A stretch of 64,000 bases of DNA from Desmodesmus armatus (Eukaryota; Chlorophyta; Chlorophyceae; Sphaeropleales; Scenedesmaceae), in NCBI GenBank assembly GCA_007449985.2, contig VIIQ02000117.1, forward strand, positions 145,001 through 209,000, given 5' to 3'. The notes below the pieces were generated by a model. It was not told the DNA's origin and searched no databases. It was given only the letters and a program-made list of their open reading frames with translations. Made by a program: the position numbers and the translations under genes. Within the stretch, counting starts at the first letter, position 1. Each line of letters begins with the position of its first letter. Below are positions 1-64,000 of the stretch, piece after piece.

Positions 1-290
1 GGCAAGGGGGGCGGCTAGCCCCCTGCCTTGCAGGACCAGCAAGTGCCTGAATGAATGTTGTGCAGCAAGACAGGCAGTAATCGCGGGGGGCAAGGGGGGC
101 GGCTAGCCCCCCTGCCATACAGGTCCAGCAAGTGTATGTGTGTGGTGCTGCTGTCTCTCTTGCCAAGAGTGCAGCAGTGCAGCACAACAGTACCGGTGGC
201 GGGGGTCCAGGGGGGCAGACAGCCCCCCTGCCTTACAAGTCCAGCAAGTGTATGTGTGGACATAGGGAGTGCCAGCTGTGCTATGCACCA
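1..290. repeat. GC-rich tandem repeat, three units
   Basis: Three imperfect copies of a unit built around a run of G, a CTAGCCCCC-like block, CTGCCTTGCAG and CCAGCAAGTG start near 1, 88 and 200. The first interval is about 87 bp and the second about 112 bp. Open frames crossing it on both strands have repeat-driven composition and look non-coding. Nature unknown; it may be part of a longer array cut by the window edge. Confidence 0.7.
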
Positions 291-439
291 AGCACATGAC
301 AGGAGCAGATGATGCATGCTGGCAGTTGACATAAAGTTACGTAGGGCCACGGAAACTGGGCTGCCTGCCCCTTACTTCGACGGGTACGCGGACGGAAGGG
401 AGCCCTGCTTTGTAACTTTCATTCCGCTAGCAGTACATT

Positions 440-456
440 GTAACCCTAAACCCTGA
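440..456. repeat. Short interstitial telomere-type repeat
   Basis: The sequence contains AACCCTAAACCCT, about two units of the CCCTAAA (plant/algal-type) telomere repeat. A longer copy lies at 48561-48582. Two units could occur by chance in this GC-rich DNA. Confidence 0.4.
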
Positions 457-669
457 CTTCAAGTGTGTTGACACCCTTGAAGCGCATCAGCAGCAGCTGT
501 GTTTGAAGAAACAAGCAAGGCATCCACAGACTGCAACCCAACAAGGAATTGCAGCGTGAAATGCAAGGCAGAGTGTGCAGCAGCCTGCAGGCAGCTTCAT
601 TTGATGCATGCATAGCTCTGTATCATGCCCACGTCCATACACACCCGATCGCCATATGCTTACCTAGGT

Positions 670-1059
670 CTAGGGCAGCTGTTGCACCACCTGGTCCTTC
701 ACAGATGCAATGCATGTCTCCAGGTCGTTCTTTGCGTTTGCAACAGCGGTGGCGGTGCTAGTCTTGAATGTGTTCCAGCACAGCTGCAGCGCAGTAATGC
801 AGGCCGGATTCCAAGGCCTCCGGCAGGCTCCATTGGAAGTCCGGAGGGCGGTAACACAGCTGTTGTAGGATGCCGTGGCAGCCTCAGTAAAGGCTGCAAC
901 GTTGGCCTCGTAGGCAGTGGTACATGCTGCCAGGTCCAACTCCAGGTTGGTCAGCTTGCGGCCAGGGGCCTTGAGCCCCTCCCTGGCAGCACAGGCCACG
1001 TGGGTCATGCCCAGCAGCAGGATCAGGAGTGCCATGCACTTAAGACTGGTGCGGTCCAT
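670..1059 (-). CDS. Small secreted cysteine-containing protein, unknown function
   Basis: Single-exon frame of 129 aa. I start at the ATG at 1059 because it is followed at once by a signal peptide: MDRTSLK, then the hydrophobic stretch CMALLILLLGMTHVACA, with likely cleavage after ACA. The mature part is about 105 aa, alanine- and threonine-rich, helical in look, with six or so cysteines (LAACTTAYE, YNSCVTAL, GACRRPWNPAC, QLCW, ETCIAS) that could form disulphides. The reading frame stays open upstream of 1059, but that part is cysteine-rich and repetitive in look and lies before the signal peptide. I do not recognise the family. Secretion is inferred from the N-terminus only; introns cannot be excluded. 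Confidence 0.55.
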   Translation of the reverse strand: MDRTSLKCMALLILLLGMTHVACAAREGLKAPGRKLTNLELDLAACTTAYEANVAAFTEAATASYNSCVTALRTSNGACRRPWNPACITALQLCWNTFKTSTATAVANAKNDLETCIASVKDQVVQQLP

Positions 1060-2137
1060 GGCTGCACAAACGACACAGCAGGGTGGCAACAACAGAGCAG
1101 ATGGCAGATAGCAAGTTGCAACGATCAGCAAAAATTGGGCGGGAACAGAAAGGGGCCTACAGCACCCCGCCACCGCGCAGCAGACGCTAAGCTTTGTGAG
1201 CCTTCTGTGTAGAGCTGCCAAGTTCTTGTAGCGCCGGACAGCAGCTTGCTGCTTCGGGCCAGATGTGCTCCCGATCATACAAGCAAGACTGAATGCCTCC
1301 CATGACCATCAAGTAAGCAATATCTGGATGATAGTGAGGATGCATCAGCGCACGGCCTCGCTGCCAGCGTTGCCACAGACGTCGGAAGCAGGTATCGGAA
1401 GCAGCTGGAGCGGCAATTGTGCTTTGTAAGGCCTGCATGAACTACGAAGCCTGCCTGGCAGCCACCGCAAGGTAGGTGATCGCCTGACAACGCCCAGCAC
1501 GGAACTCACCTCGGGCCTAAAGTTGGATGGTGACCTCAAAGGGCTGGTGGAAGGCACGACAAGGGTGTGACGGCTGGTTGTGGTGATGTTATGCTGATGT
1601 ATAGTGTCTTCAGCGCTTTCTGCAGGCCTCTAGATGGCAGGGGTAGCACGGAAGGCGAAGCGTGTCGGAAAGTGTTATGACAACCCCTGTTCTTGTGGCA
1701 TTTTCAAGCTTGCCGGGCTGGAAGTCACACGTCCAACCCAACCTCTGTAATGTGACGCTCCTGAGTGCTTGTGCGGTTTAAGGGGCGAAGTCACCCGCGG
1801 TTGTCACCTGCGGAGCCCAAAGCTGGCTTATCAGGCTGCCAGGCAGTCGAATGCAAGAACCAACAAGCCACACCAATGATGGGAAGCTGTAGAGCTTGCT
1901 TGTAACATTTTTCCGGCCGATCTCTCTGATATGCCTTCGCTCCCATACATTGTACTTGCAAGTACACTGCACATGCACAGGGCAGCAACTCACGCAATTG
2001 CAGGTACAGTAATACATGCATAGAGCTTCCATGCAGGAGTTAGACACAACTCTGGTAGCATGCCAGCAATCCCGTGCATGAGACACGTGAACAGTCCACA
2101 CACAGCTCCGAGCTGGCCAGTTGCCATGGCTGATACA

Positions 2138-2985
2138 CTGCAGGGTACAGCCTGCCAACGCAGTGTAACACTGGTGGCCAGCTACTAAATCTCTTTTGCA
2201 ACCTTCTGGGAGAGTCACACAAAGCACGCACTTTGCCTGCCAAGCTGCATGTGGTCAACACTCCTTGCCCTCAACCCATCCAGCAGAGGCGGACTCAAAA
2301 GAAACTTGCCACAGCAGTATCACTTTTCACACCAGACCGCCACTCTGCTAGGGCTCGTACATGTCATGCAATAGGATGCCTGGACGTTCATACTTCCTAC
2401 ATAGGCTGCTGCACACAGTGCTGGGCAGTTGCTGCCATTTTCTGAGTGTGCGCATGCGGGTCTGTTGCCTGGTGGTAAGGGCAAGGGCAGATGCTCCTGC
2501 TGCTTGGTGTGTTGACAAGTTGCAATGCAGCTGGCAGCGCAGATCCATACTGGCTATCATTATGTTGGTGTGTTGCAGCAGTATAAGCAGCTCATTTTCT
2601 TTGGTCAAAGCATCTCATTGTAGGGATGGGCGACAGCATATGCATGCAGGCAGGAACTGAAACTGACTATGAGTCTGTCAAAGTAGGTCAACAGCACCTT
2701 ACACTGGCAGCGCCAAACATAGTTTCCGCGGCAAAAACCACCAGTCACTGATCTGTGACAGATCAGTCACATAGCAAAGCCAGCTAGACGCACTGCACAG
2801 ACAGGGTACAGCCTGCCCATTCAGTGTAACACTGGAGACCAGCTAGTTTGACGTGTGTTCATCACCTCCTGAGAGGTGCACAAAGCACGCACATCACCTG
2901 CCAAGCTGCATGTGGCAAACCCCTCTTGCCCTCAGGCCATCCAGAAGAGGCGGACTCAGATGCAGTTTGCCACAGCTTGGCTTGA
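2138..2985. repeat. Direct repeat pair of about 190 bp, 660 bp apart
   Basis: Copy A (about 2138-2330) and copy B (about 2801-2985) share the same ordered blocks: CAGGGTACAGCCTGCC, CAGTGTAACACTGG, ACAAAGCACGCAC, CTGCCAAGCTGCATGTGG, AGAGGCGGACTCA and TTGCCACAGC. The blocks are separated by diverged stretches. No terminal inverted repeats or coding capacity were seen. Best read as an old local duplication or two copies of a dispersed repeat. Confidence 0.65.
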
Positions 2986-3549
2986 TGTGAGGCCACAACG
3001 TAGCAGGAAATCAGGAGCCAGCAAGCAGGGTCGTAGAGAAGCAACAGCTACACAAAACGCACCAGCAACACAACATAGGCAAGCTGAACCGGCTGCAGCC
3101 CTGCAGTCCCAGCATCATGGTGTGGACGTGCATTGCTGCTGCATCCCCTGCACCCCATGCAGTGACAGCTGGTGCACTGCAACGATCAAGCATCAGCAGC
3201 AGCAATAGCAGCAGCAACAGCAGCAACAGCACTGAGAAATTGACCCTATTCCTGGCCCAGGGATCGAATGGCACCGGTGCCATTGTGGGTACCCACAATA
3301 CAAATGGATGCTTTGGCAAGCTACATGGTGCATGCACCCTGACCATCACGTGTGAAAGAATCTACAGCTGCTGCCCAAAAGCTGCAGGTGGCAAGCTTTG
3401 TGTGCGCATATGTGCATGTGTGCATGACGCTGACTGGTGCTTCTGGGCTCTCATCGACATGGTGACTCATGCTCAGTGTGACACAACAGGTATGTGTGCA
3501 TGCAGGAGCTTGAAAAGCTTCAATCACATGGATGCGCTCAAATGCGTAC

Positions 3550-3552
<3 letters not shown>

Positions 3553-3584
<32 letters not shown>
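3553..3584. repeat. (AG)16 microsatellite
   Basis: Perfect AG dinucleotide run of 32 bp. It creates artificial Arg-Glu and Ser-Leu reading frames on both strands. Confidence 0.95.
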
Positions 3585-3585
<1 letters not shown>

Positions 3586-4836
3586 AGTGGTATGGTTTTC
3601 CGCCAAGACTGTTGTAGCATCCCCCAATACCACGTTGTTGCACATGTGGAACTTGCCAGGGGGCAAAAAGGAATGACCGCTCAGCAGTGCACAAGCTGGG
3701 CCACAGAGGCTCAATCTATTGCCAGGGGGTCCAAAAACGTGAACCTGGTCAACAAAAGCATGTGGCAGATGATAAAGACAAGGCACTTGCTCGCTGAGCA
3801 CGCCAGAAATCTTTCTGAGGTCTGACGCAATCAGTGCGCCCTGTGCAGTCTCCGGGGTGTCAACAGACACCGTGCAACCTGTGCAGCACCAAACAGGCAA
3901 ACAGTCTTGCCAAATACCAGCTGTCGCCTCTCTGCACTAGCAGCTGTGAGGCTGTTGCCACACTGGTCGAGGTAGCTGTAGCTGCCGCAGACGCAGCTGC
4001 TGTGGCCTCATCAGATACCTCTGCTGCTACAGTTGCTACAACAATTGTGGAGGGCATCCCCGACGCGTGTTGCTGTTGCACGTGCCACAACTGACTCATA
4101 TTGTCTCAACTGCCGTCAGGCTGCAGACGGCAGCTCGACGCATAATGCGGGATTGCAAGCTCTGAACCCCACTCTGAACCCCACTGCAGCAAGGCCAGTC
4201 CCCTGCAGGTGCCAGCTGTGGAATTAGGGTGCTTCCCGCGCAAACCTGCTTTCACAAGGTGGCACCAACACTTGACAGGACCCAGGAATTCGGGTTGTGA
4301 GGACTCAGATATGCCTGACAAAAGCACAACACCACTGCTGTGGCGCGGCGCGGCATGTCAAACGCATGACACCAACACTGTGGCGCAAGGCCTGAGAGAC
4401 TTGGTACAGTGTGCCAGTACGGTCTGCACAGCATGCATGGCACACCCATACCCACACATGCACCTCAACACACCCACATATACAGCACAAAGTGCACAAC
4501 TTGACAGCTGTGCCAAGTGTGTCTGTGTCAGGGAGAGGGCAGCCAGCTGCCGCAACCAGTGGCACGCTTCACTTTTGAAAATAGACGACAGGAATAGCTC
4601 TCCGCATAAAATTGGCAATTATACGTGGCTGCGACAGCCACGGTGACAGATTGTAATGCACGCACGCCAGCACCACACCAAACCTTCAAATGCTCAGCAG
4701 CCAGCGCGTGAGCACGTGACCCAACAGCGCATGCTACCGTCATATTGCACAGTGTGGCCACAACTGCGGCGGCTACAGGGAGGGTTCACCAGCTTGAAAC
4801 TGCGGCAGCAGCTGGCACACCCAGCTGTGGGTGTGC

Positions 4837-7726
4837 TTAACTCGCTCGGCTGATCATGCTGCGCATGCTGGCGCCGAAGTTTGACAGGCGCTCCGAGATC
4901 TGCTGCATGGCTGTGTGGTGGTCGCTGCTCATGCCGCTGCCATACAGCAGCCGCTCGTGCCACACCAGCATGCTGAATAGGTAGGACTTCTCCTGCACAG
5001 AACAGACAGCACAGTGGAACCAACGTCAGCACCCAAAACATTTCACATGTTTTGCAACTGCTGCTACGCCAAGCACATAGCCATGCAGCATCCAGTACAG
5101 CATCTGGCATTTCAATAACAGCTTCCACACTGGACGCTGTATGTTCATCTTCGAAGTCGCTTTCTGAGCTACCAACCACAGCGAAGCTCAGGCTGACCAG
5201 GGCACTGCGGTGCGAGGCAAAACCCTAGCCTCGCCCTTGGCAAAGACCTAAGCCCTAGCTGTGCATCAGGGCACGAGACTCACCTTTGTGTCGATGACTG
5301 TGAGTTGCAGGGGCTGGCCGTTGAGCACCGCAGCCAGGTCGACGTTCATGAAGCGCCCCACCGACAGCTTGTAGCTGCTGAAGTCAATCAAATGCTGCCA
5401 GATGTGGAAGGTATAGACGTGATCGGGACTGAGCTGCATGTCCGCCAGATTCTTTGGCACGTCGCACCACTTGCGGCGTTTGGCGGGACAAAGGGGCTGC
5501 CCTGCAAGAAGCAAAGCCGCACCAGTCCAGGAAAGTGTCGAAGTGCCACCTGCTCTTGCTGACGTCTAGCGATACACCAGCCTGCCAGGCCACTAGTGGC
5601 TTGCCCCAGGCTGCTCTACCGTGTGCAGTCATTCTCCCCATCAATCTTTTTCTACATACCATTCTCATCGAATTGCCTGCTGCAACACCTCTCAAACCTG
5701 CGCTTACGCAGACATGGCCCAAAGCTGCAAGGGAGTCTGCCTGTGGCTGCAGCCAGCTGGGTGCACCTTTTCGGCAGAGCTGCTGATGTCATATCAACAA
5801 AAGAATTTCAGCAAGGCAACCAAGTGTCAAACTTACAGAAGAGAGTGCTGGCAGAACCCAGATGCAGGGTGCCTTGTTAGGTGGCTTGAAACATACCTCC
5901 CCTCCTTACATCAGCAGCGCCACTCACCGGTTTTGTCTGCCAGTGCCGTGCTGAAGAGGCGCATGTCCTCCTGTGCCTGTGCCAGTGGCGGCTCACTGCC
6001 TGGTTGCGATACGTTGACCATCTGACACGCAGCTAGCAGGGGGTTCATGAAGTAGGGTAGCTCAGCATACGCATCAACCTGGCAGCAGCAGCAGCGGCAG
6101 CAGCAGCAGGGGGTTCATGAAGTACGGCAGCTCAGCATATGCGTCAACCTGGCAGTGACACACATACAGGCATACCCGGCATTTTGAGATTGTTGTTTGG
6201 GGGACCTATATGTGCACAGCATTCCATTGTCAGGCCTTGTGATACAGGCACTCTGTTTCTCACCAACAAGATGCACCAAACATATGTAAGTGCACACCAG
6301 CAGTGCCTGCCACTATCGAAGACAACAATGTCAGCCGCAATGGCTGCATTGCAGCATCCGCCTTGGGTTTACGTACGGCCCTGTTGATGACACTGTCTGG
6401 AAGCATCACTAGGTGACCATGACCACCACCCCACTGCCACCGTGCTGAGCCCTCCACCCCCGCCCTCTGGCGCTGGCTGGGGGAAGGAGAAGGAGAGGGG
6501 GATGGAGAGGGGGAGGGGAATGGAGATGGAGATGAAGAGGTGGGCTCTGTCCACCGGCGTACTGCTGCTGAACACCTTTGCAGTCACTAGGTGACCTTTC
6601 CCCACCCTACTACCACAGTGCTGCCCCCCCCCACCCCCAGCACTGGCTGCCCACCTGCGTACTGCTGCTGAACACCTTTGCTGCTGCTGTGAAGACCAGC
6701 TCCCCCAGCCATGGTGGGGCGTTGCCAGGCTTCACAAACTCCTGGCCCATGCACAGATTGCTGGCTGAAACTGGCCTTGTGAAGCGACCCTGCGCAAAGA
6801 GCAGCAGTGGCACACAATCTCAAGGGAGATGCACATATAGCACATATAGTAACACCACAGGGACATGTTGATGCCCACATGCCAACGGTACGCTTTCCTT
6901 CCTTTTCTTAGGTCTGCCTATCCACCTCAGCTCCCGCCAGACAGCATCCATCACACACTTGCTGACGGCTATCTACAAAGAGATGGCTTGTTGTGAACTG
7001 CGCGTGCACATCCAGTGGAAGGACGGGTGATGTTGCTGCCCGCTAAGGAATTGCACCAGCTGTAAGTGAGATCAAACCTGAATCTTGCATAAGCATGCTT
7101 GCTAGTGCATGCACGCTACCTTGCAGAGACTGGTGCACCTGGCCCCCCATCGCTGCTGCTGGTGCAAGATCATCGTGTGTATGCACACCTGGCACATGAC
7201 CTGGAAGAAGCGCTTCTTGCCCTCAAACAGCTGCTGCTGCGTGTTTTGCAGGCCTCGTAGGTGGATTTCCATGACACCCTCGAAAAAGGCTGACTTTATG
7301 CGGATGGGGCCTTGGTTGATTGGGAGCTGGTGCTGGCGGTCCTGGGTGCCGTTTAGTTCCTGCAGGACAAAATCATATCAATGAAGCTGTTGTAAGCTTC
7401 AAACTTTACGATTACTGCAAGGGCCAAACAACGGCGGCATCTGAACAGCGAGCGTTTCCCGCCAATGACGTGATGGCCTGTCTATGCACCTGGGATTGCA
7501 CGATGGGGTTGGCCGTCACAATCACAGGGCGCGTTTGTGCGTTCTGAAAGGATTCTTGTGAAGGCATGGCTGGTTGGTGCCAGGGGTGGACGTGCCCTGG
7601 CAAGACATCGAACCCTCCAGCACAGCGTTCATGGCCTGCAAGCGGCTGCTGCTTCTTGAGAGTGCTATCACAGCACTCTTTTGCTGCTCTGACAACTGCT
7701 GCAGCAATTGCCGTCGCTGCTGACAT
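4837..7726 (-). CDS. Duc1/DUF1769 (UPF0590) family protein
   Basis: Six-exon model: 7726-7490, 7359-7189, 6789-6655, 6078-5928, 5501-5284, 4992-4837. All junctions are GT-AG and phases agree, giving 355 aa. Landmarks in order: FFEGVMEIHLRGL, FEGKKRFFQVMCQ joined across a splice to GRFTRPV, VDAYAELPYFMNPLLAACQ, YTFHIWQHLIDFSSYKLSVG, LNGQPLQLTVIDTK joined to YLFSMLVWHERLL. This order (strand-rich N-terminal half, FxGKKRxFQ...GRFKRPV, 'YTF...DF', 'NGQP', and 'WHERLL' near the end) is what I know of the Duc1/DUF1769 family, whose fission yeast member sits at the cell cortex. The N-terminal ~60 aa before SQESFQ are weakly conserved-looking. Two exons have partial duplicates in neighbouring introns (separate entries), so splicing at those edges should be checked on cDNA. 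Confidence 0.75.
6037..6155 (-). repeat. Duplicated 5' edge of Duc1-gene exon 4
   Basis: A block of about 50 bp ending in the 3' splice site and the first ~43 bases of exon 4 occurs twice, 67 bp apart (about 6037-6085 and 6104-6152). Both copies read CAG then V-D-A-Y-A-E-L-P-Y-F-M-N-P. They differ at four positions, all third codon positions and all synonymous. Reading through the upstream copy into the downstream one meets a stop, so only the downstream acceptor (at 6078) gives the full protein. Confidence 0.85.
6551..6680 (-). repeat. Duplicated 3' edge of Duc1-gene exon 3
   Basis: Positions 6651-6680 (end of exon 3 with its donor) and 6551-6580 (inside the following intron) match at 29 of 30 bases, exactly 100 bp apart. 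The single mismatch turns the donor context CAG/GTGG into CCG/GTGG in the intronic copy. Adjoining intron sequence (CACTAGGTGACC...GCTGGCTG) is also duplicated, with a GA-rich insert in one unit. Confidence 0.8.
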
Positions 7727-9166
7727 CGCGTGTGCTGCAGATAAAGTCTGCCTGGGATGACGGGTAAGCTGCGGAGGATGGGCGTGATGAACTCAAACGA
7801 CGATTGATTGAATGTAGGTGATGATGGTTCTGAATAAGGCGTGAGTATCGTCTGGTGGGGAAATTGTGAGGGGTGGGGGTGGAATGGCGCGAGGCGCCGA
7901 GGAAGCGTGAAGAATGGATAGGAAGAATGAATAGTGGATATGGATAATGGATAATGGGTGTGGGTCCAGCCTGGAACACCTGGCTGGGTGCATAGCACCG
8001 AGAGGCACCCGGCTGTAGCATCTTCCGCCGGTCCGGCACACCTATGACCAGCACGGACTTCAGCGAAATGCGAAATACACACATATTGGTTTGTCAGAAG
8101 CCTCTATGGTGAACCAGGGGAGATTGGCAGTCAAACCAAGGCAAATCTGCATCGATGCATGTATTGCTCAGCAGTGGCCTGCCTCAATGCGACTAATGAC
8201 AAGGTTTGATGACTGCGACCATCATATCAACGGCTCAGTATACATCAATTTATATTGGTGCCATACACAATAGGGGTGTGATTCCTGCAGCACTTTTTGT
8301 GAAAACAGCAAGCCCCCCCCCCCCCCCTCCTGATGGAGGGCGTGGCATGACAGGGGAGTAACCATGCGGTGCCTGCTTGTGAGCCTGCTGCAAACAAACT
8401 GCTGAGTAGCAGTCTCACTGGCTGGTTCTGAGGGTTGAAGATGTTTTCTTCTTTACGTTGCAATACCCATATCAGCCCCAAAACTATTACATCCCTTGAA
8501 TTGCCACATACATTCAGCTGTCCTGGTAAGATTGCAATGCCTAATTGCACACAATCATCGACACATACCAGACAAAGCAGTCCACAGCTGTGCCTCAGAA
8601 TGCACAGAACACACGACACACTGAAGGCCGTCCACGGCAACACTTTCCACACCAACCACTACCGCTGACAGTACCGTTGCGGCTTCACGTAAAATGTTGC
8701 CAAAAGCAACAAAGATTGAGCACATGGCATGTCTACCAGACCGCACACCATCCCACTGCCAAGAGTCCACACACGATACCACTTTTGCAACAAATTGTAC
8801 ACTTCGTTACTGCTGCTGCTACTAGGGTGCAGCATACTCCACTTCCCACCTTTAACCGCCGTCAACACTTTGGACACGATTGGCCCAGGTGCAACACAGA
8901 CACTGACTTGTGCCGCAGGCCAGTGGCAAAAGTAACAAACATCTGTTAGCAGGCCATCCATAGCATAAACGCGTGGACGAGTTGTTGACTCAAAAGCCAG
9001 GCGCTGAACGTTGTGTTTGCCATGCTGCCGTGCGCTGAGCATGCGCAAGCACAGGAAGAGATCGACCGATAGAAAGCGTGCTTGAGAAGCGCAATATCAA
9101 ACCAGAGCACTCACACATTCCACAACTCTGTGATGCCCTGCCTGCCGCCACAGAAGCAATAGCTGG
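7727..9166. other. Intergenic between Duc1-type gene and ArsM
   Basis: It contains the 5' flank of the Duc1-type gene and the 3' flank of ArsM, both on the minus strand, and a run of 14 or so C near 8313-8328. Frames of 129-138 codons at 7668-8084, 8245-8655 and 8659-9048 show no domain or splice continuity. The last may simply be ArsM 3' UTR. Confidence 0.5.
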
Positions 9167-12100
9167 CTACTTGGCTGGGCAGCAGCCGCCGCTGCTGCTA
9201 GTGCCGTTGCTGCCACAGCCAGTTGCAGGGGCAGGGGCAACCACAGGGGTTGGGCAGCAGCCGCTGCTGTTACCGCTGCCGCACTTGGGTGCAGGAGCAG
9301 CAGCAGCAGCAGGTGGGCAGCAGCTGCTGCTGCTATTGCTGCCGCACTTGGGTGCAGGTGCAGCGGGCGGGCAGCAGCCGCTGCTACTATTGCTGCCGCA
9401 CTTGGGTGCAGGTGCAACGGCAGCAGAGGGCGGGCAGCAGCTGCTGGCCTGCTTGGGAGGGCAGCAGCCACCAGCTGCTGGCTGCTTGGGCTGGCATCCC
9501 CCACTTGCAGCACTCTTGCTGCCACATCCACTACCACTACTCGCTGCTGCAATCGCAGGAGTGGCACAGCACCCGCCAGCACCCTGCTGCTGCTTCGGTG
9601 GTGGGCAGCACCCATTGCTGCCGCCGGCGGCGGCTGCTGTTGCTGCTGCTGGGGGTGGGCAGCACCCGTTGCTACCGCTCCCTGCTGCTGTTGTTGCTGC
9701 TGCTGGGGGTGGGCAGCACCCCTTGCTACCGCTCCCTGCTGCTGCTGCTGCTGGGGGTGCTGTCGGGCAGCAGGATCCACCTGCTGCCCCACTGGCAGCT
9801 GCCAATGCAGCAATGTAGGCACCGTCCACCTGCCCGCTGCTGCTGCTGCTGCCAGCTGCCTTGAACTGCCCCTGATGCTGCGCCTTGCTGCCAGCGACTG
9901 TGAAGTGAGGGGCGAGCCAGGAGGCCGACACCATGGCCGCTGTGTTGCCTGACACGAGGACAGGCGTGCCTGCGTGACATGCAGCGACAGGTGGGCTCAA
10001 AGATCAGTCGGGGACACCTTTCCTTCCAAATGTCTTACACACAGCATGGTGCCGCTAGCACGCTGCCAAGCGTGGAAACTGCAAGGCACGGTAACGCATC
10101 CTTGCAATATATCCCCTACACCTGGCACCTCACATCCTTCATCCCCCTTGGGCCCTGGTTCATGTCATGTTCAGGACCCTAAGCAAGATGATATCTGGTT
10201 ATATCTCTCACCAGCAGGGAAGGTGTGCTCGCTGTCAAGGCAGTAGGCATCTGCCGCGCCTGTGATGCTGCCGCTGTAGGTCACTGACTGCCCATAATCC
10301 TCCTGGGGCCCAGCCTCCAGCTGGCCGGGCAGCTTGAACAGCCTGCAGGGCAGGTTGGTAGTTGGGAGGGGGAGAAAGGGAAAGAAACGTGTGAGAAATA
10401 TAAACAAGTGAGGAAAGAGGGAAGGGTGAGAAAAGTAAGTAGTGAAGACTGTGAAATGCAGCCTGCAAGGCACCCCGAAGGTCACTGCAAGCCCTGGCCG
10501 ATCCGACACGCCTAGCCAGGTGCTCATGGGAAATTGGGAAGTTAATGGGGCGGCCTGGATATGGTGTGTGACGGTGTTGACATATGGGTAACCCATCGTC
10601 TGTTGTGATAGTCAACAGCTTGAAGCTGTCTGCAAGCAAGGGTGCTGAATGCACTTTCAGCAGGTCTGCATATGTCCTGGGTAAAGGATTGGCAACACCG
10701 TTCATGGTCAACAAGGGGCCCTTCTGTCAGTCGCCTGCAGGGTCCAGCAGCCTGCCGCACCTGAATGTAACACTGTAGAACTGTGCATCACCCAGCAAGG
10801 CCCTCAGCTGTGGGTCATGCACCTCAATGGGAGAGGCCTCCAGCACACGGGGGTCTGTGAAACCCACCTGCACAGCAGAGCAGAGACATGATCAACAAGG
10901 CCATTCAGCAGCAGCGAATCACACACGGGAATCCACGAGGGCAGCAATTTGCCACTTCCAACTGAAACCAGCTGTCAACTCATTCTGACCCCTTCGCCAC
11001 CACTTGCACCTTCGTTGACAACAAGGAGCAGCAGCAGGCGGCACGCCATCCACTGGCGTGGTGATGGACCGAGCGGATGCTGGTTCCGCTACCAAATTGA
11101 CACGTGCACTTACTCCACGGCGTGCCCCCTCATGCCCCTGACCCTGGGAAGGCACGCCCGACCCTGGCTCATGGTAGCGTTGGACACACAGCTGTTGATT
11201 AGTCCAGCGCCCTTGCTGCAGTTGTGTCCCTACCTGCTGGCACAGCCTCACAAAGTCGTTGATGGCCAGGGCTCCCCCCAGGCACTCCCCCAGCAGAACC
11301 TCGTGCGTGCGGATGTCAGCCGGCAAGCGCCGGTCACAGTACACATCTGCAGCAGCGCATGCGCAGAAGTAGCGACAGTTGGTGAATACCCAACATGGCC
11401 AGGTTTTTGAGGGTTCCTTGCGGCAAGGCGAGGTACATTGAGGGTTGCTTGCCTCTGCCACTGCAGACGTCGCATGGAGGCTCCAAGACCGCACCAGAAA
11501 CCCCTGCCAGCACGGCAGACTTGCCTGGACATCAAGACGCCCATGCATGACGAGGCTAGCCTTACCCAACACCCTGCATCCTCAGCAATACCAGCCGCTT
11601 CCCCTCTATTTGAGAACGACCAGTCTGTTACCTACACCCTTAGGCCCGCTTGCAGGTTTCCCCTACCTGAGAAGTACACCTCCCCTCCGTTGTTGAGGCT
11701 TCCCAGCAATGCCGCAGGCACCCTCCCCCCTGGTTTCTAGCCTGAACCCTACTGACCCCCCTTACCTGAGAAGTACACCTCCCCTCCCTCTGCTAGCGCC
11801 CTGTAAGCCTCCCGCAGCACTGCAGGCTTGTCGGGCGACAGGTTGATCACACAGTTGCTGATGATGACGTCAACACTGCCTGCAGGGGGGCAAAGTGTCG
11901 AAGTGCAGATCAGTGCAGTACAGGCTTGTACACTTTCACGACGATCAACATGCAGTACAGTGCAGCACGATGCAAGACTGCACTAGTGTTAGCAATGCAG
12001 TACAGGACAGTGCTGGACAGCCGTGCAAAGATGCCTGCCTCTTCCAGCCTTGACCTTGCAGGCGCACGACAAGCGGGGGCTTCTGTGTGTCGTGCATGTG

Positions 12101-13591
12101 TTGCAAGGACGCAAGGCCGCCTCACCTGCAGGAATGCCTGCTGCCTCCAGTTGCTCGATGGCTCCCTTCACAAAGCGCATGTTGGGCTGGCTGTAGCCCA
12201 GCTGCTGCTGCCAGGCTGCACTGTGCTTGTTGGCAAAGGCCAGCTGGGCATCTGTCATGTCGAGGCCTGGAGGCATGGAGGGAGGCGCGAGTGTGACAGC
12301 ATGGACAGAGCGGCGTGTGTGACACATACAGGCAGACAGTGCGTCGGCAGAGTGGTGCGCATGCGCCTTTTGAACACTGGTAAGTATGTGCGTGAACAAA
12401 GCAATCAGCTGATCAGCGACGCGCGTTTCTGGGCCCTGACATCGCCCTGGAGGGTGTGCGGGTGGGAGCGGGGGATCTCCCACTGACCCGCCCTACCATT
12501 CCGTTACTCACACATACCACCCGCCCACTTTCTCACTGCACCCACCTGTCACGAAGCCCTTCTCTCCCACCAGCGCTGCGCAGACATAGCAGTCCCTGCC
12601 TGTACCGCAGCCTAAGTCCAGCACCCTGAGGCCTGAACCCTGCAGGCCGACAGGGAAGGGTGAACCACACCCATAGTACCTGCAGGCAGCAGCATCAGCA
12701 TGTTTGGGATGGGGTGTAGCTCCATGTGGAGACATATGCAGCAGCATCAGCACGTTCAGGGTGTGCTGTAGCTTTGGGTGGCGTCGTATGCAGGAACATG
12801 AGCATGTTCAGGGTGTGTTGCAGCTTTATGTGGGAAAGTGTGGTGTAGTGTGTTCAACCTTAAGTTATGTGTGCTGCACACCCCTAGGTCTGACATGCAA
12901 GAGTGTGGACTGTTCTGACGTCATGCAGGCAGATGGCTGAGCAAGGGAAGGCGTGGTGCATTTGCTGCTGCAAACGCAGACCCTGTGCCCCTGATACCCC
13001 TTGAGCTCTGCTGTGTTTTAAGCCTCGGCTAAACACCATACGTGGCAGCTGTTTCCTGTTACACGTGCTGCTGCCTGCTGTAGATGTGGTGTGAGCTGCA
13101 GCTGAGGGCTTTTCCTGCATAGGCTCCCAGTGTCCAGCACACTGCAGCACACCTGGATGTGATTTCCTCTGGCAGCTGCGCCAGTATCTTCCTGACCTCT
13201 GCAGGCGGTGCCTTGGACGTGCAGCAGGCAGACGTTTTCAGATCGCTGCTGCCTTGCAGCGTCTTGAGTTGGTTGCAGGCGCAGCAAGAAGCAGCGGGAG
13301 CAGCAGCACAAGAGCAGCGGCAGCCCAGGGGGGGACCAGAGCGGCACAGCAGCAGTCAGTCACTGTGCAATGACACGTGTGCACGTTTGGTCTTTTTAAA
13401 TGCATGTTGCTGCCAGGCTTGGTAAGGAACAGGCATGCAAGCCGTATGCTGCAAGTGTGCCTGGCATGCAGGGGCAGGTGTGGTGTGCTTGGCGGTGCTT
13501 GGCCTCCCCCGATCACCTCTCCGTAATACTTGGACACTGAAGAGCGCACTGCGGAATCATCTCCAAGTTGCAGTCCCTCCGAGGTATTCAT
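9167..13591 (-). CDS. arsM: Arsenite S-adenosylmethyltransferase with Cys-Cys-Pro repeat tail
   Basis: Nine exons: 13591-13517, 13262-13153, 12679-12546, 12266-12126, 11879-11766, 11346-11234, 10867-10761, 10342-10212, 9969-9167. They join in phase to 575 aa. Family marks in order: [27 protein letters not shown] motif [13 protein letters not shown] (near residue 80), [17 protein letters not shown] (cysteine near 162), [13 protein letters not shown] (cysteine near 213), [21 protein letters not shown] and VSGNTAAM. The two cysteines and the SACC site are those known to bind As(III)/thiols in ArsM. The enzyme methylates arsenite with SAM and is probably cytosolic. The last exon adds about 200 residues with 11 CC pairs (mostly CCPP) and six single Cys in CGS-type repeats; known ArsM tails are much shorter. 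Start: the ATG giving MNTSEG; the frame continues upstream without another ATG. The model's stop is TAG. Confidence 0.88.
11664..11788 (-). repeat. Duplicated 3' edge of ArsM exon 5
   Basis: Twenty-five bases covering the exon end G-E-V-Y-F-S and its GTA donor at 11763-11787 recur without mismatch at 11664-11688 in the following intron, 99 bp away. The copy keeps the GT, so it is a decoy donor. Confidence 0.8.
12686..12840. repeat. Three-unit 52-bp tandem repeat in ArsM intron 2
   Basis: Units begin near 12686, 12738 and 12790, each with GCAGCAGCATCAGCATGTT- or GCAGGAACATGAGCATGTT-type starts and a GTAGCT/GCAGCTTT block. The array lies directly next to the acceptor of ArsM exon 3. Confidence 0.7.
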
Positions 13592-14630
13592 GACGAGAGA
13601 TTGATCACTGCTGCTCAAACGATGCCGCAAAGAAGCAAACAACCGAACAGAAGTAACAAGGGCAATGCACAGCTCGCTTCGCTTTTCTCGGTCGCGGACT
13701 CAGTTCCAGGGTTTCATAATGACTGCTGAGCCTTGACTGCTTGGCCTTGACTGCTTGCAACTGCTGACCGAACATAACATATGGCGCACCACCAGCACAC
13801 ACCCACTCCACGTCCATTCAAGTACAACGTAGTGATATTACAGTGACACCTGGGGTTGCCAGCTCCATAAACAACCCACACCAATCAGCACCTGAGACTG
13901 GCCAGCACCTCACGCCAGCACAACTGACTCAGTGAGGCCCATCGTTCACCTGCACAAACACAAGCACTTTATGCTCGCAACCCAACAACATCCGCACACA
14001 TGCACCAACTCCACATAAACTCTTCTGCTGATACCCCCCCCCCCCCCTGCTGATATACCCCCCCCCCCCCCCCCCCCCCCCCCCCCGCGCCCCTCTCATA
14101 CAATGGGTGGATGGCACCCACTCAGCCTGCATGAAGCAGCTGCTCCTTGCAGGCCCCTGCAGACAAGCTGGCAGGCTGAAGGACCCAGAAACCCACACAC
14201 TCAAGACTCCAACTTGCACATGTGCTAGACAATGCACAGCTTGCCTCGACAGGAGCAGGTGGGCCCTTGGCCGAAAGCAGAATCCCAGCAAAAACTTTGG
14301 ACAAAAGCGACAGCTGCGTGCACAACCACTGGCACATTGGTGCTGGTGCCGCCGCTGCTGCTGCTGTGGTTGCTGTGGTTGCTGTCTGCTGCAGCAGACC
14401 CAGCAGCAGCCCCAGAATGCGACAAACGCCTCACGCCACCTGTATACGACTAGCTGCCCGTCGTCACTAGGTTTGCCCATGCTGCATCCCTGAACACACT
14501 CTTCATCATGCTGCCGTAACATCATGCACTGCTGTGTGCACAACCAGTGGTGCGTTGGTGCTGGCGCCACCCCCTGCTGCTGTTGCTGCCGCCGCTGCTG
14601 CTGTGCGCACATGCAGCGTCCGACAAGACC
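13592..14630. other. Intergenic between ArsM and SKI8-type gene
   Basis: ArsM promoter side and 3' flank of the SKI8-type gene, both minus strand. It contains two poly-C runs (14034-14047 and 14058-14086) and a duplicate of the SKI8 terminal exon end (14323-14480). No separate gene seen. Confidence 0.5.
14034..14086. repeat. Poly-C runs of 14 and 29 bases
   Basis: C14 at 14034-14047 and C29 at 14058-14086, separated by TGCTGATATA. They are the longest of many C/G homopolymers in the window (others near 16350, 19355, 21151, 24026, 24175, 25381, 28084, 44127). Exact lengths may be unreliable in the assembly. Confidence 0.9.
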
Positions 14631-14690
14631 TCACGCCACGCTGTACACAACAAGTTGTTTGTCATCGCTGACGCTGGCGAGCCTCTTGCC
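14323..14690 (-). repeat. Duplicated end of the SKI8-type gene terminal exon and 3' flank
   Basis: About 150 bp from the last codons (S-D-D-K-Q-L-V-V-Y) through the stop into the 3' flank recur 200 bp downstream, with TCACGCCAC at 14631 and again at 14431. In the copy the codons read S-D-D-G-Q-L-V-V-Y, but the stop is out of frame. The shared flank includes GCACAACCA and CTG-rich blocks. Confidence 0.75.
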
Positions 14691-17600
14691 GTCTGTGCTG
14701 AATGCGCAGCCCCAGACCTGGTCGCTGTGCTCAGTCATGGTCTGGACAAGGCTGCGGCTGGACAGCTCCCACAGCTTCACCTGAAAGGGAGGGGGCGCAC
14801 AGAGAAAGGGGGGCAGCGGTCCATTACACAGAGTGTGTGTGTATGTAGACACAGGAAGTGGGGGTGGACACAGGAGGTGTCGCAACCTAAGCCCACCGTG
14901 ACCGACTCAACCATCCTCATTCCATGAAGATTTTACCTTGATGATCCTCCTTTGCATCCCTGTCAATGTCACAAAGACCCACTTCCACCACCATCACCAC
15001 CACTTCCACCACCACCAGCCCACCCGCCCCGCAAACACACATATGCACACCCGTTTTCCCCTGATCCCCCCCTCCCCCCCGGACCCCTGCCGCTGTTGCG
15101 GCTGGCTCACCTTTGCGTCGCTGCTTGATGTAGCAAACACACCGCCCTCAGGGTGCACTGCCACATCCAACACCCATGACTCATGGCCTGACAGCACAGC
15201 ACATCAACAGCATAGCATAGCATAGCGCAGTGCACAGCAGCACACAGGCAGCAGGACATGAAGAGGGTTGAGCAGCAGCAAACCACCGCACAGCTTGTGG
15301 TGAAGCTGCAGGAAGAGGGTTCACGTGAATCAGATACCACAGTGTACTCTGTGCCCAGTAGCGCACAAAAGTGTGACCTTTGATGGTGCACATGTGATGG
15401 ATGTGTGAGAGTTCTGTAGCACACCAGTGCAGCTCACCTGAGAAGGAGTCTATGAGTCCCCCTGAGTGTACGTCATAGAGGTTGCTGTGCATGTCATCAC
15501 ACGCAGTCAGCAGCATCTTGGAGTCTGCAGGGCAAGGGAAGGGAACAATAGGGGGAGAAAGGCGTGTGTGTGAGAGAGGGGGCATCTGGGGGTAGGGTGT
15601 GTGTGGATCAACAACAGACGATAGGAGGAGTTGCTGTGCATGTTGTCACACGTAGCAAGCAGCATCTTGGGAGTCTACAGGTCAAGGAGGGAAAGAGGGG
15701 GGGGGGGGGGGGCAGGCGGTTGTGTGTGAGAGAGGGGGCATCTGGGGGTAACGGGGGAGTGCGCGGATCGACAACAGAAGACACGAACAGTTGCTCTGCA
15801 TGCTGTCACATGCGGTCAGCAGCATCTGCAAGTCTGCAGGGCAAGGAGGGAAAGGGGGGGGGGGGGAAGGCGAAGGTGTGAGAGAAGGGGAGGTATCTGG
15901 GGGTAGGGGGGAGTGCGCACATCACAACATCGGAAGAAACGAATTGTTGCTGTGAATGTTGTCACATGCAGTCAGCAACATCTTGGAGCTTGCAGCTTAG
16001 GGGCAGGGGGCGAATGGAAGAGGGGGGGGGGGCGACAGACAAAGGAAAGGGCTGCAACACCCTCCTGGCACACACTTGCATAAGGATTTGCAGAACAACA
16101 GAACTACAGAACCTACTTGCACACTGGTCCCAAGCACACTGCTGCTCTCCCGCCCAACCTCCCCTCACCCCTCTCATATGAACACAAGCTCAGTGTCTTC
16201 ACACAAACATTATTTGTCCAAGTGTCTCACACAATCGCTTCTGCCAACAGCCCGCAAATGTGACCCCCACCACCATCATCACCACCCTCGCCTGGTGAAA
16301 TGGCCAGGCTGCGCAGGGGTTTGTGGAATTTGCCTTTGAGCGCCCTCCCCCCCCCCCCCCCCCGCCGCCCCGTCCAGCTGGCAACGGCACCCTACCCACC
16401 CCCTGAACTCACTCTGGCACAACCTGAATCCCCTCCCCCCCCCCTCTGCCCCCAAAACAAATCCACCCCCCCCCTCACCTGGTGTGAAGGCCAGGCTCCT
16501 TATGGGTTTGTGGTGCCCCTTGAGTCCAGCGGTGTGCAGCAGGCGACCTCCAGCTGACATGTCCCACACTGCAACAGACACAACACACACAGGAAATGCT
16601 GAAGAATCCATTAGGAATGCACGCATGTCTCCCACGCACTCCAAATGTGCAACGGTGGTGCAGCACCGTCATCACAGCTAAAGGAGCTGCCAATCATGTG
16701 GTCCAAGCCTGAAACACGTAAATGACTGTTGATGCCTGTGCTCACAATGCTTTCACTGGCGTATAAGGAGGGCCTTCACCTAGTATATATGTGCAGACAG
16801 GCAGCCGCTGCTACTCCCCCCCCTCCCGGCGTGCACACACGCTCCCTGCCCTTGCACGCCACCACAACTGCTGCCACCACCTGCCACCAACATCACCACT
16901 GCTGCTGGCAGCACCACACGGCAGCCAGCAGCCAGTACCCCCCCCCCCCCCCCAGCCAGCAGCCAGCAGCCAGCAAGCAAGCCCCCCTCCCCGCTGCTGA
17001 GGCACTGCCCGCTAGTGCTTGAACACATCCTCACCAGCCCAAGGCTGGCTAGTGCTTGTGACAGACATCATATGTCAACAGTGCAACTTTGTCTGATACT
17101 GCAGTACAGCATAGCATTGCACTGCACTGCATTGTGCACTGTGTTGCACTGCACTGCACTATGGATCATACTGCACTAATACTGCACCGGGAACTGTACT
17201 GTACTGTGGACTGTACTGCACTGTGTACTGTACCATCCATACTGTTTCTCCACCGCACCTGCTATCGTGCCATCCATTGCCCCTGCTGCCAGCAGCTGCT
17301 TGTCATGGCTGAAGGCAACCGACAACACAAAACGCTCCTTCTTCGCACCATTGCCCTCAGCCTGGACATCAAGGGCGGTTGAGAGGGGGAGGGCAGGACA
17401 GACAGAGCGCGCATAAGCTAAAACACGGGGTTGTGTGTGTCGACAGAGGGAGTACTTGGATACATGCAAGCTCACTAAGACTGTCGATGTGTGTGTGTGT
17501 GTGGGGGGGGGGGGTGCAATACATGCTGTCACCCTTGTCACAAATTGCTGTACCTTCAAATGGTTTCAGCATGATGCACGAAGATTTGCATCAATGGGGG

Positions 17601-18501
17601 CTGAATTAGTCGTGCTCAAACCGCATAAGAAGGGCCTGTGTGTAAGGGCGCGCGCGCGGCCGGGGGGGGGGGGGGCTCTGAAATCTAGTGTGAGCTGTCA
17701 CCGACATCGACAGATCCAGAAGGTTTAAACCCTGCAGGTACACTTCTGGGCACGATCGAAGGCACGAAGACAGCAGTACAGCAGGGATACCAAGCAGCTG
17801 GCACGCACAACTGCGCACACTGGGCCCAATGCAACTGGGCCCAATGCAACTCTCTGCGCTGCGCCAACAAACCTTGGAACAACACAGCTTGTGCAGCCCA
17901 ATTGACCTAGTGATTGATTACTTCAGCAAAACCACTGAAAATTGACAGCGGATGAATTCGCCAAGCCCTCCCCACCAATCACCCTCCTCAGTCAGCTGCC
18001 TGTGATCACACCACCCCGGCCAAGGTTTGCTGGTCTGACACCCTCTCAAGTGCCCACCTGTGGCAGATCCAACGTGAGCTCCAGCCCTGGCTCCTCCGAG
18101 CTGCCCCTGTATGTGTACACCTGCCCTTTGCTGCCTCCTGCCACTGCTATCTGCGTGCTCTCTGGCGTGACAGTACCCAGCACGGTCTGCCAGGTTTCCG
18201 TGGGTGGACGCTCCAGCATATGCTTCGTTGTTTTATCCTCGATGCCGAAGACCCTGACCATGCTGTCTAGCGAGCTGGTGACGGCGTACTGCCCCTGGGG
18301 CTCGACATTAATCGAGATCACTCCCAGCGCGTGACCTGTGTAGGCGTGCGAGGCCTCTAGGCTGGAGTCTGACAACGTCCAAAGCTTTACTGACTCGTCT
18401 ACCGAGCCTGTGAGCAGCTGCGTGCTGTTTGGGAGCCATGCTACTGCCCAGACACCCTCTTCATGAGCAGCAACCTTCTGCAGTGTGGTGGCACGAACCA
18501 T
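14631..18501 (-). CDS. SKI8/WDR61 (VIP3) WD-repeat protein
   Basis: Six exons: 18501-18058, 17361-17259, 16568-16479, 15524-15438, 15187-15111, 14780-14631. Phases agree and the product is 316 aa (family about 300-320). It begins MVRATTLQKVAAHEEGVWAV and carries seven WD-like blades with GH...W(D/E/T) spacing: TGSVDESVKLW, SSLDSMVRVFG, FVLSVAFSHD, GHHKPIRSLAFTP, ACDDMHSNLYDV, GHESWVLDVAVHP, SSSDAKVKLW, and finally HSDQVWGCAFS and SVSDDKQLVVYSVA. The segments 'HxxxIRSLxF', 'GHxSWVLxVA' and 'DQVWG' are the order found in WDR61. Known role: scaffold in the Ski complex (exosome-linked cytoplasmic RNA decay) and the PAF1 transcription complex. Introns 2-5 and the 3' flank carry duplicate exon edges and poly-C runs. 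Confidence 0.85.
15460..15990 (-). repeat. Four-copy array of the 5' edge of SKI8 exon 4
   Basis: The true exon 4 edge lies at 15524/15525. Three decayed copies with the same GTTGCTSTGMATG...GTCACAYG...CAGCA-CATCT...GTCTGCAG core have equivalent edges near 15674, 15833 and 15988, spacings 150, 159 and 155 bp. All lie in intron 3, upstream of exon 4 in transcript order, each with its own candidate acceptor and G-rich flank. Confidence 0.85.
16287..16524 (-). repeat. Duplicated 3' edge of SKI8 exon 3
   Basis: The end of exon 3 with donor (16473-16524) has a degenerate copy at about 16287-16341 in intron 3, boundary-to-boundary distance 187 bp. Shared blocks include CCTGGTG, GGCCAGGCT, GGGTTTGTGG and CTTTGAG/CCTTGAG. 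Confidence 0.7.
17431..17482. repeat. Dispersed repeat, copy 1 (partner at 38073)
   Basis: About 50 bp (GTGTGTCGACAGA-GGAGTACTTGG-TACATGCAAGC then TCACTAAGACTG) matches 38073-38120 at all but about three positions. This copy is in intron 1 of the SKI8-type gene, the other in an intergenic region 20 kb away. Confidence 0.75.
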
Positions 18502-19226
18502 AGCGAGTCAGGAGTGTACTGATCAACCAAATGCACTCTGCTGCTGCAGCAGCAGCAACAGCGACGGATGAAGGAGCTTTCAACCTTGTGCACACCAAGG
18601 ACGACAGGCAACACCAGCAAGGACCAGAAGGTGTTGAAGCAGCTGGAACTGACAAGTGATGATTTCGGAAGTAAGCCTGGACGAAATAGTTCTAAGGCGA
18701 GGTTATGCACAGCCTAGGCTGCACAGCCTGTCTCTGCTGCTTGGGTGACGTCACTTGTCATACATGGAGTAACCGCTGCAGCTGCTCATGATCAGGGCTC
18801 TGGCACCACTTGGCTGCACAAGACACATCCCCTGCAACTGGATAACTGTTACACACAAGCCTTTACTAACACTTCTGCGGTCTACAGCAGTGCTCCTGCA
18901 GTTCTACCTGCTGCTTCCAAACACCACACTCTTTGGTAACTAGCCAACCTGTCGTCACTCATACCTCATGTTGCCAGCTTCATGCTCATGCAGCCTTTGA
19001 TGCAAAGACTGGCAGGTGCGTCTTTTTTTTCTGCTTATCTTACAACACCAGCAATCCAAGCTCTGGCAGGGCCTCAGCCTGACACAGCCGCTGTGGGGCC
19101 CTTTTCTCTTTCACAGGATCTAACGTACTACATACGGACTTACTAAATCGGAGGCTGCTGGGGGCCCCAGGGCGACAGCAACAGCAGTTTGCCCGCGCCC
19201 TCTCCCAGCAGCGACCCAGCAGCAGC
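18502..19226. other. Divergent intergenic region SKI8 / IPP isomerase
   Basis: 725 bp between the start codons of two oppositely oriented genes, so it should hold both promoters. A short CTG/CAG run lies at 18537-18560 and a T-run at 19023-19030. The frame of the isomerase start stays open upstream to a TGA near 19081 without another ATG. No clear TATA or other named site was recognised. Confidence 0.5.
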
Positions 19227-20596
19227 ATGCCGGTCGTGACAGCGCAAAAATGGAAATGTAAGTGGGGATAGGCCACGTGTGGTGAAAGGTTGCCACCAGC
19301 TTGTGCTGTCAAGCTCAAGACTCCCCCCCTCCTCCACCCCGCCTCCTCCACCCCCCCCCCCCCCTCCCTGCTGTGGGTTGCTGGCCTATGCCCTCTGGCT
19401 GTGGCGTGGTTCAAGGGTACCTGCAGGGCTAGTCGGCACAGCATCATTGTGTCCATCACAAGTTAGCTCGCAGCAGCAGGCAGCTGTTAACCACCCAGGT
19501 CCGGCCCGCCATGGTGGGAGGCTGCCCACCACCAGGACACAGGGGGTGGGGGGGGGGGGGGGGGGGAGGGGGGGTCCCATTCGTTCTGGTTGGTGGATGT
19601 GGTGAACCTGGGTGGAAAATTCATGAGTGCCTGGGCTTGCTTCATGGATTACGCACCCTGTCCCTCCTCCGCTACCAACCCACTCCCACACCCACACCAT
19701 CCCCATCACCATGACTAGCAGTTGCACATGACTAAAATTGAGTGCATTACGGTGGGAAGGGAACCGTGTGCTGACAGTTATCCCCTGCCCACCCCACTCT
19801 GCTGCTTTCCCAACCTGTGCTGGCCCATTTCCCCGCCCGCAGCGCATGGCAGTCAGCAGGACTTCATGCTGCAGGACAACTGCATCCTTGTGGATTCAAA
19901 TGACGTTATAACGGGCAGCGCAAACAAGCAGGACAGCCACCGTTTCAATGCAGCACAGCCCCAGGGCCTGCTACATCGGGCCTTCAGTGTCTTCCTGTTT
20001 GACAGCAGTGGAAAGCTGCTGCTGCAGCAGCGGGCGAAAGACAAGATCACATTCCCTGGTAAGCCCACAAATTATTTTATGTGTCAGTGTTTGAGTTTGT
20101 TTGGTTTGTTGTATGTTTAATTGAAGGTTGCAGTTGGGATGCACGCTGCCAAAGTAGGGTGGCAGCCGAACAGGAGGCGAGCAAGCAATTGTGTGTGCAT
20201 GGCATCCATGTGTGTCATGGCATGACCGGCCTGCAGCTCGTCTGCAATACAGCATGGGGCATGCAGTCTAAGCCACCATGACTCACTCTGGTTGATGTTA
20301 GTACTTGTTCTGCGTAAAAGGGTCTGGATGAAAGGGTGCCGCAGCCAGCCGCGCAACTGGGTTGGCTTCGCTGCTGTGAGCACATCAACATAAGGCAGCG
20401 AGCAGCTCACGCGTCAATGCTGCTGCTGCTGCTGCTGCTGCTGTCACTGCTACTGCCCCCACTGCTGCTGCTGCAGCTGTGTGGACCAACACGTGCTGCA
20501 GTCAGCCGTCCAATGGAATTAGCTACACCACTGTGTCTGACAGCAGCTGACGTCTTGAACAGGTAGCTCACGTGTTGAAAGCGTGCATATGTTGGG

Positions 20597-20633
<37 letters not shown>

Positions 20634-23101
20634 AGGTGTGTGGACCAACACGTGTTGCAGTCGTCCAATGGAATCAGCTACGCCACTGTGTCTGACAGCA
20701 GCACGTCTTGAACAGGTAGCTCACGTCTCCAAAGCATTCATGTGTTGATGTTGTTGCTGCTGCTGCTACTGCTGCTGCTGTCACTGCTGCAGGTGTGTGG
20801 ACCAACACGTGCTGCAGCCACCCGCTGTATGGCCAGGACCCCAATGAGATCGACTCGGATGATGACATTGCCAGTGGGGCAGTGCCAGGGGCAAAGGCAG
20901 CAGCAGTGCGCAAGCTGGCACATGAATTGGGTGAGTATTGCCTTTGGCTGTGTGAATTTGGGAGGGGGGGGGGGGTAGGCTGTATGTAAAGCAGTCGCGT
21001 GGCTGTGCATCGAGTTCCATGGCTATGTTTCACTTGCCCCAACAAGTGATTCCTCCATGCTGGGGTCAGCGCTGCTGCGCAAAGTTTTTGCTGCTTATTC
21101 AACCCCTACTGCATCGACCCACTCATTTCCCCCACCCTCTCCTTCTCACCCCCCCCCCCCCCCCCCGCGCCCTCCCTTGCAACTCAGGCAGGCATCCCCC
21201 CCCCCCAGCAGCTGGCGCCTGTCTCCCCATCGTTCCTTACGCGCCTGCATTTCTGTGCAATCCACTTGGCTCTGGCTGCCCTCCTCTCCCTGCCCTCCCC
21301 CTACCATCTTCGTGCGTCGCTTTGTCATTCAACTCCATGCTGCTAGCCCTTGCGCACTCAAATTCTCCACGCCGCTCATCAAAACCCCTCCCTCACGCGT
21401 CCCCACCACCCTCATGCAGGCATATCCTCACAGCAGCTGCCGCCTGGGTCCCTCAAGTTCCTGACGCGGCTGCACTACTGCGCACCGGATGGTGACACAT
21501 ACGGACCCGATGCACCATGGGGGGAGCATGAGATAGACTACATCCTCGTGGCACAGGTGCGTTGCTGGTTGACACCCTGATTAGGGATTCATGAACGGGC
21601 TTCTGGGCTTTGAGAGTTACAGTGGGGCAAACGCCGGCATGGAAAACATGCTTGTGCATCTGCAGACGCACCATGGGGGGAGCATGAGATAGACTACATC
21701 CTGGTGGCACAGGTGGGTGGCTGGTTGACACATCATGAATGTTCAACACTGGGGCAGAGGGCTTCTGGGGTTTTGGACAGTTACATCGGGGCAAATCTTG
21801 GCATGCCATGTTTTTGGCAAAAACCCTCGTGGCGCATGTGTGTGCCTAGTTGACACCTTGAATGTGTATTAACGTCGCCAAGTCGATTTTGGTGCCAAAG
21901 TATGCCTCTGGTGTGTCAGAGTTACAGTGGGGCAAATTCTCGCATGGTAAAAGCGTGCAGTCGTCCATCTGCAGACAGGACGATACGGTTGATTGCAACA
22001 AGGCAGGTGCACCAGCATGTGAGCTGAGGTGTTTCTTGCATCCTGTTGGTCTGCCCATTGCTGTGCCATGCTGTGTCATGCTGTGTCATGCTTTGCAGGC
22101 TGATGTTGACGTCACACCCAACCCAGAGGAAGTGGCAGCAGTGAAGCACGTCGACCTACAGGTGTGGCTGTGTCTATTTCTTGAAGAGGGGTCGGCAAGC
22201 GGGCTCCTTGGGTGGTGTGTGCATGGGGGGGGGGGGCACCAGGGAGGGAGGGGGGCATGTTGTGGTTTGAAGGATTGACGGAATTTGTGCCACCATGGGT
22301 GTGTGCACACACCCATGTGGACACACCCATGTGCACACGTGTGGAAGGGGTTGCTCGCAGCGTCCAAGGGGTTGTAGAGAGTGTGGTGCGTGCTGCCGCA
22401 CCCTAGACTGCAGTGTGACAGCACAGCCCTGCAGCACACATCGTGGTGTCAGTGGTGCCTCAACAGCTGGTGTTGCGCTGCCCTGTATTGCTGCTGTGCC
22501 TCCACTTACACCCCAGTCACACCTTAGAGAAGTGTATGCAAACTGACAGGCAACCACTTTAATAAGGTCACCGCACAAGCCTCTGGATGGGTAGCTATCC
22601 AGTATCGAGGCTGGGACTCTGCCCCCCAATACCTGTCTGGTATTGGGGGGCAGATTTGTTTGAAGACGTGAAGGAGACAGGGGGGCGGACCCTCACCGGC
22701 TGGCCACACACACAACAGCTGAGGCCAATACCTGTACTGCGCTGTACTGCTGCTGTGCCTGTCACAGGAGCTTGAAGCGATGATGGAAATCAAACAAATG
22801 GTGGAAAATGCCCTCAAATACCTGTACTGCCCTGTACTACTGCTGTGCCTGTATCATGAGCTTGAAGCGATGATGGAAAATCAAACAAATGATGGAAAGT
22901 GCCCTCAAATAAGTGTACTGCCCTGTACTGTTGTACCAGGAGCTTGAAGCAATGATGGACCCGGACAGCGGCTTGCGCTGGTCACCCTGGTTCCGCATCA
23001 TTGCCAAGCACTTCCTGCCTACCTGGTGGCAGGACCTGCAGACAACTCTCACGACAGACAAACACGTCGACACGGCCACGGTGCACCGACTGGACTGCTG
23101 A
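19227..23101 (+). CDS. IDI: Isopentenyl-diphosphate delta-isomerase (type I)
   Basis: Six exons: 19227-19257, 19843-20058, 20793-20930, 21420-21556, 22099-22161, 22940-23101. They join in phase to 248 aa. Marks in order: MPVVTAQKWK, QDNCILVDSND, GLLHRAFSVFLF, LLLQQRAKDKITFP, VWTNTCCSHPLYG (catalytic Cys), KAAAVRKLAHELG (Nudix box part), FLTRLHYCAP, WGEHEIDYIL (catalytic Glu), WSPWFRIIA and a short C-terminus. It interconverts IPP and DMAPP, feeding carotenoids, chlorophyll and sterols; algal IDI is expected in plastid and/or cytosol. No transit peptide is seen after the chosen Met, though the 5' in-frame region is Arg/Ser/Gln-rich. The 31-bp first exon is the least certain part. Four exon edges have copies in introns or 3' flank. 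Confidence 0.9.
20471..20817 (+). repeat. Three copies of the 5' edge of IDI exon 3
   Basis: A CTG-rich tract, CTGCAG acceptor and GTGTGGACCAACACGTGYTG occur at about 20471-20501, 20630-20660 and 20787-20817 (true exon). Acceptor spacings are 159 and 157 bp. The two intronic copies also share a downstream block (TCCAATGGAAT...GAACAGGTAGCTCACGT). Confidence 0.9.
21507..21850 (+). repeat. Copies of the 3' edge of IDI exon 4
   Basis: The last ~45 bases of exon 4 and its GTG donor (to 21562) recur at about 21668-21718, boundary distance 156 bp, with one synonymous change (CTC to CTG) in the shared exon part. A third, decayed copy ends near 21836. Confidence 0.9.
22061..22098 (+). promoter_or_regulatory. 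Repeat-built 3' splice tract of IDI exon 5
   Basis: Three decamer-like units CTGTGYCATG followed by CTTTGCAG stand in place of an ordinary pyrimidine tract directly before exon 5. Similar TGTGC-type tracts precede other exons in the window. Confidence 0.6.
22619..22653. repeat. Perfect 15-bp hairpin in IDI intron 5
   Basis: CTGCCCCCCAATACC at 22619-22633 and its exact reverse complement at 22639-22653 flank the 5-base loop TGTCT. It could fold in the transcript. No poly-T or transposon ends were recognised. Confidence 0.85.
22765..22985 (+). repeat. Three copies of the 5' edge of IDI exon 6
   Basis: The block GAGCTTGAAGCRATGATGGA, preceded by CCTGTACTG- and CTGTGCCTG-like sequence, occurs near 22769, 22858 and at the true exon (22940). 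Spacing is about 80-90 bp. The first copy keeps a CAG acceptor; the second has TCATG instead. Confidence 0.85.
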
Positions 23102-23417
23102 CTCAAAGCAGTTGTATGACGCTCTTTGCCCTTGTAGCCCCTTTCCGTACAAGTGTCTTCACCCCGTCGGACACTGGCTAGGTTGCAGCTTGGGTGATAC
23201 CATCAGCAGCCTGAGTGGCACAGTTTTGTGGTGTCTTTGAGCTGTAGCTATGTGATCATGGTGTGTCGTCAGCAGTCCTGCCAGGCCTGTTGGATGTGCA
23301 GTGGTGAGGCGCTCCGCGGCCAAGCACTTCATGTCGGCGTGGTGGCAGGACATGCAGACAACTCTCGCGACAGACAGACACGTTGACACGGCCACGGTAC
23401 ACCGGCTGGACTGCTGA
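23005..23417 (+). repeat. Copy of the coding 3' end of IDI in the 3' flank
   Basis: About 95 bp ending in the IDI stop codon (TGA 23099-23101) recur with the stop at 23415-23417, 316 bp downstream. The copy still reads open for about 31 codons (K-H-F ... W-W-Q-D ... T-V-H-R-L-D-C-stop) with several replacements. More 3'-flank blocks (GTGTGTCGTCAGCAGTCC at 23261 and 23513) are also repeated. Confidence 0.85.
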
Positions 23418-25119
23418 CCCTGGCCTTGTCGAAGCTGGGTTGTTGTAACCCCAGCTAGAGTGGGCTCAGCACCATTTTTTGGTGGCTTCGAGCTGTAGCT
23501 GTGTGATTATGGGTGTGTCGTCAGCAGTCCAGGCCTGTTGGATGTGAGGTGCACTGGCCTGCCTTGGCAGTACTGTTTGTGCAGGTGGTGTTGTAGGGAA
23601 GCATGTGTGCCAAGTCCTGCTGCAGCTCAGCAGTGATGGTGCGAAACGGTTCCTGCCTTGCAAGCAGGTCAGCGGCTGCTGCGCGGTGGCTGCTGCTGCA
23701 ACAAGACGGGGAGTGTAGTGCAGTTGCTGTTCTTTGGGAGTGTGCCCCTAGAAATAGTGAATGAGCGTCAGCTCGTCTTGGTCGCCACAGTGGCGGTGGC
23801 TGCTGCTCAACAAGGCTGCCAGCCTGGCAGGTATTCCAAATGCCCTGGTACTGCAGCCGCTATTTCTTTGGGGATCTTGTCAAGTTCTGCCGCAGCTCAG
23901 CGGCTTTCTTAAAAGCAATGATGACGTGTACATGCTCACTGTGCTCCAAGGTGGCGGTGGCTGCTGCACCCCGCCCAAGTGCAAGCTGTGACAGTGAGCT
24001 GGATGGCACGTTCGCTTGCTCACCTCCCCCCCCCCCCCCCCCTGTCGGAGGGGTTGCTGTGGGGATGGCTTGTACTGGCCTCATCTCCCTGTGGTGGTGT
24101 TGCAGACTGTTGGGGCCCGCTGTACTGCCAGGGAGTGTGCCATGTACAAGGGTGAGGTGTGTTTGTTGACTGCGCCCCCCCCCCCCCCCCCCGGTGGCCA
24201 TCCAGGGTCTGCTGTGCGCATCTGCAGTACATGACACGGGTGTGTTGCGTGAGGTGATATTCAGTGGTTCGACACTCAGCCAAACACCTGTCAGTTTTGT
24301 CACAGTGACTTGACGGTGCCCACGAGTAGTGCATCTCACGCAGGGGGGTTTCCCGGTGTGGTGCATCTTTTTGGGTTTTTTTCTTGCGGGGTGTTGGTAG
24401 CCAAGGTTGCATGTGCATGTCACACGTTCCCGAGTGGATTGGGCGGCGCAGTGTGACTGAATATTTGGTGCTGTGACCGGTCTATGTCAGTGTTTGCCAG
24501 TGAAGCTGCTGTTCCTGATTTGGGGTACACCGTGCGTCGTGCACACCCCCACCCTCCCGTTCATGTACTCAACAAGCACAAACATGCTGGACCGCACCAC
24601 AGCAGAATGGTGCTGACAACTGTAGGGTAGAGTGACAAGGCACGACCGGCATAACAGTGACAGTGACAGGTTTGTGTCAGTCGGTGCTCAACAAGGTAGG
24701 TCTACCACATCCAAACATTTCTTACCATCACATTGGTCCTGGTTTAATGTTTCTCATGTTGCTACGTACGTGTATACACTGTATAGCACTTCCGCGCCAC
24801 CTCTCCAACTCCGCAAGCGTAGCACCCAATGCTCACAGATCGCTTCGAAAGGTCGCACTAGCTAGTTTTAGGGCGTGATGGGCTTTGAATAGCTGCAGTG
24901 GGCGCTTACAGCTTCAACCCGTCCCTAGGCAACACCGCTGGAACATTCCACCACAGCTAAGTAGCCGTGGGCATATCCACAAGCCTGTAATTATTGACAC
25001 CTTAAACGCAATGAAATGCAGGCAGTCAGCTCCAATGCTGTGGCTTGGGTAGCTTACAGCAGCTGCAGAGGTGCTTTACTGCTGCTGCTGTTCTATAACA
25101 TGAGGCACTGCTCGCGCGC

Positions 25120-25515
25120 GTGCATGTCCAGGCCTTGGCTGGTGGCTGAGGTACCCGTCGGTCACTTACAAGTCTGGAATGCCCCTTCAATGTCATAGGC
25201 AGCGACAGTAGCAGACAACTGCATCACAGCATTGCTCAGACACCTTCCTCGCTTCCAGGCAGGTGCAATTGCCATTTGCCAGGTTGCACCCTGCTCTCAT
25301 GCATGTGCTGGCCTTGGTTGGTGCCTGAGTTACCCGTCGGTCACCTACAAGCCTGCACACTGCTCACGGAGCAGGGGTGACCCCCCCCCCCCCCCCCCCA
25401 CCCCTGCACATAGCATGCACAACTACAGCAGTGCCGCATCATACACCCACCCTCCTCTGTAGCCCGCATGGGCATGCCTTGGTTTGGTGGCTGAGGTACC
25501 CATCGGTCACTGACA
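25120..25515. repeat. Three-unit tandem repeat, ~165-180 bp period
   Basis: Blocks of the form CCTTGGYTGGTG-CTGAGGTACCCGTCGGTCAC with following ACAAG-CTG occur with TACCC at 25152, 25331 and 25497, spacings 179 and 166 bp. The units resemble the exon-edge copies elsewhere but no parent exon is recognised. Confidence 0.7.
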
Positions 25516-25660
25516 AGCATGCGCACCACCCATTGCACCCAACCCTGCACAGATGCAACATGAGACATCCACATGTTCAACATGACCAAGTTGTTACACC
25601 CTGCCCTGCATCCACACCCGATCTTGATTCGGTTGCATGTCATACACTGATTTGTCACAG

Positions 25661-25734
25661 GGGGCAGTGGCTACTTCAACATACGTCAGTATAACTTCAG
25701 TGTTACATGGTCAGGGCAAACCCTCTACATTGGT
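25661..25734 (+). other. Orphan exon-like segment
   Basis: Between a TTTGTCACAG acceptor-like and a GGTGAGTAAA donor-like sequence lies an open stretch reading GSGYFNIRQYNFSVTWSG then QTLYIGG. Composition and splice-like borders suggest a real exon or relic, but no partner exons were found and the family is unknown. Confidence 0.3.
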
Positions 25735-26098
25735 GGTGAGTAAATATGTGGCGGGGGGTTTGCAACACACTCGATGTTGCAGCAACTTGTTGTGAATCTG
25801 AAACAACAGCTATAAATAGATAGGGCCAAGGCCAACCCAGCACCTCTGCACGACTGACAGCAGTCAGCTGTCCCTGCATGGGCCTTTGCTAGTGACAAAG
25901 AACACTGCCAGTCTGTACACTGTGTTGCCGCAGCTGCAGGTCTGCAGCTGCAACGCATGACAAGCTCACAACACCTGCATACTAACACAGTATGCTGCTG
26001 CTCAGTGACGGACACTACGCTGCCATGCTGTAGCACCACTATGCTGCCTCAGGACAACCCCTGGGGACTGTTGTAAGAGTCTTCCTCATTGTGACATT

Positions 26099-28812
26099 CT
26101 ATGCCATTCTGACATCCGTTGTCCTCGCAACCACTGGGCTCTCCACAACTGTTGCTGTTGTTCTCACAACTGTTGCTGCGTGCTGTGGTCCTGTTGTTGC
26201 TGCAATCTGCGCTCCTGTCGCTGCATGCTGTGGTCCTGCAGGTGCTTCATCCAGGCCCCTGCTGGCCCACATCTGCCCAGCTTGCTGCTTGGCAGCTGAC
26301 AGCACTTGACCGACAGTGGCCTGCAGACAGGACATAACAGCACAGGGCAGCACACTGTTGGTGACAGCACGGTGCTTTCGTTGCAGTACCCGGCTGAGCA
26401 TTGTGAACAGTGCCGGCGGGGCACGTGCGTTGATGCTTGCTGTCGCAATAGAGCTCAGCCTCTGGTAGAGGCAGAGCATGTTTGTGGTGGTAGAACAACA
26501 CACTGGGCGCTGCAGGAGGCTTGTCGCTGTGCGCAGTGTAGCCAGGCGTGTTTTGTATGATTGGCATGAAGTGGAGATGTAACAGACACATGCCAATTTA
26601 CAAGATGGTCAGACCTCACTGTATGCCGGCTGCTGGCATGTGACATCCTGCATGCATGTTGAACTGCAGCCATGAAGCTTCTACAGCTCACAAAAGCTTG
26701 AACAGCTCACTATATCATCTGCCACTATGAGTAAGGTTTGCACCATCCTGTAGCAGCACTGGCCAAACATTTCCCCCACATGTCAGAATTCAATCTGGAG
26801 TTTGAAGCAACAGTAGCACAACACCAGACCTACCTGCAAGACAGCAGTCCCCGCCCTCCATGATGCGCCCACGCTGGTCATGGCATCCCCTGCAACAGAG
26901 GAAGCTGCTCCCATCTGCTGCAGCAGGCTGAGCAGCGCCGGCTGTGACTGTGCTGCCATCTGCTGCTGCCATGGGTTGAGCTCGATGTGGGGCAGCAGTG
27001 TTGACAGCAGGCTGAACACCAGGGACATGTGGGTCACCACAGCATCACCTGCAGGCAGCGGACAAGCGACCTGTTTGAACCACCTTGCCCTAGAGCCTGG
27101 TTTGGCACCTGAAAGGGCAGTCAGGCAGGGCCCTGACCCAGCAGGTAGACGTAGGGGTACAATCAGCGACTTGCTGTTGACTTGTGTTACAGCCAACAGT
27201 ACGGCAGCTGAGTGGGCAGAGAGAGAGGGAAGAGTTCCTTCCTTGCACAGCTGCTTCTTCACAGAGTAACTCACGCCGTCAGACAGGCCAGCCGGATAGC
27301 CTGCACAGGCCGGCGAGCGACAAAGTGGAGCAGGCGACACATTGTGGGCAGGGAAGGGGGTGATCCGATAGTATCGGTAGCTACTTTGCAGCGCAGGGGA
27401 TGGCAGCCTGGGAGTGTCACACACTATTGGCGCCCTCCATGAACGGCTCTCCACCCAAAGTATGTTGACTTGCTCCCTCACCCTCTCACCGAAAGCCGCA
27501 CACAAACCCATTGCGCACCTGCATCGTTCTTGCCCAGCTTCATCTGTATGGTGATGGGCACCCTGCCTGGCTTCAGCCCAGCAGGCAGCACACTGCCAGC
27601 CAGAGTGTGTTGCAGGGACTCTGGCAGCACCCGGCTGCTGGTGGCAGATACAGCAGAGGCCCCTGCTGATGCCAGGCTGTTGGCGTGACTCTCCACCACC
27701 TGCAGCAGATCGAAGTATCCTCATTCAGTAAGATCCTACAGTTGTCAATAGTGGTGGCGATCTGCCCTGCCAACATGCCGTGTTGCTGGCACTCAGCAGG
27801 CCGCTGGCAGCATGCGAGCAATCTTGCTGGTGCATTACGGTGCATAATCATGGCTGGTTGATACTTGGGGTTGATACTTGGGGTCACTTGCAGCTACAGC
27901 ACAGCTGGGGCAACCCAGACACGCAGCACACCCTTTGGCGGCATTCAAAGCATCTAGACCTCTGAGACCATGTAACAGCGCAGCGGAAGTCATCTGAGGG
28001 CACCAAAGTGACTCACCAGGTGTCCAGTGGCCAGGGCCTTGTCAGGGGCCATCAACACCTCGTCAACCTCAAGGGACATGCCTGGGGGGGGGGGGGTAGC
28101 CAGCAGGGCATGGCAGCGGACGAAGAAGGGGTGTCAGAACTGAATAGAAGTATGATGTGCTGCAGTGGGTATGTTGGGGGAGAGAGACCTGTAGGTGAGG
28201 TGCGCAAGCAGGCGCCACTACCAACATGTTGCATCTACGCAATGCAACGTGCACGCCCAACCGCACCCATTGGCGCCAGTGGCGCCCAGTGGCCATGGCA
28301 CAGCGCTGGCAGGGAGACCAGACAAAACAAGAGACTGCAGCTGCTGTTGATGATGCCACAACTGAGGAGGCTGCAATGCATAGCCCAGCCCACTCACTTG
28401 CAACCATCTGGCTGTACAGCTTGAGGGCTGCCTCCAAGTCCACAGCACTGTTGGCAATGCCCTGCCAGCAACAGCACAGCAGACTGAAGCTTTATGCCAT
28501 GCAATAAGTCAGTATCTATGCTGCAACAACCCATCATGAAAAGGCGCAGTAGGCATAAAGTGGGGCACTGCGCAACAGACTCAAACACGTGTGCCATATG
28601 CCACTCACCATCGGGTGTGCGCCATCCACGCGCGGGTGCAGCTTCAGGGCAGGCCCTGTTGCAACAGCACTGCTAGCTGCCAGTCCTGCTGCTGACTGCT
28701 CTGCATCGGTGTCTATGACCTCCACTGCCTGTTTCTGAAAAAGGGACTGCAGGAACTCCTTTACAGCAAGCTCATCCGTAGCAATGTTTGTCACTGCTGT
28801 GGCCATGGCCAT
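26099..28812 (-). CDS. Unrecognised protein, possibly NTF2/SnoaL-like
   Basis: Six exons: 28812-28609, 28461-28398, 28081-28017, 27699-27519, 27048-26834, 26320-26099. Phases agree, product 316 aa. It starts MAMATAVTNIATDELAVKEF. The central part (MSLEVDEVLMAPDKALATGH, VPITIQMKLGKNDAGDAVVTH, FSLLSTLLPHIELNPWQQ) has the alternating-strand pattern of NTF2-like folds; that is inference, no catalytic motif is visible. The C-terminus is low complexity with GPQHAAT repeats. An in-frame ATG at 28932 would add 40 residues. If exon 5 is not spliced at 26834, the frame ends at 26783 instead. It lies head to head with the next gene, which has a similar fold pattern. Confidence 0.5.
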
Positions 28813-29125
28813 GATGGGTACTGTTAGCGTGGACGCGTATGGAAACAATAGAGAGCGTGCGTTGATGGTGTTGTGTAATGCGTGTGAGCCACTAAGCACG
28901 AGATGCAATGCGTGTCGTGTTGATTTGTCCATGCGTCCGATGATTGTACGGAAGTGACGCAGGTTGACGTCACCGCAGCGGAAGCACGGCCTTTCCTACC
29001 CATGCTGGCCCAGCATACCATTCAGAGCGTTGTAATCGTCTAAGCACCGACGTCTTTCTGTTCCTACCAAGCCAGCGCCCCGACGTCAGTTACGCCCCCA
29101 GAGTTTGCTGTTGTGCACAGCACTG
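28813..29125. promoter_or_regulatory. Short divergent promoter region with a TGACGTCA box
   Basis: 313 bp separate the chosen starts of two divergent genes. It contains a palindromic TGACGTCA (28965-28972), a bZIP-type (CRE) site, and a related CGACGTCAG near 29081. Shared control of the two genes is an inference. Confidence 0.45.
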
Positions 29126-30340
29126 ATGGAGACACTCAGCAAGCTCATGGTCAACCCTATAGATGCTGTTTCAGGACTTATGGAGACTGTGCTGCCTACC
29201 ACACCTACTGGAACAGCTGCAGGTATCTACCTGGGTCTCTTTGTGTTCATGTGTTTCCAGCCTTGAGTACTGTCACACAACGGTTATGGGGAGTCCTGCA
29301 AGAGCGAGAGTGCTGCTGCACTGCAGCAGCCCCCCCCCCCCCGGCCTGCGCATGCATGCGCTTGTTACACTTGCACCTGTCAGGAGCTGGGCGAGAGCGC
29401 TTATACTGGTTTTGGCCATGGTGGTGTGCAAGACCCTGCAAATACCCCACAAAGCCAACCTGCTTTTGCTGTTTGTGGTGTGCATGGGCCGCGTCCGTGT
29501 ACTGCTGCAGGCAGCACCCCCAACACGACCTTCACTGAGGACACCCTGCGCATGATCATGCACAACATCTTCACAGGAGACAGCAGGTGAGGGGGGCAAC
29601 GCTGCGCGGAACAGTAGTCCTTTTGCAGCCTGCAAAACGGCGTGGTCGCAGCGCAGGCTCTTTGTAGTATTTCTCACAACGGTCATACGCCCTCTGCAGT
29701 GTTGAGGGTGCCGGGGCGCACACTACATGCATTGTTTCAGCAATAAGCCATGCTGCGAGCAGTACACAAGCCAGTAAGTCAACACATTCACTGTGGCACA
29801 TTCTGTCCGGCAGCTGCTGAGGCTGTCAGTGAAGATACAGCATCGGCAGCGGAAATGTGTCACTACAGTAGAATTGGCATGTGGCACAGCAAGGGTGCTG
29901 TAACCAACACCCTGCATCCCTTGTGTCCCCCTGCTGCTGCGCAGGCTTCAGGGTCAGATGCTGTCCAAGTACTGGTCTGCTGATGCCACCTATAGCCTGA
30001 ACGAGGGCATGATGCAGCTGCAGGACAGGGACAGCCTGGCGCAGCTGCTGGGGGGTGTGACGCTGCTGGCCAGTGTGGAGCCCACAGTGCTGTAGATCAC
30101 TAGCACAACAGACAGGTGCGGCAGCAGGGGAGGCTGCGAAGGATGACAGAGGAGTGTGTTTTTACCTGGGGGGGGGGCATATCATGCACACACGACAGGA
30201 TCCGCATAATCAACCCACAGTTACAATGCAGTGCACACTGTCAACACATCTGCTTCCTGAGACCGAGGGCTTATAAGTAGTTACTGCAAACCGACCCACA
30301 CTGCGGCTGTCGTCCTGAGTAGGTTGGTGGCGCCTTGAGT

Positions 30341-31580
30341 TACTACTACTACTACTACTACTACTACTTTACTGGATCAGGGCCTCGCCTGATCGCCCTT
30401 TCAGGAGCCAAACAAGGCTCATAGGGCATAAGCACTCCTCAAAGGACTCGCATGAGAGAGAAACAACAACACCAGAATGCGCCTCAGAGGTCATCCAACA
30501 AGTCATCCGGAAACATATCCGCTGCACCAGCTTGAGCTGCTTCAATGATCTCCTCTTCTTCAGAGGCAACGACACCAGCAGGCTCGGCCCCAGGTTCTGG
30601 TGGCGGGTGCTGCCACCGACGCTGTGAGCACTCATACATAAAACCAGCCACCAAGTGCTGCTCTTGAGACATGAACTGCCGAACTTCCGCGGAAGACAGC
30701 TGTCGGCTGGCTACATGCTGCCAACCACCGAGGCACTCAAACAAGTGAGAATGATGTTGTCTCACGGTGGCGTAGGCACTGCACTCAGCAATCATGTGCA
30801 ACTCATCTCCAACCCCTGCATCACACAGTCTGCACACACGCTCCGACCGCGGCACAGGGGTGCGTACACGGGTCTCCTCAATGTCTTGATACTCCCACTT
30901 CATAGTCTCCACTTCCAAGTCATGAGCGGCCAAACGGAAACATGCCAAGGAGCGTAACTTGTTGCGAGAGATCCCTGCGGACCAACGGACATAGGCGGGG
31001 TAATCCTGCCACCGGCCGCGGTCCAGAAGGGGAGAAGGTCCTCCAAGGGCCCACCTTGCTGTGCAAACCACTGTTGGTACTTGCAACACGACACTTTATC
31101 AGATGGTGCAGAGCGTGGCGACTCCGGCAAACCACCCCAACAACCGTAGAACCAACTATCAAAGGCACGCAATGCCAAGGGTACGGGGAGGTAGCCGAAA
31201 TCACCATCGCGTACCAAACCTCCCTCCGGCATACATCCCACACGCTCAACCAGCTGCGAGAAATCTTGGTACCAACCCGATGTGGATCCAGCCAAGGCGA
31301 CATTGTCCCGCATGGCCGCGCCAAGCAGGTTGTCCGATGGTAGTCCAGACATGCGGTTCCACAGGGTCACTGCAGATTTAAACCAGGCTCGCACCAAAGG
31401 GGCACAACCAACCTCCCGCAGTAGTAGCTGCCGGGATGTGCTGCGCCTGAGGCCTCCTAACACTTGACGCAGAAACAAGCTTTGTACTCGGTGCAGGTCA
31501 TTGTCCATGCATGCTTCGGGGGTAGCACACCTTCGCAACAACGTGGGTGCCCACACTTCCGAGCAGTAACCAAGTTACAC
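30341..31580 (-). mobile_element. 5'-truncated LINE (non-LTR retrotransposon), C-terminal part
   Basis: Minus-strand frames at 31580-30900 and 31089-30484 together read a post-RT region of a LINE ORF2: YCSEVWAPTLL, FLRQVLGGLRRSTSRQLLLRE, then a zinc-binding CRLCDAGVGDELHMIAEC, and an acidic end FPDDLLDDL. The two parts are in different frames, so one frameshift lies between about 31010 and 31060. The 3' end carries nine GTA units (TAC on the plus strand, 30341-30367), a microsatellite tail of the kind some LINEs use. The RT and endonuclease domains are missing. It sits antisense in an intron of the plus-strand host gene. No target-site duplication was found by eye. Confidence 0.75.
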
Positions 31581-32186
31581 AGGCGGGTCATGGATTGGGT
31601 CCGGGGGCTTGCATTGCAATTGGGTCCGGCTGGGCCTCTCAGGGCCTCTTTGTAACGATCACTAACTGAACGACTGTCCTTCCTTGTGCTCTCCCGCCAC
31701 CCCCACCCCACCTCCCAGGGCTGTGATCCTGCTCAACCTGTCCATCAGCTACAAGGCAGTGCCCCTGACCTGGTCCAAGCACACACGCGTCCAGGTTCCC
31801 ACCACCCTCACCATCAGCTTTGCACCAGATCCCGCAGCTGTTATTGCAGCAACCGACTACGTTATAACAGATCTGAAGCAGGAGATGAGCCTCCCGGATC
31901 TGTTTTGGTGGAACCCGGCCTGGGGTTTTGTGAACAGCAGGCTGTGGGGCCCAGTCAGTGGTCAGGTGCTGTCGAGGTTTGTGCAGGTGGAGGGACCGCT
32001 GGTCAGCAGGTGGGTGGTGGGCCCTGCTGGAGAAGGGGGCAGGCGGGATGATGTTGACACAGTTTGTGCTTTCAAGTCACCTATAAGAGTGAGTGTCAAA
32101 ACTGTGCAGCAAAGGCGCGTGTGGCAGAGTCATAGGGTTGAAGATTCAGGGCCGAAGGGCACAAGCCTCAACCGCCAAGCCGCCAG

Positions 32187-33470
32187 CTACTGCTGTTTTA
32201 AGGTGACACATATGTAATTGCAGGGGGTGCCCAAACTGGCTCCCCTGTTGCCTACACAGCAGGGACCCATCACAGCACGTTTGGTATGGAAACTATACAT
32301 ATGTAGGTAACTCCTGCTCTGCGGTGTGGACTAGGTATCTCCTGTTTGCACTACACACGGGTCCCCAGCCATCAGCTACTGTTCAGCTGTAAACTAGGTG
32401 TAGATGACGCGTGTGCTCCTCTGCAAGCCTGTACTATGCCTTCCTAATGTTCTCATGCGTGTTGTGTCTTTGCATAGCACGCACAACCCGAGGGGAGGTT
32501 CACAGCACCGCAGCAGTGCAAGCCATCTGTTGCAATACAACAGACACATCGTATGGGGCGTTCACATGACTTATACAGCAGCGTTCAGACGTACTTGGCT
32601 ATTGAAAACGTCTTCCGACACTTTTAGCACCTTCCGTCGACACAGGGTTTGAACCATCTCGGGTGCCCAGCAGAGTTTGGAGGCCCCAAAAGTCCCGCTG
32701 CTGCACACCAACATACTACGCAACAGCCTTAGTTACCATAAGTACCGCCTTGGCGGGCCTGCGTGCTTGCTGTGCAAAGTGGGTGGTCTGGGGATCCTTG
32801 CTTGCTGATGCCCTCATAGCCGTACAAGCCATCCACAAGGGCTAGCGTGCATTCTCACAGACACCTACAATAGCATACTATCAATTGGTGCCCTGCTGAC
32901 GAGTCAGACGTTCTGACAGGCTGGTACATGCAGTACAACATGTGTGTGTGCTACTAGGGCAGCGCGCAGGCTCAGACAGCAGACGTCCCGCCCCTGATTA
33001 CTCAGAATCTGCAAGACAGAATCCCTTGCAACCTTGCATGCTGCCTTCAGATACTACTGGCTGCCTGCAGCCCACCAGCCAAGGGAATCCAACAGAATGC
33101 CAGCCTTCGGGGGCCAGGTCAAAGATAATAACCGTTTTCACTGTTAATTTTAGTAAAAAGGCCAAAACGTAACCAAAATTTTGTTAGAATTGTCCCGGAC
33201 TGTCAGGGGTGGCTGAACACACCAAACAGACCAGCATATCACAATTGCAGGAAAATCTGTCTTGCAGATTTTAAGATATATGGCCTGATGTTTATAACTT
33301 GTTAATAACAGTGCTCCATGTTACTTAAGGTCCAGGTCCTGGGACTCCACATTCTGGGCCTCCTTGGGTGGGGTGACTCAGCCACGGGGTGGGAGGCTGA
33401 TGAAGGTCCTTCCTATGCATAATCTGGCACCCCCTCATAATTACATATGTGTCACCTTAAAGCACTACTG
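32187..33470. mobile_element. Non-autonomous DNA transposon with terminal inverted repeats
   Basis: The left end near 32193 and the right end near 33464 carry inverted copies of TTTAAGGTGACACATATGTAA (extending more weakly through a GGGGGTGCC block). They are flanked by a 6-bp direct repeat CTACTG at 32187-32192 and 33465-33470, a likely target-site duplication. The 1.27 kb interior has no transposase-like frame and includes an AT-rich stretch (33120-33310) unlike the surroundings. It lies in the last intron of the TAG-bearing gene. The superfamily is not assigned. Confidence 0.7.
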
Positions 33471-33914
33471 CATAGTTTTACCATGCTCACTGCCAACTAT
33501 GTCGAACACCGCACGCCACACTCCTGCAACGTGCTGCGCGCTGCCTCGTGCTGTGCCGTGCTGTGCCTGGGTTGTGCTGCCAGGTTCCAGCAGTACCTTG
33601 CAGGTGGTGCTGGCTACGCGCAGGCTGCCATATGGCTGGCTGAAGATGCTGTGGGTGGGATGCGGGGGGCACCAAAGCACCCCGTGGCACCCCCACCCCC
33701 ATCTGCTGAGCTGCTGGCTGCTGCTGCTCCTGAACCTCAAGCCATGGCAGCACCAGTGGCAGCAGCAGTAGCTGTTGTGGCTGAGGGTCCAAGCACACCT
33801 GGGAGGCCAGTGATGCCTGCAGCAGCAGCGGTAGAGGAGGTTGTGAGTGTGGGAGTGCCAGTCAAGCTGCGAGACATGAGCGGCAGTGAAGCTGCTATGC
33901 AGCAGTCCTATTGA

Positions 33915-34541
33915 AGTAGCACAGTGGTGCTGTCACCGTGCAGCAGGCAGTATCTACATGGTGCACAGTATCTACATGGTGCAGTAAGAAATGTGCGTTG
34001 CCCAATACTTACCGCTTGTTCCTAGCTGTTGTTGGAGAAGGGGGCATTCGTGGTGTGTCTGAAAGCTGATATGCTGGCTGGCTGATGGTGCACTTGCATG
34101 TGGACCTTTGATGGATTGAGTTACAAAATTACGAATTTTACAGCTCTGTGTTGAGTGTGACATTTGTTCAAAATCCAGCACCGGTACATGCAGAAGTGGA
34201 GCTCCACTTCTGCTCGAGGGTACAGTAGCTGCACTGCTGCAATGCCAGCCTGGCCGAGGCAGGGCGGGTGCAATGCCATGCAAAAAGCAGCAGATCTCTT
34301 GGAGGATCCCCGCACTCAAAAAACATGCCACCACTTCTACGTCTCGTGATCTTCAGACAGATTCAAACACTCCTGGAATTCAAACTTGGCAACTGCAGGA
34401 CAAGTTTCACCACGCACAGTGGGCCGCATCGGCCTGTTTCATACGTGATACTGTTTGTAGACGTTTGACAAACACTTCCGCGTTTCCTTTGTACCGTGCA
34501 TCTGGTCTTGGTTAACAACAGCAGCACTTGCAGCCAGCAAG
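33915..34541. other. Intergenic, no feature seen
   Basis: A short repeated phrase (GTGCACAGTATCTACATGGTG, two units near 33957-33980) is the only structure noticed. It includes the presumed promoter of the SANT/UBA gene. Confidence 0.45.
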
Positions 34542-37500
34542 ATGGACAAGCGAGGGCCTAAGCTAGGCGATGCAGCATCTCTGTAAGTTTCTTACATGTG
34601 CTGGCCAGCATGTAGGCTGGCTGAAGGGCTGTGCTTGGGCTCACACTGCTCCAGCATCAGCAGCAGCAGTCAGTGGTTCCTGACAATTCCACCTCAACAC
34701 AGGTGGAACTTCACTCCCTCGCCTGGCTGGACCAAGGATGAATCCCTCATGTTGAAACTATGCTTGATGAAGTTTGGCATCGGGCAGTGGGTGCAGATCC
34801 AGGCGACAGGCTTGTTACCAGGCAAGCTGATACAGCAGCTGTGCGGAGCCACACAGCGGCTGTGTGGGCAGCAGTCACTTGCAGGTGCGCCGGATCACGC
34901 GCACACTGCCATGCATTTACCTCTTTGCAACAGGAGTAGACGCACAGCAGATGGCACAGTTGCCTCCTTCAGTCCACCCAAGGGCAAAGCCTTGGTGTGG
35001 CTAGCAGGCACCTGCATCACCAAGCAGTCGTGCCCCCCCCCCACCCACACACACACACACACACACGCTGGCCAGACCCTACATAGCACTTCCGACTACT
35101 CAATGCAACAGGCTGGTGTGACAAGTTGCCCATGCTGTGGCCATCAAGATATGCGCCTTGCTGTCGCCGTGGCATGTCCTGCAGCTTTCTCCGGCCTGCG
35201 CGTGGACATCGATCGCATCCGTGCTGACAACGCAGGCAAGACAGATGCAAAGCGCAAGAGTGGGCTCATCATTTGGAGTGGAGGTGAGCAGACCTGCTGT
35301 TGGAAGATGAGAAATTTCAGTCTGGCAGACAAAGCAGAATGCCTCATGCACACAAACTACACAACGTTGCCCAGTCGGCGCACATGACGCAAGTGCTGCA
35401 GCTGCTCGCCATGCTATCCTGCAATTGCAGCGGATCCATGCTGTGCTGTGCTGTGCTGTGCTGTGCTGTTTTGGCTTGCAGCCAACCCCACCAAGGAGAT
35501 GCGGCTGCAGTGGCAGCAGGAGGCAAAGGAAAAGTAAGCAACCCACCAGACTGCGCAACAGCAGCAGCTGCATTATCAAAGTCACAGCAGCGCGTGAGCG
35601 ATAGCAGCGGCTGCAGAGAGGTGCAGATTCCTGGGTAGCAACAGCGCTTCAAGTTTGCTATCCTGCATGATAGCAGATGGTTTAATCAACATGCCAGCTC
35701 TGGTCAGGCATGTGGCACTTGCAAGCTGTGGTGCTGCCGTTGGGAACCTGCCCCTTCAGCTGAAAGGTGCTGCGGCGGCGCTGCCCAAGCCACATGGCAG
35801 GCCCTGTTTTGCTGAGCCATGATCCCACACAGCAGCAGCAGCAGCAAGTCACCAGGCCCTTCTCTTCTGCCATCCTTGGCTTAGCTGCACCCTCAAGCTG
35901 TGCTGTGCTTTGTAGGAACACGGGAGGCACGCGCACCCACTCAAACACACAAGTGCCTTTGGCGCCGATATGTGTGGGGACGAGCCTCCTTTTGGTGATG
36001 GCTGCAGAGGCAGCCGAATGCACCTGGGACTTTTCTATTCCTTCTTGTGCTGTGCTGTGCTGTGCAGGTATGGCCTGACGGCAGAGCAGCAGGCAGAGGC
36101 AGAAGCTGCATATGATCAGATGGTGGCAGCAGTGGACGCCAAGCGGGCAGCAGCAGCAGCTGAGCAGCAGCAGCACCAGGCGCTGCCGCCAGACTGCAAC
36201 ATACTTGGTGAGTGGCCAGCACATTATGGCATCCTCATTCATCCTTTGTGACAGGCTTGGTAGGCATGCTCAGACAGAGGCTGCTGCAGGGCAAAGGTTT
36301 GTCATGCACGTTCATCATCTCTGCTTAGGCTGCTCAGCAACACTTGGGGTGTGCTTTGCAAGTGCTCCATGTATGTAATATGCATGACGCCTCAGATGTG
36401 GTTTCGTGCTGCTGCACATCACGCATGCACCACTGCAGCTGCTGACCCAGCACATGTTGCAAACCCTGCACCACATGAGCCTTAGCTCAGCTGAGCAGTA
36501 GTGCAGTTTTGAAGCCAATGGCAACCAGCTCTTTGCGCCAAGCGTCGTTGTGTCTGCCAACTGTTTCTGCAACAGTTGGATCAACATGAGCCAACACTGT
36601 GTTTGCTGCGCTCCCCTTGCCTTGCCTGGCTGTGGTCGCTGCAACAGAGTGTGACCTGAACCTGCTGTCCACGCACCAGAAGCAGCAGCTGTTGTGCCAC
36701 CTACACAAGCGCCTGCAGCAGCTGCTGGCAGCAGCATGCACAGCGCATCCGCAGTTGGCGCAGCAGGCCACTTACCCTCAGCAGCAGCAGCGGGGCTGGA
36801 TTGCGCTGGGCACGCCGCTGCAGCAGCAAGGTGCTAGGGATGATGCGCAGCAGTTGGCAAAGTGAGTGATGGCGCTGCTGGGGTGGGTGGCTTGTACCGT
36901 TTGGTCGCCACTAGGCATTTGCGCTGGGGTTGGAGTGAGGGCTGCGTGGGGTTGCCGCCAACAAGCAGCCAATGCGAGCATATGCCTGATTGGTGACAGC
37001 ACGTCTGCAGACAGGCGCGTCTTTTTCGGGGGGGGGGGGGGGAGGGGGCGTGTTGCAAGTGCAGGTGCTGGTGGTAGTTGGCAGCAGAGGGCGCATGCAC
37101 AGAGGCTCTTGCAAAGGGGTGACATGTGATAAAACTAGTGTCATCTAGGGACATTGGAAAGTGATGCCTAGTGGTCGCTCAGAGGGGGCTCAGATGGCGG
37201 CCATCACATATACCTGATGTGAGCTACACAACAAGGACTGAGCTGATTCTGAGATCGCTGACGGCCCATGCCTGTGGCTACGTTGCTGCAGGGAGAACAT
37301 GCCCAGCCGAGCCAACCTGCTGGTGCGGCAGGCTGGAACAGCAGCAGGCAGGGGCAGCAAGGGGGCGGCTGGCGGCAGCAGCAAAACTAGCAGCAAAGGA
37401 GGCAGCGGCAAGTGAGTTCTGCCGTCGTGATGAACTATTGCAAACATCAAACAGTCTTTCAAAATTTGGTATTGGGTGTGTGCATTGTTTCCTCGCCCAC

Positions 37501-37963
37501 CTGCGCACCAGCTTTCGCGCTTGCTCTGGACTCCATACGCATGGAGGTATGCACCTGCGGCCAATTATTCTGTGCCTAGTGCCCCTGTCACTGATTATGC
37601 GCGTGTTACTGACAGTTTTGCTGCAATCCCACAACTCGCAGGCCCCCCACAGGCAGCAAAGCTGGCACATCTGGCAAGAAGCGTGGTCGCAAAGCAGCAG
37701 CAGCAGATGACGCAGAGGACGACGACGATTTCATGCAGCCGCGGCAGCAGCGCAGCCGCCGTGGCAGCAGTGGCAGCAATGGCGACAGCAGTGCCGGCCC
37801 CAGCAGCGGCATGCTTGCTGATTTGATGAAGGTTGCGCTGGATGCTGGTGTTGCACAGCTGATGGAGATGGGTTACAGCAGGACCAAGGCTGTGGATGCC
37901 TTGAAAGAGTGCAACTGTGATGTTGAGATGGCGATAGAGTATCTCACGACTGCGTGCTGCTGA
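34542..37963 (+). CDS. SANT/Myb-like and UBA domain protein
   Basis: Eight exons: 34542-34582, 34703-34884, 35185-35283, 35482-35533, 36068-36207, 36648-36861, 37292-37411, 37642-37963. All are in phase, 389 aa. Residues about 15-75 form a SANT/Myb-like domain: WNFTPSPGWTKDESLMLKLC, LMKFGIGQWVQI, LLPGKLIQQLCGATQRLCGQ, QSLAFSGLRVDIDRIR. Then KSGLIIWSGANPTKEMR, KYGLTAEQQ, and a long Ala/Gln-rich helical part. A basic Gly/Ser/Lys region with KKRGRK, a plausible nuclear signal, precedes an acidic DDAEDDDD run. The last ~45 residues are a UBA-type domain (VAQLMEMGYSRTKAVDALKE, DVEMAIEYL). The N-terminal block is a conserved but uncharacterised eukaryotic arrangement; nuclear DNA/chromatin binding plus ubiquitin binding is inference. 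Two introns end in pure CTGTG-type repeats. Confidence 0.7.
35045..35066. repeat. (CA)n microsatellite in SANT/UBA intron 2
   Basis: A CA dinucleotide run of about 22 bp preceded by a short C-run. Confidence 0.85.
35437..35481 (+). promoter_or_regulatory. CTGTG-repeat 3' splice tract before exon 4
   Basis: Six CTGTG-type pentamers run directly into TTTTGGCTTGCAG, the acceptor of exon 4. A second tract, TGTGCTGTGCTGTGCTGTGCAG, precedes exon 5 (ends 36067). Confidence 0.65.
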
Positions 37964-38893
37964 ACATGTGGGCTGTTCAGCTGCGCGTGAGCGACAGCTA
38001 CAGCATCGCAAGGTGGCACTGGGTGTTTGCGCATGGTAGTTCCATCCATTTGGTGGCCTCAGCTGGTGTGTGGTGTGTCGACAGATGGAGTACTTGGGTA
38101 CATGCAAGCTCACTAAGACTGCCCTACTAAATAGGCAGACTGTCCTACTAGATAGGCAGACTGTCTTACTAGACTGTGTGTGTGACGGGCCTCCCGGTCA
38201 GCTGAGTGTGAATGCGACAGCTGCATTGTCACTGAGATGTGTCGATGCAAGCGTCAGCACAGTAGAGTAGAGTGGGGAGGCAGGCGCATGCCTCCCCAAA
38301 GGCGTCGGTGTCGGCGTACGGTCTCTGCAAGATGAGGCTTTTTTTCACTGGAGTACGGCTAGAGCTGTTCCAGCCCATCAGCAGTGTACACACATGTGTG
38401 TTGGTGCAGCTGTGCGCCTTAATGTGCAGAAGCTTCTCCCCTTGATCAAGAGGCAATTCGCTGCTGTTGTGCGTGTGCCAAACAACGGTTGCATGGGTAA
38501 GCAGCTACGCAATATCAGTGCATGCACCCACTGTCAAATTACACGAGCGGCTGACAGGCCTCAGGCTACAAGCCCCTGGGGGTGGTTGGGGGGCGTGCTG
38601 TGTCAGACACATGTGTGTACATCCAGTCACCATTCTTCGGCGCAGGCCTGTATGGGGAGATAGCTGTCGACAAGATAAAGTATTTGTGCCCCTTGCTTGG
38701 CGATCCAGCAGCGGAGTGTTGCAATCTGAAAGTCGTTGTTGTGCATGATGTAATGATCGTCCCCGACGGAAGTTGACTGTTGTTGATATGACAGGGTTAC
38801 GACAGTATGCGTACCAGCGTATTGCCACATAAAAGCCTTTCGGACGGCTCTGTATCGCACGAATCCCTATCAACGTCACAAAACAGCTGCACG
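37964..38893. other. Intergenic, contains dispersed repeat copy
   Basis: It holds the second copy of the 50-bp dispersed repeat (38073-38120), followed by a short tandem (CTACTARATAGGCAGACTGTC, about two and a half units, 38123-38171). A 64-codon frame at 38582-38776 has no recognised match. Confidence 0.45.
38073..38171. repeat. Dispersed repeat, copy 2, with short tandem
   Basis: It matches 17431-17482 (GTGTGTCGACAGA...ACATGCAAGCTCACTAAG). The similarity stops at ACTG, after which a 21-bp tandem begins. Confidence 0.75.
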
Positions 38894-40972
38894 ATGATGC
38901 TCAAAGCTTTCGCTGTGCTGGTTTGCGTGCTCGCTCCCGCTGGAGCGCTGGGACAGACAGGCATTGCGAGCAAGCCCGTGCAGCAGGTTAAGGACAACCG
39001 CATCTCTGCCAACAATACCGTGCTGCTTATGCTTGACCACCAGGTGCGCAGTGTTAAGGCAGTTGCCTCCTTTGGGCCCGCATATGCATATGGTATCTCT
39101 TGCATTTCTGCCAATCGCGTCCAGTGCTGATACTGTGCACTGCAGCAGCGCGCCCATCACAAATGTTTCTTTATGAGAAGCAGGAAGTTGCTGCCGATGA
39201 GGACTGACTGTCCTGATCTGTGCCTGCCCCACCCTTTCTCTCACCCTAACCCACCCCCTATGCACACCCTCGTTCTTGACAGACTGGCCTGTTCCAGCTT
39301 GTGCGTGACTTCTCAGTGGCAAACTTTAAGCAGAACGTGATAGCCCTGGCTGCCACCGCCAAGCTCTACGGAATGCCGGTGATCATGACCTCCAGCCTGG
39401 AAGGTGTGTCAGTCCCAATACACGCCATTCCAAGTACTCGCGCATCGCACCATGCCATGAGCAAAAGCGGCTTTTGCTCAGCTCACACTCAGCTGTTGGA
39501 TGCATGACACATACACCCCATGTCGTGAATGCATTCAATCCATTGCCTTGCAGGTGGCCCCAACGGTCCCCTACTGCCTGAGCTGAAGGCCATGTTGCCA
39601 AATGCTCCAAACATTCCGCGCGCTGGGGAGATCAATGCATGGGACTCAACTGAGTTCGTCAATGCTGTCAAGGTGCGTCGCGGGATCATCCCGCATCTCC
39701 CCTTCTTCCCAAGAAAAGGCAGGCCCAGTGACTCAGTGACAGTGCACATTATATCTGTTGCAGAAATGCGTCCCTACCATGCCTGCGCAGCTGGCCATGG
39801 TCGCGCGCTGTGGCACCTGCGCAACTTCCATGCATCACCCACACTCAATGCAAGAAACAGTGTTCGCAGATCTCATCTAGATGGCTGACTGACACACAAT
39901 GCTGTGCCATGCTCCAAGCACCCCTGCCTTGCCGCATCATGCGGATGATCATGCGTATTGTAGCCCAGTAGTTCACACATGCAGCCGCTGCATGCATGAT
40001 GCACAATTGCACTTGCAAGTGCACATGACAGCCGACCACCCACGTTGCCACCCCCCCCCCTCCCCCACCCCCTCCCGCCACCCTCCCCCTCCCTTGTCAG
40101 GCCACAGGCCGTAAGAAGCTACTCATCGCCGGCATCGTCACCGATGTGTGCGTGCTATTCCCCACCCTGTCAGCCTTGGCTGAGGGCTATGAGGTGTACG
40201 TGGTGGTGGACGCCAGCGGCACCTTCAATGATATTGTGAGGAACGCAGCGCTGACACGCGCGTCTGCTGCTGGTGCGGTGCTGATCAACTGGTTTGCAGT
40301 GGCATGCGAACTGCAGAAGGATTGGAGGCTGGGGCCCAACGCTGGACAGGTGGGTGGGGGGGGGGGCAGGATGTGCCGGAAAGTCCGAGGTTGGGGTTGA
40401 CTGTACTACTCCTAGGATCCTAGGGTCCTAGTAGGCAGGATGCAACGGTAGTGCTATTACTTTTGTCTAAAAACCATCAGCTTGTCATGCACAGCCGCTG
40501 GCAAAATGTATAGCATCAGAAAGCAGTCTGGCCCCATTTCAAGGCAGGATTTTGCAGTGGCATGTGAACTGCAGAAGGAGTGGAGGCTGGGCCCAATGCT
40601 GGACAGGTGAGGCGGGCGGGACATGCTGTAACACGCGCTAACGTGCCTGCTGGGGTTGAGTGCAGTAAGGACGCTGGTGCACTGCATTGACTAGTGACTA
40701 GTCATATTTGATATTTACGGTATATCACGCAAATACGACGTTTTGTACTTCTGGTGGGCAGCAAACAGAACCCATTCCAACCCCAGTACAGGGCAGGTTT
40801 TGCTTCATGGGCCGATGCATGCCGCAGAACAGGACCACTTGTTGTATCACTCATGCAGGTGGTTGCTTTCACTGCTGCTGCCCGTGTACAGGGTCTGGGC
40901 ACCCTGCTGTCCACCTACCTGCCTGAGTACGGCAACCTCATCACCAGCCACTCCTCAGCTGCCAAGGCCTAG
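38894..40972 (+). CDS. Isochorismatase-like (YcaC-type) hydrolase with signal peptide
   Basis: Five exons: 38894-39043, 39283-39403, 39554-39672, 40101-40349, 40892-40972. In phase, 239 aa. The family order is clear: NNTVLLMLDHQTGLFQLVRD (catalytic Asp), FKQNVIALAATAKLYGMPVI, SSLEGGPNGPLLPEL, INAWDSTEFVNAVK, TGRKKLLIAGIVTDVCVLFP (Lys and nucleophile Cys), EVYVVVDASGTFNDIVRNAA, INWFAVACELQKDWR, LGTLLSTYLPEYGNLITSH. The N-terminus MMLKAFAVLVCVLAPAGALG looks like a signal peptide, so entry into the secretory pathway is predicted, unusual for this normally cytosolic family. The substrate is unknown. An in-frame ATG at 38807 precedes it, but the hydrophobic start favours 38894. The stop is TAG. 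Two exon edges are duplicated downstream. Confidence 0.87.
40290..40606 (+). repeat. Duplicated 3' edge of isochorismatase exon 4
   Basis: The end of exon 4 (W-F-A-V-A-C-E-L-Q-K-D-W-R-L-G, donor at 40349/40350) recurs at about 40550-40606 in intron 4, boundary distance 257 bp. The copy keeps the GTGAG donor, has D changed to E and one base missing in the GGGGCCC run. Confidence 0.85.
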
Positions 40973-41243
40973 GCCTGAACAGCCCACAGTGCTGACAGGA
41001 GTGGGATCGGTGCTAGCAGTGGAGGCAGCATGCCGTTGTTGTTGGGGTGTTCATGGCCCAGCTAGTGGTGTGCAGTGAGGTTTCAGGAGTGTGTAGATAC
41101 AGGGAGTGCATCCAGTCAATGCATCAACCATCCAAGGATGTGACATTCCAAAGTTGGGTATAAGTGTGTGTGTTTAGCAATCGGAGCCGCAGCCAGTGCC
41201 AACCTCATCACCAGCCACACCTCTGCTGCCAAGGCCTGAACGC
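40928..41243 (+). repeat. Duplicated terminal exon of the isochorismatase gene
   Basis: The C-terminal codons N-L-I-T-S-H-S-S-A-A-K-A and the following GGCCTGAAC-GCCCACARTGCTGA recur at about 41195-41255, 260 bp downstream. The copy lacks the TAGGCC hexamer, so its first stop is the next TGA. Confidence 0.85.
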
Positions 41244-42291
41244 CCCACAATGCTGATAGCACTTTGTTAGTGACAGGAGCGACTGTTAGTGACAGGAGCC
41301 TGGGTGGAATCAGTGCCAACAGGCAAGGCATCATGTCGTTGTTCAAAGTTGTTGATGTGTTGTTATAGTATCCGGTGTTTCATTGCTGGTGTGCAGTGAG
41401 GTTTCATGAGTGTGCGTGTTGTAGCAAGCAGACTTGCAGTGGGCTGGCAGCGGGCTGCCGCACATCTGGCCGGCAATACCAGGGTCGATGCTTTGGCTGT
41501 GGCAGTTGTGAGGACTTGGTGGCCTGCTGGGAGACTCCGTAGTCTCTTGGGACACGATCCTGTCCCCGGGACAGGCTGCTTGCCATCCATGCAGCGCAGA
41601 GCAATGCAGAGCAAGAGTGCTAAGCCTTATCATCACGGCATGACGCCGCTTTTCATGCGTATCATGAAAATGAAGCCTTCATTGAATGAAGATGGCGTTG
41701 CTTGAGCTTTGCATTGAGCTTGTGGGTTGAACACTTTGCATTCTGGTTTCATCAGTTGGAGGCAGAGCTTCCAACCCGGAAACTGGATTGGGCCCTGATC
41801 TGCTGATTGTGCACAGCAGCTGTGGATCGTGTGCATTTGGCAATGCTGGGTGGCAATCTGCGCTGCATGGGTACTGCCAGATGGTGGAACTGACGGAGCT
41901 GCCCCCTTGAATTCCATGTGTTGCTGGTCAACGATACAGCCACACTTATGTTTGGACTCTTTTTCTGCTTTGGAAGTTGAGTTGTCCGCATTGCTGATCC
42001 CTGAGTGATGTCAGTGGCTGATGGCTGTCGCAGGACACTGTGTCCTGGATTGTTCCTGGACTCACAGAGTATAGTGTACCACACATCATGTAACTCGTGT
42101 GCTTTCAACCACCTGCGGGTTACTTTGATGAACTTATGCCCTCTCCTTGAGAAGAAACCTGCGTCAGCCAGCTCAAATTTACACTGTACAGTGGACACTG
42201 GATAGCGGACATACGATAATCATACTTGATTCACTGAATTAGCAATCAATCACGGCAACGCTGCTTGCCTACCAACTTGGTAGTGCGGTAT
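40973..42291. other. Convergent intergenic region
   Basis: 3' flanks of the isochorismatase-like gene and of the CobW gene. It contains the terminal-exon copy (41195-41255) and a repeated phrase GTGTGCAGTGAGGTTTCA near 41070 and 41391. No gene seen. Confidence 0.5.
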
Positions 42292-45200
42292 TCATGCCTT
42301 CACAGCCACAGCAGTGTCCACAGTAGGCTGCACAGCTGCCCCCACAGACTGCGGCTGCTGCACCAGGCATGCTTCAAAGCTCTTTGTCAGTCCCTCCCTG
42401 TCAAGGTTGCGCCCAATGAACACAATGCGGTTCTGCCGGCTCTCGTTGGGCCCCCAGGGTGCCACGTCACCCTCACTGCTGCAGGTCATCTGTAGGAGCA
42501 TGTGAACACCCTGGAAGACATACCTGGCAGGGAGGCATTTGGGGGAGGGGGGGGAAGACAACTTTGTCAGAGCAGGTCAGAACATTTGCAAGATCTGTAG
42601 GTATGAACGAACCAGTTTGATGTGTGATACAATGTTTAGGACGGAGCACTGTGCCTAGCCTAGGTGACCTGCTAGATCAATGTGACGACTAAAGTTTCCC
42701 AGCTGGATCGAACTGCAGCTCAACATCAGCTTACAAACCCTGACAAGGACGTCAGTCGGAGCAGCAGTAGCCTACTGGTTGAATCAGCAGTGGTGGACCT
42801 TCTCATGCTTGTTGCGTCTCCCTGCTGGCTGCCAGTTCTGGACGGTTGGTTGGTGTTCCCATGCACGCACTGTGTAGTACTTACTTGTCATCACTGCCCT
42901 CTACCGCCAGCACGCCCTTGCTCCTGAACAGGTCAGTGCCTTTGTCCCTCAGCAGGCCCTGCAGCCACTGCTGCAGCTTGTCCATGTCACACAGACCCTC
43001 ACGCATGATGCCCACACTGCTGATGGTGCTGTCGTGCTCATGCTCCTTGTCCTCCTGCAGCAGATAGGGTTTAGGCTTTAGGGTTTATGGATATGGTGTA
43101 TGGGGTTGAGGATTGACAGTTTGCCATCCCCTTCCCCCTTGGAAGAAGGATGTGACAATGTCAATGGAGCACGCACCTACGCTCAGTTGCAGCAACTGAC
43201 TCCAGCACGTGGCACCGTGTTCCTTCTGTGACAGAGGGGACACAATCAGCACGGGAGGGGGCCCGTCCGTACCAACCCCATCCATCCAAAGCTTGTGACG
43301 CACACTATATGTGCTGCAGCAGATGCAGCAAAGATAGTAGCTTTGCCCTGCAACTCTCAGAAATACTCTAGATATCAGCTGCCTTTGTCCAAAACTGAGT
43401 GCCACCTGTCTTGCCCTGGCCACCGTAAGGCCTCACTGCAGAATGCCACTCACTCCATGTGAGTTACAGTTGTACAGCTGCTGCATACTGTTGCTGCAAG
43501 CCCAAATTCCAGGGGGGGGGAGGGGTCTCACACATGCAACCAAGTGTGCTCATCGGCTCAACATGGCATGAAACCCCGCAATCAACAGAAGTATCCTCTG
43601 GTCCATGAACCCCGCCCACATGCTTACCAGGAAGTCAGGCTCCTTCTGCAGGATTTTGTCGAGGCTGAAGGCGTCAATGCCCAACAGTTGGTCCATAGGC
43701 ACCCGCCCAAAGGTGCACTCGACGATATCGACAGGTTTGTTGATGGCCTGCAGGCAGCGCGAGGTTGGACATGGGAGGGTGGGGGTGTCTATGTAACGAT
43801 TAATAGTCCACCAAGGCTGGGGCTAAACCCAGGCGGCGCCGACATGAGTGGTTTGAGTGGTTGATCAACCCGGGTGAGGGGGCCACTCTGCTTTGTGGCC
43901 CCCTCACCCTGGGCTGGGCCGGGGGCTTTTCCCAGGCCCAGCCCTCAACCCCTGACCCTGACCATGGTGGCGGGAAAGTCCCAAAGGGTCTGGCAAGCTC
44001 AACTTGTGGGATCAAAGGGTCTAGCAAGCTCAACTCCCAACTTCCTGGAACTTGCAGGGTCTAGGTAGTGCCTGTCAAGACATCAGCACATTGTGACTGC
44101 CTGTGCAGGAGTGGAGGGCCCCCCCTCCCCCCCCCCCCCCCCCCCCCGCCCCTTGGGGGTGAGGTGAGGGGGGGACACAAAACCTTGATTTTCACACTGA
44201 ACATTCCCTGTACGCCCCCCCTTGGCCCACACAAACACGCTTTCTTGAGAGATCTCACACCCCTCCGAGGGGTCAGGCTAGTGACTATTATTTGCCCATC
44301 AGCTGATAGGCTACCTCTAGCCACCGCATTGGAAATGTGACATGCTGTCACTTGCCCATCCTCACTGAATTCCTGACCGTCACTAGAAACCTGGATACCG
44401 TTATCTGCTGTTATTCGCTGTTATCTATCTTGGGCACTCTCACCTTGATGCGCTGCTTGATCTCCTGCACCTCCTCCTGTGACACCAGGTCAGTCTTGTT
44501 CAGCAGGATGCGGTCAGCAAACGCAATCTGCTCAACTGCAGGTTCGGCGAAGTCGCACAAACAGCGATACAAGGTGGCAGTAAGTGGGTCAGCGAATGCA
44601 ACCACTTGCTCCTTGGTAGGTGACTACCTGCTGCACATAAAGGGCTGACGTCTAGCAAGATTGTTGGCTTGATGGGGTGAGCAGCACGGAGATGTGCACG
44701 GCACAGCAGAGCAGCGCACAGGTAGCTGGAATACCGTGCCGTGTCTAGATCAGGGGGCAGTCCGCGTGTGCCAATGCTGTGAAAGGTCACATTGGATTAA
44801 TCAGTTCATTCACCATGGCTACTAGCCAGTGACTGCCTACCAGAACCAGGCAGTCACCGCCCTCAGTGAGGGTCATAACTTATGCTATGGCATAGCCACC
44901 ACACGAGCCTGAGGTTGTAGCAATACTGACGAAACAAACAATTTGCGCACCATAGCATGCTAGTAATGGAAAGAAAGGTGTGCCGCAGGTGCACCCCCCA
45001 CTGCCTTCAACAGCGCAGGCGTCTGCGTGCACGTGACTGACCTGACTCATTTTCCACGCCCTCTGGTCGTTCCTCATCCAGGTGCATCACGATGTGCTTG
45101 GCATCAACCACTGGCACCACACAGGCAGGGACAGCAGAGGCATCGCACTCAGTGAGACAGAGCAAGCTCACTTGAGGCGCGGGACGTACCCAAGCAACAC

Positions 45201-47142
45201 CACCTGTGTGACAATATTGTTAATCTCCTGGTCTGTACACTAGTCACGGTGACAGCGCTGTCAGGGTACATGCCGGCACGACGTAGCTGCCAGTACTGGT
45301 GCGCGCGTGATGACAATAACACAGTGATAGCTGGGTGCAGACCTACGCCCTTGCTGATCAGCATCTCATGGATTGGGGAATTGAACGGAAAGGGTAGCCG
45401 CACTGCATGCCACAGGGCAACATACTACCTGGAGTGACAAACCAGGCCCCACTGACTAATCACTAGTGACTACATGTAGTCAACCGTTGTAGTCACTAGT
45501 GCACTACCGGGTTGTACCTGTGATGACGGCATCCAGCTTGTAGGCCTCCTGCAGCTCCTGGTCAACAAAGAAGGTCTGCAGGACAGGCGCTGGGTCCGCC
45601 AGGCCTGCACAAGCACAGCCGCAGAGCCACATAATATCGGTGCCATGTAGGCAATGCAGAAGCAGTCAACAGCACCGACAGCAGAGGCAGCGGCTGCAGC
45701 TTGGTAGTTGGGTGGGCCCCATCCACAGCATCTACTAGAGTTCAATCAGCGTCCCAACATGCCACATCAGGACAGCCCTAACAATTGCGGAGATGCCACT
45801 GCTCCTCCCCCCCCCACCCACACACAGTCGTGAACCGATCTTGGACAGCCCTAAACCCTGTGCCGCCAGGGGCTCACCGGTGGTCTCGATGAGGACGTGG
45901 TCAAACTTGTTGCGGCGCTTTGCCAGCTTGCTGAGGATGCGGATCAAGTCGCCACGCACTGCAGACACACACACAGGTGGGCAGCCACACAGCTGAGCTG
46001 CACTGCTCACACGCACGCAGGCAGTGTACTGCTGGAAATGCATGTTTGCAGTCAGGGTTGCAAGCGCCCATGCCTTCAAGTTGGTGCAAATCTACCCCCG
46101 TTGCAGCCTGCAGAACGTGCAACTTGGAGGTGCAAGGTCAAGACATTATCAAAAAGCCAAGAAGCGGGCTGGTGTGTTGCACTGCTTTTGAATGATTGAA
46201 GCCTTCTCATGATGCTGCCGCAGCCTGACCATGCTGGTGCTGCTGACAAACAGTTATGCCAGCTTGACACACATGAAGACTGAATGCGTGCTGCCAGCAG
46301 GTTGGCAACCGGCCTGTTGACATGCAACTGCTGTGGCACCTGTTGTTGCACCAAGTGCCGCAGGACCGTCTGGTCGGACCAGCGGTAAGTACTTACCAGA
46401 GCAGCAGACACAGCCATTGTTCATCTCAAAGATCTCCTCCTGTGCCTGCATGACCAAGGCATCATCGATACCCACCTCTCCTGCAGCCAAGAAGCAGCAG
46501 TTCCAGTAGGGTCCACATCAACCATTTAGTAACGCATCAGAGGCAGGTAAGCAGCAGCAGTGTGCGGATTCAGGTGCATGGAGGGGCTGCTTCTTTGGAA
46601 GGTTCTTGAGGGTGCTGCAATGTTGCGGTTGTTGCGGTGGGGAAGGTCTGAAGCTTCTCCTTGCCCAGAATTGTGTGACCAGGAGCACAAGTGAACACCT
46701 GCTGGTGCTATCACTTTAGTTTCAGGTAGCCCAAGTGAAAGGTTATTTGTGCCGACACTTTGTCTGGCAAGGCATGCAACTGTTGCAAATGTCTGATGAT
46801 CAGACATGCATGTGGTGGGGAGACCCACCAAACTCGTTCTCCACCACTGCCACTTTCTTGCCATGGTTCTCGGTCAGGATGCGATTGATCAGTGTCGTCT
46901 TGCCTGCACAAGTTCAAAGAAGCGTCACACAAAAGCTAAGCTTGGCTGTGAGTGCTGCGGCACCAGCACTTGCGCACCAAGCGTCACTAGTTTGCCTGTA
47001 CTGCACAAGTGCTGCTCAGGTTTGACAGCAACACGAAGGTCAAGATGCTGCACGCAAAGTTCGAGATTCTGCACACATCAACAGGCGTACCTGATCCCAG
47101 AAAGCCGGTGATAATTGACACAGGTACCTTGCTGTCCTCCAT
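42292..47142 (-). CDS. CobW/ZNG1-type metal-chaperone GTPase (COG0523)
   Basis: Ten exons: 47142-47091, 46903-46829, 46480-46397, 45958-45878, 45604-45518, 45110-45042, 44535-44444, 43747-43628, 43054-42885, 42523-42292. In phase, 353 aa. Marks: [20 protein letters not shown] (P-loop split by intron 1), [28 protein letters not shown] (metal-binding CxCC), [41 protein letters not shown] (G4 NKxD), [30 protein letters not shown], then the C-terminal domain [13 protein letters not shown] and [15 protein letters not shown]. This family delivers Zn or another metal to client enzymes in a GTP-dependent way. The His-rich linker of some relatives is reduced to HEHD. No transit peptide is seen. Divergent from the nitroreductase gene. 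Confidence 0.88.
43872..43909. repeat. Perfect 15-bp hairpin in a CobW-gene intron
   Basis: GGGTGAGGGGGCCAC at 43872-43886 and its exact reverse complement at 43895-43909 surround the loop TCTGCTTT. A weaker GGGCTGGG/CCCAGCCC pair follows at once. It sits in the intron between 43747 and 44444. Confidence 0.85.
45461..45501. repeat. 13-bp inverted repeat in a CobW-gene intron
   Basis: CACTAGTGACTAC (45461-45473) and GTAGTCACTAGTG (45489-45501) are exact reverse complements separated by 15 bases, just upstream (plus coordinates) of an exon edge at 45518. Confidence 0.85.
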
Positions 47143-47431
47143 GACTGCTGCTGTGGGTGATCAAGACGCTGTAGTGAGTAAAGTTGCCGGGAGCCGCAGT
47201 TACCAAAAGCATCTGTGGAAGCCACTAAGCGCCAAAACAATTATGATATTTGACCAGGCAGAATGTGAGTTGCCATACACCGGACAAAGCAGGACACGCG
47301 CTGTACGGGAGCGGTATTGCAGCAGGGTCATGGTACCATTCGTACCGCAAGGTCACAAAACAAACTATCTATCAAGGCGTTTCGCATGCTGTTGTGTGTT
47401 GTGGTTTCGCCGAACTGTTTGATCGGGCAAC
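47143..47431. promoter_or_regulatory. Divergent promoter region CobW / nitroreductase
   Basis: 289 bp between two divergent start codons must contain both promoters and leaders. No named motif was recognised. Confidence 0.4.
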
Positions 47432-49518
47432 ATGTATCATCTCATCCTCACTTCCGTGGCGTGCATGTGCATGGCTTGCGCCGTGCGGCTGCACCAGAGA
47501 CTATACCAGAAGCCCTTCAAACTGATGCATGCAGCATACCATAGCCTTTTTACATCATTCAAAGCTCGCTATCAACAGCAGACACCAGCACTTTTGAAGC
47601 AACCCCAACCTACACGCACTCCAGCCTCAGAACAGCCCCCCACTGTAGTCTTACCAACCCCAGCACAGCTTGCGTTCGCCATAAGGTCCCGCCGTTCCAT
47701 CTTCCCGAAAGATTTCACAGGGAACCCCGTCAGTCATGACAGCATCATGGCAATGCTGGAGGCCGCCAATTGGGCCCCCACACATGGCCGCACAGAGCCG
47801 TGGCGCTTTGTTGTGCTGGGGCAGCAAGGCATGCAGGACATGCAGTTGCTGACCGAGAATATCTTCAGGAGCCGTCTTGAAGGTCGACCAGACATGCAGC
47901 AGGTGCGGTGTACACCACGTGTGTGGTGTGTGGCCAGCCTGCTTGAGTCTTACAGCACTGCAGTGATGTATGCCATGGGTTACCCCAGCCGCCGCAGTGA
48001 GTGACTTCATCCTGGATGCAGCAGGCTTCAGCAAGCGGTCACACTGACACATGTATCCTGAGCGGCAGCAGCAGCCTACATGCAGAGCCTGCTGTAGCCT
48101 CTCACCGCAAGACCCTGGGTGCAACTGGCTGGCTGGCCAGGCTGGGTGCTGCTGCTGTCTCGATGACACACTGCCAACTGCCTGCGTCTTCTGCTGTTGC
48201 CTCCTCAGAACGTCCTGGCAGACTTACAGCACAACCGCCTGAACCGCTGGAAACCGGTAAGCAGCATGAGACTCTCATAAAACATCATGAAACATGATGT
48301 TGCAGTAGTACTACTAGTAGTGTCATCAAGATTGCCATGGGTATGGATGGAAAGGGGTCCAGACTATGTATGCTACAGCCCCTGGGCCCCAGGCATGGCA
48401 TTCAGGCTGAAGGGGTGCCACACCAGACAGCACCAGGCTGCCGTCAGCCTGGTGCTGTCTGCACGTTTCTTTTTCATCAAGCGTGAACGCCCGCACGCAT
48501 ACAGCCACCACTGCAAGACAGTCGGCAGAGTGTGATGACTCTGGCGCTAGCCAGAGTGATTAACCCTAAACCCTAAACCCTAGCTATTTAGCGCTCAATC
48601 AGTCATCAAGTGCCGACACTCAAAATCTTGCAGTCCAACACATGATTGGTGACATGAACTACATGTTGACACCCGCACTGTAACGCCACCCTGCAGGTGT
48701 CCCACATGATTGCCATCTGCATGGCTCGCCAAGCGCAGCCCAACAAGCTGATGCCGCTGTGGGAGGAGCTAGCAGCAGTAGCCTGTGCTGTGCAGAACAT
48801 GCACCTTATGGCAACCAGCCTGGGTGTGGGGGCATACTGGAGCTCCTGGCATGACACGGCAAGGGACAGCCCTGAGATGCTGCAGTTTCTGGGAATGGAC
48901 CACACCAGAGGGGACAGGTGCGGCCAGCAGTCATGCTATGCTGAAGAAAGTCATGTGCGAGGGCGACAAACATGGCTTTGCAAACAACAGCCCTCCAAGC
49001 CAACTCAAAACTTTTGGGGTACTTGCAGCCCAGGCAGCTGGGGTCTGGGGTGAACTTGACTATTGGGTTGAACCCTGTGACAGCGTGAACTTTACACAGC
49101 GCGGCACTGGGCTGCAGGCTAGCGTGGCACATCAAGTCATGCAGAGCATGTGGGGGCTGCAGTACCAGCTGGGTGCACCCTGAAACACGAATAAAGCGGC
49201 TGCCAGCACTGAAATCTTTGCTCACACAAAGGAAGAAGCTGCCACATGCAGAACATTCATCAGCCATTATGGGCACATGGAGCAGTGCTTTGAGGCAAAC
49301 AGTTCACCATACCCAGGATGCACCCCTTCCCTGGTTCACCAAAGTGAACTCAAGTGACATTGGAGTCTCCTGCTGCGAGCTCAACTGCCGGTGTGTCATG
49401 CACTGCCATGTGCAGGTGCTGGGGTTTCTTCATCGTCGGCTCTGTCAAGCCTGAGGTCGCACAGGGCTACAGGGCTACCCGGGGTCCGGTGCAGTCCAAG
49501 ACAGTGTGGCATGCGTGA
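47432..49518 (+). CDS. Nitroreductase family FMN oxidoreductase
   Basis: Four exons: 47432-47902, 48209-48256, 48697-48917, 49416-49518. In phase, 280 aa. After a hydrophobic start (MYHLILTSVACMCMACAVRL) and a Pro/Gln-rich linker comes the nitroreductase fold: AIRSRRSIFPKDFTGNPVSH (FMN-binding RRS), LEAANWAPTHGRTEPWRFVV, NVLADLQHNRLNRWK, VSHMIAICMARQAQPNKLMP, WEELAAVACAVQNMHLMATS, GAYWSSWHDTARDSPEMLQF and CWGFFIVGSVK with a short RRGP-like end. This resembles the YdjA-type branch, NAD(P)H-dependent reductases of unknown natural substrate. The N-terminus may be a membrane anchor or targeting signal. Exon 2 is very short (48 bp) but both phases fit. Confidence 0.85.
48561..48582. repeat. Interstitial telomere-type repeat (CCCTAAA)3
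   Basis: TAACCCTAAACCCTAAACCC plus TAG contains three consecutive CCCTAAA-type units inside intron 2 of the nitroreductase gene. Degenerate TTTAGGG-like sequence also occurs near 43067-43083. Confidence 0.75.
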
Positions 49519-50928
49519 CGGCATACGTAGCAGCAGATGCTGCTGGGCAGGGTGCTGCAGCATGTACACTAGCCTAGACTGGCCCATGACTGGGAACCCA
49601 ATACATATGTGGCATTGAGTGGCCATGCAGAGACAGCAGCCTGATTACAGTCGACAACAGCAAGAAGGTTGCAGCTATCCCTGAAAGCGGTGTTGCTTTG
49701 AATGTTGAGCTTTTCCAGGATGTGTAACACCACATTGGTAGGCCGTCGCTTGTTGTGATTGGTTGGCTGAAGTCACACACGGCCCTCAGCTGTACTTTGG
49801 CCACTTTGATATCGTTGCTTGCTGCCAGCTAGCCTGTCAAGCATGTTCAGTTGGCATCAGCTATTTCAGGAAGGTGCAAGGACTCAAATCTTGTGTGGGA
49901 GCTGCAAGGGAACCCACCCACATCCACACCTTGTTGAGAAGTCTTTACAGCACCGGACATGTCAAGTTGACAAGGCGAACACACCAAAGTGTCCATAGAA
50001 CAGTCACTGTCTGTCCCATGCAAAAAATGGCTATAATACCGCTCAGTAAATAATAACATTTGCAGGATGGTGCAACTATCAGCGGGCCTCACACGCTGGG
50101 TGCAGCAACAATCAGCACACACAGCTACACTGCCACTGCAAGACAGTGAACCAGCCAGACCTGTGCATTTCCATAAGCTGGCATGCCACCTATGCTCAAG
50201 TACTCCTGCTGGCGCAGTGGCGCATACTCTGACTGTACAGACTGCAGTTGATCAAAGCCTGGACAACCACAAACACACTTGACTATGTGTTGCTGTGCTC
50301 CAACATGTGGACCACAAATGTGTGTGCCTGCTACAGCCACAATGCACTGTTGCAAGCACCAACGGACTCCCAACGGTACTTGCTGGTCGCACTCCAGATC
50401 TGCAGACAGCTGGTCAGTGCAGATGCTGGCGTGTCCTGCTGCAAAGCGTCAGAGTAGCTTGCCTGCACAGACACAGCACATGAAAGCAGCAGACATGGTT
50501 GCACATGGTGGCTCAGGCAGCATACATATGAGTTGCACAGCACTTACAGCACAGTGGCGCAGTAAAGTGACGTATGACGGTGCGCTGGTGTGTCGATGCA
50601 AAGCTGCGGCGGCAGCTACTCAAGACATGCAGAAACTGGCTGGGAATGTCGGGCATGACGATGCTGTCAGTAACCTAAGCGCGCGTGCGGTGGTGCATCA
50701 TTGCACCACATGAGACCGCAAGCATGCAGATGTATGCAATGCAACAAAGCCAAGCATGCAGATGTGCAGCATAGGGCCTGCTGAACTCACATGTGAGACA
50801 ACACTCAGCCTGCAGGGCTGCAATCAAGCAATCCATTGTGGATGGTCACATGGCCAGCCACGAGGAACCTGCACAATACAAACCAGACCATTCGCCAGTG
50901 TCGCCAGCAGGACCACTCTCCGCTGCTG
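49519..50928. other. Convergent intergenic region, no gene seen
   Basis: 3' flanks of the nitroreductase and INTS4-like genes. Frames of up to 144 codons (50279-50713, plus) have no domain, and no exon chain could be built. Confidence 0.5.
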
Positions 50929-52943
50929 CTATGCTTTACCATCCTCCTGCCGTTGCTGCTGCTGCTGCTCCAGGGCCCGGACGTGGCCAAGCCAGGGCTG
51001 CAGGGCTGGGTGCTCCAGCAGCTGCACCTTCTGAAGCTCCTTCAGCAATGCTGCCAGCCCAGCCCTGCGCTGACGCACCCCCAGCAGCATCACAGCTGCC
51101 AGGATTTGCGCCCCATGCGGCAACCCGCTGACATCCTGCGCTGCTGCACTGCCCAGCACACTAGCTGCAGGCAGCAAGGCGGATCCTGAATCAACACCGG
51201 GCCCTGTGCTGTGCGTATCAGCTGCCGCTGCAGCAGATGCGGCAGAAGCAGCGGCAGCCTGCCCGTCTGCTGCCGCAGACAGCATGCTGGCTAGCTGTGG
51301 CGCGAGCTTCCCAACTGCCAAGGTTACCATCTCAGCACGGAGGCTACCCAGCCAAGCCACTAACGCCCAGGCCTGCTCCTGCTCCTGACCTGGGTATCGA
51401 GCACAGCAAGCTGCGACGCCTGAGACTACAGACACAAGGTCTGGGACATTGCCAGGCGGCAGCAGCCGCAGCAGCTGCAGCGCAAGGGCCCGCACCACCG
51501 GCTCACGATCTGAGAGGGCTGCTGCTGCAGCCAGCAGCGCATCCTTGCCCCACGATGGAAGGTCCGACTTGCGTGGCTTGCGCCTGCGCATCTGTGCCTG
51601 CTGTTGGTCCTGCTGCTGCTCTGAAGCCGGGTCTGTGGCAGCGGCTGCATCTGGGTCCGAATCTACAGCCATGTTGGTTGTAGGGTCTTCTGCGCCCGGC
51701 TGGCTGTCACCGTCTGCGCCTGCCATTTTGGTGTCGGCTGCATCAGCAGGTTGCCCCACTGGCTGCTCCTGCTGACGCGCCTGCTTGTGCTGCTGAAAGG
51801 CTGTTGCTTGTACTAACAGCGCCTGCAGCGCTGCCAGCCTGACCTCTAGCAGCTGGTCCCCCACAAGGTCTGTCAGCAGCCCCCCTGCCACATCTGCAAA
51901 GAGGGCGTCCTGACTGCCAAGCGAAACCACAGCTGCGACAGCCGCCAATCGCACCTGCGCGGCACAATAAGGGTGAGATGTGTTTGTCATCATCATCAGA
52001 GAGAACTGCTGCAGAGGGTCCAAAAGAAGTTGCTGGGGGAGCAAACTACATGCATGGCAGCAGAATGAGCAGCTGCCTCAGCCGCATGGCACGGCCAATG
52101 CGTGACTTCAAATGTGGTGTGCATGCTGGACTGCTATTCAGCACATGCACAGCAGTCCATGCTCTGCTCGAGCTTGATGTCCTTGCCCCTCCACCTCTTG
52201 CAAGGACATTAACTGTCGACCGAGCTGTGCTCAGACAAGTAACACCCAGCAAGTGCCCCAATCGCCAATGTGTGGACCACATACCCTGGGCAGGTCATCC
52301 TCAGACCCATGCACAAAGGCACCAGTTGCTGCATCCAGCAGCCCTGCATCTGCTGTTGGTTGGTCAGGCTGCGTCAGCTGCCTCTGCTTTTTGGCGGGAG
52401 GAGGGGCCGCCTGCTGGTGCTGCTGAGCAGCTGCGCCCCGCAGTGTCGCCTTTTTGCTGAGCGCCTGCAGCTTGATCACCGTGCTGGCATGGTGGAAATC
52501 TGTGGTGCATGCACAAGCAGCAGGTCCAGCTGTTCACAGATGAGCACTTGCATGCTGCATTCTTGACACAACCTGTGTCTGTCCTTTCTGACCACCCAGT
52601 CAGTAACTGTGGGAGGTACTGCCCGGTGGAGCTGCTGCTGCTGCTGCCCCTGGTCACACTTACCTGCAAGGGCCTGCAGGGCTTGCAGCCTGAGCTTGGC
52701 GATGGTGTCAGTTGCGGCGATCACGCACAACCGCTGGAAGATGGCATCCACCTGTGCTGTGCTGATGCTGTCAGTAGAGCTGTGCTGATGGGCTAGGGCA
52801 GTCAACAGGGTCAGTGCCTGTTGCCTTACGTGTGGCTGAGAGTCAGAGGCCAAGCCCAGAGCAGCCTGTACAGCAGACGCAGCAGCAGCAGCTGCTGCAG
52901 GGCCACGACTGCTGTCCCCAGGTGCTGCATGGGGCAGCTCCAT
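50929..52943 (-). CDS. INTS4-like HEAT-repeat protein (Integrator subunit 4 homologue), short
   Basis: Three exons: 52943-52664, 52499-52285, 51954-50929. In phase, 506 aa. HEAT-type helical repeats: PHVRQQALTLLTALAHQH, KLRLQALQALADFHHAS, then VIKLQALSKKATLR, a Gln/Ala/Pro linker, and the diagnostic TGAFVHGSEDDLPRVRLAAV, AAVVSLGSQDALFADVAGGL, DLVGDQLLEVRLAALQALL. A low-complexity acidic insert (AEDPTTNMAVDSDPDAAAAT) precedes RKPRKSDLPSWGKDALLAAA and further HEAT pairs. INTS4 scaffolds the nuclear Integrator cleavage module (snRNA 3' ends, promoter-proximal termination). Animal and plant INTS4 are about 900-960 aa, so this model is roughly half length: missing N-terminal exons or a reduced protein. 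The frame continues upstream only with a GTG, so I start at ATG 52943. The stop is TAG. Confidence 0.7.
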
Positions 52944-53150
52944 TCTGCCAGCTGCCACTTCAACAAGGGTTCACATGGAGACGTAAACGACCTCGGCGGA
53001 GGTTATGCGGAGGTTATTCAGGCTTGGGGTCACACTGTAACTGACAACGGTTCCATTGCAAGGAACAATGGAATTGAAGTATAGCCACAGCTGGGGTAGC
53101 CTGCGAGCACACTATAAGCTCACAAGAACCTCTCCGACTTATCAGGAGCC
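52944..53150. promoter_or_regulatory. Divergent promoter region INTS4-like / APS kinase
   Basis: 207 bp between two divergent ATGs. It contains the tandem phrase GCGGAGGTTATGCGGAGGTTAT (about 52995-53018) and an inverted CATTG/CAATG pair near 53050-53075. Function unknown. Confidence 0.4.
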
Positions 53151-55162
<2,012 letters not shown>

Positions 55163-55944
55163 GCACAGCAGCAGCAGCAGTAAGCTGCTGCAGGCTGGTC
55201 ACCAGCTTGTGTTGGGTGCAGCACGGTATGTACAGGCGCGCGCACGGCTGCGCGCGGCCCCCAGTGTTGCCATATCGTGATGATGTTGTGCGGCCGCTGC
55301 AGATGTCCCTGGCTTGTGAGCTGTCGTGTTCTGGAGTAGTGGGGGTGTGTTCTGGGTTATGTCGGTACTGACATCTGTTCTTCCGTCTCAGGCCCTGGGA
55401 GGATGGGCCATCTGGGCCCTCTGCATGCCTCCTGTGTATCCTGTGTTTTGGTGTGTTTGTCCAGGGTAGGCCCTACCCAGGGCCTGGCCGCAGCTGATTT
55501 GGTTGTGATCCTCACTTTTTGACTCCAATGGCTCGGTTGTAGGTCATAACCTACATGAATGTGGTTCGGGTTGAGCAGCTTGCTCTCTGCAGGCTGCAAG
55601 CTGGCCTTACTGGGTTGCGACCCCCTCTCCCCCCCCAGTGCACAAGTGGGGCCATCACGGGTGTTGGGCTTGCAGAACAGACAGCTCTAATTGCAGCTGA
55701 CAGATGCTGCCACTGCCGTTCTGTCCACCTTCTAATGTAACCCTTTCAGAAACTGGTCAAATTAGTCATCACTTGCACATGGAATTGCAGCTTCCCAGAA
55801 CGTCACATGTTGCTTCTTGTCAGACTTTCAAAGCACGCAATATGGTTCCAATCGAAGCTGAGCACGAACGCGTTGGAGGGGCTGACTGAACCATGTGACA
55901 GCCAGCTAGATCTTGGCACAAGCAAGCAAGCAAGCTCTGCAGCC
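55163..55944. other. Intergenic APS kinase / MUN gene, no feature seen
   Basis: 3' flank of APS kinase and 5' flank of the next gene, same strand. An in-frame ATG at 55807 lies upstream of the chosen MUN start at 55945. A short uORF-like frame begins at the ATG near 55842. Confidence 0.45.
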
Positions 55945-58900
55945 ATGCCAGCTGCTGACAGTGCGAAAATCCAACTGATACAGGATAGAAGGAAGCTTTT
56001 GGAGCATGCATTACACGTAAGGCTACTCCCTCAAGCCCCATGCAGAGCAGCAGCTGCCAGGCGCACTCGAATCCATGGTGCCATACAATTGCTGCAGGTG
56101 TTCACCCGTCAGCAGGGAGGCAGGCTGCAGCTTCCCATTGGCATGAACTCAGCAGAGCCATGGCTGCTTGACTCTGTGGATGTTGAGGCGTTCCTAGGGG
56201 CACTGTCCCAGGCTGTTGCTGATCGTATTGGCAGCAAGGGGCCGACCTTGGACCTGCTGTCCTACTGCCAGAAGGGCACAAGGTGTGCAGCAAGAGATGT
56301 ACACTTGATCAAAGCGTACAAGGTCATGCAGTGCTACCCTGCGCCCAACAGTAATCGTGCATATGCAGCGCCTTGGTGGCACAGATTGCCAGGGCTGCAG
56401 CCTGAGGGCGTTCCTAAGGCCTGTGTAAGCCCTTCATCTTGTTCCTGCAGGACTGTCACAGTCGACAGCACAGCGCACAGCAGAGCCAGCTCCAGGCGCA
56501 CCAGCGATGCTGCAGGATTGGATGCAGAGGCTCCACAGCTGCAGCTGCCGCAGCTGCAGACGGGGCTGACGGAGGGGGAGGTGAAGGACCTGGCATACCT
56601 GGTATTTGCCTGCAACTGCCCCCACGAAGGTGCGCCTGCAGGCCAGCTGGCGCACACACGCGCAAGACTGGTTGCAGCTAGTGCGCACCAGTAGGCAGCA
56701 CACATGCAGCTGGTGCCTTGATTTTGGTCAGCACGCCATGTCCTCGTGGCTGCAGGCTGAATGCGCAGCTGCTGAGCGCGTGCGGTGCGTGCTGCAGCTT
56801 TGTCGTCGTGCAGCAGCTTTGCAAACACACTAATCGTTCCCAGCAGCTGTGCAGCTCCCAGCTATTTGCTCGCACCAGCAAGCATATGCAGTGCTGCTGT
56901 GCTGCATGCGAACATGCGGTTTGTGCATGTTGTGCATGCACCCCAGGTGACCTGCTGGACAGTGTGCGCGGCCAGCTGGGGATTGATGAGGCGCGGGCAG
57001 CTGAGGTGCAGCGGCTGTTGGGGCTGGTCAGCAGCCACATGCGCGACCAAGCAGGTGTGCAGGGGCTGTGACAAGAGCCAGCAAGGTGTTGCGCATTGTG
57101 ATGAGTTTGTTCCAATAGCAACGCTGCACACGTGCACAGGGAGCAGGGCATGTTGTGGGGTTTGCTGATGGATTTTTGGGTTTGGTGGGTCGGTGTAGCG
57201 GGCGTAGACGGTTGTTGTTGTGAGGGGCTGATGCAGCACCCTTCATGTGTACTTGCTGCAGGGCCTCTGCCGGTGTCAAAGACCTGGACCGCCAGTCTGG
57301 AGCTGCCGGTATGCATGCTTGGCGTGGTGCTGCCTCGTGACTTCAGCAGGTGGGTAGCTTTCTCGTCCAAACAGACTCCCAGATGCGACAGGCTGCCTCT
57401 GTCGTTGAGGTTCAACACATGTGTCTAGGCGTTTGACCCTGAACATCCCAATATCACAGGCATCTGTATGTTGAAGTGGACATTCGGTTCTGACCGACGC
57501 GGCCTGGAGTCCATGCAAACAGACCCCAGGTATGCATTTGAATGCATCGCCTGCAGGGTCCTGAACATCAGCCGACTTAAGACACTTGCAGCTCCAATCC
57601 GTGTGTGTCCACTGCCGCACTGGCAAGCGCTGGTTTAGTTGCGTGCTGTCGACAACTGTGGCATGCTGCTGCTCTCCTGGCTGCCGCATTGCAGGTTCCG
57701 GAGCTTCGTGACGTGGCGTGACACGCTGTCGCATGTGCTGCTGGTTACGCTTGCACAGAGCGTCAAAGAGGGGTGGTGTGAAAGCCAGCCGCCAAGGCGT
57801 CAGGAGCAGCTGCAGCAGCAGCTGCAGCCGCAGGGCTCGGGGGGCGGGACAGCACAGCAGCTGATGGCCAGGTGTGTGGGCCCTGGAGTGCCGGGGTACA
57901 CAGTGTGAGGGGCTAGTGCTCACGCCAACGCACGAAGTCAAAACAAACAGCCTGGAAGTTGCCAGCCTACAGCTCAACATGTAGATGTTTGCAGCCACCT
58001 CCCCTCTTTGTCTTTTTTTTCTGACTGCTTGGACGCATGCCCCGACCCCTGCTGAGAATGGGCACACATCCTGCAATGTTTGCCTTGCATGTGTGCGGGC
58101 TGTGCCCAACACAGGGCGGAACTAAGCTCACACTGCTTTTGATGCCATGCACTGCTGCTGTTGGTGCCGACATGTGTGCTGCCAGGCTGAAGGCTGCGCT
58201 GCGGCGGCTGGATATGCGCAACGCTGATGACTTTGACGAGGTTGAGTACAGGGCAGCCAGCGAGGCTGTGCGGCAGCAGACACACGCAATCGTGCAGGTT
58301 TGTATGTGTGCTTTGTAGTTGTGCTGCGGGAATATCCTCGTCACAGCAGACGCCCCGCTTGAGCACGCCCCTGCCATATACTTGGGGTCGTCAATGACGC
58401 AAGTGGTGCAATCGCCTGTCATTCCTCATGGTATGGTGTGCACTCACTCCCTTGTTTTAGAAGATTGACATATGAAAGGGCCAATCTATTTAGTGCATAG
58501 ATGACAAAGTAAAAGAGGTATGGGCGCTGGAGCTGCAGTGCACAATGCTGCAATTTGATGCATGCATGCTGCTGCTGCTGCCCCAACTGGTGTGCATTGC
58601 AGTGCACCTCTGCCGGCTGGAGCTTCCCCTGGGGTCTGCGCGTCTCCCTATACCAGGTGCTGGTGCTGTGCTCACACTGCCTGCTTTTGTGTCATGTCAT
58701 GGCATGCCATCCGGCCCTGATGCACTGTGCTGCAGCTGACCCGTGCAGCTGTTAACAGTCAGCGCAGGTCCGTTGGAGTGTCTGGCTACTGGTCTGCCCA
58801 TGTATCCCAAGATCACTGACAGCATCAACAGACGCGCCGGGCCACACACTCTGTTGCCTCGATGTGTCACACATGCCGTCGCTAAATGTGTGCAGGTGCT

Positions 58901-61900
58901 GCTGAGTGGCCTGTTTGACGCCCTGGATGGGGCAGAGTACGTGCCAGATAGGGACCGCTACCTGCAAGTGCTGGAGGTGGGTGAGGCGGTCAACACGGTC
59001 AATGTCCATGCTTGTCGGCTGCGCCGCTGTGCTACTTGGCTAGGCTACTTGGCCTAGCGCTAGTAAGTCAGCCGAAGTGCTTGCTACAGAACAGGCACCT
59101 CCTCGAGGTCGCTGTGCAGCTTGCTTGCTTGGTGCCTTGTGGTGCATAGCTGCATGTGTGCACAAACCACTTGCAATGCGGTTTCACCCTGCAGGTGCAA
59201 CAAACATGCATGTATTTGTGCTGTGTGCTGCTACTGTCGGTCGCAGACACGCATTCGGCCACTGCTGGGCATCACGCCATCCATGCATGCAGCAGTGCTC
59301 GCGTGGGTGCACTTCAGGCAGTACGTCCTCACTCAGGAGCCACAGCTGCTGGCAGAGACCCGGCAGCTGCTGTACAAACTGGCAGCCATGAGTGACGGGC
59401 CGGAGGCAGGGTGAGGGCGCAAGCTGCTCGGTGTCTTCCGCGACTTACTGCCTGCGCCCTGACTGTTTTGCAAGCCCTTTGCTTGCATAGGAGGGCAGAT
59501 GGTGCTTGAAGCATGTGGTGAAGGGTGTGGGGCGGCGTTGCACCCTGCTCGGTAAAGCAGAGGGACAGCTCAGCTGCGAACTGTGCAGCATGGACATCCT
59601 GTTTTGGTTACTGGGCTGCAGCCACGTGCAGTCAGCCAAGTGCTGCATTGACACACCGTGTTGCGATGGTGCGGTGCTTGTGTGCGCTGCAGGGTGAAAG
59701 CTGCCGTGGGTGTGTCAGGCAGCCCTGGCCGCGCGGTCGGCGGCACGGCAAACAGCTCCAGTCTGCAGGATGCAGCCTTTGCCAAGAACGTGGGGCAGGC
59801 AGTGGTGGATTGGATTCTTGAGAGGCTGTCCGACTACCACAAGAGGTTTGTGGTTCCAGTTGATACATCTATATGAGAGCCGTAGCACATCATGGCACTG
59901 TAGCCGGGCACCATGTCTGCTGAAACTTGGGTCCAGAGGAATCAGCGCAAGCTGCCACTGTGTGACAACATTTTGAAGGTGTTGGTTGACATGCTAGCAG
60001 CAAGGTCAGGTTTAGCTCGACCTTGCTTCAAGTTCAACGGTCGCTCACTGTGTTGCATCCCCGGTTGTGGCTTGGTTGCTGCTTGCAGGCTGGATGCCTT
60101 GGGTGGTCCTGAGAGGATCAGTGGGTTGGTGGACCTCCTTGTCTTTGCATCTACGTGTCGAGGAGCCTCCGAGGAGGAGGTGAGCAGCACTGCACATACA
60201 CGGCTGGTTGCAAGTCATGTGTCAATCACATAGCATGCTGTATGCTTGGTCGTGGGCAAGAGGTATGAGGTGCACTGCACGCAAAAGCAGCTCTGCAGTG
60301 TGAGAGTGTGGCCAAAAGTCCAACCCATAGCACCCCAGGCTTAACTGCATCGTCCTGACTTGTGATGATGTGCTGTGCTATGCTGTGCCGTGCTGTGCTG
60401 TCTTCAGATTGGCAGGGCGCTGCTAGAAGCTGTCAGCCTGAGCGTAGCTGCAGAGCTGCAGCGCAGGATGGACGCAGCAGCTGCAGCGGCTGACGGTGAT
60501 GCTGCAGACCATGGCAGTGAGGCCAGGCGGTGTGCTGACGTGTGCAGGACAGCCAAGACGCTGGTTGCTGAGGAGCACTTGTGGACAAAGTGAGTCTGCT
60601 TTGCGGATGCCTGAGCGGAATGTCTTTTGAACATCGTTTTCAGGGTTGCTGGCCATCGCCAGCACAAGTCACACAACTGCAGAGGCTACCAATTTCACAG
60701 GGCCTTTGAACCAACAGACCAACTCCCCTCAAGCCATGCTGCATCAGTGGCGCTCTCAGCAGGACATGGTCCCCAGCTCACACTGCAAGCACTTCAACTT
60801 CACCCGTGTCATTGCTGCTATGTCTTTGTGCAGGAGCTTTGCTGCGCAGCTGCCTGAGGCATTCCCAGTTGCACTGTCGGTCCTGCAGGAGGCGGCAGGT
60901 GCTGTGCTGGTGCCGTGGCTGTCTACGCAGCCTGTGCTGGACGAAGACACCTGCGAGGTGAGGCCTAGGGTTTTAAGGTCGAGATTTAGGGTATTGGTCC
61001 ATGATGCACGATGTCACCTGCAGGGTAAGTCCTGGAGGTGCAACTGTGGTTTGAAGTTGGGTTTCACTCTGTGGTGGTGGGTGAGGTCTGTGGGATGAGG
61101 CCCAGGCAACAGTCAACACCAGTCAAGACAGGGCTTGGTAATACTGCTACAGGTTGTGGATATGCTCTCTAGCAGTTGCAGAGGTCAGGTAGCTGTCCCA
61201 CACACGTGTGAAGCAGCTACCTGACTGGAGCTGGATGCTGCTGTTGTACAACCGTATTGTTGTGGTTTGCTGGTACGCTGTTGACAAGTGTGCATGTGGA
61301 GCTCCTGCAAGAGACCTCATTGTGCTGTTGTTGTGCTGTGCTGTGCGGTGCGGTGCGGTGCGGTGCAGGCTCTGCGGTGTGCCCTCGACCTTGAGCCAAG
61401 GTTGATGACCTCAATCAGGATGGCTGCTGGTGGCAGCTGTCGCTACTCCTGCACTGCAAGGCTGTTTGGTATGTGGACTTGCCGCTGCATGGCAGCGCCT
61501 GTGCATGAAGCTTTGACTTATGGCACACTGCTGTCACAAACGCAACAGCAGGCATTGTATGCTGGACCCATGGCATGCCCACGTGTTTGGAGTCATTGCT
61601 TTCCCTCACTTGGCAAGCGCCTTGGTTGACGTTTTGCCTCTGTGGGCAGCATGTGACTTTTGGGCATCTGATGTTGTGTTGACTGCCCTGTGCTGCCACA
61701 GCCTCCGTCCGGCCCTGGAACATGCCTGCACAGCTGCAGCCGCTGCTGTCAGCTTGGCTGGAGAAGCAGATGAGTGGCTTCAGTCTCTGGGTGGACAGGC
61801 AGCTGCAGCAGGAGGACTGGAGGCCCCTGGGGGTGGGGCAGGTGGGATGAGGTGCAGCTGGGGCCTGGGGTTGGTTTTGCATGGTTGCTTCAGTGGTAGT

Positions 61901-64000
61901 CAAAGGTGCTGTGATAGCTGCACGACAATGTGGCTCGGCTGTGCAGCATGCAGACGAGCGCCTGCGGGTGTACTACTAGTGTATTGTCTCACACTCGGCT
62001 CTTGTGGCACCACCGCATGCTACAGGCCATCCTGAAATACGCGCATGCTACGCTGTGGCATGACATACAGCGCCTGCATCCTACTGCCTGTCTGTGGCAG
62101 GGTTGGTTTCCAGTTGAGCAATGGAGCTGTGGTTGACTTGGATGTTCTCTGTCCTGCAGGCGCACTCTGCTAGTGCTCGTGAGGTGCGGCGGATCGCCAT
62201 GGAGGCGCTGGAGGCTCTGTTTGGGCTGCAGCTGCCGCTGCCGCCCAGCACGGTACGGCAGTACATGCAGGGAATCGCGGCAATGATGACCAGGTGGGGC
62301 CATGTGCTGCTCCCACCGCCTGTGCTGGACAACTGTTCCAGAGGCTGCCAGCACTGTTCGCTGCCGTAGGGTAGTCTGGGTAGTTCATATTGTCTGCTAA
62401 GAGGTTGTCACCACCCTCAGACATGAAGCATGTGCTGCGTGTGTTGACACCTTTGACACACACAAAGCTTGCGTTTTGAATGCAGACGTAGGAACCCTGT
62501 ACGTGCTTGCATGCGTGCAAGAGTAGTGCAGAGCCCCTGGCCGTCGTGGCATGCATGCATGCATGCATGCAGAGTCTAGATCATTTCAAGCACGCCTTGT
62601 TTAAGTGTATGCTTGCTTGCACACACACACACACACAGGGGACAGGCCAGCTTGACTCCTGTGCAGCCTGGCTGTCAGCAGCGCTGCCCATTGGCCAGGA
62701 GGTGGTTGACTACAGTGCACGCCAATCCAGCGTGTGTGTACTGGCTTGGTGTGGTGCGTCTGCAGGTACCTGGATGCCATTCTTGCACAGCTGGGCAGCG
62801 AGACAGTCATGATCCCCCCCACGCCACACCTGACCCGCTATAAGCGCGAGGTGGCGGTGAAACAGGTATGGTCCTCCTGACAGGGCAGCAGCTGCTTCCT
62901 GTCAACTGGCATGTACATGAACCTCACCGTGCCTCTCCGGTTGTTGCAAAGTCGTTTTAGCTGTGTGCACATGCCTCTTTCCTTCACATTTTCTACCAGG
63001 CACCTAGGGCTGCATAGTGTTGGGCGAGCGGTTGGCTCAGGCCCAAACCCATCCCTGTTGGCATACAAGCTTCAAAGTCCCCCCAGCGGCTTCGGACTTG
63101 CACCCAAACAGACTTGCTGACTTGTGCTTTATCGTACTGTACCATAGTGGTACTAGTACTGAACTGTTCGTACTGCGATACCAGCTGGCACTGATCTTGG
63201 CTACTGGTTTTCTGTACTTGCAGGAGGAGGCTGAGAGTCAGCTGCCCGGTATGCCCACCCAGCAGCCTGCAGCCAGTGCCACAAGCCGCAAGGGTGTCCA
63301 CTTTGCTGACTCGGTGCGGCGCACTGAGGACGAGCCGTGTGCTGCGCGTGTCAGCGGCCTGACCACCCCTGTGCTGGTGGTGATGATGGCCAGCCTGGCA
63401 TACCTAGCAGACACTCTGCAGGTAAGGGCAGCATGTGGCACTGCCTTGATGTATGGCAGTAGTGTAGAGGTGTTGAAGGCGCATAAATATGGTTTAGGTG
63501 CAGAAAACAGGACAGCATGCCCTACAGTCGGTGTGAGTGGGGACAGCTGCCGTTCCTGGCAGACACCCTGCATGTAAAGGCAGCACCAGGACATGCTTAG
63601 CGTTGTGCTGTCTTTCTGTTGCAGCTCCTGGCAGGCAGTGTCAAGCAGTTGCGCCAGCAGGAGCAGCAAGCACGCACCAGCGGCACCGGCAGCCCACTGC
63701 CAGCCTATCCCATGGAGGATGGCAGCACAACAGCACCTGCAGCTAACCCTTTCATGTCTGAGGGTGGTGAAAACCCCTTAGCAGACGATATAGGCTACCC
63801 AGACTACCCTGCTGCAGCGAACAGTGCTGGCAGCTTCTGGAACAGCAGTCCCCAAGGCAGCAGCACAGGCGGTGGGAGCAGCAGTGGCCCCGTATGGGGT
63901 GCAAGCAAACCTCCTTTACAGCAGCAGCAGCAAGCATCGGGTGGGGTGCAAGGGAAGCAGGGCGGCTGGAACTGGGATGCTGGCGGTATGGGTCAGGGCA
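55945..64000 (+). CDS. PATROL1-like MUN/DUF810 domain protein (right end cut by window)
   Basis: Clear exons: 55945-56282, 56451-56629, 56947-57054, 57262-57349, 57695-57871, 58186-58297, 59247-59410, 59693-59845, 60089-60179, 60408-60589, 60834-60957, 61369-61429, 61702-61841, 62160-62293, 62766-62865, 63224-63421, 63625 to the end. The part 58539-58976 is less sure: LCRLELPLGSARLP and later NSQRRSVGVSGYWS, MYPKITDSINRRAG and FDALDGAEYVPDRDRYLQ lie in three different frames. Family marks: LTEGEVKDLAYLVFACN, FRSFVTWRDTLSHVLL, DDFDEVEYRAASEAVRQQTH, LGITPSMHAAVLAWVHFRQY, VLTQEPQLLAETRQLL, VVDWILERLSDYHKR, LVPWLSTQPVLDEDTCE, PLLSAWLEKQMSGFSLWVDR, QLQQEDWRPLG. Plant PATROL1 is a Munc13-like trafficking protein; the role here is inferred. 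The open 3' exon is Gly/Ser/Pro-rich with an NPF motif. Confidence 0.72.
60365..60407 (+). promoter_or_regulatory. TGTGC-type repeat 3' splice tract in MUN gene
   Basis: TGTGCTGTGCTATGCTGTGC followed by CGTGCTGTGCTGTCTTCAG precedes the exon at 60408. A second tract of CTGTG/CGGTG units (61322-61368) precedes the exon at 61369. Confidence 0.6.
62292..62428 (-). repeat. Inverted copy of a downstream MUN-gene exon segment
   Basis: Read on the minus strand, 62428-62292 gives F-M-S-E-G-G-D-N-L-L-A-D-N and N-Y-P-D-Y-P-T-A-A-N-S-A-G-S-L-W-N-S. This matches the plus-strand exon segment 63751-63895 (F-M-S-E-G-G-E-N-P-L-A-D-D, Y-P-D-Y-P-A-A-A-N-S-A-G-S-F-W-N-S). The copy begins at the donor of the exon ending at 62293 and is antisense to the transcript, so the pre-mRNA contains complementary arms about 1.3 kb apart. 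Confidence 0.9.
63395..63592 (+). repeat. Duplicated 3' edge of MUN-gene exon (ends 63421)
   Basis: Exon end plus donor (CTAGCAGACACTCTGCAG/GTAAGGGCAGCA) recurs as CTGGCAGACACCCTGCATGT then AAAGGCAGCA, boundary near 63573, 152 bp downstream in the intron. Confidence 0.8.

Follow-up and report, generated by a model that had tools for sequence, protein, structure and literature searches.

Duplicated exon edges are real and general within the Desmodesmus armatus sequences studied here, occurring both in the 64,000-nucleotide stretch of contig VIIQ02000117.1 taken as the starting point (the window) and beyond it. Within genes, the tests applied show no preference of the duplications for exon edges. 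The pattern is probably the product of tandem duplications that are small (about 60-330 bp in most cases), frequent and at near-random positions, among which those crossing a splice site are tolerated, leaving an inner edge trapped in the intron and decaying there. This ordinary mechanism explains most of the observation.

Gene models and duplicated exon edges in the window

The sample consists of the window and 24 more stretches (L003-L026) of the same genome, amounting to 25 sequences and 298,108 bases, with N making up half the letters of one added stretch (L009); the assembly comprises 115.8 Mb in 831 contigs. Exons and introns were called by a small hidden Markov gene finder trained on the sample itself, predicted genes scoring below 20 being left out, and introns shorter than 60 or longer than 3000 bp were excluded from the edge-copy counts, the controls and the comparison with simulations. 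Ten predicted window proteins were scanned with Pfam, of which one had no family, the others giving Duc1, methyltransferase, WD40, NUDIX (IDI), isochorismatase, CobW, APS kinase, HEAT and PATROL1-like TPR matches. The protein of the MUN gene matches PF25761 (PATROL1-like). The names ArsM and SKI8 are those of the original prediction, Pfam supporting only a methyltransferase and a WD40 protein, respectively.

The homology check of the predicted junctions covers five genes, SecA, glycyl-tRNA synthetase (GlyRS), COP9 subunit 1 (CSN1), IDI and isochorismatase. In the first four, predicted junctions are crossed by alignments to solved structures, and the alignment to human IDI (PDB) continues unbroken across the predicted IDI junctions. 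The isochorismatase has named homologs in Monoraphidium, Scenedesmus and Tetradesmus at 72-74% identity; its donor after 40349 is backed by algal homologs, and homology sets the start of the next exon at 40892, giving an intron at 40350-40891, so the gene finder's start at 40859 (intron end 40858) is wrong.

Comparing the window with itself, 23 direct and two inverted repeats were found within 2 kb. As originally predicted, directly oriented copies that cross an exon-intron edge, or the terminal exon's end, were seen in the Duc1-type, ArsM, SKI8, IDI, isochorismatase and MUN/PATROL1-like genes:

6035-6155, minus strand: Duc1-type, acceptor and exon head 6035-6085, copy 6105-6155 in the preceding intron (lag 70, identity 0.92)
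6547-6681, minus strand: Duc1-type, exon tail and donor 6647-6681, copy 6547-6581 (lag 100)
11660-11787, minus strand: ArsM, exon tail and donor 11759-11787, copy 11660-11688 (lag 99, identity 0.97)
15481-16035, minus strand: SKI8, tandem array with a unit of about 150 bp across the acceptor of exon 15438-15524 (z 14.2)
16282-16513, minus strand: SKI8, exon tail and donor 16469-16513, copy 16282-16326 (lag 187), the copied donor being GC
20424-20824, plus strand: IDI, unit of about 153-159 bp in 2.3 copies across the acceptor at 20793 (159/316 array)
21183-21484, plus strand: IDI, acceptor and exon head 21411-21484, diverged copy 21183-21259 (lag 228, identity 0.77)
21509-21976, plus strand: IDI, exon tail, donor and intron start 21509-21631, copy 21665-21795 and a partial further copy to 21976 (lag 156, z 19.1)
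22727-22959, plus strand: IDI, 90-bp unit in 2.2 copies and a partial one, across the acceptor at 22940 (90/172 array, z 14.9)
23003-23546, plus strand: IDI, terminal part of the last exon plus 3' flank in two patches, 23003-23102 and 23218-23298, copies 23319-23418 and 23469-23546 (lag 316, then 251)
40293-40620, plus strand: isochorismatase, exon tail and homolog-confirmed donor 40293-40361, copy 40551-40619 (lag 258)
40933-41414, plus strand: isochorismatase, stop-codon region 40933-40998, copy 41200-41259, with a further patch 41066-41093 copied at 41387-41414 (lags 267 and 321, past the stop codon)
63388-63585, plus strand: MUN/PATROL1-like, exon tail and donor 63388-63433, copy 63541-63585 (lag 153, identity 0.80)

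In the second Duc1-type case (site 6654), the intron parts are homologous (z 13.6 and 15.4) once a CT-rich insert in the second unit is allowed, and in ArsM their homology is borderline (z 3.3). When searched against the genome, an 88-base part of the IDI unit at 20424-20824 matches only its own two copies. Of the spacings listed in the original prediction, a 200-bp case in the MUN gene was not found at 24 bits or more; the listed values do not stand as independent measurements, copies of the SKI8 and IDI arrays having been counted singly.

Frequency, placement and spacing across the sample

The 220 introns provide 440 predicted splice sites, and at 39 of these (21 donors and 18 acceptors) the exon edge recurs as a direct copy inside the intron next to it. 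At the same score, no edge matched the reverse complement of its intron, the reversed intron or the intron of another gene (0/440 in each control), which excludes chance. Segments lying 50 bp or more inside the same exons were matched in the intron in 5/275 cases, compared to 29/275 for the edges, and some of those five may be edge copies long enough to extend to that depth. The 39 sites correspond to a score cut of 38, used for the intron-homology set, and a cut of 42 leaves 34 sites, used for the ratio of edge to intron-only repeats; at this higher cut, 26 of the 220 introns (about one in eight) carry a copy of their own exon edge. The repeats are local and direct: at 40 bits or more, the whole sample holds 144 direct and seven inverted pairs within 1.5 kb, and seven direct and no inverted pairs 1.5-3 kb apart. 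Direct pairs at 38 bits or more merge into 72 independent clusters, approximately one per 4 kb.

The preference for exon edges put forward in the original prediction did not hold, as within-gene placement, exon contact and simulated uniform duplications all agree with no preference. Edges are spanned by 22 of 45 genic clusters compared to 43.7% by random placement (P = 0.29), gene-end and exon-only clusters being left out; a further 12 are exonic without an edge under a cut of eight intron bases, eight of them holding 2-7 intron bases, and clusters touching an exon amount to 34/45 against 66.7% expected (P = 0.13). Regarding the introns, those with an edge copy stand to those with an internal repeat only as 26:13, a ratio of 2.0 in which 11 introns with both are counted as edge, and uniform tandem duplications simulated over exon-intron-exon, then mutated and passed through the same detection, gave ratios of 1.60, 2.08, 1.89 and 2.07 under four settings. 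A preference appears when exon edges alone are scanned or when all DNA, including intergenic, serves as reference (22 edge-spanning clusters vs 13.9 at random, sd 3.2, reached in 0.75% of 400 placements), but it is gone against within-gene placement and simulation, and was rejected. The excess over all DNA, together with a deficit of intergenic clusters (20 observed vs 32.3 by random placement, sd 4.1), indicates that clusters are denser, or visible for longer, in genes. Since a tandem unit is uninterrupted, its exon part directly adjoins the splice site.

Most of the lags, taken from the best pair of each cluster, range from 60 to 330 bp, and the 10-bp bins covering 90-119 bp hold the largest numbers. 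The original prediction had placed seven spacings at 150-159 bp, several of which were read from consecutive copies within the SKI8 and IDI arrays, and the proposed spacing of 150-159 bp is not recovered from independent clusters, with 2/17 in the window, 0/55 outside it and 0/72 at 160-169 bp. That the spacing of the duplications is tied to nucleosomes is extremely improbable. Three of the 17 window clusters do fall at 145-165 bp, but outside the window only one of 55 does so, and 3/72 lie at 160-199 bp. A circular test on 65 cluster lags, picked after the histogram had been seen, also leans towards nucleosomes: it describes two weak humps and is strongest at a period close to 160 bp (R 0.37), with P about 0.02 when set against one smooth null over periods from 140 to 170; yet these humps are centred around 106 and 266 bp instead of 158 and 316 bp, with a trough at 160-199 bp, and their positions therefore make 150-160 bp a trough as well. 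The two-humped pattern is a weak lead rather than a result.

Extent, origin and fate of the copies

The original view that local tandem duplication lengthens introns and leaves decoy exon edges is supported by the predominance of direct over inverted pairs and by the intron parts: of the 36 splice-edge copies scored, 15 (such as IDI 21556, Duc1 6654 and SKI8 15524) show homology there as well at z > 3; three of the 39 sites were unscored, and homology of the intron part was undetectable in the other 21 of the 36. A small tandem duplication, mostly of about 60-330 bp, would arise at a near-random site, possibly through fill-in of staggered breaks or polymerase slippage. When crossing a donor or an acceptor it would be tolerated, as splicing from the outermost site still gives the original mRNA, and the inner exon-edge duplicate would be caught in the intron, then decaying. 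In the cases lacking it, intron homology would have been lost rapidly, and selection would purge frame-breaking duplications inside exons. In this regard, five exon-only clusters were observed and 5.1 expected by random placement, so the case for selection comes from the reading frame: four of the five lags are divisible by three (84, 144, 219 and 243, three of them in L021), the fifth, of 224 in L005, being a donor copy that the gene finder called exon. Removal of frame-breaking exon duplications by selection is thereby suggested.

Some of the copies might comprise just the exon edge and its splice signal, produced by a template switch ending at the splice site, where a homopolymer tract, a co-transcriptional structure or microhomology at the splice motif may have set the end; this reading is doubtful. 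Among close pairs (identity of at least 0.90), 8 of 21 are without intron homology, compared to 2, 8, 9 and 15% in a neutral tandem simulation at indel:substitution ratios of 0.1, 0.5, 1 and 2, and the aligned copy in these eight (L004 7299, L008 8719, L012 6714, L012 8674, L013 699, L016 6041, L016 4970 and IDI 20792) holds 3-10 intron bases. Likewise, similarity covers all 12 intron bases offered, the maximum set by the test design, in 5/23 close pairs, compared to 52-73% of the simulated ones. These simulations are simple substitution and indel models, and real intron turnover, with its homopolymers and nested duplications, may be faster. Two inter-copy spacers searched have no other match in the genome, save for a weak match of the L012 spacer to the neighbouring exon tail, which also favours copying limited to the edge. 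However, the intron-homology test failed to recognise IDI 20792, a known tandem array, BLAST extends the L012 8674 copy 24 bases into the intron, and some apparent cases (Duc1) proved to be tandem on closer alignment. The orientation is strictly direct, whereas template-switch repair usually yields inverted copies as well. Moreover, copied acceptors without intron homology keep a pyrimidine-rich stretch upstream, beyond the homologous part (0.615 vs 0.487 at random YAG; P = 0.003, n = 11, among them the IDI array 20792), which fits an origin together with their intron. Edge-only copies as a clean separate class were given up when the class shrank with longer insertions allowed, 11/27 reaching z > 3 (reversed control 1/27). 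Tandem duplication followed by fast intron turnover is the likeliest explanation; it is unlikely that part of the copies come from duplication ending at the splice site itself, taking the exon edge and splice signal without the rest of the intron, which would suggest that a co-transcriptional or splicing-associated structure limits DNA copying.

Two of the spacers have features of their own. In the glycyl-tRNA synthetase gene (L016:5753-6101, minus strand), the exon-edge copies are separated by a spacer containing a perfect inverted repeat whose arms measure about 15 bases, and in the COP9 subunit 1 gene (L012:6715-6907), an older, diverged extra edge copy sits in the spacer that separates the exon tail from its 95% copy.

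As for their fate, the copies are nearly neutral. The codon count covers 31 pairs in which a single copy is exonic, clusters above 250 bp or exonic on both sides being left out. Of their 123 differing codons, 61 are synonymous; the expected share is 38-43% if a neutral copy is paired with a constrained one, and 65-88% when both are constrained (omega 0.2-0.05). Stop codons occur in three of the 31 copies, and these together with the synonymous share indicate that the copies are mostly inert. Conserved coding decoys, considered when the first pairs were all synonymous, were rejected on the share across the 31 pairs. It is accordingly very hard to see the decoys or alternative exon ends as functional and kept by selection, for example in splicing regulation: many copies have a plausible splice dinucleotide by eye, and the synonymous share is a little higher than neutral copies would give (P 0.006-0.07, depending on the constraint assumed for the exon), but many codon differences are replacements, GT is replaced by GC in one donor copy and by AT in another, and 14/39 lags are divisible by three, as by chance. 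A constrained second copy with two splice sites, as in alternative or mutually exclusive exons, was not seen among these pairs, the copies being partial exons with a single splice site.

Similar exons flanked by unalignable introns, as well as several close pairs differing at synonymous sites alone, also resemble an allelic comparison, as would result if the assembly had joined diverged haplotypes or strains and doubled their allelic exon edges. Such an artefact is quite unlikely, because neither of two exons searched has a full second copy in the 115.8 Mb, one having short matches (63 and 35 bases) on other contigs, because identities among the copy pairs spread from 0.77 to 1.00, and because the exon-only clusters hold frame, which is unexpected of an artefact. 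Arrays with multiple copies argue against it as well.

Relation to known systems and intron growth

Patch-mediated repair is known in plants, and a tandem exon duplication, as in mutually exclusive exons, places exon sequence twice beside an intron. The latter resembles the present copies in that exon sequence is present twice next to an intron, but here a partial exon with one splice site is copied and not retained as coding. Small tandem duplications are described as break-repair products in PMC8355091, and share with our cases the local and direct arrangement, the tandem unit and duplication as the primary event; they differ in that the evidence here comes from the genome sequence, and in that many cases have lost intron homology.

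Intron gain by tandem genomic duplication, outlined in PMC3443670 and PMC4974935, follows in the former the AGGT model, where an exonic unit is doubled and the new intron lies between two AGGT copies. In both situations a genic tandem duplication makes extra splice sites, but here the intron was already present and has lengthened, and the gene model makes no use of the additional site. Both copies lie on one side of the existing intron and have the same type of splice site, so that no duplicated AGGT provides donor and acceptor of a new intron. Introners, families of copies inserted into many genes, also in algae, for which a linkage of insertion sites to nucleosomes is discussed (PMC9860276), likewise repeat sequence within introns, algae included. 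In contrast, the present copies are local: no dispersed family was found for one part of a repeat unit and two spacers searched genome-wide, which makes introners or another dispersed repeat unlikely for these three stretches. Among the titles and abstract openings covered, where subscription journals are thinly represented, none describes this pattern.

Tandem duplication, with about one in eight of the sample's predicted introns involved, appears in this alga to be a major contributor to intron growth and cryptic splice sites, and one that can be dated. It offers a natural test case for intron lengthening and for how splicing passes over near-perfect decoys, which, as they resemble exons, are also a trap for gene annotation. 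The duplication rate and the cases ending near a splice site merit comparative study, and a residue of edge-limited copies, if real, would suggest that splicing and DNA duplication are connected.

Other tandem structures are also present in the sample. A 982 bp tandem duplication with 99.8% identity and a lag of 1131 is found at L003:3709-5821, and an array of a 118-bp unit, of about 1.5 kb, lies at L011:2315-3903 in a predicted 16-exon gene. This gene has repeats in several introns, some including an exon head, and its predicted protein presumably resembles TIC110.
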